A stretch of 64,000 nucleotides of DNA from Artemia franciscana (taxonomy: Eukaryota > Arthropoda > Branchiopoda > Anostraca > Artemiidae): NCBI RefSeq assembly GCF_032884065.1, contig NW_027062889.1, positions 1 through 64,000 of the forward strand. Reading direction: 5' to 3'. Below, one piece after another: positions 1 through 64,000 of the stretch. The notes beneath the pieces were generated by a model. The model worked only from the letters and a program-made list of their open reading frames with translations, ran no database searches and was not told the DNA's origin. Numbering within the stretch: the stretch's first letter is position 1; the number at the start of each line of letters is the position of its first letter. The position numbers and the translations under genes are program-made.

Positions 1-1690
1 TGTAGATTATGGGCCAAATTTGTCACTAAAGCAAGGTCACCCGCGAACAATATCACTGAAAAGTTTTTATTGCCTAATCTCAGTGTTGGAGCCCATCTTT
101 TTGCTAAAAATTCAACAATGTCATTATTAAAAAAAAAACAAGAAGTCGAGGTGACCTGGCACTTCCTGCTTTACTCCTTTCTTAACTTTAAAAGGCCTCG
201 AGATACCCGACCCACGTACTCTTACCATTCCACTAGTTTCAAAATACATATTTACCACCAAACGAATGATACAAGAAGGTAGCCCCACATCATTCAGGCT
301 TTTTAAGCAGAATTTTATTGACACTATCAAACGCTTTTTTTTTGGTCCAAGAATGCAACATACAGCTTATTTTTTCCTGATCCATACTTTTCAATTAATC
401 CACTTAAAATTAAAACTCTATGCGCAGTGCTAAAACCTTTTCTAAAATCTCCCTGTTCTTCTTTCATAACTCCAATACCCTCTAGCCAATCATTTAACCG
501 GTTATCTAAAATTTTCTTTAAGATTTTGCGAAGTATAGGAGCTAAGGCTATCAGCCTGTAGCTCTCATGATCCCTGGCACTCCCCCCTTCAAATATAGGC
601 ACCATTATCGATGTCCTTCATGTAGAAGGCGATGCTCCATCACTAATAATTCTATTAAATATATAAACTAAAACAGGTAATATCACATTAAGTGACCTCT
701 TTATCAAAATTGCTGGTATACCATCTGTTCCTGGTCCAGACCTTTCTTTCATATTCCTGACAATTTTCCTAATTTCTTCTGACGAAACTTTTCTTACTAA
801 ATTATAATCCTTTTCTCTCATAGGGAACAATACAAAATCGCTCCGATTTTCATTACTTATTTCTACGCATTCCCCTTCTATACTTTCTAAATAACTTGGC
901 CATGTATCGGCCGCTGGAATATCTGATAGGGCCTTTCTTCTATCATCTTTTGATTTTGTTGTTGACCATAAATCTTTTGTATTACCTAGATTAAAAGCTT
1001 GCTCAAACTCCTTTTGTTCTTCTCTAGGCTTCTGCCACTCTTTTCTCTTTATCAACCTTTTATATTCTCCTCTTTTTCCTTTAAATATCAACAATAATTT
1101 ATGATGTTCTTCAGATGAAGAGTAATTTTTAAATGCCCCTAGTAAATTTTCTAAATAACTTTTCACAACTTTACACTCATTGTAAAAGATATTTACACTT
1201 ATTTTCTTATTAAACCTTTCAGACTTTTGAGCACAATTATAAATAACTGAACCCAATTCACTCAGAGTCGTATCAACATCCATTGATGATTTGTACATGA
1301 TTTCAAGCCTTTCAATTACCTTGGGCCCTAAAAGTTCATTTCCCAACAACTCCAGCTCATCGCGACTCTACTCGGTCTTTAAAGGCTTCTTATAATGAAC
1401 AGTTTTTTTTTCAAAATCATCATTACTCTTCTTCACTATATTTGTTTCTCCCATTATTCCCGTTACAAGGTTTAGTTTAACCTCCACTGGAAAATGATCT
1501 GACCCTATGATACTTAGAACCTCAACGTACATTGTATATTTCATAAGCTCGAGCCCAACCAATATATAATGAATTATGCTTGGATTTTTTCCTTACAGAC
1601 AGATAAACTCACCCACCTCTGCATCCTTACCAAATCGTCCATTTCCGACCATAAGGGCACTATCAGAGCATAAAATAGTGACGAAGACCA
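1..1690 (-). pseudogene. LINE (non-LTR retrotransposon) ORF2 remnant: endonuclease end, linker and RT
   Basis: Read on the minus strand, this is the middle of a LINE ORF2 polyprotein that would nick target DNA and reverse-transcribe its own RNA. From about 1,690 to 331 one frame continues through three in-frame stops: TAA at 1,593-1,595, TAG at 1,368-1,370 and TGA at 618-620 (probably a former Trp codon). The order is: end of the AP-type endonuclease (NGRFGKDAEVGEF, then IIGSDHFPVEV with the family's SDH motif), a charged linker, then RT (SGPGTDGIP, VPIFEGGSARD, YRLIAL, EEQGDFRKG, KLYVAFLDQKK). A shift in the A/T run near 330 moves RT to another frame (LLKSLNDVGLPSCIIRL, KVKKGVKQ). Near the left edge (36-47) the catalytic FADD box reads FAGD. 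The 5' endonuclease half is missing and the 3' end lies outside the window. It is dead as a retrotransposon; clade not assigned. Confidence 0.85.
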
Positions 1691-1765
1691 CACTGCCTTT
1701 CCATAACAAACAAATACAAAGTAGAAACAATAGGAAAAATCTTTTAGAGACAGTGGAAATCAGTT

Positions 1766-1810
1766 CTGTGAATATTTCGGCCCTATGTCCAAGGGCCGTC
1801 TTCAGCACAG
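1766..1810 (-). ncRNA. Hammerhead-ribozyme-like fold in the PLE 3' region
   Basis: On the minus strand, CTGTG (1,806-1,810) precedes CTGAAGA, which fits the hammerhead consensus CUGANGA. Next come a GGCCC/GGGCC stem with a 9-nt loop, then GAAA, then a short UAUU, then CACAG (1,766-1,770), which pairs perfectly with the opening CTGTG. Hammerhead motifs are known in the terminal regions of Penelope-like elements, so the location fits. The stretch that should hold stem III and the NUH cleavage site is only about four bases, so this may be a minimal or decayed ribozyme. Catalytic activity is not implied. Confidence 0.5.
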
Positions 1811-2003
1811 TACGAGAACGAGAGAGAAAATATGTATATATAAATAAACTTACATTAAATTGTGAGAATTAAAACTAATAATTTTTTTTGAAAACTCTTT
1901 TAAAAACAGCCCTAGCATCCTTACTTCAACGAAGTTCAACCAGGACTAACAAAAAGAATGAAGTGAGAATATAAATTCATTCAAACTAAAGAGAACAAAG
2001 TGA

Positions 2004-3434
2004 TTAAATGCAATTTCTCAGAGCCAACCTTGCTTTTTTAGCAGCCTGTCTCAAAGGCCTTTTCGTAGCTGGTTCAATACTATTATAAATTGGTTTAGTA
2101 AAATATTTTGTTAGATCATTTTTAATTAGATTTGAGCATAAAGAATTTGGTGAGTATTCCCCTAAGTCCCTGTTTAAAGGATATTATTATTTATTTTGAG
2201 ACCAATTTCGATTGATTCTCGAACCACCTGTTTTATCCCCAAATCATTACTGGTGAGTGAAGATTTTTCAAAAAGTATCGTGTGGGACGGATTATTAAAT
2301 ATATGCCAACCTAAAGCAGAGTCAAAGGAGTTGTTAGAACTATTTGAAATTAATGCCTTGTCTATGTCTTTTTTATGCTGTTGTAACCGCTTTTCTAGAT
2401 TCTGATGGGTCCTCCCGACATAGTAATTTCCACAATCACAAGGTATTTGATAGACCCCTCTTTGGCGAGTAACTGGGGTCTTATCTTTACCGGAATTTAA
2501 GAAATTAATAATTTTAAAATTATTAGTAAAAACTACATACAGATTATTTTTTGTGCAAATATTTTTTTATTTTGTTGTGATTTTTGGGATATACGGAAGA
2601 CAGACAATATTTGAGGGCTTATCAGTAGCCTCATATTGTGAAATATCTTCTTCGATTTTACAAGAATGTCTTTTTATTCTACGGTTAATTATCTTATTGA
2701 CAAAAGGAATGGGGTATCCATTACCAAAAAGAATATCTCTGATAAAGTTTATTTCTGCATTTATTTACGAATCGGAGCAAATATTCAGGGCACGGTCAAT
2801 GAGGGAAGTTACAACTGCTCTTTTAACTTGTGGGGGGGTGATTTGAATCAAAGTGAAGATATCTATTATTTTGAGTTGACTTTCGATAGATAGTAAAATC
2901 CAGTTTATCAGCATTACGAATAATTAACACATCTAAAAACGGTAGTTCATTTTCAATTTCAACTTCTAGTGTGGACTGCAAATTTCGGTCATAAGTGTTA
3001 AGATGATCTAAGAAGTCCCGAAATTCAGCTTCCCCATCATTCCAAAGTGAAATTACGTCATCCATATAACGACCCCAATAGACATGTTTTAAAAAATAAG
3101 AATTTAATGCCCAATTTTCAAGGTTTTCGACATAAACATTTGCCAGTAGCCCGGATAAAGGTGCCCCCATGGGTAACCCATTTTTTTGCCGATAAAAAGA
3201 ATCGCGAAATTGAAAATTTATAGGAAACTTATTACAAATTTTAACCAGAGTCATTAAAGTTCACAATCAATTCCCGTCGCTGAAACCTCGATCAAGTGGT
3301 AATTTTCTTCTATTCTGTTTTTTAATAATTCCTCAGAAATAGTCACATCTATATTTGTATACATGGAAACAATGTCAAAACTACTAACTATTGTTAGTAT
3401 TGGCTGAAAAACTTCATAACATAAGTATTTCATA
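2004..3434 (-). pseudogene. Penelope-like RT / GIY-YIG endonuclease polyprotein, frameshifted
   Basis: In minus-strand order, a first RT block in one frame (SSFDIVSMYTNIDV) ends at a frameshift near 3,250. The next frame has QKNGLPMGAPLSGLLANVYVE, the catalytic YMDD (3,057-3,068), LPFLDVLIIR and FTIYRKSTQNNRYLHF. A shift in a run of seven G (2,832-2,838) moves the frame again to VKRAVVTSLIDRALNI. In-frame TAA codons follow near 2,766 and 2,560. The GIY-YIG domain is present as GVY (2,450-2,458) and YVG (2,414-2,422), followed by an EKRLQQH helix. One more shift near 2,178 leads to a basic tail (ATKRPLRQAAKKARLALRN) ending at a TAA at 2,004-2,006. Catalytic motifs survive but the reading frame is broken at least five times, so it is not functional. 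The N-terminus is absent. Confidence 0.85.
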
Positions 3435-3443
3435 ACACAAGTA

Positions 3444-3995
3444 TTATCTGGTTAAAATCAGCTTTGCTTGGTGGCAATTAGAAAGGGCATCATTTAAGAC
3501 CAATTTCAAATGCTTGCGTGCTTCCCTTTGCCTTTGGGTGTAATCTGGACCTGCAGATATCCCACATCTCTTTAAAAGAAGGTCAGATCTCAAAATGACG
3601 CCACGAATTTCAACTGAATTTAGTTTTAATACCAATAGACCAGAACGAATTCTAAACACATCTTTCACGTCATAGCGGGAAAGGCCTAAATTGGGTATGT
3701 ACTTATTCAGAGTCTTAAGATTTTCTTCTTTCAGAGAAGTCGCTGCTGTATTAATGGGAGGAAATTTATAGAGTGCTATGTTTGACCTTCTAAGTTCTTC
3801 CTCTAAAGCATCTGAGCGTTGACTAGTTGCGCTTAAATACTTTCTCAATACCTCAATTTCCTTTTTCATCTCTTCATTAGCTGTTGCATTTCCTGCCAAT
3901 TTCTCTTTTATGGCAGCTAATTGGCTTTCAACGGAAGTAACTTTAGTTAAAACCCTAGGAAGCGTCTTTTCCGATGTCTCAGTCAAGCGAGGCAT
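3444..3995 (-). pseudogene. LINE ORF1-like nucleic-acid-binding protein fragment
   Basis: An open minus-strand frame of about 184 codons starts at ATG 3,993-3,995, just inside an upstream in-frame TAG, and ends at TAA 3,444-3,446. Residues about 15-75 are a charged heptad-like helix rich in Glu, Lys and Leu (coiled-coil type). They are followed by an RRM-like part (NIALYKFPPI, DVFRIRSGLLVLKLNSVEIR) and a basic C-terminal block with DYTQRQREARKHLK. This order of coiled coil, RRM and basic C-terminal domain is that of LINE ORF1 proteins, which bind element RNA as trimers. The ORF2 at the left edge could be its partner, with the PLE lying between them, but that is inference. The frame may be truncated at both ends. 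Confidence 0.65.
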
Positions 3996-4004
3996 TAGGT
4001 CCAA

Positions 4005-4354
4005 CTAGAAATTAATTTCTTCTAAAAACTGAGCGCTCGCTCCTCCTCTAATAGACATTTCAAGGGAAAATTTATTCTTAAAGAATAGTGGCAATAACCT
4101 TTAACAAACGACTTCTGACAATTAACTACTTTTTACTAATTCTGGTATAACTCGTTCCTAGCTCTTAATTCCGAATTTCAATCTTTATTAGGAACTTCAA
4201 TCAATAGCTACTGTTGCGATCAAAAAGTCATTGCTAAAAGACATACCAGCATAGTATCTGATGATTACAAAAATGTTCACAAAGAATTCCTTTATCGTTA
4301 TCCAATTAACTTAAATTTCATCACTGTGCATTTCACTTGAAATATTTTTTTTCT

Positions 4355-4389
<35 letters not shown>

Positions 4390-4842
4390 CGATGTTCACC
4401 TGATGACCGCTGAATGAAAACTAACGAAAACTATAGTTCGATTAGATCATTACAATGATACCTACACACAAGGAGATTGGTACCTCCCCCTCCACTTGAA
4501 ACACTATAAAACCCATCCAATCAAGAGCTGAACCTTGTTCACATCTTCTGCGCCAAATAGAAAAAAAAATAAGAATAAAATTAAATTAAATAGCATAGGT
4601 AAACGAAAACTAAACTATGAAAACATTCACAGAACAATAAAAGAGGTCAAATATTTCAATCAATTCATTCCAGACCCCCCCCCCTTCCTATTCAAAGACA
4701 TAAAGATCATTAATATTAATCACACGCATCAAATATTAATTATAAATTTCATTCACACATTTTTCAATCTACATTCATATTTCTTATAAAAAAATATTCG
4801 AATCTGTAAAAATTCATTTCTCAAATAATGGCTTTTCACCTA
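4005..4842. other. Intergenic, no gene seen; 31-nt poly(T) tract
   Basis: AT-rich sequence without convincing coding potential. An uninterrupted run of T lies at 4,356-4,386, which could be the poly(A) tail of a minus-strand retroposed sequence to its right. The part from 4,400 to 4,842 shows only A- and C-rich low complexity. Confidence 0.5.
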
Positions 4843-6557
4843 TCAAACAGTTCGTGGTAACGAATTGTAGTAAGGAGCGACCCGGCTCAATAGTAACCAA
4901 AACTCTAAAAAATAGAATTTTGATGCCAATACATACATCAAAACAATCGCATTTTAATGCTGATTTTAAATATATAAGTTTCATCAAGTTTAGTCTTACC
5001 CATCAAAAGTTACGAGCCTGAGAAAATTTGCGTTATTTTAGAAAATAGGGGGAAACGCCCCCTAGAAGTCATAGAATCTTTACGAAAATCACACCATCAG
5101 ATTCACCGTATCAGAGAACCCTACTGTAGAAGTTTCAAGCTCCTATCTACAAAAATGTAGAATTTTGTATTTTTTGCCAGAAGGCAGATCACGGATGCTT
5201 GGTTATTTGTTTTTTTGTTTTTTTTTTGTTTTTTCTTTTTCCCAGGGGTGATCGTATCGACCCAGTTGTCCTAGAATGTTGCAAGAGGGCTCATTTTAAC
5301 GGAAATGAAAAGTTCTAGTGCCCTTTTTAAGTGACCAAAAAAATTGGAGGGCACCTAGGCCCCCTCCCAAGCTAATTATTTTACCAAAGTCAACAAATCA
5401 AAATTCCGAGATAGCCATTTTATTCAGCGTAGTCGAAAAACCTTATAACTATGTCTTTGGGGATGACTTACTCCCCCACAGTCCCCGTGGGAGGGGCAAC
5501 AAGTTACAAACTTTGACCAGTGCTTACATATAGTAATGGTTATTGGGAAGTGTACAGGCGTTTTCAGGAGGATTTTTCTGGTTGGGGGAGGGGTTGAGAA
5601 GAGGGGGATATGCTGGGGGAACTTTCCATCGATAGTTTGTCATGGCGGAAGAAAATCTCCATGAAGGGAGCGCAGGATTTACTAGCATTATTTAAAAAAA
5701 AAATGAAAAAATAAATATGAAAAAGTTCTTTCAGTTGGAAGTAAGGAGCAGCATTAAAACCTAAAACAAACAGAAATTATTACCCATTTGAGGGGCTCAC
5801 CTCCTCCTAATACCTCGCTCTTTACGCTAAAGTATTTTTAGTAATTTCAACTATTTATTCTACAGCTTTTGTGATTCTGGGGTCATTCTTAAAGAATTGG
5901 GACAAAATTTAAGCTTTAATGTAAAGAGCGAGGATCTGACAAGGGGGGAACCCCCTCATATATGTAATAAAAATATGAGAATATAAAAGTTCTTTACTTA
6001 AGCTAATTTATAAGTTACGTAAATCTTTTACTAATAAAAATATTGGTAAAAAATCAAAAATTCTAGTTGCCTTTTTAATTAACCAAAAAACCGGAGGGCA
6101 ACTAGGCTTCCTCCCCCGCTCTTTTTTTCTCAAAATCATTCGATCAAAATTATGAGAAAGCCATTTAGCCAAAAAAAAAAAAATGCAAATTTTGTTTTAA
6201 TTATTCCTCTGCGGAGAGCCAAAATCAAAACATGCATTGATTCAAAAACGTCCAGAAATTAAATAAAAAAAAACAAGTTTTTTTAACTGAAAGTAAGGAG
6301 CGACATTAAAACTTAAAACGACCAGAAATTACTTCGTATATGAAAGAGGCTGCTTCCTCATCAACGCCCCGCTCTTTACGCTAAAGTTTTTTACTGTTTT
6401 AAAAAGAAGAATTGAGAGAAAGAGTCAAACTTTAGCGTAAAGAGCGAGGCGTTGATGAGGAAGCAGCCTCTTTCATATACGAAGTAATTTCTGGTCGTTT
6501 TAAGTTTTAATGTCGCTCCTTACTTTCAGTCAAAAAAACTTGTTTTTTTTATTTAAT
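4843..6557 (+). repeat. Family A repeat, copy 1 (full length)
   Basis: Begins A|TCAAACAG with a terminal hairpin at 4,848-4,867 (CAGTTCGT, GGTA loop, ACGAATTG) and runs through a conserved body to a large palindrome at 6,261-6,553. The body includes a diverged foldback at about 5,798-5,965, whose arms contain CTCGCTCTTTACGCTAAAG and its near complement. The same architecture recurs at 17,255-19,004 and, inverted, at 19,836-21,729 and in each 8.25-kb unit. There is no transposase. It looks like a non-autonomous element. The A|TC start recalls Helitrons, but no agreed CTRR end is visible. Confidence 0.85.
6261..6553. repeat. Family A terminal palindrome, copy 1
   Basis: Arms 6,261-6,388 and 6,427-6,553 are inverted copies with about two substitutions, separated by a loop of about 38 nt. 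Both arms carry CGACCAGAAATT where other family A copies have CGAACAGAAATT, so this copy-private variant is present on both sides. Confidence 0.9.
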
Positions 6558-7563
6558 ATGGTATTAAGGTTGCATGTAATTTGTTTTCGTGCATAAATGT
6601 GCTTTTTTCATAATTGAAAACCATTTTATACTTTAATGTAATTGGATTTTTGTCTTTTGGAAGGAGATCATAAAAGACGCAATTTTTGTGTTTCCATTGA
6701 AAAAATGAAATTTCTATAAGAAAAACTGCCCCCCCCCCCATTTATTGTGAAACAACTTTTCAAAATTATTTTGAAGATCCTGACATTAAGGAACTATTCT
6801 CTTCCCTGAAATAAGCAAAACACTTTTTCAGAGCAACATTTGTCAGTGACACTTTTCAGTGTTAGAGCAACACTTCTTCAGCGACAACTAGGACACTTCT
6901 ATCACGCCCCGTGTATTTGCATCCCGTATGGCCTAATCCCGCCACATATGGCACGTACCACCTAGTGCAACCCTTCATCTATTACATAAACATATTCAGC
7001 TAATTACAGCGCCATCTACACATGCAAATATTGTGTTGAGAAGTGGACAACTAAGTTTATTTACCTGAAAAGATTCTTAATTTGTTTTTGAGTCTTGATT
7101 AGAGTATATCCAAACGCATTGCTTATTTCTTATGGACCTTGATTCCGGCAACGGTAACAAATCGCATTCCGTTTACTTGCGTATACCCTGATGATGTCAA
7201 CGAAATTCAGCAATTAAGAGGGCATTCATTTATACTTGAATAAATTAATATACTCATAATAAACTACTGCATTCTATTTGTTTTTCTAATATGTATTTTT
7301 TTTACTCCTATAAGTTTGATCGTCCTCAATGTTTTGCCGACTTTTCTTCCCTATCTTTCTGTTTTCGCAGAACTGGAAAAATTGTTAAAAAAAAACCCGT
7401 TCACATTTGCCCTTCACATCTATCTACACTTCAATTCTTAGCCATCAGCTCATTTGGCTAATAAGGGTTGCTTATAAATGAGAAGGCAAATAATGATTAG
7501 TAGATTCTGATTAATCTACCAATGATCCTGATTTTTTCTGCTTTTGCTGAACTGGGAAAATTA
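6558..7563. other. Intergenic, no gene or known repeat recognised
   Basis: No reading frame of interest on either strand. Around 6,820-6,900 a short motif resembling TCAGAGCAACACTT recurs in degenerate form. A run of ten C lies near 6,730. Confidence 0.4.
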
Positions 7564-9105
7564 TCAAACAGTTCGTGGTGACGAACTGTAAGTAAGGAGT
7601 GACACAGCTTAATAGTAACCGGAACTTCAAAAAAAAAACATAACTTTAATATAGAATCGAATTATTATTCTGATTCCAAATGTACAATATCTATTTATTA
7701 AGCTTAGTGCTACCTAAAAATGGCTACGAGCTAGACAAATTTCCCTGATTCCCAAAAAGGGGGGAATTACCCCCTAAAGTCAAAAAATTCAAATGAATAT
7801 CACATCAACACATTCAGGGTATCAGAAGCCCCCCCCCCCCCCGTAGAGGTTTCAAGCTCAAATCTGACAAATTGTGGAATTTTCTATTTTTTTGCCAGAA
7901 GAAGGATCACGGATCCGTATTTATATTTTTCCAAGGGATGATCGTATCAAATAAATGGGCCTATAACATCGAAAGAGGGCTCATTTGAATGGAAGTTAAT
8001 AGTTCCAACGTCCCTTTTAAGTGACAAAAAGATTAGAATACAACTTGCCCCCTCCCACTTCCCTTTTACCAAAAATTTAGGAAATTTTTCTCAAAATTTG
8101 GAGATAGCCATGTTGTTCAGCATAGTTGACAGATTTCAAAACTTTGTCTTTGAATATAACAGTTACCCCCACATCCCCTCAGGATAGGTCTTTAAGTTAT
8201 AAAAGTTTGCCCATTATTTACGTGTAGTATTTGTTATTGGGAAGCATAGAGACGTTTTTCAGGGGGGGATTTTGTGCTTGGGTAGAGTTTCCATGGGGAT
8301 AATTTTCCGCGGGGGGGGAGAGGGACTTCCAAGGGCGAATGATTAAGGGGAAATTTTATACTGGGGGATTTGACCGAATTCCAATACAAACTTTTTTTTA
8401 TTTCTTACTTTTTCTTTGCCAACTCAATTATGCATGAAGAGATTTCCGGGGGAATTGTCTGGGGTAAGCTTTAAGCGTGTTTTGATTTCCAGGTAAAAAA
8501 TTCCATGGAAGGAGATTTCTGTAATAATCGGAAAAATGATTAGAGCTTAAAGGCTTTTTTCAAATGAAAGTATGCTAAAGATAATTTTTCAGGCCGGATC
8601 ATGTGAAGGATATTTTACACGGCAGGGGGGGGGGATTTTCAGCAACGATGGAAATATTCGGAAGAAATTTTAAAGGGATGTATTTATCATGGAAGAAACT
8701 TTCTACAGAGGAGTTTCCCATGAGAGGAGGAAATTTTTTATAGAGATGAGCCAAATTTATTGGCATTATTTGGAAAACAATCAGAAAATCAGGAAAAAAC
8801 AACATTAAAAATCAAAAGGAACAGAAGTTAATCCATATATGAAGGGATCGCCACAACCGCAATATCTTGCTCTTTACTCTAAAGTTTGAATGTTTGTCTC
8901 CCTTTTTGAAGAACGACACCTGAAACACAAGGGCCGTTTAATTAGAACAGAAAGCTTTTTTAAAAGTGCTAAGAACTATTACGTGAAGAAAACGGTGTTA
9001 TGAAGGGGGCAACCCCTTCATATACGGAATGATTTATGTTAGTTTCGAGTTTTAATGGTGCTCCTTACTTTCAGTTTAAAAAAACTTGTTTATTTTTTAT
9101 TTAAT
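7564..9105 (+). repeat. Family A repeat, copy 2 (strongly diverged)
   Basis: Starts A|TCAAACAG with a hairpin (CAGTTCGT, GGTG, ACGAACTG) and ends with the CTTACTTTCAG...ACTTG tail typical of the family. Internal landmarks are present but diverged, including the block near 7,880-8,060 and the G-rich block near 8,270-8,350. This is an older copy than those at 4.8 and 17.3 kb. Its terminal palindrome is heavily eroded. Confidence 0.75.
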
Positions 9106-9304
9106 GAACTAAAGCCCAGTTCACACATGTCTTTATCTATACTTAAATTTTTAGCCATCATCTCTCTTGACCAATCACAGCTGCTTAAAAATGAGAAGGC
9201 AAATAATTATTGGTATGTAATGATTTTGGCTGAAGATCAGTTTCAAGATAGGCTGCGTGTGAATTGGACTTAAAGGTCATAGAAGATCTTGTATTTTTAC
9301 TTAC

Positions 9305-9484
9305 ATTGTTATGAGATATGTCAAGTACAGATACGTAATTCGGGAATTTCTGAATGGGGATTGCCGTGAGATTCTTGTGAGAGCAATTAACTTCGACGCG
9401 GTAAATGAAATCTTCCTTTTCCTTGCTATAAGTCATCTGGCTATACCAACAGCAGCATTCAGTTGGGCAGTCTCTTGTCATACT
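9305..9484 (-). CDS. Putative Toll-like receptor exon: second LRRNT and start of next LRR
   Basis: A 180-nt exon of 60 codons in phase 0. On the minus strand a T-run and AG precede AGT ATG ACA, and the exon ends CAT AAC AAT followed by GTAAGT at 9,299-9,304, a consensus donor. The peptide contains CPTECCCWYS, then VEVNCSHKNLTAIP, then VSVLDISHNN. The pattern CPxxCxC, NCS, LTxIP and LDxSHNN is that of an N-terminal leucine-rich-repeat cap leading into the first repeat. In Toll receptors such a cap follows a first LRRCT. The exon at 15,440-15,603, upstream on the same strand, has that character and ends in the matching phase. No TM or TIR exon was found downstream within the window. Another LRR receptor, or a fragment of a pseudogene, remains possible. 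Confidence 0.65.
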
Positions 9485-9489
9485 CTAAA

Positions 9490-10310
9490 AAAATAGATGG
9501 CAATGTATATAATATGGCGTAACGATAACAGTAATATGACATAAAAGTAATGGTGCAGTTTGGTGTTGTGCATTATATGAAAAAGGCCTATAAAATCGGG
9601 TAATGGCGATAGTGTAATATGGTAGAATAATATGGTGTGGCACGGTATAAAATATGATGCATTAGGTTTTGACATAGCAGATGTAAAGACTAGAGCACCA
9701 GAGAAGACAAAAAATATGTTATTAAAGTGAAAAGACAAATTACGATAATCTTAAGCTAAAACATAAATATAAAACATAAACTATATGAACTTAGCCTGCT
9801 TATTGGCTTCAAAGATGATATAGTAGTGACAGTTTATTATATGGCAATAATAAGGTATGATTGTATAATTGTGATAAAAAACAGCATAATATGATGTAAT
9901 GGTAGAGGTGTAATATTGTACAATAAAATTGTGTAATATGTGGTAGCTTAAATATAGTATAAAAAACAGTATGGTAATGTGAAGCACTGATGGTGTAATG
10001 CGGTGCAATATTGCGGTTTAATGAATTCAAATAACAGAGGGAAAGACTTGAAAGACTAAAGAAATTTTGGAAATAGCGTATGAAATTTACAAGGGGTTTC
10101 ATGGCACTCTTGAAATATTTCCACATAGTGTGATGTTGCAGAAGATATTCTTTAAAGCAATGTAGCATAGCCTATGGTATACATGGTGTAATATGGCGTA
10201 TGCACCAAGAAAGCTGGCTGAAGAATCCAAATAATATGAACGCAAATGAAATAAATAGAACCCAAAGAACCCAAATGAAAATAAAAAATAGTTATGGATT
10301 AAATCCAAAA
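9490..10310. repeat. Degenerate AT-rich low-complexity repeat
   Basis: Many imperfect recurrences of TAATATGGTGTAATG-like words on the plus strand, without a fixed period. Long minus-strand frames here translate into Tyr/His/Ile-rich peptides that follow from the base composition, so no gene is called. Confidence 0.6.
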
Positions 10311-10626
10311 TATGTTAGTTATTAATTAATACAAATTTATTAATAGATATAAAATAAGGTAAAACCGCTCTCAAGATAAAAGCGCTCTATACCATAAAAC
10401 TCTATGAAATTCTAATCCAGAAGGAAACCAAGGATTGAGTTGCCGAATTAAAGTGACTTCGCACTACACACATAGTTTTCTATGCTAAGTGGTATAGTTG
10501 TGTTACATTAAATGTAACATTCCCAATAGAACTAGTCTTTTTACGCTAGGCTAACATAAGAATTCAAAAAACCAACATATTCTTCGTGTAAAATCATTAA
10601 AATCTTCTCATGTAGACTATTCAACC

Positions 10627-13600
10627 AGAGCTAACAGCTCACATGGCACTTGTGACGAGGTTGGAAGAGCCAAGAGCTCATATGGTATGAGCTCTGGCAA
10701 AATTCTAGGAATCAATCAATTTCTTTAAAAGAAAAATCAGAGGCTTAATGCCGGTCGGGATTTAAAATAAGAGCTCTGAGTCACGAGGTCCTTCTAAATA
10801 TCAAAAGTCATTAAAATCCAATCACCCACTCGTAAGTTAAAAATACCTCAATTTTTCTAATTTTTCCTCTCCCTTCAGCCCTCCAGATGATCGAACCTGG
10901 AAAAACGACTTTATCAAGTCAATTTTTGCAGCTCCCTGACATGCCTACCAAATATCATCGTCCTAGCACGCCCAGAAGCACCAAACTTGCCAAAGTACTG
11001 AACCCCACCCCCTAACTCTCCCAAAGAGAGCGGATCCCGTCCGGTTACGTCAATCATGTATCTGCGACATTTATAAGCGTTTTTCGAGATTTTCAGTTTT
11101 CCCCTCCAACTCCCTCCAATGTCAACAGATCTGATTGGAATTTGAAATAAGAGCTCTGAGACACGAGTTCCTTTTAAATATCAAATTTCATTAAGATCTG
11201 GTCAACCGTTCTTAAGTTAAAATATCTCAATTTTTCTAATTTTTCCAAATTAACAACCCCCAGCTCCCCTAAAGAGAACGGATCCGTTACAATTATGTCA
11301 ATCAGATAACTTGTGCTTATTTCATCCCGATCTCTCCGCTCAAGATTTCCGATTTCCGAGATTTTCGGTCCCCCCCCCCCAGCTCCTACAATGTCACCGG
11401 ATCTGGTCATGATTTACAATGAGAGTTCTAAAGCACAGGATCCTTCTAAAGATCAAATTTCATTAAGATCTCATCACCCGTTCGCAAGTTACAAATACCT
11501 ATTTTTTTATTTTTCCGAATCACCCCTCCCCCCAAACTTCACCGAAGAGAGCAGATCCGGTCTGGCTATTTCCGTCACATACATTGGACTTGTGCTTATT
11601 CTTCCCACCAAGTTTCATCCTGATCTCTCCGCTTTAAGTGTTTTCCAAGATTTCCGCCCCCCCCCCAATGACACTTGATCCGGTCGGGATTTAAAACAAG
11701 AAATCTGAGTTACTAGATCCTTCTAAATATGAAATTTGATTAAGATCCGATCACTCCTTCGTAAGTTAAAAAACCTCATTTTTCTATTTTTTTAGAATCA
11801 ACCCCCCCCAACACCCCCAAAGAGAGCGGATCCTTTCCGGTTATTTTAATCACATATCTAGGACTTGCACTTATTTTTACCACAAAGTTTCATCCCGATG
11901 CCTCCACTCTAAGCGTTTTCCAAGATTTTAGGTCCCCCAAACTTCCCCTAACGTCACCTGATTCGGTCGGGATTTAAAATAATATTTCTAAGACACGATA
12001 TTCTTCCTAACATCAAATTTCATTAATATCCGATCACTCCTTCGGAAGTTAAAATACCTCATTTTTTCTAATTTTCAGAATTATCCCTCTCCCCCCACAA
12101 CTCCCCCAAAGAGAGCATTTTTTAAATTATTTTAACACCGAGTTTCATCCCGATCCCTTCACTCTAAGCGTTTTCCAAGATTTTAGTCCCCCCAAACTCC
12201 CCGCAATGTCACCGGATCCAGTCGGAATTTAAAATAAATCTCTGGGACCCGATATCCTTCCCAACATCAAATTTCATTAAGATCCGATCACTCCTTCGTA
12301 AGTTAAAAATATCTCATTTTTTCTAATTTTTTCAGAATTAACCCTCTCCCCCCAACTCTCCTAAAGAGAGCGGATCCATTCCGGTTATGTCAATCACGTA
12401 TCTAGGACTTGTGATTATTTTTACCACCAAGTATAATCCCGATCCCTCCACTCTAAGCGTTTTCCAAGATTTTAGGTCCCCCCCCCAACTCCCCGCAATG
12501 TCACCGGACCCAGTCGGGATTTAAAGTAAAAGCTCTGAGACACGATATCCTTCCAAACATAAAATTTCATTAAGATCCGATAACTACTTCGTAAATTAAA
12601 AATACCTCATTTTTCTTTCTCCCCCCCCCCAGATGGTCGAATCGGGGAAACGCTAATTCCTAATTTAATTTGGTTTGGTTCCTGATACGCCTGCCAAATT
12701 TAATCGGCCTAGCTTTCCTGAAAGTGCCTAAAGTAGCAAAGCCGGGATAGACAGAAAGACAGACAGACAGACCGACCGATCGACAGAGTTTGTGGGGGGA
12801 ACCTAAAATCTCGGAAAACGCTTAGAGTTGAGGGATCGGGATGAAACTTAGTGGTAAAAATAATCATCAGTCCTAGACACGTGATTGAAATAACCAGAAC
12901 GGATTCGCTCTCTTTGGGGGAGTTGGGGAAGGAGGGTTAATTCTGAAAAATTAAGTAAAATGAGGTATTCGTAACTTACGAAGGAGTGATCGGATCTTAA
13001 TGAATTTTGATGTTCAGAAGGATGTCGTGTCTCAGAGCTCTTATTTTAAATCCCGACCGGATCCGATAAAGGGGAGGTTGGGGGGGGGGGTGAGCCCCCC
13101 TGGCATACCCAGACACAACCAGAACGGATCAGCTCTCTTTGGGGGAGTTGGTGGGGGAGGGTTAATTCTAAGAAATTAGAAAAAATGATGTATTTTTGAC
13201 TTACGAAAGAGTGATTGTATTTTAATGAAATTTCATATTTAGAAGGACTTCGAAACTCAGATCTCTTATTTTAAATTCTGACTGGATCCAGTGTCATTAG
13301 GGGGGGGGGGACCGGAAATCTTGGAAAACACTCAAAGCGGAGAGATCAGGATGAAACTTGGTGGAAAGAATAAGTACAAGTCCAAGATAGGTGACTGACA
13401 TAACCGGACCAGATCTGCTTTCTTTCCGATATTGTGCTTTAGAACTCTCATTTTAAATCTCCACCAGATCCGGTGACATTGAAAGGAGTTGGAGGGGAAA
13501 CTGGAATTCTTCGAAAACGTGAAAATCGAGGTATCTTACGAATAGGTGATCGGATCTTAATAAAACTTGATATATAGAAGAATCTTATGTTTCAGATGCT

Positions 13601-14428
13601 CCATTTTAAATTCGAATCGGATACGGGGACATAGAGGGTTGGAGGGAGGAAACAGAAATCTTGGAAACCGGAAATCTCGGAAAACCCTTAAAGTGGAGAG
13701 ATCGGGATGAAACTTGATGGGAAGAATAAGCACAAGTTATAGATACGAGATTGACATAATTGGTACGGATCTTTTCTCTCTGAGGGAGCTGGGGGTTGTT
13801 AATTTGGAAAAATCAGAAAAATTGAGGTATTTTTTAGCTTAAGTACGGGTGACTGGACCTTAATGAAATTTGATATTTAAAAGGAACTCATGTCTCAGTG
13901 CTCTAATTTCAAATCTCGACCAGATATTTTGACATTGGGGGGAGTTGGAGGGGGAAACGGGAAATCTTGGAAGACGCTTATAAATGTCGCAGATACATGA
14001 TTGACCTAACCGGACTGGATCCGCTCTCTTCGGGGGAGTTAGGTGGTGGGATTCAGTGCTTTGGCGAGTTTGGTGCTTCTGGACGTGCTAGGAAGATGAA
14101 AATTGGTAGGCGTGTCAGTGAGCTGCACAAATTGACTTGATAAAGTACTTTTCCCCGATTCGACCATCTGGTGGGCTGAAGGGAGAGGAAAAATTAGAAA
14201 AATTGAGGTATTTCTAACTTACGAGTGGGTGATCGGATCTTAATGAATTTTAATATTTTGAAGGACTCGTGACTCAGAGCTCTTATTTTAAATCCCGACC
14301 GGCATCAAGCCTCTTACTTTCCTTTTAAAGCAATCTATTGATTCTTAGAATTTTGCTAGAGCTCATTCCATATGAGCTCTTGGCTCTTCCGACCTCGTTA
14401 CAAGTGCCATATGAGCTCTTAGCTCTTG
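10627..14428. repeat. 3.8-kb inverted-repeat element with tandem-repeat arms (family IR)
   Basis: The outer ends match in inverted orientation: GTGACGAGGTTGGAAGAGCC near 10,650 on the plus strand and its near complement near 14,390. The left arm (10,627-12,740) has tandem units of about 250-290 bp, marked by AAAGAGAGCGGATCC-like words near 11,020, 11,270, 11,540, 11,820, 12,108 and 12,362. The right arm (12,790-14,428) has the complementary words near 12,900, 13,127, 13,411, 13,766 and 14,017. The centre (12,750-12,785) is a GACA simple repeat. No protein is encoded. Each 8.25-kb unit carries a left-arm-type half copy. It lies in the inferred intron between the two receptor exons. Confidence 0.85.
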
Positions 14429-15180
14429 TTTTTTAAAGCTATGGGATGTTTGGCTGAGTTTCTTCAGGACATTCTTAAAGACGTAGGTGTTACTGTCTAC
14501 ATTTTATCCACTGTGAAAAGTTTACTGATGTATATTTTCAAAGTTTATTTATTTAACAAAATTAATTTTTATACAAATTATATTCTGTTGCTTCTATTGA
14601 CTTTTATATATAGACCTTGTCATATGCTTTTAAGATATTAGCAGTAAAGGCTGTCAGACGACAGGCAGAAGACAAAAGTGCCATGAAAACCCAGATTTGA
14701 CGTCTCGTAGCGTTACTCTTCACAAAGATAAAAAAAAAAAAAAAAAAAAATCAACATCTTCTGCCGACACAAAAATTGACACCATCCTTGTCCCCTTCTC
14801 CCAACAAACTTTCATGGAAAGCTTCAGCTTAATTGTCTAGCCATGTGATCTCCTCGCCGTACTTTAAATGGAATCAACTCTATAGCCTAATAAGACGAAA
14901 AAGAGTCCCGAAGCTTGGCGTTTCCGACACAAGACGTCACATGATTGGGGCAGAGTTGAAGTTTACGAACATAGGGAATTATTATATAAAGACTTACTTC
15001 TATCTTATGGGTTTCATAGAACTTTTCCAGCCCCTCTCCCTAAAACAAAACTAACAAAAAACATTTTTCAAGGAAAATATAAAAAGCAAGGTATTTTCGA
15101 AATCTAGTGAGGGGGCAAAAAATCTAGGGGCTTTCCCGACCCCTGTCCCCAGTTTACTGGATTCCAAAGCAACAGTCTGA
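14429..15180. other. Intergenic or intronic, no gene seen
   Basis: AT-rich sequence with a poly(A) run near 14,731-14,750. No splice-bounded coding segment or dispersed repeat was recognised. Confidence 0.4.
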
Positions 15181-15390
15181 GCTTTCCAGTTAAGGTTATC
15201 AAGTTTATTATTTAGACAAATCTGACCAGAGCAAGATTCAAAGTTTTTCAGCTGAGGGTTTTCAGGTTACGTACTTTAACAACTCTAGTCACTACAGGAG
15301 TAATTCTTCAGTTGAAGTATCTCAGGTTTTATTACTTAGAAAAACCTGGCCAAAACAAAAGCCTAAGTTTTTCAGTTGAAAAGACTCTGA
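15180..15390. repeat. Degenerate tandem repeat, about 60 bp per unit
   Basis: The phrases TTTCAGTTGAAG, CTCAGGTT and ACTTAGAAAAACCTG recur in order, with imperfect copies starting near 15,185, 15,244, 15,308 and 15,368. Three to four diverged units. Confidence 0.55.
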
Positions 15391-15439
15391 AATAAACAAT
15401 AGAGCATTTATTCTAAAATGCATTGACTAAGATACTCAC

Positions 15440-15603
15440 ATTGAAAGCCTGTGAAACCTTTGATATTTCTAGATAAGTACTGGTACCAAATTGAGCTAAC
15501 TCCCCAGTGCAATTTTTCTCCGGCTCATCTATAATATCTTTAGACAAACCCAAAAACCATTGCGTTGCTGCTGTAGCTATGTAAGAACAACGGAATTCTG
15601 TTC
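15440..15603 (-). CDS. Putative Toll-like receptor exon: LRRCT-like cap
   Basis: A 164-nt minus-strand exon. The acceptor is TTTTTTCTAG just before 15,603 and the donor GTGAGT lies at 15,434-15,439, following AAT. It begins with two bases of a split codon and ends in phase 0, which fits the phase-0 start of the exon at 9,484. The peptide includes TEFRCSYIATAATQWFLGLS, then DEPEKNCTGE, then YLEISKVSQAFN. Spacing of Cys, Trp and the later Cys resembles a C-terminal LRR cap, although the usual second Cys of the CxC motif is Tyr. Joined to the next exon it gives AFN-SMTRDCPTEC, the LRRCT-to-LRRNT transition seen in Toll proteins. Upstream LRR exons were not found in the window. Confidence in the exon is higher than in the family. 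Confidence 0.6.
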
Positions 15604-17254
15604 CTAGAAAAAACAAAATTCATTTTGAAAAAAAAAACTGCTGACCAAAGAGTTTTGGAGGCTAATACATTTCGAGGACCATTGAGTCCAAAATATTACG
15701 AGTTTTCGTACAATTTATCATATTTTATACATCGTTTGCTTTTTCTATGATTTTTTGTTCAAATCTACACCCCTCCACCAAAATGTCACAAGGAGGCGGA
15801 GGGGTTGCACTATTTAAAATAAAAAAAAGAAGAAGTAACAGCCTATTTCGTTTATTTCAAGACTCGAAAATATACTTACAATCAAACACATATTCCCTAT
15901 TTGTTTCGGAGAAGGGGGGAGGGGGTGTGAAAAACACATCAGCATTTTCTATATATTCATTGTTATTACATTTTTTAAAATCAGAAAACATTTCGGAGGG
16001 GTTCAAATCCCCTATCCCCCCTGGCTATGGCCTTGCTCAAAATAAATAACAAAATATCCCACTAGTTATTCACCTTTTATTATTTGTTGCTTGTGTTTTG
16101 TATATGTTGGCTCGTTTTTCATCCTTTTGATTTCTTTATAGCCTCTTTAATTATTTTTTTCATATTTTATAAGTTTTACTTCTTTTTAACCTTTTTGATA
16201 TTTTCACCTATATAGCCTATGTGTTTTTTTTTTTCGATGTATTTTATAAAATGACATTTTTATCCTGGTTTTTAAACTTTTTGATGTTCTTGTCCTATTT
16301 TTGTTCTAAACCCCAAATTCGACTTTGGTCTTCCGTGACTTGTGAAGACAATTTCCTTTTATTTAAATACCTCACCTTATGTAATGGTTACTTTTATGAA
16401 ACCATCTTCCTGTGTTTGCGTCAACATTTCAGATTGATTAGGCTTGAGCTAAAGTAATTTTGTTAAATAGGAACATTCTTACGAAATTAAAAGGAATTAA
16501 AGCTGGATCGACTCTGACTATGCTTACAGAGTTACACTTTTGACCCCCGTTACAAATGAAATAACTAGCGACATCAGGACTCACACCCCCTGACATTGAG
16601 ATTTTAAGTATGGAGTGCTAAGTTAGAACAAAAATACACTTATGATTGTCTAAAGAACTCTTGCAAGCTCAGTTTTCAGTACAAGTTCTTAGAATTCTAA
16701 AGATATTGAAAAGTATCACATGCCACATAGTTTGGTAGTTTTGTAGAAACATATTGCTTTAACTGCGAAGCAATAAATCTGGTTCGGTTTAAGTTTCAAC
16801 TCTCTTCTTTACTTCTGTACGGAAAACCTTTTTTCTACTATGTTTTTTTTTTTTTTTTTTTTAACATTCAAAATAGAGCTTGCAAAAAGTTTTTGAATTT
16901 ATTAAAGAAACTGAAGAAGTCAGTATGATTTTTCTGCTAAAATAAGACACTGAACATTACATCCTATCTTCCTTAAGCTTTCCTATAAGAAAAGTGCAAC
17001 GTATTCACATAACTAAAGAGTCCGAGGTGTGTGGTGTCACCAGTGTCTTTGAGAATTTCTCAATAAAGAAATCCAACCATTTAAATGACAACGAAAATAA
17101 ATAAATAAAATGTTTCAATTATGCTGTTTTTTGTCAAATAATGTTCTTGTTTATTAAGGATATGGAGAAAACGCTTCCCCATTCATTATACTTCCGAGCC
17201 TTTCCATCCCAGAAAATGCAAAATAGCGCTTTATGATGCAAACATTAGGAAGAA
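15604..17254. other. Non-coding, T-rich; no gene recognised
   Basis: Long T-rich stretches (16,050-16,300) and a poly(T) run near 16,842-16,862. The open frame at about 16,221-16,457 on the plus strand is Phe/Leu-rich from T-rich composition and has no recognisable domain. No splice-flanked LRR exon was seen on the minus strand. Confidence 0.4.
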
Positions 17255-18207
17255 TCAAACAGTCCGTGGTAACGAACTGTAGTAAGGAGCGACCCGGTTC
17301 AATAGTAAACGAAACTCTAAAAAACGGAACTTAGATGCTAAAAGATATATAAAAAGAATCTGATTTTTATGCTGAGTTTAAATGTATAAGTTTCATCAAA
17401 TTTAGTCTTTGTCATCAAAAGTTACGAGCCTGAGAAAATTTGCCTTATTTTGGAAAATAGGGAGAAACATCCCCAAAAAGTCATAGAATCTTAACGAACA
17501 TCACACCATCGCATTCAGCGTATCAGAGAACCCTATAAAAAAATTTCAAGGTCCAATCTACAAAAACGTGGAATTTCGTATTTTTTACCAGAAGACAGAT
17601 CACGGGTGCGTGTTTATTTGTTTGTTTTTGTTTTTGTTTTTTTTTTTCCAGGGGTCATCGTATCAACCAAGCGGTCCTAGAGTGTTGCAAGAAGGCTCAT
17701 TCTAACGGAAATGAAAAGTTCTAGTGCCCTTTTTAAGTGACCAAAAATTGGAGGGCACCTAGGCCCCCTCCCACGCTCATTTTTTCCCAAATTCAACAGA
17801 TCAAAATTTTGAAATAGCCATTTTGTTCCACATAGTCGAAAACCATAATAACTACGTATTTTGGGGATGACTTACTCCCCCACAGTCCCTGGGGGAGGGG
17901 CTACAAGTTACAAACTTTGACCAATATTTACATACAGTAATGGTTATTGGGAAGTGTACCGACGTTTTCTGGGGGATTTTTTTGGTTTGGGTGCGGGGTT
18001 GAGGGGAAGGGGCTATGTGGGAGGATCTTTCCTTGGAGGAATATTTCATTGGGGGATAGAAATTCAATGAAAAGGGCGCAGGATTTTCTAGCATTACTAT
18101 TAAAAAAAAACAATGAAAATATAAACATGAAAAAGTTTTTTCAATTGAAAGTAAGGAGTAGCATTAAAACTTAAAACAAACAGAGATTATTACGCAAAAG
18201 AGGGGTT

Positions 18208-18285
18208 CTAAAAATACTTTAGCATAAAGAGCGAAATATTTATGAGGAGATAAATACTTCGCTCTTTATGCTAAAGTATTTTTAG
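18208..18285. repeat. New hairpin inside family A copy 3
   Basis: Two 36-nt arms (18,208-18,243 and 18,250-18,285) are inverted copies with one mismatch around a 6-nt loop, GAGGAG. Both arms have GCATAAAGAGC, a private change from GCGTAAAGAGC of the family. Other family A copies lack the left arm at this position. Confidence 0.85.
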
Positions 18286-18708
18286 CAATTTCAACTAATT
18301 ATTCTACGGCCTTAATGATTCAGGAGTCATTCTTAAAGAATTGGGACAAAACTTAAGATTTAGTGTGAAGAGCTAGGTATTAACGAGGGGACTAACCCCC
18401 TCATATATATAATCAAAATATAAGAATATAAAAGTTTGTTACGTAAGTTAATTCTTAAGTTACTTATAATTTCTACTAATAAAAACGTTCGTTAATAATT
18501 AAAAGTTCTAGTTGCCTTTTTAAGTAGCCGAAAAATTGGAGGGCAACTAGGCCTCCTTCCCAACCCCTTATTTCTCAAAATCGTCTGACCAAAACTAAAA
18601 GAAAGCCATTTAGCCAAAAAAAAGAATTATTATGCAAAATTCATTTTAATAATTTATGCACGGAGAGCCAAAATCAAACATGCAGTAATTCAAAAACGTT
18701 CAGAAATT

Positions 18709-19002
18709 AAATAAAAAAACTAGTTTTTTTAAAAGAAAGTAAGGAGCGACATTAAAACTTAAAGCGAACAGAAATTACTCCGTATATGAAATGGGTTGTC
18801 CCCTCCGCAATCCCTCGCTCTTTACGCTAAAGTTTTTAATTGTTTTAAAAAGTAGATTTGTGGCAAAGAGTCAAACTTTAGCGTAAAGAGCGAGGGATTG
18901 CGGAGGGGACAACCCATTTCATATACGGAGTAATTTCTGTTCGCTTTAAGTTTTAATGTCGCTCCTTACTTTCTTTTAAAAAAAAACTAGTTTTTTTATT
19001 TA
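18709..19002. repeat. Family A terminal palindrome, copy 3
   Basis: Arms 18,709-18,835 and 18,873-19,002 are identical by eye except for T-run length. Both contain private variants of this copy, such as ATGGGTTGTCCCCTCCGCAA and CTTAAAGCGAAC. Confidence 0.92.
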
Positions 19003-19004
19003 TT

Positions 19005-19702
19005 TTAAAAGAGACGTAGAGAGTCGGCAGCAATTAGTTGAGCCATTTCACATCTTTCAGAGATTTTGTAGCAACCTGCTAGCATGACAGAAAGAAATTT
19101 TAAAACAAATAATGTATGCTAACCAGTTTTCAAGATTGAGGGGTGCAAGCCCTTAATTTAAGTGTTTTATAATAGTGATTTTGACCCTCTTTGGGTGAAA
19201 CTGGTGTTTTGTAGCACAAAAGGGTAGAAAAGGCTAGTTTACTGTGGCATGATCTCTTTGGCTAATTAAACACGAATTATAAAAAAACCTTAGAAATCAC
19301 TGCAGCATTCATGTCATTATCCGCTGATGATTTACAAATAAACACGGAACTCACTGCGGCATTCATATCATACTTTAGAACCATCTTAGATGATGGGAGG
19401 GGGTTTAACCTCCCGTTTAGTGTTTTAGACCCTAAAAAATCATTTGAATTAATTAGAATTTGCATGAATTGGCATTTTGACCCTCTTTGGGCAAAAATGT
19501 TTTGTGGTACACAATAGCAGAAAATGCCACTTTGCTGCGATTACAGAAACTGAAAACACTCTGCAGTAATTTAGAGCTCAAAAACTGGTTAACTATCTTA
19601 AAATTTACAGTTCTCGGTATTTTTATCCTTTTTGGGCAGAAACTGATGTTCTAAGGCACAAAGTGACAGAAAACAGAACTTTGTTGTGGCACGATCTCTA
19701 AT
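19005..19702. repeat. Non-coding segment with diverged repeats
   Basis: TTTTGACCCTCTTTGGGC-like blocks near 19,173, 19,475 and 19,618 are followed each time by a related stretch about a 'cacaaaa..cagaaaa' context. The part at 19,290-19,390 resembles 23,090-23,190 in the 8.25-kb unit (CGGAACTCACTGCG word). No gene was seen. Confidence 0.5.
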
Positions 19703-19833
19703 TCAAACAGATCATGGTAACGAACTGTAGTAAGGAGCGACCTGGCTCAATAGTAACCAAAACTATAAAAAACGGAATTTTGATATCAATAGTTACATAA
19801 AAAGAATTGCATTTTACTGCTGATTTTAAATAT
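19703..19833 (+). repeat. Family A repeat, 5' fragment (copy 4)
   Basis: About 130 bp of the family A start (TCAAACAG, hairpin with two substitutions, then the GAGCGACC and GGCTCAATAG blocks), cut off where the inverted copy 5 begins. Confidence 0.75.
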
Positions 19834-19835
19834 AT

Positions 19836-21729
19836 TAAAAAAAAAATTAAATGAAAGTAAGGAGCAACATTTAAACTTAAAACGAACAGAAATTACTCCG
19901 TATATGAAAGGGGCTTTTCGTCCTCAGCGCCCCGCTCTTTCCGCTAAAGTTTGACTCTTTCTCTTAACTCTACATTTTAAAACAGTAAAAAACAGTAAAA
20001 GAACAGAAATTACTCCGTATATGAGAGGGGCTTTTCTTCCTCAACGCCCCGCTCTTTACGCTAAAGTTTGACTCTTTCTCTTAACTCTACATTTTAAAAC
20101 AGTAAAAAACAGTAAAAGAACAGAAATTACTCCGTATATGAAAGGGGCTTTTCCTCCTCAACACCCCGCTCTTTACGCTAAAGTTTGACTCTTTCTCTTA
20201 ACTCTACATTTTAAAACAGTAAAAAACTTTAGCGTAAAGAGCGAGGCGTTGAGGAAGAAAAGCCCCTTTCATATACAAAGTAATTTCTGTTTGTTTTAAG
20301 TATAAATGTCGCTCCTCACTTTCATTTTAAAAAAACTTGTTTTTTTGTTTAATTTCTGGACGTTTTTGAATTAATGCATGTTTTGATCTCGGCTCTCCGC
20401 ACATAAATAATTAAAACGAAACTTGCATATTAATTTTTTTGGGCTAAATGGCTTTTTCATAGTTTTAATCGGAAGATTTTGAGAAAAAAGGAGCTAGGGA
20501 GGAGGCCTAGTTGCCCTCCAGTGTTTGATTACTTAAAAAGGCAACTATAACTTAGAATTTTTTACGAACGTTTTCATAAATAAAAAATATACGTAACTTA
20601 CAAATTAAATTACGTAGTGAACTTCTATATTCGTATGTTTTTATTGCGTATATGAGGGGGCTCACCCCTCTTCGATACCTCGCTCTTTACATTAATAATT
20701 AAATTTTGTCCCAATTCCTTAAGATTGACTCCTGAATCACAAAGACCATAGAATAAATAGTTGAAATTACTAAAAACACTTTAGCGTAAAGAGCGAAGGA
20801 TTACGAGAAGGTAAACCCCTCATATGTGTAATGATTTTTGTTCGTTTTAAGTTTTAATGGTGCTTCTCACTTTCAGTAGAAAAAACTTTTCATATTTATT
20901 TTTTCATTGTTTTTCTTTAAATAATGATTGAAAATCCTGCGCCCCCTCCATTGAAAGTCTCTTCCCCCATGAGCAGTTCCTCCATGGAAAGATCATCCCA
21001 CGTAACTCCATCCTCAACTCCCCCCCAAACCAAAAATACCCCTGAAAATGTCTGTACACTTCCCAGTAACCCTTACTATATGTAAACACAGGTCAAAGTT
21101 TGTAACTTGCAGCCCCTCCCTCGGGGCCTGCAGGGGAGTAAGTCGTCCCCAAAGACATAGTTATTAGGTCTTTCGACTATGATAAATAAAATGGCTATCT
21201 CAGAATTTTGATCCAGTGACTTTTGAGAAAAAATGAGCGTGGTATTCTTGGTCACTTAAAAAGGGCACAAGAACTTTTAATTCCCGTTAGAATGAGCCCT
21301 TTCGCAACATTCTAGGACCACTAAGTCGCTACGATCACCCTTGGGAAAAAAAAACAAACAAACAAATAAACACGCATCTGTGATTTGTCTTCTGGCAAAA
21401 AATGCGAAATTCCACATTTTTCTAGATAGGGCCTTGAAACTTCTACAATAAGGTTCTATGATACGCTGAATTTGATGGTGTGATTTTCGTCAAGATCGTA
21501 TGACTTTTAGGGGGTGTTTCCCCCTATGTTCTAAAACAAGGCAAATTTTCTCAGGCTCGTAACTTTTGATTGGTAAGACTAATCCTGATGAAACTTATAT
21601 ATTTAAACTCAGCATTGTAATGTGATTCTTTTGATGTAACTATTGGTATCAAAATTTCATTTTTTAGAGTTTCAGTTACTGTTGAGCCGGGTCGCTCCTT
21701 ACTACAGTTCGTTACCACGAACTGTTTGA
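19836..21729 (-). repeat. Family A repeat, copy 5 (inverted, full length); left crossover partner
   Basis: The terminal palindrome comes first (19,845-20,345), then the body in reverse, ending at CCACGAACTGTTTGA (21,715-21,729). The palindrome arm is triplicated. The tandem array starts inside this copy at 21,459-21,471, so its right-hand end is shared by all four units and its left part is unique. Confidence 0.88.
19887..20237. repeat. 117-bp tandem triplication of a palindrome arm
   Basis: CAGAAATTACTCCGTATATG occurs at 19,887, 20,004 and 20,121, an exact period of 117 bp. Each unit is one arm plus the loop (ending AAAACAGTAAAAAACAG). The single opposite arm follows at about 20,227-20,330. 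Units differ by a few substitutions. Confidence 0.9.
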
Positions 21730-23035
21730 TAAGTTTCATTAAGTTTAGACTTACCCACCAAAAGTTACGAGCCTGAGAAAATTTGCATTATTTCAGAAAA
21801 TAGGGGGAAACACTCCTTAAAAGTGATAGAATCTTAACGAAAATCAGATTTGCACCATCAGATTCAGCGTATCAGAGCCATACAATAGAAGGTTCTAGCT
21901 CCTATCTACTAAAAAGTGGAATTTTGTATTATTTGCTACAAGATCACGGATGCATGTTTTTTTTTTATATTTTACCCATGGGGCATCCTATCGAACCAGC
22001 GGTCCTAGAATGTCGTGAGAGGGCTCATTCTGACGGAACATAAAAGTTCTAGTGCCTTTTTTACGTGACCACACAAATCAGAGGGCACCTAGGCCCCCTC
22101 CCACGCTCCTTTTCCCCCAAAGCCACCGGATCAAAATTTTGAAATAGCCATTTTATTCAGCATAGTTGGAAAACCTTATAACTATGTTTTTGGGGACGAC
22201 TTATGCCCCCAAAGTCCCCTTGGGAGGAGCTGCAAGTTACAAACTTTGACCAGCGTTTACATATAGTAATGGTTATTGGGAAGTGTATAGACATTTTCAG
22301 GGTGATTTTTTTTTTGGTTGGGGGGAGGGGTTGAGGGGAGAGGGTTACGTGGGTTGAACATTCCGTGGAGGAATTTGTCATGAAAGAAGAAAATTTCCAT
22401 GAAGGTGGCGCAGGATTTTCAAGCATTTAAAAAAAATGAAAAAAAATGAAGAAGTTTTTTCAACTGAAAGCAAGGAGCAGTATTAAAACTTAAAACGAAC
22501 ATAAATCATTGCGTATATGAGGGGTTCATCTCCTAATACTTCGCTCTTTACGCTAAAATATTTTTAGTAATTTCAACTATTTTTTCCAAGGCCATTGTGA
22601 TTCAGGGGTCATTCTTAAGGAATTGGGATAAAATTTAAGCTTTAGTGTAAAGAGCGAAGTATTGACGAGGGGGGCAAACCTCCTCATATACGTAGTAAAG
22701 ACATACGAATAAAGAAGTTTGTTACGTAAGTTAATTCGTAAGTTACATATATTTTTACTAATAAAAACGTTCGAAAAAAATTAAAAGTTCTAGTTGCCTT
22801 TTTAAGTAACCAAGAACTTGGAGGGTAACTATTCCCCTTCTCCCGCTCCTTTTTTCGCAAAATCATTTGATCAAAACTATGAGAAAGCTATTTAGCCAAA
22901 AAATAAATTAATATGGAAATTTCGTTTAGATTATTCATGTGCGGAGAGCCAATTTCAAAACATACATTAATTCAAAAACGTTAAGAAATTGAATAATCCT
23001 TATTTCCAGTTTAAAAAAAACTTATTTTTTATTAT
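21730..23035 (+). repeat. Family A copy 6 (5'-truncated), head-to-head with copy 5
   Basis: Begins directly after the end of the inverted copy 5 at an internal family A position (AAGTTTCATTAAGTTTAGAC), so about 130 bp of the start is missing. It ends near the remnant of the terminal arm at 22,990-23,035. Forms an inverted pair with copy 5. Repeated in every unit. Confidence 0.85.
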
Positions 23036-23039
23036 TTAA

Positions 23040-24300
23040 TCTTACTTTAAAAGGTCAATATGTGCTGACAATTTCTTAAAAGCCATGTTAATCACTGCAT
23101 CGTTCATATTATTATCATCTGACGATTAGTAAACAAGGAAAAAAACGAAAAAATAGACGGAACTCACTGCGACATTCACGTCTCACTTTATTTTCTTTTT
23201 TTTGAATTGCTTGGACTAACATGTTCTACACCTTAAAGTTAAGGTGGGAGGTGTTTAAGAACTCTTTCGTAGCATGGTGGTGACACCTAACACCCAGTCA
23301 AAGAAACAAGGTATTTTCCTTAGGATTTCTCAGAAATACGTTTTAATATGGCGTAAACCTCTAATAACAACAAATCCTCTCTAGAATTGCTTGCTACGAT
23401 GGGCTAGCCACATATTGGCACGGTGGCGTTAATATACATTGTCTTGGCTCAAGAAACGTGGCATTCTCATTAAACTATCTCAGCAATAACCTAATACAAA
23501 AATATGTCTTTTTGTTCGTTTGCATGTCTAATTTTCAAAACGTGATTTTTCTAGTATCAAGATTTAAATCTATAGAATGTAACAGGCAGGTGCATTCAAT
23601 AGATCAATTGACAAGAGATATTTTCATTAAAGCCTCTCAGAAATAACTCTTAAAATGGCTTGGATTTTACTCTAATAGCAACCCACCCCCTAAATTCTGT
23701 GTAGCGAAGAGGAAAAGAAAGACTTTCGAACCTATATGAAGGTGTACCATATTTTAGCCATAATGATACTCTCGCTTTTATTCCATCTCTGATAGGACAT
23801 TAAAGTTCGAATAGAGTAAAAGACCCTATTAGTAAAAAATGCGCTGAGAGAAACCCGCAGAATTATCTAATAACACTCTAAAACATTACTCAATAAGCAG
23901 GTGCTCACCAAATGTAAGCAATTTCTAGTAATCGATTTTCCCCTCTGCATGTCAATTATTGCAGCCACATGGGAACACGCAATCCACTTAATCATTCGAG
24001 TATGCGCGAACAGGGGATACTCCTTGCGCGCAATGGTTTATCATCATCTGAACTAAAATTTTAGAAAAGATTTCATAATCCAACTGTTTCGCGCTCCATT
24101 CTATTGAGGGGGATTTCCTTGCGAATCCTAATGTGGACATAAAATATTTGAAATATGAAGGTTATATGAAAAAAAAACACCTTGAAAGAAAAAATATCTT
24201 AAAAGTATTATGTAACACCCTACGCGTGTGTCCACTTCAGTTACAAGACAGGATTCCCCACGGACCCTGAAGAAACAAGTCATACAAGAATGCGTCATTT
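23040..24300. repeat. Dispersed repeat B, unit 1 copy
   Basis: Two related stretches about 305 bp apart (TCTCAGAAATA... near 23,331 and 23,637) indicate internal duplication. From about 23,620 onward the segment aligns by eye to 62,625-63,670, including GTAAAAGAC, CAATAAGCAGGTG-like, ACACGCAATCCA and GAACAGGGGAT words. On the minus strand both copies can be read as SFTL-EL...IKARVS, but this copy has a TAA in the frame. Nature of the element unknown. Confidence 0.6.
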
Positions 24301-24366
24301 TTAACACAAGTAAACATTCCCCTATTGCGTGAGGAATAAATAATCATAAGGAAAACACTCTTTAAG

Positions 24367-24612
24367 AAAAATGTCATAAAAAGTGCCTTGAAACATCTTG
24401 AAACGTCTTAAAGAAAAATGTCTTAAAAACGTCTTGAAATGTCTCGAAACGTCTTGAAGAAAAGCGTCTAAAAAAATGTCTTGGAATGTCTTGAAAAACG
24501 TCTTGGAGAAAAATGTCTTAAAAATGTCTTGAAACATTTTGAAAAATATCTTGAAGAGAAACGTCTTAAAAATGGCCTGAAATGTCTTGAAACGTCTTGC
24601 AAAACGTCTAGT
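24367..24612. repeat. GTCTTGAAA-type degenerate minisatellite
   Basis: About twenty imperfect recurrences of an 11-12-bp word close to AACGTCTTGAAA, some with an added AGAAAA spacer. The open minus-strand frames over it (Phe/Lys/Arg/Asp-rich) are a product of the repeat, not a gene. Confidence 0.8.
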
Positions 24613-25108
24613 GTCATAACAAAATTTCCTGGCTTGATTTGTCGACTGTAACACGTTCTATTACGTAAAATAAGCATAACTAAACATTCCCTATGACGTA
24701 ACGTGCACCTGTGTCATGAGGGGAATCACCGTTAAACTTCTTCGTCATTAAAGAAAGAAAAGAGTAGCGCCTATGACTTTCATGAAAACCAGTGATGCGT
24801 CACTACTTACCGTGTAGTTCCTTGTCACTTAAAGATCGTATTTTTAAGAATTCTTGCAAGATCTTCATGACACCAGGATTCAACCAAAAGGAGATAACCA
24901 AAGCTGGAGAGAAAGCTTTGCTCCGAATATACAAAGAGGAAAGTAATTAGAATACCCTGAAGGATGTCTGGGTGCTGTTATTTACTATGTGGGTTGCAAG
25001 TTCAAATGTTTTCGTTTAGACAGAGTGGCTTCCGCCAACTTTGGCTGCCGCAAAGTACCACTTTTACAAGTACTATTTGCAAATAATGAATTGGCAAGAC
25101 ATGTCCAA
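24613..25108. other. Unassigned segment of the unit
   Basis: No gene, RNA or family match recognised. Contains GTGATGCGTCAC (near 24,792), a short near-palindrome. Confidence 0.35.
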
Positions 25109-26505
25109 TCAAATAGTTCGTGGTAACGAACTGTAGTAAGGAGTGACCCGGCTCAATAGCAATCGAAACACTAAAAAATAAAATTTTAATACCAACAGTT
25201 ACATCAAAAGAACCGCAGTTTAATGCTGATGTTAAGTATATAAGTTTCATCAAGTTTAGTTTTACCCATAAACAGTTGCGAGCCTGGGAAAATTTCCCTT
25301 ATTTTAGACAATAGGGGGAAACGTAGAATCTTAAAAAAAAATCACAGAATCTTAACGATATTAACACCATCAGATTCAGCGTATCAGAGAACCCTACTGT
25401 AGAGGTTTCAAACTCCTATCTACAAAAATGTGGAATTTTGTATTTTTTCTCAGAAGACAGATCACGGATGCGTGTTTATTTGTTTGTTTGTTTGTTGTTG
25501 TTTTTTCCTAGGGGTGATCATATTGACCCTGTGGTCCTAGAATGTCGCGAGAGGGCTCAATCTAACGGAGATTAAAAGTTATACTGCCCTTTTTAAGTGA
25601 ACGAAAATTGGAGGGCACCTAAAACCCCTCCCCCACACGTTTTTTTCCCAAGTTCACTGGATCAAAATTTTTATATAACCATTCTGTTCAACTTAGTCAA
25701 AAACCTGATAAACATGTCTTTGGGGACGACTTAATACCCCACAGACCCCCCGGGGGAGGGGCTGCAAGTTACAAACTTCGATCATTGTTCACATATAGTG
25801 AACAGTTTTGCGTTGGGGCTGGGGTGAGTCAGAGGGGGGGTTACTTGGGAGGATCTTTCCATGGAGAAATTTTTCATGAGGGAAGAGAATATCCATGAAG
25901 GGGGGGGGCAGGATTTTCTAGCATTACATAAAAAAATGAGAAAAAAATTCAACTTCAAGTAGTAAGCAGTATTATAACTTAAAACGAACATAAAATATTA
26001 CGTATGTAAGGGGGTTCGTCTCCTCCACAATACCTTGCTCTTTACACTAAAGTATTTTTAGTAATTTCAACTATTTATTCTACGGTCTTTGTGAATGAGG
26101 GATCATTCTTAAAGATTTGGGACAAAATTCAAGCTTTAGTGTAAAGAATGAGGTATTGACGAGGCGCCGATCCCCCTCATATGCGTAATAAAAATACACA
26201 AATATAGAAGTTCGTTACGTAAGTTAATTCGTAAGGTACGTATGTTTATTACTAACAAAAAGGTTTGTAAGAAAAATAAAAAATCTAGTTGCATTTTTAA
26301 GCAAACAAAAATTGAAGGCAACTAGGCTTCCTCGCCTATTCCCTTTTTTTATCACACACTATGTCCGACCACAACTATGAAAAAACATATATAAAGTATA
26401 TAACACACAACTATATAATGCCATTTAGCAAAAAAAAAATTAATATGCAATTTTGGTTTTATTTATTCATGCGTGGTGAGCCAAAATTAAAACATGCATT
26501 AATTC
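25109..26505 (+). repeat. Family A copy 7 (3'-truncated) in unit 1
   Basis: A|TCAAATAG start and hairpin (TAGTTCGT, GGTA, ACGAACTG), then the family body. It stops at AACATGCATTAATTCA and joins the outer end of an IR element (CAAGAACCAAGAGCTC). The terminal palindrome is therefore replaced by the half IR element. Present in all units. Confidence 0.85.
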
Positions 26506-28245
26506 ATCAAGAACCAAGAGCTCATATGGTACTTGTGACGAGGTTGGAAGAGCCAAGAGCCAAGAGCTCATTTGGCATGAGCTCTAGCAAAATTCTAAGA
26601 ATCAATAAATTGTTTTACAAGGAAAATTAGAGACTTAATGGGATTTAAATAAGGGATTTAAATAAGATTAAGCTCGGGATTTAAAATAAGAGCTCTGAGA
26701 CACAAGGTTCTTCTAATTATCAAAATTCATTAAGATCCGATGACCCATTCGTAAGTTAAAAATAACTCATTTTTTTCCTCTCCTTTCAACCCCCCTCCCA
26801 GATGGTCGAATCGGGGAAAAACTTTGTCAAGTCAATTTGTGCAGGTCCCTGACACGTCTACCAATTTTCATCGTCCTAGACATCCCGAAGCACCAAACTC
26901 ACCTAAGCAATGGAACCCCCTAACTCCCCTAAAGAGAGCGGATCCAGTTCAGTTACGTCAATCACGTATCTACGATATTTGCTTACCCTACCCTCCAAGT
27001 TTCATCCCGATACCTCCACTCTAAGCGTTTTCCAAGATTTCTGGTTTCCCCCATAACCCCCCCCCCAAAGTCACCATATCTGGTCAGGATTTAAAATAAG
27101 AGCTCTGAGACATGCGATCCTTCTAAATTTCAAATTTCATTAAGATCTGGTCACCCGGTCTTACGTTAAAAATACCTCAACTTTTCTAATTTTTCCGAAT
27201 TAACATCCCCCTCAACTCCCCCAAAGAGAGCAGATCCGAGCCAATTATATCAATCTCATATCTAGAACTTATATTTATTCTTCCCATCAAGTTTCATCCC
27301 GATTTCTGTACTCTAAGTGTTTTCCAAGATTTCCGGTTTCCAAGATTTCTGTTTCCCCCTTCCAACCCCCTATGTCCCCGGATCCAATTCGAAATGAAAA
27401 TGGAGCATCTGACATATAAGATTTTTCTACATATCAAGTTTCATTAAGATCCGATCACCTATTCATAAGATAAAGAAACCTCAATTTTCACGTTTTCCAA
27501 GATTTCCAGTCTCCCCCCCCAACGTCACCGGATCTGGTCGTGATTTAAAACAAGAGCTCTGAAGCACAAGATCCTTCTAAGTATCAAATTTCATTAAGAT
27601 CTGATCAACCGTTCGAAGTTACAAATGCCTCATATTTTCTAAAAAAAATTTCAATTACCCCCCTCCCCAACTCCCCCAAAGAGAGCTGATTCAGTCCGGT
27701 TGGGTGAGTCACGTATCTTGGACTTTTGCTTATTCTTCCCACCAAGTTTCATCCTGATCTCTCCACTCTAAGCGTTTTCCAAGATATCCGGTCCCCCACT
27801 CCCCCAATGACACTGGATCCAGTTGAGAATTAAAATAAGAGATTTGAGTTACAAGGTCCTTCTAAATATGCAATTTCATTAAGATTCAATCACTCCTTCG
27901 TAAGTTAAAAATACCTCATTTTTTCTAATTTTCAGAATTAACCCTCCCCCTACTCCCCAATGGGAGCAGATCCGTTGCAGTTATGTCAATGACGTATTTA
28001 GGATTTGTGGTTATTTTTCCCACCAAGACTCATTCTGATCCCTCCACTCTAAGCGTTTTCTAAGATTTTAGGTTTTCCCCTCCAACTCCCTCCCCATGTC
28101 ACCGAACCCAGTCGGAGTTTAAAATAATAGCTCTGAGACACGATATCCTTCTAAATATCAAATTTCATTAAGATCCGATCACCCTTTCGTAAGTTTAAAT
28201 ATCTTATTCTATCTAATTTTTCGGAATTAACCGTCCGTCGTTTAA
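26506..28245 (+). repeat. Half copy of the 3.8-kb IR element in unit 1
   Basis: Outer end CAAGAACCAAGAGCTC then GTGACGAGGTTGGAAGAGCC, followed by tandem units of about 250-300 bp (AAAGAGAGCGGATCC-like words near 26,931, 27,224, 27,680 and 27,957). Corresponds to the left arm of 10,627-12,740. No inverted right arm is present; a family A minus copy follows at once. Confidence 0.85.
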
Positions 28246-28250
28246 GTAAA

Positions 28251-29975
28251 CTTAAATAAAATAAAAAAACAAGTTTTTTCAACTGAAAGTAAGGAGTGAC
28301 ATCAAAACTTAAAACGCACAGAAATTACTTCGTATATGAAAGAGGCTGCTTCCTCATCAACGCCCCGCTCTTTACGCTAAAGTTTGACTCTTTCTCTCAA
28401 TTCTTCCTTTTAAAACAGTAAAAAACTTTAGCGTAAAGAGCGGGGCGTTTATGAGGAAGCAGCCTCTTTCATATACGAAGTAATTTCTGTGCGTTTTAAG
28501 TTTTGATGTCACTCCTTACTTTCAGTTGAAAAAACTTGTTTTTTTATTTAATTTCTGAACGTTTTTGAATCAATGCATGTTTTGATTTTGGCTCTCCGCA
28601 GAGGAATAATCAAAAACGAAATTTGCATTTTTTTTTTTTTTTGGCTCAATGGCTTTCTCATAACTTTGATCGAATGATTTTGAGAAAAAAAGAGCGGGGG
28701 ACGAAGCCTAGTTGCCCCCCGATTTTTTGGTTAATTAAAAAGGCAACTAGAACTTTTAATTTTTTACGAATCTTTTTATTTGTAAAAGATTTACGTAGCT
28801 TATAAATTAGCTTACGTAAAGAACTTTTGTATTCTCATGTTTTTATTACATATATGAGGGGATTCGCCCCATCGTCAGTACCTCGCTCTTTACACTAAAG
28901 CTTAAATTTTATCCCAATTCATCCCCCCCTGAATCACAAAAGCCGTAGAATAAGTAGTTGAAATTACCGAAAATACTTTAGCGTAAAGAGCGAGGTATTA
29001 AAAAGAGGTGAGCCCCTCATATGGGTAATAATTTCTGTTTGTTTTAAGTTTTATTGCTGTTCCTTACTTCCAGCTGAAAAAGCTTTTTCACTTTTATTTT
29101 TTAATTGTTTTTTTTTTTAATAATGCTAGTAAATCCTGCTCTCCCTTCATGGAAATTTTCTTCTCCCATTACAAATTCTCGAAGGAAAGTTCCCCCAGCA
29201 TATCCCCCTCTTCTCAACCCCTCCCCCAAACCAAAAAAAATCCTCCTGAAAACGCCTGTATACTTCCCAATAACCATTACTATATGTAAGCACAGGTCAA
29301 AGTTTGTAACTTGTTGCCCCTCCCACGGGGACTGTGGGGGAGTAAGTCGTCCCCAAAGACATAGTTATAAGGTTTTTCGACTAAGCTGAATAAAATGGCT
29401 ATCTCAGAATTTTGATCTGTTGACTTTGGGAAAATAATTAGCGTGGGAGGGGGCCTAGGTGCCCTCCAATTTTTTTGGTCACTTAAAAAGGGCACTAGAA
29501 CTTTTCATTTCCGTTAGAATGAGCCCTCTTGCAACATTCTAGGACAACTGGGTCGATACGATCACCCCTGGAAAAAAAACAACAAAAAAACAAAAAAAAA
29601 CAAAAAAACAAATAAACACGCATCCGTGATCTGCCTTCTGGCAAAAAATGCAAAATTCCACATTTTTGTAGATAGGAACTCGAAACTTCTACAGTAGGGT
29701 TCTCTGATACGCTGAATTTGATGGTGTGATTTTCGTCAAGATCGTATGACTTTTAGGGGGTGTTTCCCCCTATGTTCTAAAACAAGGCAAATTTTCTCAG
29801 GCTCGTAACTTTTGATTGGTAAGACTAATCCTGATGAAACTTATATATTTAAACTCAGCATTGTAATGTGATTCTTTTGATGTAACTATTGGTATCAAAA
29901 TTTCATTTTTTAGAGTTTCAGTTACTGTTGAGCCGGGTCGCTCCTTACTACAGTTCGTTACCACGAACTGTTTGA
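28251..29975 (-). repeat. Chimeric family A copy spanning the unit 1/2 junction
   Basis: Palindrome at 28,255-28,553, then the reversed body, ending at the hairpin and CTGTTTGA. To the left of 29,705 it matches the right-flank copy (52,997-54,722); to the right of 29,717 it matches the left-flank copy (19,836-21,729). The same chimera occurs at the next two junctions. Confidence 0.93.
28255..28553. repeat. Family A terminal palindrome in unit 1
   Basis: Arms 28,261-28,385 and 28,425-28,549 match with a single substitution (ATCAACG versus ATAAACG). Both carry private variants: GTGACATCAAAAC and CGCACAG. Repeated at corresponding positions in units 2-4. Confidence 0.92.
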
Positions 29976-32900
29976 TAAGTTTCATTAAGTTTAGACTTAC
30001 CCACCAAAAGTTACGAGCCTGAGAAAATTTGCATTATTTCAGAAAATAGGGGGAAACACTCCTTAAAAGTGATAGAATCTTAACGAAAATCAGATTTGCA
30101 CCATCAGATTCAGCGTATCAGAGCCATACAATAGAAGGTTCTAGCTCCTATCTACTAAAAAGTGGAATTTTGTATTATTTGCTACAAGATCACGGATGCA
30201 TGTTTTTTTTTATATTTTACCCATGGGGCATCCTATCGAACCAGCGGTCCTAGAATGTCGTGAGAGGGCTCATTCTGACGGAACATAAAAGTTCTAGTGC
30301 CTTTTTTACGTGACCACACAAATCAGAGGGCACCTAGGCCCCCTCCCACGCTCCTTTTCCCCCAAAGCCACCGGATCAAAATTTTGAAATAGCCATTTTA
30401 TTCAGCATAGTTGGAAAACCTTATAACTATGTTTTTGGGGACGACTTATGCCCCCAAAGTCCCCTTGGGAGGAGCTGCAAGTTACAAACTTTGACCAGCG
30501 TTTACATATAGTAATGGTTATTGGGAAGTGTATAGACATTTTCAGGGTGATTTTTTTTTTGGTTGGGGGGAGGGGTTGAGGGGAGAGGGTTACGTGGGTT
30601 GAATATTCCGTGGAGGAATTTGTCATGAAAGAAGAAAATTTCCATGAAGGTGGCGCAGGATTTTCAAGCATTTAAAAAAAATGAAAAAAAATGAAGAAGT
30701 TTTTTCAACTGAAAGCAAGGAGCAGTATTAAAACTTAAAACGAACATAAATCATTGCGTATATGAGGGGTTCATCTCCTAATACTTCGCTCTTTACGCTA
30801 AAATATTTTTAGTAATTTCAACTATTTTTTCCAAGGCCATTGTGATTCAGGGGTCATTCTTAAGGAATTGGGATAAAATTTAAGCTTTAGTGTAAAGAGC
30901 GAAGTATTGACGAGGGGGGCAAACCTCCTCATATACGTAGTAAAGACATACGAATAAAGAAGTTTGTTACGTAAGTTAATTCGTAAGTTACATATATTTT
31001 TACTAATAAAAACGTTCGAAAAAAATTAAAAGTTCTAGTTGCCTTTTTAAGTAACCAAGAACTTGGAGGGTAACTATTCCCCTTCTCCCGCTCCTTTTTT
31101 CGCAAAATCATTTGATCAAAACTATGAGAAAGCTATTTAGCCAAAAAATAAATTAATATGGAAATTTCGTTTAGATTATTCATGTGCGGAGAGCCAATTT
31201 CAAAACATACATTAATTCAAAAACGTTAAGAAATTGAATAATCCTTATTTCCAGTTTAAAAAAAACTTATTTTTTATTATTTAATCTTACTTTAAAAGGT
31301 CAATATGTGCTGACAATTTCTTAAAAGCCATGTTAATCACTGCATCGTTCATATTATTATCATCTGACGATTAGTAAACAAGGAAAAAAACGAAAAAATA
31401 GACGGAACTCACTGCGACATTCACGTCTCACTTTATTTTCTTTTTTTTTGAATTGCTTGGACTAACATGTTCTACACCTTAAAGTTAAGGTGGGAGGTGT
31501 TTAAGAACTCTTTCGTAGCATGGTGGTGACACCTAACACCCAGTCAAAGAAACAAGGTATTTTCCTTAGGATTTCTCAGAAATACGTTTTAATATGGCGT
31601 AAACCTCTAATAACAACAAATCCTCTCTAGAATTGCTTGCTACGATGGGCTAGCCACATATTGGCACGGTGGCGTTAATATACATTGTCTTGGCTCAAGA
31701 AACGTGGCATTCTCATTAAACTATCTCAGCAATAACCTAATACAAAAATATGTCTTTTTGTTCGTTTGCATGTCTAATTTTCAAAACGTGATTTTTCTAG
31801 TATCAAGATTTAAATCTATAGAATGTAACAGGCAGGTGCATTCAATAGATCAATTGACAAGAGATATTTTCATTAAAGCCTCTCAGAAATAACTCTTAAA
31901 ATGGCTTGGATTTTACTCTAATAGCAACCCACCCCCTAAATTCTGTGTAGCGAAGAGGAAAAGAAAGACTTTCGAACCTATATGAAGGTGTACCATATTT
32001 TAGCCATAATGATACTCTCGCTTTTATTCCATCTCTGATAGGACATTAAAGTTCGAATAGAGTAAAAGACCCTATTAGTAAAAAATGCGCTGAGAGAAAC
32101 CCGCAGAATTATCTAATAACACTCTAAAACATTACTCAATAAGCAGGTGCTCACCAAATGTAAGCAATTTCTAGTAATCGATTTTCCCCTCTGCATGTCA
32201 ATTATTGCAGCCACATGGGAACACGCAATCCACTTAATCATTCGAGTATGCGCGAACAGGGGATACTCCTTGCGCGCAATGGTTTATCATCATCTGAACT
32301 AAAATTTTAGAAAAGATTTCATAATCCAACTGTTTCGCGCTCCATTCTATTGAGGGGGATTTCCTTGCGAATCCTAATGTGGACATAAAATATTTGAAAT
32401 ATGAAGGTTATATGAAAAAAAAACACCTTGAAAGAAAAAATATCTTAAAAGTATTATGTAACACCCTACGCGTGTGTCCACTTCAGTTACAAGACAGGAT
32501 TCCCCACGGACCCTGAAGAAACAAGTCATACAAGAATGCGTCATTTTTAACACAAGTAAACATTCCCCTATTGCGTGAGGAATAAATAATCATAAGGAAA
32601 ACACTCTTTAAGAAAAATGTCATAAAAAGTGCCTTGAAACATCTTGAAACGTCTTAAAGAAAAATGTCTTAAAAACGTCTTGAAATGTCTCGAAACGTCT
32701 TGAAGAAAAGCGTCTAAAAAAATGTCTTGGAATGTCTTGAAAAACGTCTTGGAGAAAAATGTCTTAAAAATGTCTTGAAACATTTTGAAAAATATCTTGA
32801 AGAGAAACGTCTTAAAAATGGCCTGAAATGTCTTGAAACGTCTTGCAAAACGTCTAGTGTCATAACAAAATTTCCTGGCTTGATTTGTCGACTGTAACAC

Positions 32901-35900
32901 GTTCTATTACGTAAAATAAGCATAACTAAACATTCCCTATGACGTAACGTGCACCTGTGTCATGAGGGGAATCACCGTTAAACTTCTTCGTCATTAAAGA
33001 AAGAAAAGAGTAGCGCCTATGACTTTCATGAAAACCAGTGATGCGTCACTACTTACCGTGTAGTTCCTTGTCACTTAAAGATCGTATTTTTAAGAATTCT
33101 TGCAAGATCTTCATGACACCAGGATTCAACCAAAAGGAGATAACCAAAGCTGGAGAGAAAGCTTTGCTCCGAATATACAAAGAGGAAAGTAATTAGAATA
33201 CCCTGAAGGATGTCTGGGTGCTGTTATTTACTATGTGGGTTGCAAGTTCAAATGTTTTCGTTTAGACAGAGTGGCTTCCGCCAACTTTGGCTGCCGCAAA
33301 GTACCACTTTTACAAGTACTATTTGCAAATAATGAATTGGCAAGACATGTCCAATCAAATAGTTCGTGGTAACGAACTGTAGTAAGGAGTGACCCGGCTC
33401 AATAGCAATCGAAACACTAAAAAATAAAATTTTAATACCAACAGTTACATCAAAAGAACCGCAGTTTAATGCTGATGTTAAGTATATAAGTTTCATCAAG
33501 TTTAGTTTTACCCATAAACAGTTGCGAGCCTGGGAAAATTTCCCTTATTTTAGACAATAGGGGGAAACGTAGAATCTTAAAAAAAAATCACAGAATCTTA
33601 ACGATATTAACACCATCAGATTCAGCGTATCAGAGAACCCTACTGTAGAGGTTTCAAACTCCTATCTACAAAAATGTGGAATTTTGTATTTTTTCTCAGA
33701 AGACAGATCACGGATGCGTGTTTATTTGTTTGTTTGTTTGTTGTTGTTTTTTCCTAGGGGTGATCATATTGACCCTGTGGTCCTAGAATGTCGCGAGAGG
33801 GCTCAATCTAACGGAGATTAAAAGTTATACTGCCCTTTTTAAGTGAACGAAAATTGGAGGGCACCTAAAACCCCTCCCCCACACGTTTTTTTCCCAAGTT
33901 CACTGGATCAAAATTTTTATATAACCATTCTGTTCAACTTAGTCAAAAACCTGATAAACATGTCTTTGGGGACGACTTAATACCCCACAGACCCCCCGGG
34001 GGAGGGGCTGCAAGTTACAAACTTCGATCATTGTTCACATATAGTGAACAGTTTTGCGTTGGGGCTGGGGTGAGTCAGAGGGGGGGTTACTTGGGAGGAT
34101 CTTTCCATGGAGAAATTTTTCATGAGGGAAGAGAATATCCATGAAGGGGGGGGGGGCAGGATTTTCTAGCATTACATAAAAAAATGAGAAAAAAATTCAA
34201 CTTCAAGTAGTAAGCAGTATTATAACTTAAAACGAACATAAAATATTACGTATGTAAGGGGGTTCGTCTCCTCCACAATACCTTGCTCTTTACACTAAAG
34301 TATTTTTAGTAATTTCAACTATTTATTCTACGGTCTTTGTGAATGAGGGATCATTCTTAAAGATTTGGGACAAAATTCAAGCTTTAGTGTAAAGAATGAG
34401 GTATTGACGAGGCGCCGATCCCCCTCATATGCGTAATAAAAATACACAAATATAGAAGTTCGTTACGTAAGTTAATTCGTAAGGTACGTATGTTTATTAC
34501 TAACAAAAAGGTTTGTAAGAAAAATAAAAAATCTAGTTGCATTTTTAAGCAAACAAAAATTGAAGGCAACTAGGCTTCCTCGCCTATTCCCTTTTTTTAT
34601 CACACACTATGTCCGACCACAACTATGAAAAAACATATATAAAGTATATAACACACAACTATATAATGCCATTTAGCAAAAAAAAAATTAATATGCAATT
34701 TTGGTTTTATTTATTCATGCGTGGTGAGCCAAAATTAAAACATGCATTAATTCATCAAGAACCAAGAGCTCATATGGTACTTGTGACGAGGTTGGAAGAG
34801 CCAAGAGCCAAGAGCTCATTTGGCATGAGCTCTAGCAAAATTCTAAGAATCAATAAATTGTTTTACAAGGAAAATTAGAGACTTAATGGGATTTAAATAA
34901 GGGATTTAAATAAGATTAAGCTCGGGATTTAAAATAAGAGCTCTGAGACACAAGGTTCTTCTAATTATCAAAATTCATTAAGATCCGATGACCCATTCGT
35001 AAGTTAAAAATAACTCATTTTTTTCCTCTCCTTTCAACCCCCCTCCCAGATGGTCGAATCGGGGAAAAACTTTGTCAAGTCAATTTGTGCAGGTCCCTGA
35101 CACGTCTACCAATTTTCATCGTCCTAGACATCCCGAAGCACCAAACTCACCTAAGCAATGGAACCCCCTAACTCCCCTAAAGAGAGCGGATCCAGTTCAG
35201 TTACGTCAATCACGTATCTACGATATTTGCTTACCCTACCCTCCAAGTTTCATCCCGATACCTCCACTCTAAGCGTTTTCCAAGATTTCTGGTTTCCCCC
35301 ATAACCCCCCCCCCAAAGTCACCATATCTGGTCAGGATTTAAAATAAGAGCTCTGAGACATGCGATCCTTCTAAATTTCAAATTTCATTAAGATCTGGTC
35401 ACCCGGTCTTACGTTAAAAATACCTCAACTTTTCTAATTTTTCCGAATTAACATCCCCCTCAACTCCCCCAAAGAGAGCAGATCCGAGCCAATTATATCA
35501 ATCTCATATCTAGAACTTATATTTATTCTTCCCATCAAGTTTCATCCCGATCTCTGTACTCTAAGTGTTTTCCAAGATTTCCGGTTTCCAAGATTTCTGT
35601 TTCCCCCTTCCAACCCCCTATGTCCCCGGATCCAATTCGAAATGAAAATGGAGCATCTGACATATAAGATTTTTCTACATATCAAGTTTCATTAAGATCC
35701 GATCACCTATTCATAAGATAAAGAAACCTCAATTTTCACGTTTTCCAAGATTTCCAGTCTCCCCCCCCAACGTCACCGGATCTGGTCGTGATTTAAAACA
35801 AGAGCTCTGAAGCACAAGATCCTTCTAAGTATCAAATTTCATTAAGATCTGATCAACCGTTCGAAGTTACAAATGCCTCATATTTTCTAAAAAAAATTTC

Positions 35901-37953
35901 AATTACCCCCCTCCCCAACTCCCCCAAAGAGAGCTGATTCAGTCCGGTTGGGTGAGTCACGTATCTTGGACTTTTGCTTATTCTTCCCACCAAGTTTCAT
36001 CCTGATCTCTCCACTCTAAGCGTTTTCCAAGATATCCGGTCCCCCACTCCCCCAATGACACTGGATCCAGTTGAGAATTAAAATAAGAGATTTGAGTTAC
36101 AAGGTCCTTCTAAATATGCAATTTCATTAAGATTCAATCACTCCTTCGTAAGTTAAAAATACCTCATTTTTTCTAATTTTCAGAATTAACCCTCCCCCTA
36201 CTCCCCAATGGGAGCAGATCCGTTGCAGTTATGTCAATGACGTATTTAGGATTTGTGGTTATTTTTCCCACCAAGACTCATTCTGATCCCTCCACTCTAA
36301 GCGTTTTCTAAGATTTTAGGTTTTCCCCTCCAACTCCCTCCCCATGTCACCGAACCCAGTCGGAGTTTAAAATAATAGCTCTGAGACACGATATCCTTCT
36401 AAATATTAAATTTCATTAAGATCCGATCACCCTTTCGTAAGTTTAAATATCTTATTCTATCTAATTTTTCGGAATTAACCGTCCGTCGTTTAAGTAAACT
36501 TAAATAAAATAAAAAAACAAGTTTTTTCAACTGAAAGTAAGGAGTGACATCAAAACTTAAAACGCACAGAAATTACTTCGTATATGAAAGAGGCTGCTTC
36601 CTCATCAACGCCCCGCTCTTTACGCTAAAGTTTGACTCTTTCTCTCAATTCTTCCTTTTAAAACAGTAAAAAACTTTAGCGTAAAGAGCGGGGCGTTTAT
36701 GAGGAAGCAGCCTCTTTCATATACGAAGTAATTTCTGTGCGTTTTAAGTTTTGATGTCACTCCTTACTTTCAGTTGAAAAAACTTGTTTTTTTATTTAAT
36801 TTCTGAACGTTTTTGAATCAATGCATGTTTTGATTTTGGCTCTCCGCAGAGGAATAATCAAAAACGAAATTTGCATTTTTTTTTTTTTTTGGCTCAATGG
36901 CTTTCTCATAACTTTGATCGAATGATTTTGAGAAAAAAAGAGCGGGGGACGAAGCCTAGTTGCCCCCCGATTTTTTGGTTAATTAAAAAGGCAACTAGAA
37001 CTTTTAATTTTTTACGAATCTTTTTATTTGTAAAAGATTTACGTAGCTTATAAATTAGCTTACGTAAAGAACTTTTGTATTCTCATGTTTTTATTACATA
37101 TATGAGGGGATTCGCCCCATCGTCAGTACCTCGCTCTTTACACTAAAGCTTAAATTTTATCCCAATTCATCCCCCCCTGAATCACAAAAGCCGTAGAATA
37201 AGTAGTTGAAATTACCGAAAATACTTTAGCGTAAAGAGCGAGGTATTAAAAAGAGGTGAGCCCCTCATATGGGTAATAATTTCTGTTTGTTTTAAGTTTT
37301 ATTGCTGTTCCTTACTTCCAGCTGAAAAAGCTTTTTCACTTTTATTTTTTAATTGTTTTTTTTTTTAATAATGCTAGTAAATCCTGCTCTCCCTTCATGG
37401 AAATTTTCTTCTCCCATTACAAATTCTCGAAGGAAAGTTCCCCCAGCATATCCCCCTCTTCTCAACCCCTCCCCCAAACCAAAAAAAATCCTCCTGAAAA
37501 CGCCTGTATACTTCCCAATAACCATTACTATATGTAAGCACAGGTCAAAGTTTGTAACTTGTTGCCCCTCCCACGGGGACTGTGGGGGAGTAAGTCGTCC
37601 CCAAAGACATAGTTATAAGGTTTTTCGACTAAGCTGAATAAAATGGCTATCTCAGAATTTTGATCTGTTGACTTTGGGAAAATAATTAGCGTGGGAGGGG
37701 GCCTAGGTGCCCTCCAATTTTTTTGGTCACTTAAAAAGGGCACTAGAACTTTTCATTTCCGTTAGAATGAGCCCTCTTGCAACATTCTAGGACAACTGGG
37801 TCGATACGATCACCCCTGGAAAAAAAACAACAAAAAAACAAAAAAAAACAAAAAAACAAATAAACACGCATCCGTGATCTGCCTTCTGGCAAAAAATGCA
37901 AAATTCCACATTTTTGTAGATAGGAACTCGAAACTTCTACAGTAGGGTTCTCT
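29706..37953. repeat. 8.25-kb tandem unit 2 (8,248 bp)
   Basis: Offset +8,246 from unit 1. Contents: family A plus copy 29,976-31,286; repeat B 31,286-32,546; minisatellite 32,613-32,858; family A plus copy 33,355-34,752; half IR element 34,753-36,493; chimeric family A minus copy 36,499-38,223. It shares T at 30,604 with unit 3, where units 1 and 4 have C, and a longer G-run near 34,147. Almost all other differences are homopolymer lengths. Confidence 0.95.
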
Positions 37954-40900
37954 GATACGCTGAATTTGATGGTGTGATTTTCGTCAAGATCGTATGACTT
38001 TTAGGGGGTGTTTCCCCCTATGTTCTAAAACAAGGCAAATTTTCTCAGGCTCGTAACTTTTGATTGGTAAGACTAATCCTGATGAAACTTATATATTTAA
38101 ACTCAGCATTGTAATGTGATTCTTTTGATGTAACTATTGGTATCAAAATTTCATTTTTTAGAGTTTCAGTTACTGTTGAGCCGGGTCGCTCCTTACTACA
38201 GTTCGTTACCACGAACTGTTTGATAAGTTTCATTAAGTTTAGACTTACCCACCAAAAGTTACGAGCCTGAGAAAATTTGCATTATTTCAGAAAATAGGGG
38301 GAAACACTCCTTAAAAGTGATAGAATCTTAACGAAAATCAGATTTGCACCATCAGATTCAGCGTATCAGAGCCATACAATAGAAGGTTCTAGCTCCTATC
38401 TACTAAAAAGTGGAATTTTGTATTATTTGCTACAAGATCACGGATGCATGTTTTTTTTTATATTTTACCCATGGGGCATCCTATCGAACCAGCGGTCCTA
38501 GAATGTCGTGAGAGGGCTCATTCTGACGGAACATAAAAGTTCTAGTGCCTTTTTTACGTGACCACACAAATCAGAGGGCACCTAGGCCCCCTCCCACGCT
38601 CCTTTTCCCCCAAAGCCACCGGATCAAAATTTTGAAATAGCCATTTTATTCAGCATAGTTGGAAAACCTTATAACTATGTTTTTGGGGACGACTTATGCC
38701 CCCAAAGTCCCCTTGGGAGGAGCTGCAAGTTACAAACTTTGACCAGCGTTTACATATAGTAATGGTTATTGGGAAGTGTATAGACATTTTCAGGGTGATT
38801 TTTTTTTTGGTTGGGGGGAGGGGTTGAGGGGAGAGGGTTACGTGGGTTGAATATTCCGTGGAGGAATTTGTCATGAAAGAAGAAAATTTCCATGAAGGTG
38901 GCGCAGGATTTTCAAGCATTTAAAAAAAATGAAAAAAAATGAAGAAGTTTTTTCAACTGAAAGCAAGGAGCAGTATTAAAACTTAAAACGAACATAAATC
39001 ATTGCGTATATGAGGGGTTCATCTCCTAATACTTCGCTCTTTACGCTAAAATATTTTTAGTAATTTCAACTATTTTTTCCAAGGCCATTGTGATTCAGGG
39101 GTCATTCTTAAGGAATTGGGATAAAATTTAAGCTTTAGTGTAAAGAGCGAAGTATTGACGAGGGGGGCAAACCTCCTCATATACGTAGTAAAGACATACG
39201 AATAAAGAAGTTTGTTACGTAAGTTAATTCGTAAGTTACATATATTTTTACTAATAAAAACGTTCGAAAAAAATTAAAAGTTCTAGTTGCCTTTTTAAGT
39301 AACCAAGAACTTGGAGGGTAACTATTCCCCTTCTCCCGCTCCTTTTTTCGCAAAATCATTTGATCAAAACTATGAGAAAGCTATTTAGCCAAAAAATAAA
39401 TTAATATGGAAATTTCGTTTAGATTATTCATGTGCGGAGAGCCAATTTCAAAACATACATTAATTCAAAAACGTTAAGAAATTGAATAATCCTTATTTCC
39501 AGTTTAAAAAAAACTTATTTTTTATTATTTAATCTTACTTTAAAAGGTCAATATGTGCTGACAATTTCTTAAAAGCCATGTTAATCACTGCATCGTTCAT
39601 ATTATTATCATCTGACGATTAGTAAACAAGGAAAAAAACGAAAAAATAGACGGAACTCACTGCGACATTCACGTCTCACTTTATTTTCTTTTTTTTTGAA
39701 TTGCTTGGACTAACATGTTCTACACCTTAAAGTTAAGGTGGGAGGTGTTTAAGAACTCTTTCGTAGCATGGTGGTGACACCTAACACCCAGTCAAAGAAA
39801 CAAGGTATTTTCCTTAGGATTTGTCAGAAATACGTTTTAATATGGCGTAAACCTCTAATAACAACAAATCCTCTCTAGAATTGCTTGCTACGATGGGCTA
39901 GCCACATATTGGCACGGTGGCGTTAATATACATTGTCTTGGCTCAAGAAACGTGGCATTCTCATTAAACTATCTCAGCAATAACCTAATACAAAAATATG
40001 TCTTTTTGTTCGTTTGCATGTCTAATTTTCAAAACGTGATTTTTCTAGTATCAAGATTTAAATCTATAGAATGTAACAGGCAGGTGCATTCAATAGATCA
40101 ATTGACAAGAGATATTTTCATTAAAGCCTCTCAGAAATAACTCTTAAAATGGCTTGGATTTTACTCTAATAGCAACCCACCCCCTAAATTCTGTGTAGCG
40201 AAGAGGAAAAGAAAGACTTTCGAACCTATATGAAGGTGTACCATATTTTAGCCATAATGATACTCTCGCTTTTATTCCATCTCTGATAGGACATTAAAGT
40301 TCGAATAGAGTAAAAGACCCTATTAGTAAAAAATGCGCTGAGAGAAACCCGCAGAATTATCTAATAACACTCTAAAACATTACTCAATAAGCAGGTGCTC
40401 ACCAAATGTAAGCAATTTCTAGTAATCGATTTTCCCCTCTGCATGTCAATTATTGCAGCCACATGGGAACACGCAATCCACTTAATCATTCGAGTATGCG
40501 CGAACAGGGGATACTCCTTGCGCGCAATGGTTTATCATCATCTGAACTAAAATTTTAGAAAAGATTTCATAATCCAACTGTTTCGCGCTCCATTCTATTG
40601 AGGGGGATTTCCTTGCGAATCCTAATGTGGACATAAAATATTTGAAATATGAAGGTTATATGAAAAAAAAACACCTTGAAAGAAAAAATATCTTAAAAGT
40701 ATTATGTAACACCCTACGCGTGTGTCCACTTCAGTTACAAGACAGGATTCCCCACGGACCCTGAAGAAACAAGTCATACAAGAATGCGTCATTTTTAACA
40801 CAAGTAAACATTCCCCTATTGCGTGAGGAATAAATAATCATAAGGAAAACACTCTTTAAGAAAAATGTCATAAAAAGTGCCTTGAAACATCTTGAAACGT

Positions 40901-43900
40901 CTTAAAGAAAAATGTCTTAAAAACGTCTTGAAATGTCTCGAAACGTCTTGAAGAAAAGCGTCTAAAAAAATGTCTTGGAATGTCTTGAAAAACGTCTTGG
41001 AGAAAAATGTCTTAAAAATGTCTTGAAACATTTTGAAAAATATCTTGAAGAGAAACGTCTTAAAAATGGCCTGAAATGTCTTGAAACGTCTTGCAAAACG
41101 TCTAGTGTCATAACAAAATTTCCTGGCTTGATTTGTCGACTGTAACACGTTCTATTACGTAAAATAAGCATAACTAAACATTCCCTATGACGTAACGTGC
41201 ACCTGTGTCATGAGGGGAATCACCGTTAAACTTCTTCGTCATTAAAGAAAGAAAAGAGTAGCGCCTATGACTTTCATGAAAACCAGTGATGCGTCACTAC
41301 TTACCGTGTAGTTCCTTGTCACTTAAAGATCGTATTTTTAAGAATTCTTGCAAGATCTTCATGACACCAGGATTCAACCAAAAGGAGATAACCAAAGCTG
41401 GAGAGAAAGCTTTGCTCCGAATATACAAAGAGGAAAGTAATTAGAATACCCTGAAGGATGTCTGGGTGCTGTTATTTACTATGTGGGTTGCAAGTTCAAA
41501 TGTTTTCGTTTAGACAGAGTGGCTTCCGCCAACTTTGGCTGCCGCAAAGTACCACTTTTACAAGTACTATTTGCAAATAATGAATTGGCAAGACATGTCC
41601 AATCAAATAGTTCGTGGTAACGAACTGTAGTAAGGAGTGACCCGGCTCAATAGCAATCGAAACACTAAAAAATAAAATTTTAATACCAACAGTTACATCA
41701 AAAGAACCGCAGTTTAATGCTGATGTTAAGTATATAAGTTTCATCAAGTTTAGTTTTACCCATAAACAGTTGCGAGCCTGGGAAAATTTCCCTTATTTTA
41801 GACAATAGGGGGAAACGTAGAATCTTAAAAAAAAATCACAGAATCTTAACGATATTAACACCATCAGATTCAGCGTATCAGAGAACCCTACTGTAGAGGT
41901 TTCAAACTCCTATCTACAAAAATGTGGAATTTTGTATTTTTTCTCAGAAGACAGATCACGGATGCGTGTTTATTTGTTTGTTTGTTTGTTGTTGTTTTTT
42001 CCTAGGGGTGATCATATTGACCCTGTGGTCCTAGAATGTCGCGAGAGGGCTCAATCTAACGGAGATTAAAAGTTATACTGCCCTTTTTAAGTGAACGAAA
42101 ATTGGAGGGCACCTAAAACCCCTCCCCCACACGTTTTTTTCCCAAGTTCACTGGATCAAAATTTTTATATAACCATTCTGTTCAACTTAGTCAAAAACCT
42201 GATAAACATGTCTTTGGGGACGACTTAATACCCCACAGACCCCCCGGGGGAGGGGCTGCAAGTTACAAACTTCGATCATTGTTCACATATAGTGAACAGT
42301 TTTGCGTTGGGGCTGGGGTGAGTCAGAGGGGGGGTTACTTGGGAGGATCTTTCCATGGAGAAATTTTTCATGAGGGAAGAGAATATCCATGAAGGGGGGG
42401 GGGGCAGGATTTTCTAGCATTACATAAAAAAATGAGAAAAAAATTCAACTTCAAGTAGTAAGCAGTATTATAACTTAAAACGAACATAAAATATTACGTA
42501 TGTAAGGGGGTTCGTCTCCTCCACAATACCTTGCTCTTTACACTAAAGTATTTTTAGTAATTTCAACTATTTATTCTACGGTCTTTGTGAATGAGGGATC
42601 ATTCTTAAAGATTTGGGACAAAATTCAAGCTTTAGTGTAAAGAATGAGGTATTGACGAGGCGCCGATCCCCCTCATATGCGTAATAAAAATACACAAATA
42701 TAGAAGTTCGTTACGTAAGTTAATTCGTAAGGTACGTATGTTTATTACTAACAAAAAGGTTTGTAAGAAAAATAAAAAATCTAGTTGCATTTTTAAGCAA
42801 ACAAAAATTGAAGGCAACTAGGCTTCCTCGCCTATTCCCTTTTTTTATCACACACTATGTCCGACCACAACTATGAAAAAACATATATAAAGTATATAAC
42901 ACACAACTATATAATGCCATTTAGCAAAAAAAAAATTAATATGCAATTTTGGTTTTATTTATTCATGCGTGGTGAGCCAAAATTAAAACATGCATTAATT
43001 CATCAAGAACCAAGAGCTCATATGGTACTTGTGACGAGGTTGGAAGAGCCAAGAGCCAAGAGCTCATTTGGCATGAGCTCTAGCAAAATTCTAAGAATCA
43101 ATAAATTGTTTTACAAGGAAAATTAGAGACTTAATGGGATTTAAATAAGGGATTTAAATAAGATTAAGCTCGGGATTTAAAATAAGAGCTCTGAGACACA
43201 AGGTTCTTCTAATTATCAAAATTCATTAAGATCCGATGACCCATTCGTAAGTTAAAAATAACTCATTTTTTTCCTCTCCTTTCAACCCCCCTCCCAGATG
43301 GTCGAATCGGGGAAAAACTTTGTCAAGTCAATTTGTGCAGGTCCCTGACACGTCTACCAATTTTCATCGTCCTAGACATCCCGAAGCACCAAACTCACCT
43401 AAGCAATGGAACCCCCTAACTCCCCTAAAGAGAGCGGATCCAGTTCAGTTACGTCAATCACGTATCTACGATATTTGCTTACCCTACCCTCCAAGTTTCA
43501 TCCCGATACCTCCACTCTAAGCGTTTTCCAAGATTTCTGGTTTCCCCCATAACCCCCCCCCCAAAGTCACCATATCTGGTCAGGATTTAAAATAAGAGCT
43601 CTGAGACATGCGATCCTTCTAAATTTCAAATTTCATTAAGATCTGGTCACCCGGTCTTACGTTAAAAATACCTCAACTTTTCTAATTTTTCCGAATTAAC
43701 ATCCCCCTCAACTCCCCCAAAGAGAGCAGATCCGAGCCAATTATATCAATCTCATATCTAGAACTTATATTTATTCTTCCCATCAAGTTTCATCCCGATC
43801 TCTGTACTCTAAGTGTTTTCCAAGATTTCCGGTTTCCAAGATTTCTGTTTCCCCCTTCCAACCCCCTATGTCCCCGGATCCAATTCGAAATGAAAATGGA

Positions 43901-46202
43901 GCATCTGACATATAAGATTTTTCTACATATCAAGTTTCATTAAGATCCGATCACCTATTCATAAGATAAAGAAACCTCAATTTTCACGTTTTCCAAGATT
44001 TCCAGTCTCCCCCCCCAACGTCACCGGATCTGGTCGTGATTTAAAACAAGAGCTCTGAAGCACAAGATCCTTCTAAGTATCAAATTTCATTAAGATCTGA
44101 TCAACCGTTCGAAGTTACAAATGCCTCATATTTTCTAAAAAAAATTTCAATTACCCCCCTCCCCAACTCCCCCAAAGAGAGCTGATTCAGTCCGGTTGGG
44201 TGAGTCACGTATCTTGGACTTTTGCTTATTCTTCCCACCAAGTTTCATCCTGATCTCTCCACTCTAAGCGTTTTCCAAGATATCCGGTCCCCCACTCCCC
44301 CAATGACACTGGATCCAGTTGAGAATTAAAATAAGAGATTTGAGTTACAAGGTCCTTCTAAATATGCAATTTCATTAAGATTCAATCACTCCTTCGTAAG
44401 TTAAAAATACCTCATTTTTTCTAATTTTCAGAATTAACCCTCCCCCTACTCCCCAATGGGAGCAGATCCGTTGCAGTTATGTCAATGACGTATTTAGGAT
44501 TTGTGGTTATTTTTCCCACCAAGACTCATTCTGATCCCTCCACTCTAAGCGTTTTCTAAGATTTTAGGTTTTCCCCTCCAACTCCCTCCCCATGTCACCG
44601 AACCCAGTCGGAGTTTAAAATAATAGCTCTGAGACACGATATCCTTCTAAATATTAAATTTCATTAAGATCCGATCACCCTTTCGTAAGTTTAAATATCT
44701 TATTCTATCTAATTTTTCGGAATTAACCGTCCGTCGTTTAAGTAAACTTAAATAAAATAAAAAAACAAGTTTTTTCAACTGAAAGTAAGGAGTGACATCA
44801 AAACTTAAAACGCACAGAAATTACTTCGTATATGAAAGAGGCTGCTTCCTCATCAACGCCCCGCTCTTTACGCTAAAGTTTGACTCTTTCTCTCAATTCT
44901 TCCTTTTAAAACAGTAAAAAACTTTAGCGTAAAGAGCGGGGCGTTTATGAGGAAGCAGCCTCTTTCATATACGAAGTAATTTCTGTGCGTTTTAAGTTTT
45001 GATGTCACTCCTTACTTTCAGTTGAAAAAACTTGTTTTTTTATTTAATTTCTGAACGTTTTTGAATCAATGCATGTTTTGATTTTGGCTCTCCGCAGAGG
45101 AATAATCAAAAACGAAATTTGCATTTTTTTTTTTTTTTTGGCTCAATGGCTTTCTCATAACTTTGATCGAATGATTTTGAGAAAAAAAGAGCGGGGGACG
45201 AAGCCTAGTTGCCCCCCGATTTTTTGGTTAATTAAAAAGGCAACTAGAACTTTTAATTTTTTACGAATCTTTTTATTTGTAAAAGATTTACGTAGCTTAT
45301 AAATTAGCTTACGTAAAGAACTTTTGTATTCTCATGTTTTTATTACATATATGAGGGGATTCGCCCCATCGTCAGTACCTCGCTCTTTACACTAAAGCTT
45401 AAATTTTATCCCAATTCATCCCCCCCTGAATCACAAAAGCCGTAGAATAAGTAGTTGAAATTACCGAAAATACTTTAGCGTAAAGAGCGAGGTATTAAAA
45501 AGAGGTGAGCCCCTCATATGGGTAATAATTTCTGTTTGTTTTAAGTTTTATTGCTGTTCCTTACTTCCAGCTGAAAAAGCTTTTTCACTTTTATTTTTTA
45601 ATTGTTTTTTTTTTTAATAATGCTAGTAAATCCTGCTCTCCCTTCATGGAAATTTTCTTCTCCCATTAAAAATTCTCGAAGGAAAGTTCCCCCAGCATAT
45701 CCCCCTCTTCTCAACCCCTCCCCCAAACCAAAAAAAATCCTCCTGAAAACGCCTGTATACTTCCCAATAACCATTACTATATGTAAGCACAGGTCAAAGT
45801 TTGTAACTTGTTGCCCCTCCCACGGGGACTGTGGGGGAGTAAGTCGTCCCCAAAGACATAGTTATAAGGTTTTTCGACTAAGCTGAATAAAATGGCTATC
45901 TCAGAATTTTGATCTGTTGACTTTGGGAAAATAATTAGCGTGGGAGGGGGCCTAGGTGCCCTCCAATTTTTTTGGTCACTTAAAAAGGGCACTAGAACTT
46001 TTCATTTCCGTTAGAATGAGCCCTCTTGCAACATTCTAGGACAACTGGGTCGATACGATCACCCCTGGAAAAAAAACAACAAAAAAACAAAAAAAAACAA
46101 AAAAACAAATAAACACGCATCCGTGATCTGCCTTCTGGCAAAAAATGCAAAATTCCACATTTTTGTAGATAGGAACTCGAAACTTCTACAGTAGGGTTCT
46201 CT
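37954..46202. repeat. 8.25-kb tandem unit 3 (8,249 bp)
   Basis: Offset +16,494 from unit 1. Contents: family A plus copy 38,224-39,534; repeat B 39,534-40,794; minisatellite 40,861-41,106; family A plus copy 41,603-43,001; half IR element 43,002-44,741; chimeric family A minus copy 44,747-46,472. Private substitutions: G near 39,824 (TTTGTCAGA, others TTTCTCAGA) and A near 45,668. Confidence 0.95.
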
Positions 46203-49200
46203 GATACGCTGAATTTGATGGTGTGATTTTCGTCAAGATCGTATGACTTTTAGGGGGTGTTTCCCCCTATGTTCTAAAACAAGGCAAATTTTCTCAGGCT
46301 CGTAACTTTTGATTGGTAAGACTAATCCTGATGAAACTTATATATTTAAACTCAGCATTGTAATGTGATTCTTTTGATGTATCTATTGGTATCAAAATTT
46401 CATTTTTTAGAGTTTCAGTTACTGTTGAGCCGGGTCGCTCCTTACTACAGTTCGTTACCACGAACTGTTTGATAAGTTTCATTAAGTTTAGACTTACCCA
46501 CCAAAAGTTACGAGCCTGAGAAAATTTGCATTATTTCAGAAAATAGGGGGAAACACTCCTTAAAAGTGATAGAATCTTAACGAAAATCAGATTTGCACCA
46601 TCAGATTCAGCGTATCAGAGCCATACAATAGAAGGTTCTAGCTCCTATCTACTAAAAAGTGGAATTTTGTATTATTTGCTACAAGATCACGGATGCATGT
46701 TTTTTTTTATATTTTACCCATGGGGCATCCTATCGAACCAGCGGTCCTAGAATGTCGTGAGAGGGCTCATTCTGACGGAACATAAAAGTTCTAGTGCCTT
46801 TTTTACGTGACCACACAAATCAGAGGGCACCTAGGCCCCCTCCCACGCTCCTTTTCCCCCAAAGCCACCGGATCAAAATTTTGAAATAGCCATTTTATTC
46901 AGCATAGTTGGAAAACCTTATAACTATGTTTTTGGGGACGACTTATGCCCCCAAAGTCCCCTTGGGAGGAGCTGCAAGTTACAAACTTTGACCAGCGTTT
47001 ACATATAGTAATGGTTATTGGGAAGTGTATAGACATTTTCAGGGTGATTTTTTTTTTGGTTGGGGGGAGGGGTTGAGGGGAGAGGGTTACGTGGGTTGAA
47101 CATTCCGTGGAGGAATTTGTCATGAAAGAAGAAAATTTCCATGAAGGTGGCGCAGGATTTTCAAGCATTTAAAAAAAATGAAAAAAAATGAAGAAGTTTT
47201 TTCAACTGAAAGCAAGGAGCAGTATTAAAACTTAAAACGAACATAAATCATTGCGTATATGAGGGGTTCATCTCCTAATACTTCGCTCTTTACGCTAAAA
47301 TATTTTTAGTAATTTCAACTATTTTTTCCAAGGCCATTGTGATTCAGGGGTCATTCTTAAGGAATTGGGATAAAATTTAAGCTTTAGTGTAAAGAGCGAA
47401 GTATTGACGAGGGGGGCAAACCTCCTCATATACGTAGTAAAGACATACGAATAAAGAAGTTTGTTACGTAAGTTAATTCGTAAGTTACATATATTTTTAC
47501 TAATAAAAACGTTCGAAAAAAATTAAAAGTTCTAGTTGCCTTTTTAAGTAACCAAGAACTTGGAGGGTAACTATTCCCCTTCTCCCGCTCCTTTTTTCGC
47601 AAAATCATTTGATCAAAACTATGAGAAAGCTATTTAGCCAAAAAATAAATTAATATGGAAATTTCGTTTAGATTATTCATGTGCGGAGAGCCAATTTCAA
47701 AACATACATTAATTCAAAAACGTTAAGAAATTGAATAATCCTTATTTCCAGTTTAAAAAAAACTTATTTTTTATTATTTAATCTTACTTTAAAAGGTCAA
47801 TATGTGCTGACAATTTCTTAAAAGCCATGTTAATCACTGCATCGTTCATATTATTATCATCTGACGATTAGTAAACAAGGAAAAAAACGAAAAAATAGAC
47901 GGAACTCACTGCGACATTCACGTCTCACTTTATTTTCTTTTTTTTGAATTGCTTGGACTAACATGTTCTACACCTTAAAGTTAAGGTGGGAGGTGTTTAA
48001 GAACTCTTTCGTAGCATGGTGGTGACACCTAACACCCAGTCAAAGAAACAAGGTATTTTCCTTAGGATTTCTCAGAAATACGTTTTAATATGGCGTAAAC
48101 CTCTAATAACAACAAATCCTCTCTAGAATTGCTTGCTACGATGGGCTAGCCACATATTGGCACGGTGGCGTTAATATACATTGTCTTGGCTCAAGAAACG
48201 TGGCATTCTCATTAAACTATCTCAGCAATAACCTAATACAAAAATATGTCTTTTTGTTCGTTTGCATGTCTAATTTTCAAAACGTGATTTTTCTAGTATC
48301 AAGATTTAAATCTATAGAATGTAACAGGCAGGTGCATTCAATAGATCAATTGACAAGAGATATTTTCATTAAAGCCTCTCAGAAATAACTCTTAAAATGG
48401 CTTGGATTTTACTCTAATAGCAACCCACCCCCTAAATTCTGTGTAGCGAAGAGGAAAAGAAAGACTTTCGAACCTATATGAAGGTGTACCATATTTTAGC
48501 CATAATGATACTCTCGCTTTTATTCCATCTCTGATAGGACATTAAAGTTCGAATAGAGTAAAAGACCCTATTAGTAAAAAATGCGCTGAGAGAAACCCGC
48601 AGAATTATCTAATAACACTCTAAAACATTACTCAATAAGCAGGTGCTCACCAAATGTAAGCAATTTCTAGTAATCGATTTTCCCCTCTGCATGTCAATTA
48701 TTGCAGCCACATGGGAACACGCAATCCACTTAATCATTCGAGTATGCGCGAACAGGGGATACTCCTTGCGCGCAATGGTTTATCATCATCTGAACTAAAA
48801 TTTTAGAAAAGATTTCATAATCCAACTGTTTCGCGCTCCATTCTATTGAGGGGGATTTCCTTGCGAATCCTAATGTGGACATAAAATATTTGAAATATGA
48901 AGGTTATATGAAAAAAAAACACCTTGAAAGAAAAAATATCTTAAAAGTATTATGTAACACCCTACGCGTGTGTCCACTTCAGTTACAAGACAGGATTCCC
49001 CACGGACCCTGAAGAAACAAGTCATACAAGAATGCGTCATTTTTAACACAAGTAAACATTCCCCTATTGCGTGAGGAATAAATAATCATAAGGAAAACAC
49101 TCTTTAAGAAAAATGTCATAAAAAGTGCCTTGAAACATCTTGAAACGTCTTAAAGAAAAATGTCTTAAAAACGTCTTGAAATGTCTCGAAACGTCTTGAA

Positions 49201-52200
49201 GAAAAGCGTCTAAAAAAATGTCTTGGAATGTCTTGAAAAACGTCTTGGAGAAAAATGTCTTAAAAATGTCTTGAAACATTTTGAAAAATATCTTGAAGAG
49301 AAACGTCTTAAAAATGGCCTGAAATGTCTTGAAACGTCTTGCAAAACGTCTAGTGTCATAACAAAATTTCCTGGCTTGATTTGTCGACTGTAACACGTTC
49401 TATTACGTAAAATAAGCATAACTAAACATTCCCTATGACGTAACGTGCACCTGTGTCATGAGGGGAATCACCGTTAAACTTCTTCGTCATTAAAGAAAGA
49501 AAAGAGTAGCGCCTATGACTTTCATGAAAACCAGTGATGCGTCACTACTTACCGTGTAGTTCCTTGTCACTTAAAGATCGTATTTTTAAGAATTCTTGCA
49601 AGATCTTCATGACACCAGGATTCAACCAAAAGGAGATAACCAAAGCTGGAGAGAAAGCTTTGCTCCGAATATACAAAGAGGAAAGTAATTAGAATACCCT
49701 GAAGGATGTCTGGGTGCTGTTATTTACTATGTGGGTTGCAAGTTCAAATGTTTTCGTTTAGACAGAGTGGCTTCCGCCAACTTTGGCTGCCGCAAAGTAC
49801 CACTTTTACAAGTACTATTTGCAAATAATGAATTGGCAAGACATGTCCAATCAAATAGTTCGTGGTAACGAACTGTAGTAAGGAGTGACCCGGCTCAATA
49901 GCAATCGAAACACTAAAAAATAAAATTTTAATACCAACAGTTACATCAAAAGAACCGCAGTTTAATGCTGATGTTAAGTATATAAGTTTCATCAAGTTTA
50001 GTTTTACCCATAAACAGTTGCGAGCCTGGGAAAATTTCCCTTATTTTAGACAATAGGGGGAAACGTAGAATCTTAAAAAAAAATCACAGAATCTTAACGA
50101 TATTAACACCATCAGATTCAGCGTATCAGAGAACCCTACTGTAGAGGTTTCAAACTCCTATCTACAAAAATGTGGAATTTTGTATTTTTTCTCAGAAGAC
50201 AGATCACGGATGCGTGTTTATTTGTTTGTTTGTTTGTTGTTGTTTTTTCCTAGGGGTGATCATATTGACCCTGTGGTCCTAGAATGTCGCGAGAGGGCTC
50301 AATCTAACGGAGATTAAAAGTTATACTGCCCTTTTTAAGTGAACGAAAATTGGAGGGCACCTAAAACCCCTCCCCCACACGTTTTTTTCCCAAGTTCACT
50401 GGATCAAAATTTTTATATAACCATTCTGTTCAACTTAGTCAAAAACCTGATAAACATGTCTTTGGGGACGACTTAATACCCCACAGACCCCCCGGGGGAG
50501 GGGCTGCAAGTTACAAACTTCGATCATTGTTCACATATAGTGAACAGTTTTGCGTTGGGGCTGGGGTGAGTCAGAGGGGGGGTTACTTGGGAGGATCTTT
50601 CCATGGAGAAATTTTTCATGAGGGAAGAGAATATCCATGAAGGGGGGGGGCAGGATTTTCTAGCATTACATAAAAAAATGAGAAAAAAATTCAACTTCAA
50701 GTAGTAAGCAGTATTATAACTTAAAACGAACATAAAATATTACGTATGTAAGGGGGTTCGTCTCCTCCACAATACCTTGCTCTTTACACTAAAGTATTTT
50801 TAGTAATTTCAACTATTTATTCTACGGTCTTTGTGAATGAGGGATCATTCTTAAAGATTTGGGACAAAATTCAAGCTTTAGTGTAAAGAATGAGGTATTG
50901 ACGAGGCGCCGATCCCCCTCATATGCGTAATAAAAATACACAAATATAGAAGTTCGTTACGTAAGTTAATTCGTAAGGTACGTATGTTTATTACTAACAA
51001 AAAGGTTTGTAAGAAAAATAAAAAATCTAGTTGCATTTTTAAGCAAACAAAAATTGAAGGCAACTAGGCTTCCTCGCCTATTCCCTTTTTTTATCACACA
51101 CTATGTCCGACCACAACTATGAAAAAACATATATAAAGTATATAACACACAACTATATAATGCCATTTAGCAAAAAAAAAATTAATATGCAATTTTGGTT
51201 TTATTTATTCATGCGTGGTGAGCCAAAATTAAAACATGCATTAATTCATCAAGAACCAAGAGCTCATATGGTACTTGTGACGAGGTTGGAAGAGCCAAGA
51301 GCCAAGAGCTCATTTGGCATGAGCTCTAGCAAAATTCTAAGAATCAATAAATTGTTTTACAAGGAAAATTAGAGACTTAATGGGATTTAAATAAGGGATT
51401 TAAATAAGATTAAGCTCGGGATTTAAAATAAGAGCTCTGAGACACAAGGTTCTTCTAATTATCAAAATTCATTAAGATCCGATGACCCATTCGTAAGTTA
51501 AAAATAACTCATTTTTTTCCTCTCCTTTCAACCCCCCTCCCAGATGGTCGAATCGGGGAAAAACTTTGTCAAGTCAATTTGTGCAGGTCCCTGACACGTC
51601 TACCAATTTTCATCGTCCTAGACATCCCGAAGCACCAAACTCACCTAAGCAATGGAACCCCCTAACTCCCCTAAAGAGAGCGGATCCAGTTCAGTTACGT
51701 CAATCACGTATCTACGATATTTGCTTACCCTACCCTCCAAGTTTCATCCCGATACCTCCACTCTAAGCGTTTTCCAAGATTTCTGGTTTCCCCCATAACC
51801 CCCCCCCCCCCAAAGTCACCATATCTGGTCAGGATTTAAAATAAGAGCTCTGAGACATGCGATCCTTCTAAATTTCAAATTTCATTAAGATCTGGTCACC
51901 CGGTCTTACGTTAAAAATACCTCAACTTTTCTAATTTTTCCGAATTAACATCCCCCTCAACTCCCCCAAAGAGAGCAGATCCGAGCCAATTATATCAATC
52001 TCATATCTAGAACTTATATTTATTCTTCCCATCAAGTTTCATCCCGATCTCTGTACTCTAAGTGTTTTCCAAGATTTCCGGTTTCCAAGATTTCTGTTTC
52101 CCCCTTCCAACCCCCTATGTCCCCGGATCCAATTCGAAATGAAAATGGAGCATCTGACATATAAGATTTTTCTACATATCAAGTTTCATTAAGATCCGAT

Positions 52201-54452
52201 CACCTATTCATAAGATAAAGAAACCTCAATTTTCACGTTTTCCAAGATTTCCAGTCTCCCCCCCCAACGTCACCGGATCTGGTCGTGATTTAAAACAAGA
52301 GCTCTGAAGCACAAGATCCTTCTAAGTATCAAATTTCATTAAGATCTGATCAACCGTTCGAAGTTACAAATGCCTCATATTTTCTAAAAAAAATTTCAAT
52401 TACCCCCCTCCCCAACTCCCCCAAAGAGAGCTGATTCAGTCCGGTTGGGTGAGTCACGTATCTTGGACTTTTGCTTATTCTTCCCACCAAGTTTCATCCT
52501 GATCTCTCCACTCTAAGCGTTTTCCAAGATATCCGGTCCCCCACTCCCCCAATGACACTGGATCCAGTTGAGAATTAAAATAAGAGATTTGAGTTACAAG
52601 GTCCTTCTAAATATGCAATTTCATTAAGATTCAATCACTCCTTCGTAAGTTAAAAATACCTCATTTTTTCTAATTTTCAGAATTAACCCTCCCCCTACTC
52701 CCCAATGGGAGCAGATCCGTTGCAGTTATGTCAATGACGTATTTAGGATTTGTGGTTATTTTTCCCACCAAGACTCATTCTGATCCCTCCACTCTAAGCG
52801 TTTTCTAAGATTTTAGGTTTTCCCCTCCAACTCCCTCCCCATGTCACCGAACCCAGTCGGAGTTTAAAATAATAGCTCTGAGACACGATATCCTTCTAAA
52901 TATTAAATTTCATTAAGATCCGATCACCCTTTCGTAAGTTTAAATATCTTATTCTATCTAATTTTTCGGAATTAACCGTCCGTCGTTTAAGTAAACTTAA
53001 ATAAAATAAAAAAACAAGTTTTTTCAACTGAAAGTAAGGAGTGACATCAAAACTTAAAACGCACAGAAATTACTTCGTATATGAAAGAGGCTGCTTCCTC
53101 ATCAACGCCCCGCTCTTTACGCTAAAGTTTGACTCTTTCTCTCAATTCTTCCTTTTAAAACAGTAAAAAACTTTAGCGTAAAGAGCGGGGCGTTTATGAG
53201 GAAGCAGCCTCTTTCATATACGAAGTAATTTCTGTGCGTTTTAAGTTTTGATGTCACTCCTTACTTTCAGTTGAAAAAACTTGTTTTTTTATTTAATTTC
53301 TGAACGTTTTTGAATCAATGCATGTTTTGATTTTGGCTCTCCGCAGAGGAATAATCAAAAACGAAATTTGCATTTTTTTTTTTTTTTTTTTGGCTCAATG
53401 GCTTTCTCATAACTTTGATCGAATGATTTTGAGAAAAAAAGAGCGGGGGACGAAGCCTAGTTGCCCCCCGATTTTTTGGTTAATTAAAAAGGCAACTAGA
53501 ACTTTTAATTTTTTACGAATCTTTTTATTTGTAAAAGATTTACGTAGCTTATAAATTAGCTTACGTAAAGAACTTTTGTATTCTCATGTTTTTATTACAT
53601 ATATGAGGGGATTCGCCCCATCGTCAGTACCTCGCTCTTTACACTAAAGCTTAAATTTTATCCCAATTCATCCCCCCCTGAATCACAAAAGCCGTAGAAT
53701 AAGTAGTTGAAATTACCGAAAATACTTTAGCGTAAAGAGCGAGGTATTAAAAAGAGGTGAGCCCCTCATATGGGTAATAATTTCTGTTTGTTTTAAGTTT
53801 TATTGCTGTTCCTTACTTCCAGCTGAAAAAGCTTTTTCACTTTTATTTTTTAATTGTTTTTTTTTTAATAATGCTAGTAAATCCTGCTCTCCCTTCATGG
53901 AAATTTTCTTCTCCCATTACAAATTCTCGAAGGAAAGTTCCCCCAGCATATCCCCCTCTTCTCAACCCCTCCCCCAAACCAAAAAAAATCCTCCTGAAAA
54001 CGCCTGTATACTTCCCAATAACCATTACTATATGTAAGCACAGGTCAAAGTTTGTAACTTGTTGCCCCTCCCACGGGGACTGTGGGGGAGTAAGTCGTCC
54101 CCAAAGACATAGTTATAAGGTTTTTCGACTAAGCTGAATAAAATGGCTATCTCAGAATTTTGATCTGTTGACTTTGGGAAAATAATTAGCGTGGGAGGGG
54201 GCCTAGGTGCCCTCCAATTTTTTTGGTCACTTAAAAAGGGCACTAGAACTTTTCATTTCCGTTAGAATGAGCCCTCTTGCAACATTCTAGGACAACTGGG
54301 TCGATACGATCACCCCTGGAAAAAAAACAACAAAAAAACAAAAAAAACAAAAAAACAAATAAACACGCATCCGTGATCTGCCTTCTGGCAAAAAATGCAA
54401 AATTCCACATTTTTGTAGATAGGAACTCGAAACTTCTACAGTAGGGTTCTCT
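46203..54452. repeat. 8.25-kb tandem unit 4 (8,250 bp)
   Basis: Offset +24,743 from unit 1. Contents: family A plus copy 46,473-47,781; repeat B 47,781-49,043; minisatellite 49,110-49,355; family A plus copy 49,852-51,248; half IR element 51,249-52,990; family A minus copy 52,997-54,722. Private T near 46,382 (ATCTATTGG, others AACTATTGG), a longer C-run near 51,800 and a longer T-run near 53,373. Confidence 0.95.
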
Positions 54453-54722
54453 GATACGCTGAATCTGATGGTGTGATTTTCGTTAAGATTCTATAACTTT
54501 TAGGAGGCGTTTCCCCCTATTTTCTAAAATAACGCAAATTTTCTCAGGCTAGTAACTTTTGATGGGTAAGACTAAACTTGATGAAACTTATATATTTAAA
54601 ACCAGCATTAAAATGCGATTCTTTTGATGTAGCTATTGGTATCAAAATTCCATTTTTTTGAGTTTTGGTTACTATTGAGCCGGGTCGCTCCTTACTACAG
54701 TTCGTTACCACGAACTGTTTGA
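52997..54722 (-). repeat. Family A copy at the right flank; right crossover partner
   Basis: Left part identical to the unit copies up to 54,464. From 54,465 (C where unit junctions have T) it diverges from them (TTCGTTAAGATTCTATAAC and onward) and represents the original right-hand copy. Ends at CACGAACTGTTTGA followed by TTAAC. Confidence 0.93.
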
Positions 54723-55099
54723 TTAACAATTTGTCCTCACAAAAAAGAATATTAATCAATTATTTAAATAAAGGGTTTGTCAACTGTCCGCCATTTTGCG
54801 CAAATCCCGGAGCACCATGCGTGCTGCCCAGTTTCGCCACTCGTAGCACGTGCTACCCGATGAAAGCCTACATGATTTCTGATAGTTAACAACCCTTCTG
54901 CATTTTAAACAAGCTTGTTTATTTCTAAAGATATTTATCAGACTTTGATTTTTTCGTTATGTTTGGCCTTTATCCTCTTTTGTTACCCAAAAACATAGTT
55001 GGTAAAAGGAGCTTATGGTACAGGAGTTTCCCACCCACCGCATGGAATAAATCCAAAGGTCTCTAATCCCAAGCCATAGCACTATTCATTGCGTCAAGC
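54723..55099. other. Intergenic, no gene recognised
   Basis: First unique sequence to the right of the array. No coding, RNA or repeat match seen. Confidence 0.4.
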
Positions 55100-55107
55100 A
55101 TGTCATA

Positions 55108-55270
55108 CAGGGTTGTCACCCCTAGTGATTTATCACTATTTTTAGTGATTTTTTAAATTGCCAAAAAACACTAAATCTCCAAATAAATCACTAGATTACA
55201 GAAGAAAATCAATAAATCAACCAAAAAATTACTAACATCTAATTATTTTTTTCACCGGGTGGCAACCCTG
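55108..55270. mobile_element. hAT-type MITE, 163 bp
   Basis: Terminal inverted repeats of 14 bp: CAGGGTTGTCACCC (55,108-55,121) and GGGTGGCAACCCTG (55,257-55,270), one mismatch. It is flanked by a perfect 8-bp target duplication ATGTCATA at 55,100-55,107 and 55,271-55,278. The CAGGG-type ends and 8-bp duplication are typical of the hAT superfamily. The AT-rich interior (with CTAGTGATTTATCACTA) encodes nothing, so mobility would depend on a transposase elsewhere. The perfect duplication suggests a fairly recent insertion. Confidence 0.9.
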
Positions 55271-55278
55271 ATGTCATA

Positions 55279-57280
55279 TGTCTGCGACACCTCACGCGTA
55301 CCGCATGAATGTAAACGACTTTTGAAAGTGGAGACCCTTCACTTTTGATTTAAAAACTGTTTTGGTGCATCTTGAATCCCTAAAAATACATCCTTGTACA
55401 TATAACTGATCCTTCAAACAGTATTACCAACTAAGTAAACAGCCCCTCGTGCTAATGCTATTTTTCCTCTTTTTTAATGGTGGTCATTAACCCTGCTTAC
55501 AATTTAAGAAAATAAATTAGTCTCCACTGTACAGTATCCAATTTGCGTTTTTTACGACATACCAATTATGAACACATTGCCCATAAAGCTATCAAGTTTC
55601 GTCGGCCTGCGTGATATGATTTAAAATAGCCCGAATTTTAACAGTTCGCCTAAACAAAGTCGTCTTTCTTCGAATTCAAGAATGTTGTTTTTACTTAAAC
55701 CCTATTGTAGTGGCTTGTTTGTCTTTCGTACTTGGGGCATTTTTATCCGATAAAATTTGGAATTTTACACGAATTTCACGAATTACGAGAAAACTGGCCG
55801 TATGCCTGTCAGACAATAGGCTCAAAACGATTAAATAAAAAAACTCAGAAGCATATTCTTTGGGGTAAGAACCAGCATTCTCCCTAACATAAATTTATAA
55901 GCCCCCGCACAACTTCTCCTAAAAAACCCTATAATTTAAAATCGATCCCCCAGCCGTCATACAAAACAGTGTGTACTTACCGAACTTCCTATACACTATC
56001 TGCAATGAGAAATACTCACTTGCCTTCATGCTCTGAGCATGAGGTCCCCTTAGCCCAAGGTTTCATATAATTTTCAGGCCAGTCGAAGAAAATTGGCCCT
56101 CTTTTGGAGCCCCACTTGTTAGGGGAAGGACTCACTTCAAAGGGACCAATACTTTGAATAATTTTTGAACATTAGTGCCCCTAGCCAAAGGACATACGGC
56201 TTTTGAGGGTCATGTGAGTGTTATTTTCAAATTGGCCTGGGAAAATAAGTTTTACAGAAATATTAAAAAAGAAATAAAGTAAAAATGTAAAAATAGATAG
56301 CCTACTATTGCATATTCTTCCTATGCTTGGAAAATAGGCAGATGACTCGATTTTTTTTGCATTATGGCCACTTTCTTTGTAGCTGCTTAATTTTGCATGC
56401 AGGAGAATTTCCCCAGAGATAATTTTTCTGCGTTGAGGAATGGGGGGGATTCTCCGGCGATAAATTATCGTCCGTGGGGAGGAGGGATTTTTTGCAGGGT
56501 GAATTTTTCACGGAAAATTCTAAGCAGGGTGAATCCTCCGCGAGGAATAAGCCGAATCCTATAACCAGTATTCCAATTGGGAAAACAACCTGAATTTTCC
56601 CTGGTGGGAGAGGGGGATGACTACAAAGAACCTAATTTTACCAGATTAGAAAATTTGCAACCTCCAGAATAATAGATATCACCTGACGACCACAGCAAAG
56701 TTAGGCCCGTGAATGATTTTCTTCGCATTTCTGGTCATCTAGGATCTAGGGTTATTTTAAACTTCAATATTTGACCAGGATTTACAAAACGTGTATATTT
56801 TAATCAATTTTTCATTGCATTTCTACACGGGTTCTTAAGTTACCGTGGTTGTGATTTTTAGCTTAAATTCTCCAAAAAAATCTAAATGTTGGTGAAGCCC
56901 ATTTTATTGATTTTTATTTTATCAGCATTTTAAATTATAAGATCATTAGCACAGGAGAAATCGATTTCCAAAGGTTTCTGGAATTTAAACTCGTTTAAAG
57001 AATTCATGTTTGAGTACAGCCAAAAATCAGGCTATTGACCTCGAATGTTTGTATTATTGTCATAGGGACTTGGCGACTATCAAGAAAACTCAGTCATAAA
57101 AAGGCGTAAAGTTTCCTCACCTGTTAGAGATTGACTCTAAGAAATGTTAGAAGGAAAGTTGGATGTGTCTATCGTACGAAATATGTATACATTTCTCTTT
57201 CAATTCTGTAAACGAAATCAACTGATTTGAAGGTAAACTGCCGATTTTAAGAAAAATAGAGCGTTTGCCAAACTAGCTTA
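55279..57280. other. Intergenic, no gene recognised
   Basis: Both strands lack long or splice-bounded coding segments. At about 56,400-56,580 a G-rich stretch (AATTTTTCTGCG, GGGGAGGAGGGA) resembles the G-rich block of family A copy 2 near 8,290, a possible decayed fragment. Confidence 0.4.
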
Positions 57281-57425
57281 GGCACAAAGGGCAACAGGAG
57301 TTGAAATCAAGATTATAAGAGCAAGATTGAAGGGCACATGGCACATGGCTATGGCACAAGGAGGAACAGGAGTTGAATTCAAGATTATACGAGCAAGATT
57401 GAGGGGAAGGATTGGCTTCCCGTAT
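57281..57425. repeat. 72-bp imperfect tandem duplication
   Basis: AACAGGAGTTGAA occurs at about 57,293 and 57,365. The two units (GGCACAA...GAGCAAGATTGA) differ by several substitutions. Confidence 0.75.
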
Positions 57426-58289
57426 TTGTACTCTAGATTTTCCTCAGACTGGTCGGAACAATGTGCTTTGAAAAATTGAGAATCTTGGGTCAATAGAAGT
57501 AATTTTGTGTTTACCCCCCCCCCCCAAAAAAAAAAAAAAACGTTTCGACGCCCCTCCCCCAGAGCATCAACCATCCTACATCCATGCGATCTTCCCCTTT
57601 AAACGTGTATTTGTTAATTATATTATTAACAACTACTACTGCTTACAACTCAACGCAGCACCAAATCGCCTAAAGCCAACAATGCTCCACATGCTCCTCC
57701 TTTGCCCCAATCGAGTCAAAGTTTTAGCCTTTATCCCACCCATTGAATTTTTAAATCTTTAAATCTTTCCTTATGACCTCTCCGATCCCATATGTGGACA
57801 GCCTGTTTTTCGTTTGACACCGGTTAGATGGTCTGGGGCCAAAATGGGCCGACAGCAAGCTTTAATTGTTAGGAAGGGTGGTGCTTAACAGTTTCAAGAT
57901 TCAAGAAACAGGTTCAAGAATTACGTAGGCTAGTAAGATCTGACAGAAACCGGTATGCCTCTCTGGGATCGGTTTAGATTTGCTTTTTGTGAGTGAGAAA
58001 AACTGCGAAGTATGTATATTTTTAAATATTCAATATGTAGAGGTGGGTAGGGGTAAACTTAGGTTATGTTAAGTATTTAATATAGTGGTTTCCGCGCAAC
58101 CTGCTTTCCATAATTCTTTGTCGTAGTCTCCATAATTTTGATTCTATAGTATTATATCACCATCATGTTTTAGTAATCTTACTAGGATTAACATAACTTC
58201 ATTTGCTTGGTGTGTTTCGCTTAATAGACAAGTGCTCGAAAAGTAACTAACTATATTCCAGAAAACTATGATCTTGATTGACTCCAGGA
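57426..58289. other. Intergenic, no gene recognised
   Basis: Contains a C-run joined to an A-run near 57,512-57,540. Short open frames across these runs have no recognisable domain. Confidence 0.4.
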
Positions 58290-58565
58290 GAGAATTATAA
58301 TTAAAAAAAAGTCTTTTTTTCAACTGAAAGGAAGGAGCATCATTTAAACTTAAAAGGAACAGAAATTATTACATATTTGAAGGGGGTTGCCTCCTCTTCA
58401 GCACCTCGCTTTTTAAGCTGACGTTCGAATTGTTTATTTAAGACAGACTCCTGAAACACTATATTCGTTTAATTAGAAAAACAAAAAACTTTTTTTAAAA
58501 GGACTAAAACACTAACGTAAAGAGCGAGGTGTTGAGGAGGAGCAAAATATATTACGAATTATAAA
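58290..58565. repeat. Family A terminal-palindrome fragment (diverged)
   Basis: CAACTGAAAGGAAGGAGC and AACAGAAATTATTACATATT on the left, then CACCTCGCTTTTTAAGC; on the right, CGTAAAGAGCGAGGTG and TTGAGGAGGAG. The layout is that of the family palindrome, but the arms are eroded and the right arm is cut short. Confidence 0.65.
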
Positions 58566-59050
58566 ACGCATTATATTACATAGTTTTCTTTCGTATTTAT
58601 TACAACATTGAAAATAAAACATCAATATTACAGTAAATTAAATTTTGGATTGATGAGCTTTTTGCAATTAATATCATTATATATCAAAAATTCAATTTAA
58701 TTTTAATAGTTCTTCCCGAGACAGCTCAAGACAAATATATCTTCAATACAAACAAGAGTTGGATACTGCCCCCATCACTGACTGAAAAAGTTTAAGTGAC
58801 TTTTACAGTAAAACTGACTGTAAAAGTCATCACCGACTGTAGTGTAATTTGCTTTTCCAGTTATCTCAGCATTAAAAATTAAAATTAAATTAAAATGAAA
58901 TAAAAACCTTGAGCTGATGATCTTTCAATAATTAATAGCATTATATCAAACAATCAGTTTGATTTTATTTGTACTTTCCAACACTATTTAAGACACATAT
59001 AGTTTTCAGTAAGGCGCCGATTATGCAGAAGATTGTAGACTAACAGTGAG
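58566..59050. repeat. AT-rich dispersed repeat, first copy
   Basis: Internally duplicated (GAGCTTTTTGCAATTAATATCATTATAT near 58,658 resembles the stretch near 58,918). The end, AGTAAGGCGCCGATTATGCAG to about 59,075, resembles 59,920-60,000 (AGTAAAGCGCCAAATACGCAG). Confidence 0.55.
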
Positions 59051-59069
59051 AGAAGGAGGCAAAACCCAA

Positions 59070-59610
59070 ACTTTTGTTTATAGTGATTTTGTTTGTTTCA
59101 AGCTTGATTTCAATATTCAATTTAAGTTTCACTGGATTTAAGAATTATTTGTTCATTTATATTAGTACCTATTGTATTTTGTTCGCTATGATTACTTATA
59201 TAATTTCTGTTCGTTTTGGTTTGGTTTCATTTATACTTCAATGGCAAAATATTTTTGTTGGTTTTAAACTTGATTTGTATATTCAATTTAGAATCTACTT
59301 GTTTTAACATTTATATATTGCTTTATATTACTGCCAGTTGTATGTTTTTTGCTAAGATTGTTTATTTATTTTCTGTTCGTTTTGGTTTTCATTAATTCTT
59401 TAATAATAATTTTTGTGGTTTCGAGTTTAATTTATTGTAGGTTTCTATTTCTTCTAATCTTAAGTTTAGTTTGGCCTTTACTTTTCTTTAAAAACTTCTT
59501 TTTTGGAGTTTTTTTAATTAATTTCTGTTCGTTTTTTTATGGCCAGAGTTTCAAGTTTTTCAAAATTCCTTATTTCAAAGTATTTTTTTGGGCCAAAATA
59601 AATTAGCAGT
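59070..59610. repeat. T-rich tandem repeat, about 165 bp per unit
   Basis: CTTGATTT...ATTCAATTTA occurs near 59,104 and 59,269, and CTGTTCGTTTTGGTTT near 59,209 and 59,372. Two to three diverged units. Open plus-strand frames here are hydrophobic only because the DNA is T-rich. Confidence 0.6.
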
Positions 59611-60250
59611 CTTAGAAAGAACTAATAAAATAAAACTGAATTTTCGATATATAACGACATTTATTGCTGAAAGCTCACTAGCTTAAAAAAAATTTTACTC
59701 AGGGCCGAATTTACAGCTTTGACACTTCTAGGCCTAAGCGTTTTTGCCCCTCTAATTTTGCAAGATTTTTGGGGAAATCCCCAAAACTTCAGGAATAGTG
59801 AAAGCCACAGGGCCTGGTTATCCTATTGGTAAATCCTATTCTGGTTTCACTGCAATTTTCCTTTTATTTTCAATGCTGTAATAAGTACAAAAGAACATAT
59901 CTGTACTATCATTCGTTTTAGTAAAGCGCCAAATACGCAGTAGGCATTATGATTTTAGTGTTAGAAAAACGGGCAGTAGCCAAACTCTTGTTCGTCGTGA
60001 AAAATATAGGGGTCTTGAACAGTTTTGGAAAGAGCTAATAAACTGATTTCCCGTATTTTGGGAATAGAATATAGGTAATAATTTTTGGGGGAAAGGAGGG
60101 GGTCAGGCCATATAGGGAGAGCCAGGGGTTAGCTCCCATGATTTTCGGAATAAAATATTGTTAATAAGTTTGTTTTTTTGGGAGGAAGAGGTGTTGGGCC
60201 ATGCAGGGAGGGAGGTAGGGCCAGGGGCAAGATCCCATGATTTATCAATC
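59611..60250. repeat. AT-rich dispersed repeat, second copy, and spacer
   Basis: 59,860-60,000 is a diverged copy of 58,930-59,075. The remainder, to 60,250, shows GTTTTTTGGGAGGAAG-like duplicated stretches (near 60,080 and 60,170) but no gene. Confidence 0.45.
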
Positions 60251-62235
60251 ATTGATATTTTTAAAGGAGGGAGGAGTTACAGGCCAATTGCTGATTTCCG
60301 ATCCAATGAGCACCTTCCGATCGGAGGCTTGTGGCGCTAGGATTGGTAGGGGGAGGCTATTTGCCATCGGATCGCTTTTGACTCTTATAAAGAATAGAAC
60401 TATCAATTTATCTCTATCCTTTCTAAATATAGTTGCCCTCTGTGTATAGTTCTAAAAATAGAACTTTTAAGTTAATACGACATCCTCTACCATAAAAACT
60501 TTATTTGCCCCGGGGCATAAATTACAACCCTTCCCCAGGTCTCGGAGAGGTTATTTAGACCCTGAAGTTTTTGTCATCTGATCCCTGGACTATTTAAAAT
60601 AAAATGGATATCTCAAAATTTTGATCTAATACATTTTGGGAAAAGAGAGTGTGGGAGAGGGAATATGCCCACCGATTACTTTCGATGACTGTTGAAAAGG
60701 TAAGTAGAATTTTCAATCTCCAATAAAACGAGACATCTCCGATATTTATACGATGTTTATTACAACACTTCCCCCCGGGCACTAGGAGATATTGTTTACC
60801 CGACTAGTTTCTGTTATCTGATCATTATTCATTTCTGTATTTTGAACAAAATAAACATCTCAAAATTTTGATAGGATGCATTTGAGGAATAAAGGGCCAG
60901 GGGGGAGCTAGCTGCCCTCTGATCACTCTTGCCTCTTAAAAAGGTCTCTATAAATTCTGATTTACAATCAAATTATCCCCTGTCCATTCCTTCTATAAAA
61001 AATGTATATGCCCTCAGAGTATAATTTACAACACTTGGCCCCAGGTTTTTTTTTTGGGGGAGGGCTGTATTATCGCTGTAATTTTCGTTACATGATCTTT
61101 GGTCTATTTTGAACAAAATGGCTATATAAAAAATTGACCAGACACATTTGAGTAAAAGAAGGCTTGGGGGGAAGGGGATAGTTGCCATCGAATCACTTTT
61201 GCCTCTTAAAAAGAGAATTAGAACTTTAAATTTCTAATCATTTGAGTCCCTGAGGTTTCTAAGATATGATACGATACTTTATTAATAACTCAATTATAAC
61301 TTTTTACATTCTACTGCACATCTACAATTACACATCTACAGCACTGATGGAAAAAAAATACGTTTTTGTTGGTGTGCAGTAGTAATTTACAACGCTTGGC
61401 CCCAGTTTTTGGGGGGCTGTATTATCCCCAGAGTTTCTACGACCACTTCTTCCATAAAAGTTTATATGCCCCAAATACATAAGTTAATACCCTTCCCCCG
61501 GGCTCTGAGAGGAGGGGGGGGGGTATTTTGACCATGAATTTGTTTTCATCTAATTGTTGGATTATTTTTAACTGCAAATCTCAAAATTCTGATCAGATTC
61601 ATTTGTAGAAACAAAGGTGTGTGTGTGGGAGGGAGGGGGTTATATGCCTCTGATTCCTTTCGACTCACAAAAGACAACAAGAAATTTCAATTTCTAATCA
61701 AATGAACCACCTCTGAAGATTAAACGACCAACCGTTACATAAAAACCCCGGGCTCTGGGTGTTTGTTTCACCCCCGGAGATTTGTTATCTAATTTTTTGA
61801 ACTATTTTTAACAAAATAGCTATCTCAATATTTTTATTGGATGTGCTTTGGGAAGGGAAGGGCTTGGGGCGGCTAATTACCCACCAATTGCTTTTGATTC
61901 TTAAAACGTGAACTATCACTTTCAATTTTCAGTCAAACAACCCTCTCTGCAGTTTATACGAGCATCCCTTCCATAAGTACCACATGTGCCACCAGAGCAT
62001 AACACCATAAGACGAACGCCCACCTCCGGACCCTGGAGGGTTGTGTCAACACCGGAGTTTTTGTTGTCTGATCTTTGAACTATTATCAACAAAATTGCAA
62101 TCTCAAAATCTTTTTCGGATACATTTGGGGGAAAAGAGCGTGGTGGGGCTAGTTGCCCTCCGATCACTTTTGACTCTTAAAAAGGGCACTAGAACTTTCG
62201 ATTTCCAATCGAATGAGCCCCTACAAAGTTGACAC
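60250..62235. repeat. Diverged tandem array, about 250 bp per unit, related to family A
   Basis: AAATGG-TATCTCAAAATTTTGAT-like blocks occur near 60,602, 60,850, 61,117, 61,567, 61,812 and 62,095, giving spacings of about 250 bp with one double step. Each is followed by GAGCTAGTTGCCCTCCGATCAC-like, CTCTTAAAAAGG-like and CCCGGGCTCTGAG-like blocks. The same order (ATGGCTATCTCAGAATTTTGAT, GCCTAGGTGCCCTCC, CACTTAAAAAGGGCAC) exists once in reversed family A copies, for example 29,393-29,495. Confidence 0.75.
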
Positions 62236-62610
62236 GAATACCCCTCCCAGACGAAGTGCCTCTGGAAATTGTTTTAATAAAAAAAGGCCTTTACTATAGC
62301 GTTGCCTCTGATAATTGCAGGAAACCCGGTCCTAACTCCTCGGAAAAATGCCCCTCCCAACAGAAATATCCTCTAAACAATTTAATCCCGGTGAAAATTC
62401 ACTCAAGACAATTACCCTTAACAATGCGTAAAACTAAGACAGAGAAGAGAAAGCAAGACATAAAAAAAAAATTTGTGTAGGAGTTCTTGAAAATTCCACC
62501 AGCGCATAATTTCCCCTGACAACTTCACTCCTGGGAACTACCCTCCCCATAGAAAAAACCCCAGCAGAAAATTCACCCCCACCCTAAAATGTATTTTTCT
62601 TTGCTTAATG
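62236..62610. other. Spacer, no gene recognised
   Basis: Contains AATTTCCCCTGACAAC- and CTCCCCATAGAAAAAACCCC-type stretches reminiscent of the G-rich block of family A in reverse. A short plus-strand frame (62,229-62,480) has no recognisable domain. Confidence 0.4.
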
Positions 62611-63670
62611 CAGCAATAGAAATAAGGAATTGTCATAAGGACCTCTCAGAAATAATTCTTAATATGACTAAAATTTATCTTTAATAACACGTCTCCCCTC
62701 TTGAATTGATTGCGGGGGTCCCCCTGTTTCTTTAATTCATGGTTCTTTTTGCTTATGTTTTATCAGTTATAAGCTTTTTTTACGTTTCATTGTTACCATT
62801 TGTTGAGTTTTAATTGTTTTTTATATGTATTAATAATTCTTGTAAACTTGTTTTTATTAATAAAACTATAGGCACAAAAAATTTGTATCTTTAAATTTTC
62901 TTGTTCTAGTAAGAATTTTCAATATGTAATCGTTTTCTAAATTTAAGCATCTTGTTGACTATGTACATAGATACGCTCATTCAAGATTGCCTCTAATATA
63001 AATTGGTAAACCTGAGTAGTAAAAACCAAAAAGAAAGACTTTTGATCATATATAGATGTTCCATATTCTAGCAATATTGATACTCTCGCTTTTATTTCAT
63101 TTTCGATAACATATTCAAGTTCCAACAGAGTAAAAGACTTATACTAAAAAATATGCTACGAACAACCCCCAATATTATCTGATAACATCATCTAAAACAT
63201 TACTTAACAAGCAGGTGTACTTCAAATGTAAGCGATTCCTAGAGATCGGTTTTCCACCCTGCAGGTCAATTAGGTCTATTGCAGCAATATTGGGACACGC
63301 AATCCATTAAATAATTCTAGTATGCGGGAACAGGGGATTCTCATTGCGTGTAATGGGTTATCATGAAGAAAGTATTCATAAAACCAAAATACTGGAAAGA
63401 CTTTCATAGTCATTATGGTCAAGACTCATTTCTGGTCATTGGGAAAATCGCTGGTGTTATATTCGAATCTTAATGTGGACAAAAATCTTTTCATTACAAT
63501 GGTTCCCTGAGAAAAATGTTATGAAATAAAATGAAATCTCTGAAAGTATTATGTGAACCCACATGTGAGTTCCCCTCAGTTACAACTAGGATTCAACCCT
63601 TGACTAGAGGACTCTTACAAGTCTCTTTACACAATATCCAAAGGAATCTTTAAAAATCTGGAAAAACGTC
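62611..63670. repeat. Dispersed repeat B, diverged second copy with an insertion
   Basis: Aligns by eye to 23,620-24,300 of the tandem unit, for example ATACTCTCGCTTTTATT, AGAGTAAAAGAC, ACACGCAATCCA and GAACAGGGGAT. About 300 bp (62,720-63,025, T-rich) have no counterpart in the unit copy. The minus-strand frame at 62,943-63,125 includes IKARVSILLEYGTSIYDQKS, also readable in part from the unit copy. It ends in AAACGTCTTG, the word that expands into the minisatellite in the unit. Confidence 0.7.
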
Positions 63671-63689
63671 TTGTCGGTGAGACTGGGTG

Positions 63690-64000
63690 CTAAGAGGGCC
63701 CCAAACGGAATTGGATGCTACGGTCCCGTTGGAATTGGTTGTTAGGGTTACTTTGGCATTGGTTGCTAGGTTCCCGTTGGGACTGGTTTTTAGGACCTCC
63801 GTTGGCATTGTCTGCTAGCTCCCCTGAAATTGCTTGCCAGCCCCCCCCCCAATTATTGGGATTGGATGCTATGGCTCGGTGAAATCGGATGTTAAGGCCC
63901 CGGTGCTCGCTTATTGCTCGCTAGGGCCCTTGTTGGAATTGTATGCTAGGGTCCTCCCAGTGAAATTGGATTCTAGTGGTCCCCGGTGGTTAGGTTAGGG
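63690..64000. repeat. G-rich minisatellite running off the right edge
   Basis: Degenerate units of about 25-30 bp built on GTTGGAATTGGTTGCTAGGG, such as GTTGGCATTGTCTGCTAG, GGGATTGGATGCTATGG and GTTGGAATTGTATGCTAGGG. About ten units are visible and the array continues beyond the window. Confidence 0.8.

Follow-up and report, generated by a model that had tools for sequence, protein, structure and literature searches.

The DNA analyzed here, a 64-kb stretch of Artemia franciscana that we call the window, has a GC content of 36% and is filled by many dispersed repeats. Within it, four units stand head to tail at positions 21459 to 54451. The question raised by this locus is how dispersed repeats could give rise to a tandem array of such long units, and what the repeat copies at its edges and internal junctions tell us about the founding event.

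RESULTS AND DISCUSSION

Extent of the array and identity of its units

The four units were delimited by the spacing of a recurrent 13-mer and by unit alignment (Table 1). Alignment of U1 to U4 revealed differences of 2 to 5 substitutions over 8.2 kb between units, which excludes a chance origin of the array and, set against the divergence of its founding elements, indicates a young age. The initial annotation had placed both edges within two copies of a repeat family (family A) lying in the same (minus) orientation, and these copies, L on the left and R on the right, were confirmed at the base level. Its start of the array at 21459 also stood, whereas its end at 54464 was moved to 54451, since the former takes in 13 bp shared by both copies. 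With near-identical head-to-tail units and the parent copies at its edges, the locus has the makeup of a tandem array grown by unequal exchange. The copy number and chromosomal state given here are those of one assembly.

Table 1. Positions in the window of the array units, family A copies, and associated features
Feature	Positions	Strand	Length	Remark
Head of M	19703..19834	+	132 bp	Outside array; separated from remainder of M by L
L (left parent, family A)	19835..21729	-		Inserted inside family A copy M
13-bp switch block in L	21459..21471	+	13 bp	TGATACGCTGAAT; also at 29705, 37953, 46202, and 54452
U1	21459..29704	.	8246 bp	13-mer spacing and unit alignment
Remainder of M	21730..22996	+		Inside unit 1
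N (family A copy inside unit)	25105..26333	+		BLAST
Family B in unit	27491..28236	+		Tandem repeats of about 281 bp, beside R-type part of J1
J1 (hybrid)	28248..29977	-		R-type to 29704, L-type from 29718
U2	29705..37952	.	8248 bp	13-mer spacing and unit alignment
J2 (hybrid)	36496..38225	-		Switch block 37953-37965
U3	37953..46201	.	8249 bp	13-mer spacing and unit alignment
J3 (hybrid)	44744..46474	-		Switch block 46202-46214
U4	46202..54451	.	8250 bp	13-mer spacing and unit alignment
R (right parent, family A)	52993..54724	-		BLAST

Parent copies and hybrid junctions

L and R were 82.6% identical over 1686 columns by BLAST, and identical columns made up 71.9% of all columns, gaps counted, in a MAFFT alignment. 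Their alignment contained 221 identical blocks, including blocks of 49, 35, 35, 32, and 29 bp. R terminates at its own end. Apart from a local direct repeat of 54 bp, nothing in the 3276 bp beyond it (54725-58000) is found a second time in the window. Tandem Repeats Finder reported three 117-bp tandem repeats in L (19878-20227, 96% matching) and listed none like them for the other family A copies.

Each of the three internal junction copies is a hybrid of these two parents. In a five-copy alignment (L, J1, J2, J3, and R), J1, J2, and J3 were R-type at 239 of 239 L-versus-R substitution columns to the left of one 13-bp block and, all three of them, L-type at 25 of 26 such columns to its right; at the remaining column (L position 21639), J1 and J2 were L-type and J3 had a private third base. 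This is the change from R-type to L-type that had been proposed, and the two sites flanking the block were as first described: A in L and C in R (54451) at 21458, with C in the junctions, and T in L and C in R (54465) at 21472, with T in the junctions. Besides, base-level alignment gave the same switch block each time, so that the breakpoint is indeed common to all three internal junctions. No gene conversion patches were found in J1 to J3 among the 265 substitution columns. To the left of the block there were 284 indel columns, 279 of them R-type in J1 to J3; the exceptions were three LLL columns and one LLR column at one run (20427) and one column matching neither parent at 19985. Two additional columns on that side had a base present in the junction copies alone.

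The two parents are joined in register at the switch, without insertion of additional bases, and the five positions given for TGATACGCTGAAT in Table 1 are exactly its plus-strand occurrences. Substitution identity between the parents was 89% near the switch (21365-21565) versus 83% over 20300-21458. The 13-mer was found in L, R, M, N, and another family A copy, G (at 5 places in forward and 9 in reverse orientation across the window, array copies counted), and a further copy, F, is one base off. Such a wide occurrence would suit three independent exchanges at a recombination hotspot in the repeat, but we regard this reading as extremely improbable: the units are near-identical throughout, junction copies included, so that copying one junction suffices. 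Furthermore, the length-weighted chance of one exchange falling in the block is 13/1405, and the chance that two more independent exchanges would agree on it is near 1e-4 if no hotspot is assumed.

Nested insertion at the left edge

The left edge of the array retains the ancestral arrangement, because family A copy M is split there by L, with its head outside the array and its remainder in unit 1. M is a continuous element once L is omitted: positions 14-1411 of its 1411 positions then align to F in one piece, at 82% identity with one gap at the join. The 132-bp head alone matches the start of other family A copies, and no match to it was found ahead of J1, J2, or J3.

Together, L (20351-21597) and M (21730-22990) make up the arms of an inverted repeat, which are 79.8% identical and enclose a 132-bp loop. 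The switch lies in the L arm, whose inner end is about 126 bp away; the distance to the L/M boundary is about 260 bp. We suggest, as a suggestion only, that this 1.25-kb inverted repeat might stall replication forks. That it is a fragile fork-stalling site driving repeated amplification of the locus by template switching seems to us unlikely; in that case, arrays of long tandem units in this genome would generally be seeded by the insertion of one such element into another.

Founding event

We consider it highly probable that an ancestral locus carrying L and R underwent one in-register R-to-L exchange in the 13-bp block and was later amplified to four units. The ancestral locus would have held one 6.5-kb stretch flanked by L and R, two same-orientation and about 83% identical copies of an old family. 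A single in-register exchange within the block would then have duplicated this stretch, with a hybrid R/L copy where the two units meet. Given their length and near-identity, the units could later have undergone whole-unit unequal exchange that raised their number to four, with the hybrid junction copied unchanged. The parents, the hybrid, the common switch block, the ancestral left edge, and the near-identity of the units are observed; a founding step consisting of one event on a chromosome, the order of the steps, and the repair pathway are inferred.

The initial annotation had proposed one founding unequal crossover and then amplification. A single event followed by amplification is retained as the simplest history given the parents, the hybrid, and the shared block, but a reciprocal crossover is not established, because a 13-bp switch also fits annealing or template switching. 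We thus weighed replication-based template switching or annealing (MMBIR, FoSTeS) in the repeats, without reciprocal crossover and followed by amplification through unequal exchange, and give it a little less than an even chance. It is a rival to the proposed crossover, yet it is an open branch within our preferred explanation; as a pathway for the exchange itself, reciprocal homeologous crossover appears about as likely as annealing or template switching. The switch block is just 13 bp long in diverged repeats, and it sits in the L arm of the inverted repeat, plausibly a fork-stalling structure; both points argue for template switching or annealing. The in-register junction without extra bases, on the other hand, is predicted by crossover too, and the two pathways are indistinguishable here.

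Against our preferred explanation, 13 bp is short for a classical crossover, and longer L/R blocks (up to 49 bp) went unused. With exchange proportional to block length, however, blocks no longer than 13 bp would receive 65% of exchanges, which makes a switch block of this size ordinary; counting only length beyond 12 bp, their share would be 3%. Classical NAHR in mammals involves more than 100 bp of perfect identity, according to passages of a human survey (PMC9675761). The present locus lacks such long perfect identity (13 bp at the switch and 49 bp in the longest L/R block), although the threshold is a mammalian one and may not hold here. In the same passages, most homology-driven transposable element (TE) rearrangements had less than 40 bp of homology, which was deemed too short for classical NAHR, and the authors argued that these rearrangements are mostly likely RAD51-independent (PMC9675761), in favor of template switching or annealing. 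In a human-cell deletion assay, as far as its excerpted results go, 92.5% of the events recovered at a divergence of at least 15% were out-of-register end joining (PMC4356517). At the divergence of about 17% found here, the main outcome expected in that assay is therefore not an in-register switch, since end joining dominates there (PMC4356517, same excerpts).

Order of the units

The units varied at 6 substitution sites and, in homopolymer runs, at 7 indel places. At 22359, U2 and U3 have T, which is derived, because all five other distinct family A copies (F, G, L, R, and N) carry C. At 28159, U2 to U4 share a T that is likewise derived, because C occurs at 12 of 17 distinct paralogous places and T at 1 (the others being 3 G and 1 A; array-repeated places were counted once). 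U3 has two private substitutions (23329 and 29172). One tree, (U1,(U4,(U2,U3))), accommodates all 6 substitution sites. We hold it loosely, as a reading of two informative substitutions and of homopolymer indels (23195 and 25899) that are possibly sequencing errors. The tree agrees with a stepwise history in which the unit was already hybrid when copied; the observed pattern would result if an internal unit was copied after a first duplication.

The same variants bear on two other histories. L/R recombination might have yielded an 8.25-kb extrachromosomal circle, with the array arising by reintegration after rolling-circle copying or by assembler unrolling. A circle would carry an identical hybrid junction, and 22359 is ancestral in U1 and U4 and derived in U2 and U3, as would be expected had these middle units been derived from a separate molecule. 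However, U2 and U3 are not one molecule copied without change, because U4 shares the derived T at 28159 with them and U3 has its private substitutions; stepwise amplification accounts for the identical variant pattern, and we regard the circle as improbable. It is also quite improbable, in our opinion, that the array is an assembly artefact in which a locus with fewer units was lengthened by stringing together its haplotypes or reads. The 2 to 5 substitutions and the homopolymer indels are within the range of haplotype differences or errors, but such an artefact could inflate the copy number and hardly make the hybrid junction. An assembler is not expected to switch at a 13-bp block from one repeat to another that is 83% identical to it, and hence the hybrid junction should exist in molecules.

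Family A and other content of the window

Family A is a putative transposable element, as judged from dispersed copies with a common start and one clean nested insertion. Helitrons are characterized by a 5' TC start, insertion between A and T that leaves no target duplication, a 3' CTRR end, and Rep/helicase in autonomous relatives. Family A starts with TCAAACAG in five of the six copies seen and with TCAAATAG in N, and the base ahead of the start is A in five of six copies and T in M. L was inserted in M between A and T with no target duplication, at the single nested site (19703-22996). Thus, family A has the Helitron-like 5' TC start and A/T insertion, the latter read at one site (L in M). 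The Helitron-like 3' CTRR end was absent in L, the sole copy with an end fixed by an empty site, which ends in a T-rich run and AA. At their far end, copies F (6258-6557), G (18704-19006), and J1 (28254-28554), as well as J2, J3, and R, have a self-inverted stretch of about 300 bp that matches its own reverse complement at about 91% identity.

Four stop-to-stop ORFs of the unit (91 to 111 amino acids), scanned among ten proteins in all, had no Pfam match at an E value of 0.1 or better, and gene content was rejected as the reason for the array. Structured RNA was also rejected, as the window had no Rfam match at gathering scores; no tRNA genes were found in it. Searches of L (19836-21731) against phages and of unit segment 22300-28300 against plasmids gave no match. 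About five 48-bp repeats (79% matches) lie in the unit at 24359-24599, and family B also occurs outside the unit (11439-12371), with tandem repeats of about 255 to 283 bp. At the left end of the window, two fragments on the minus strand, one GIY-YIG and one reverse transcriptase, scored above the Pfam cut-offs, and a second reverse-transcriptase match fell below the cut-off. The GIY-YIG and reverse-transcriptase fragments adjoin (2177-3260, minus strand) and may represent a broken Penelope-like element.

Comparison with known systems

The class of process, tandem duplication mediated by two repeat copies and then amplified, is already known, and the array is ordinary in this respect. TE-mediated rearrangements are prevalent in the human survey, from which we draw on selected passages throughout this comparison (PMC9675761). 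As in its TEMR-HR and mCNV cases, the breakpoints here lie in two elements of the same class, in register, and yield one chimeric junction element (PMC9675761, passages cited): L and R are different copies, both of family A and in the same orientation, and the homologous breakpoints produced a complete chimeric element, the parents being identical at the switch (239/239 and 25/26 columns and the 13-bp block). Short junction identity between roughly 80% similar repeats is a further feature shared with TEMR-HR, and the gain of more copies after a first rearrangement is shared with TE-flanked mCNVs, of which the passages describe four multi-copy cases (PMC9675761). The one given in detail (6 kb, chromosome 17) had microhomology of 1 bp only (PMC9675761). 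Unlike human TEMR-HR as portrayed there, the present case involves another genome and repeat family, longer elements (1.7 to 1.9 kb), and four units, in one assembly (PMC9675761).

An Alu/Alu reporter of homeologous recombination, in its excerpted account, likewise joins diverged repeats at a single switch point, and its junctions were not steered toward longer homology (PMC4356517). That assay scores deletions after an induced break, mostly out-of-register at a divergence of at least 15% (PMC4356517, same account), whereas here we see a duplication. TE-derived satellites and tandem arrays, in the portions of the reports on them used here, resemble the present array in having a monomer built of repeat elements (PMC7004042, PMC12628747). 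In contrast to those satellites as described there, the array has just four very long units and retains both edges of the founding event (PMC7004042, PMC12628747). Thus, although the underlying process is established, the array documents very completely how dispersed repeats begin to turn into a tandem array, through its parents, hybrid, ancestral nesting at the left edge, and readable unit order, and is useful as a teaching or calibration case.
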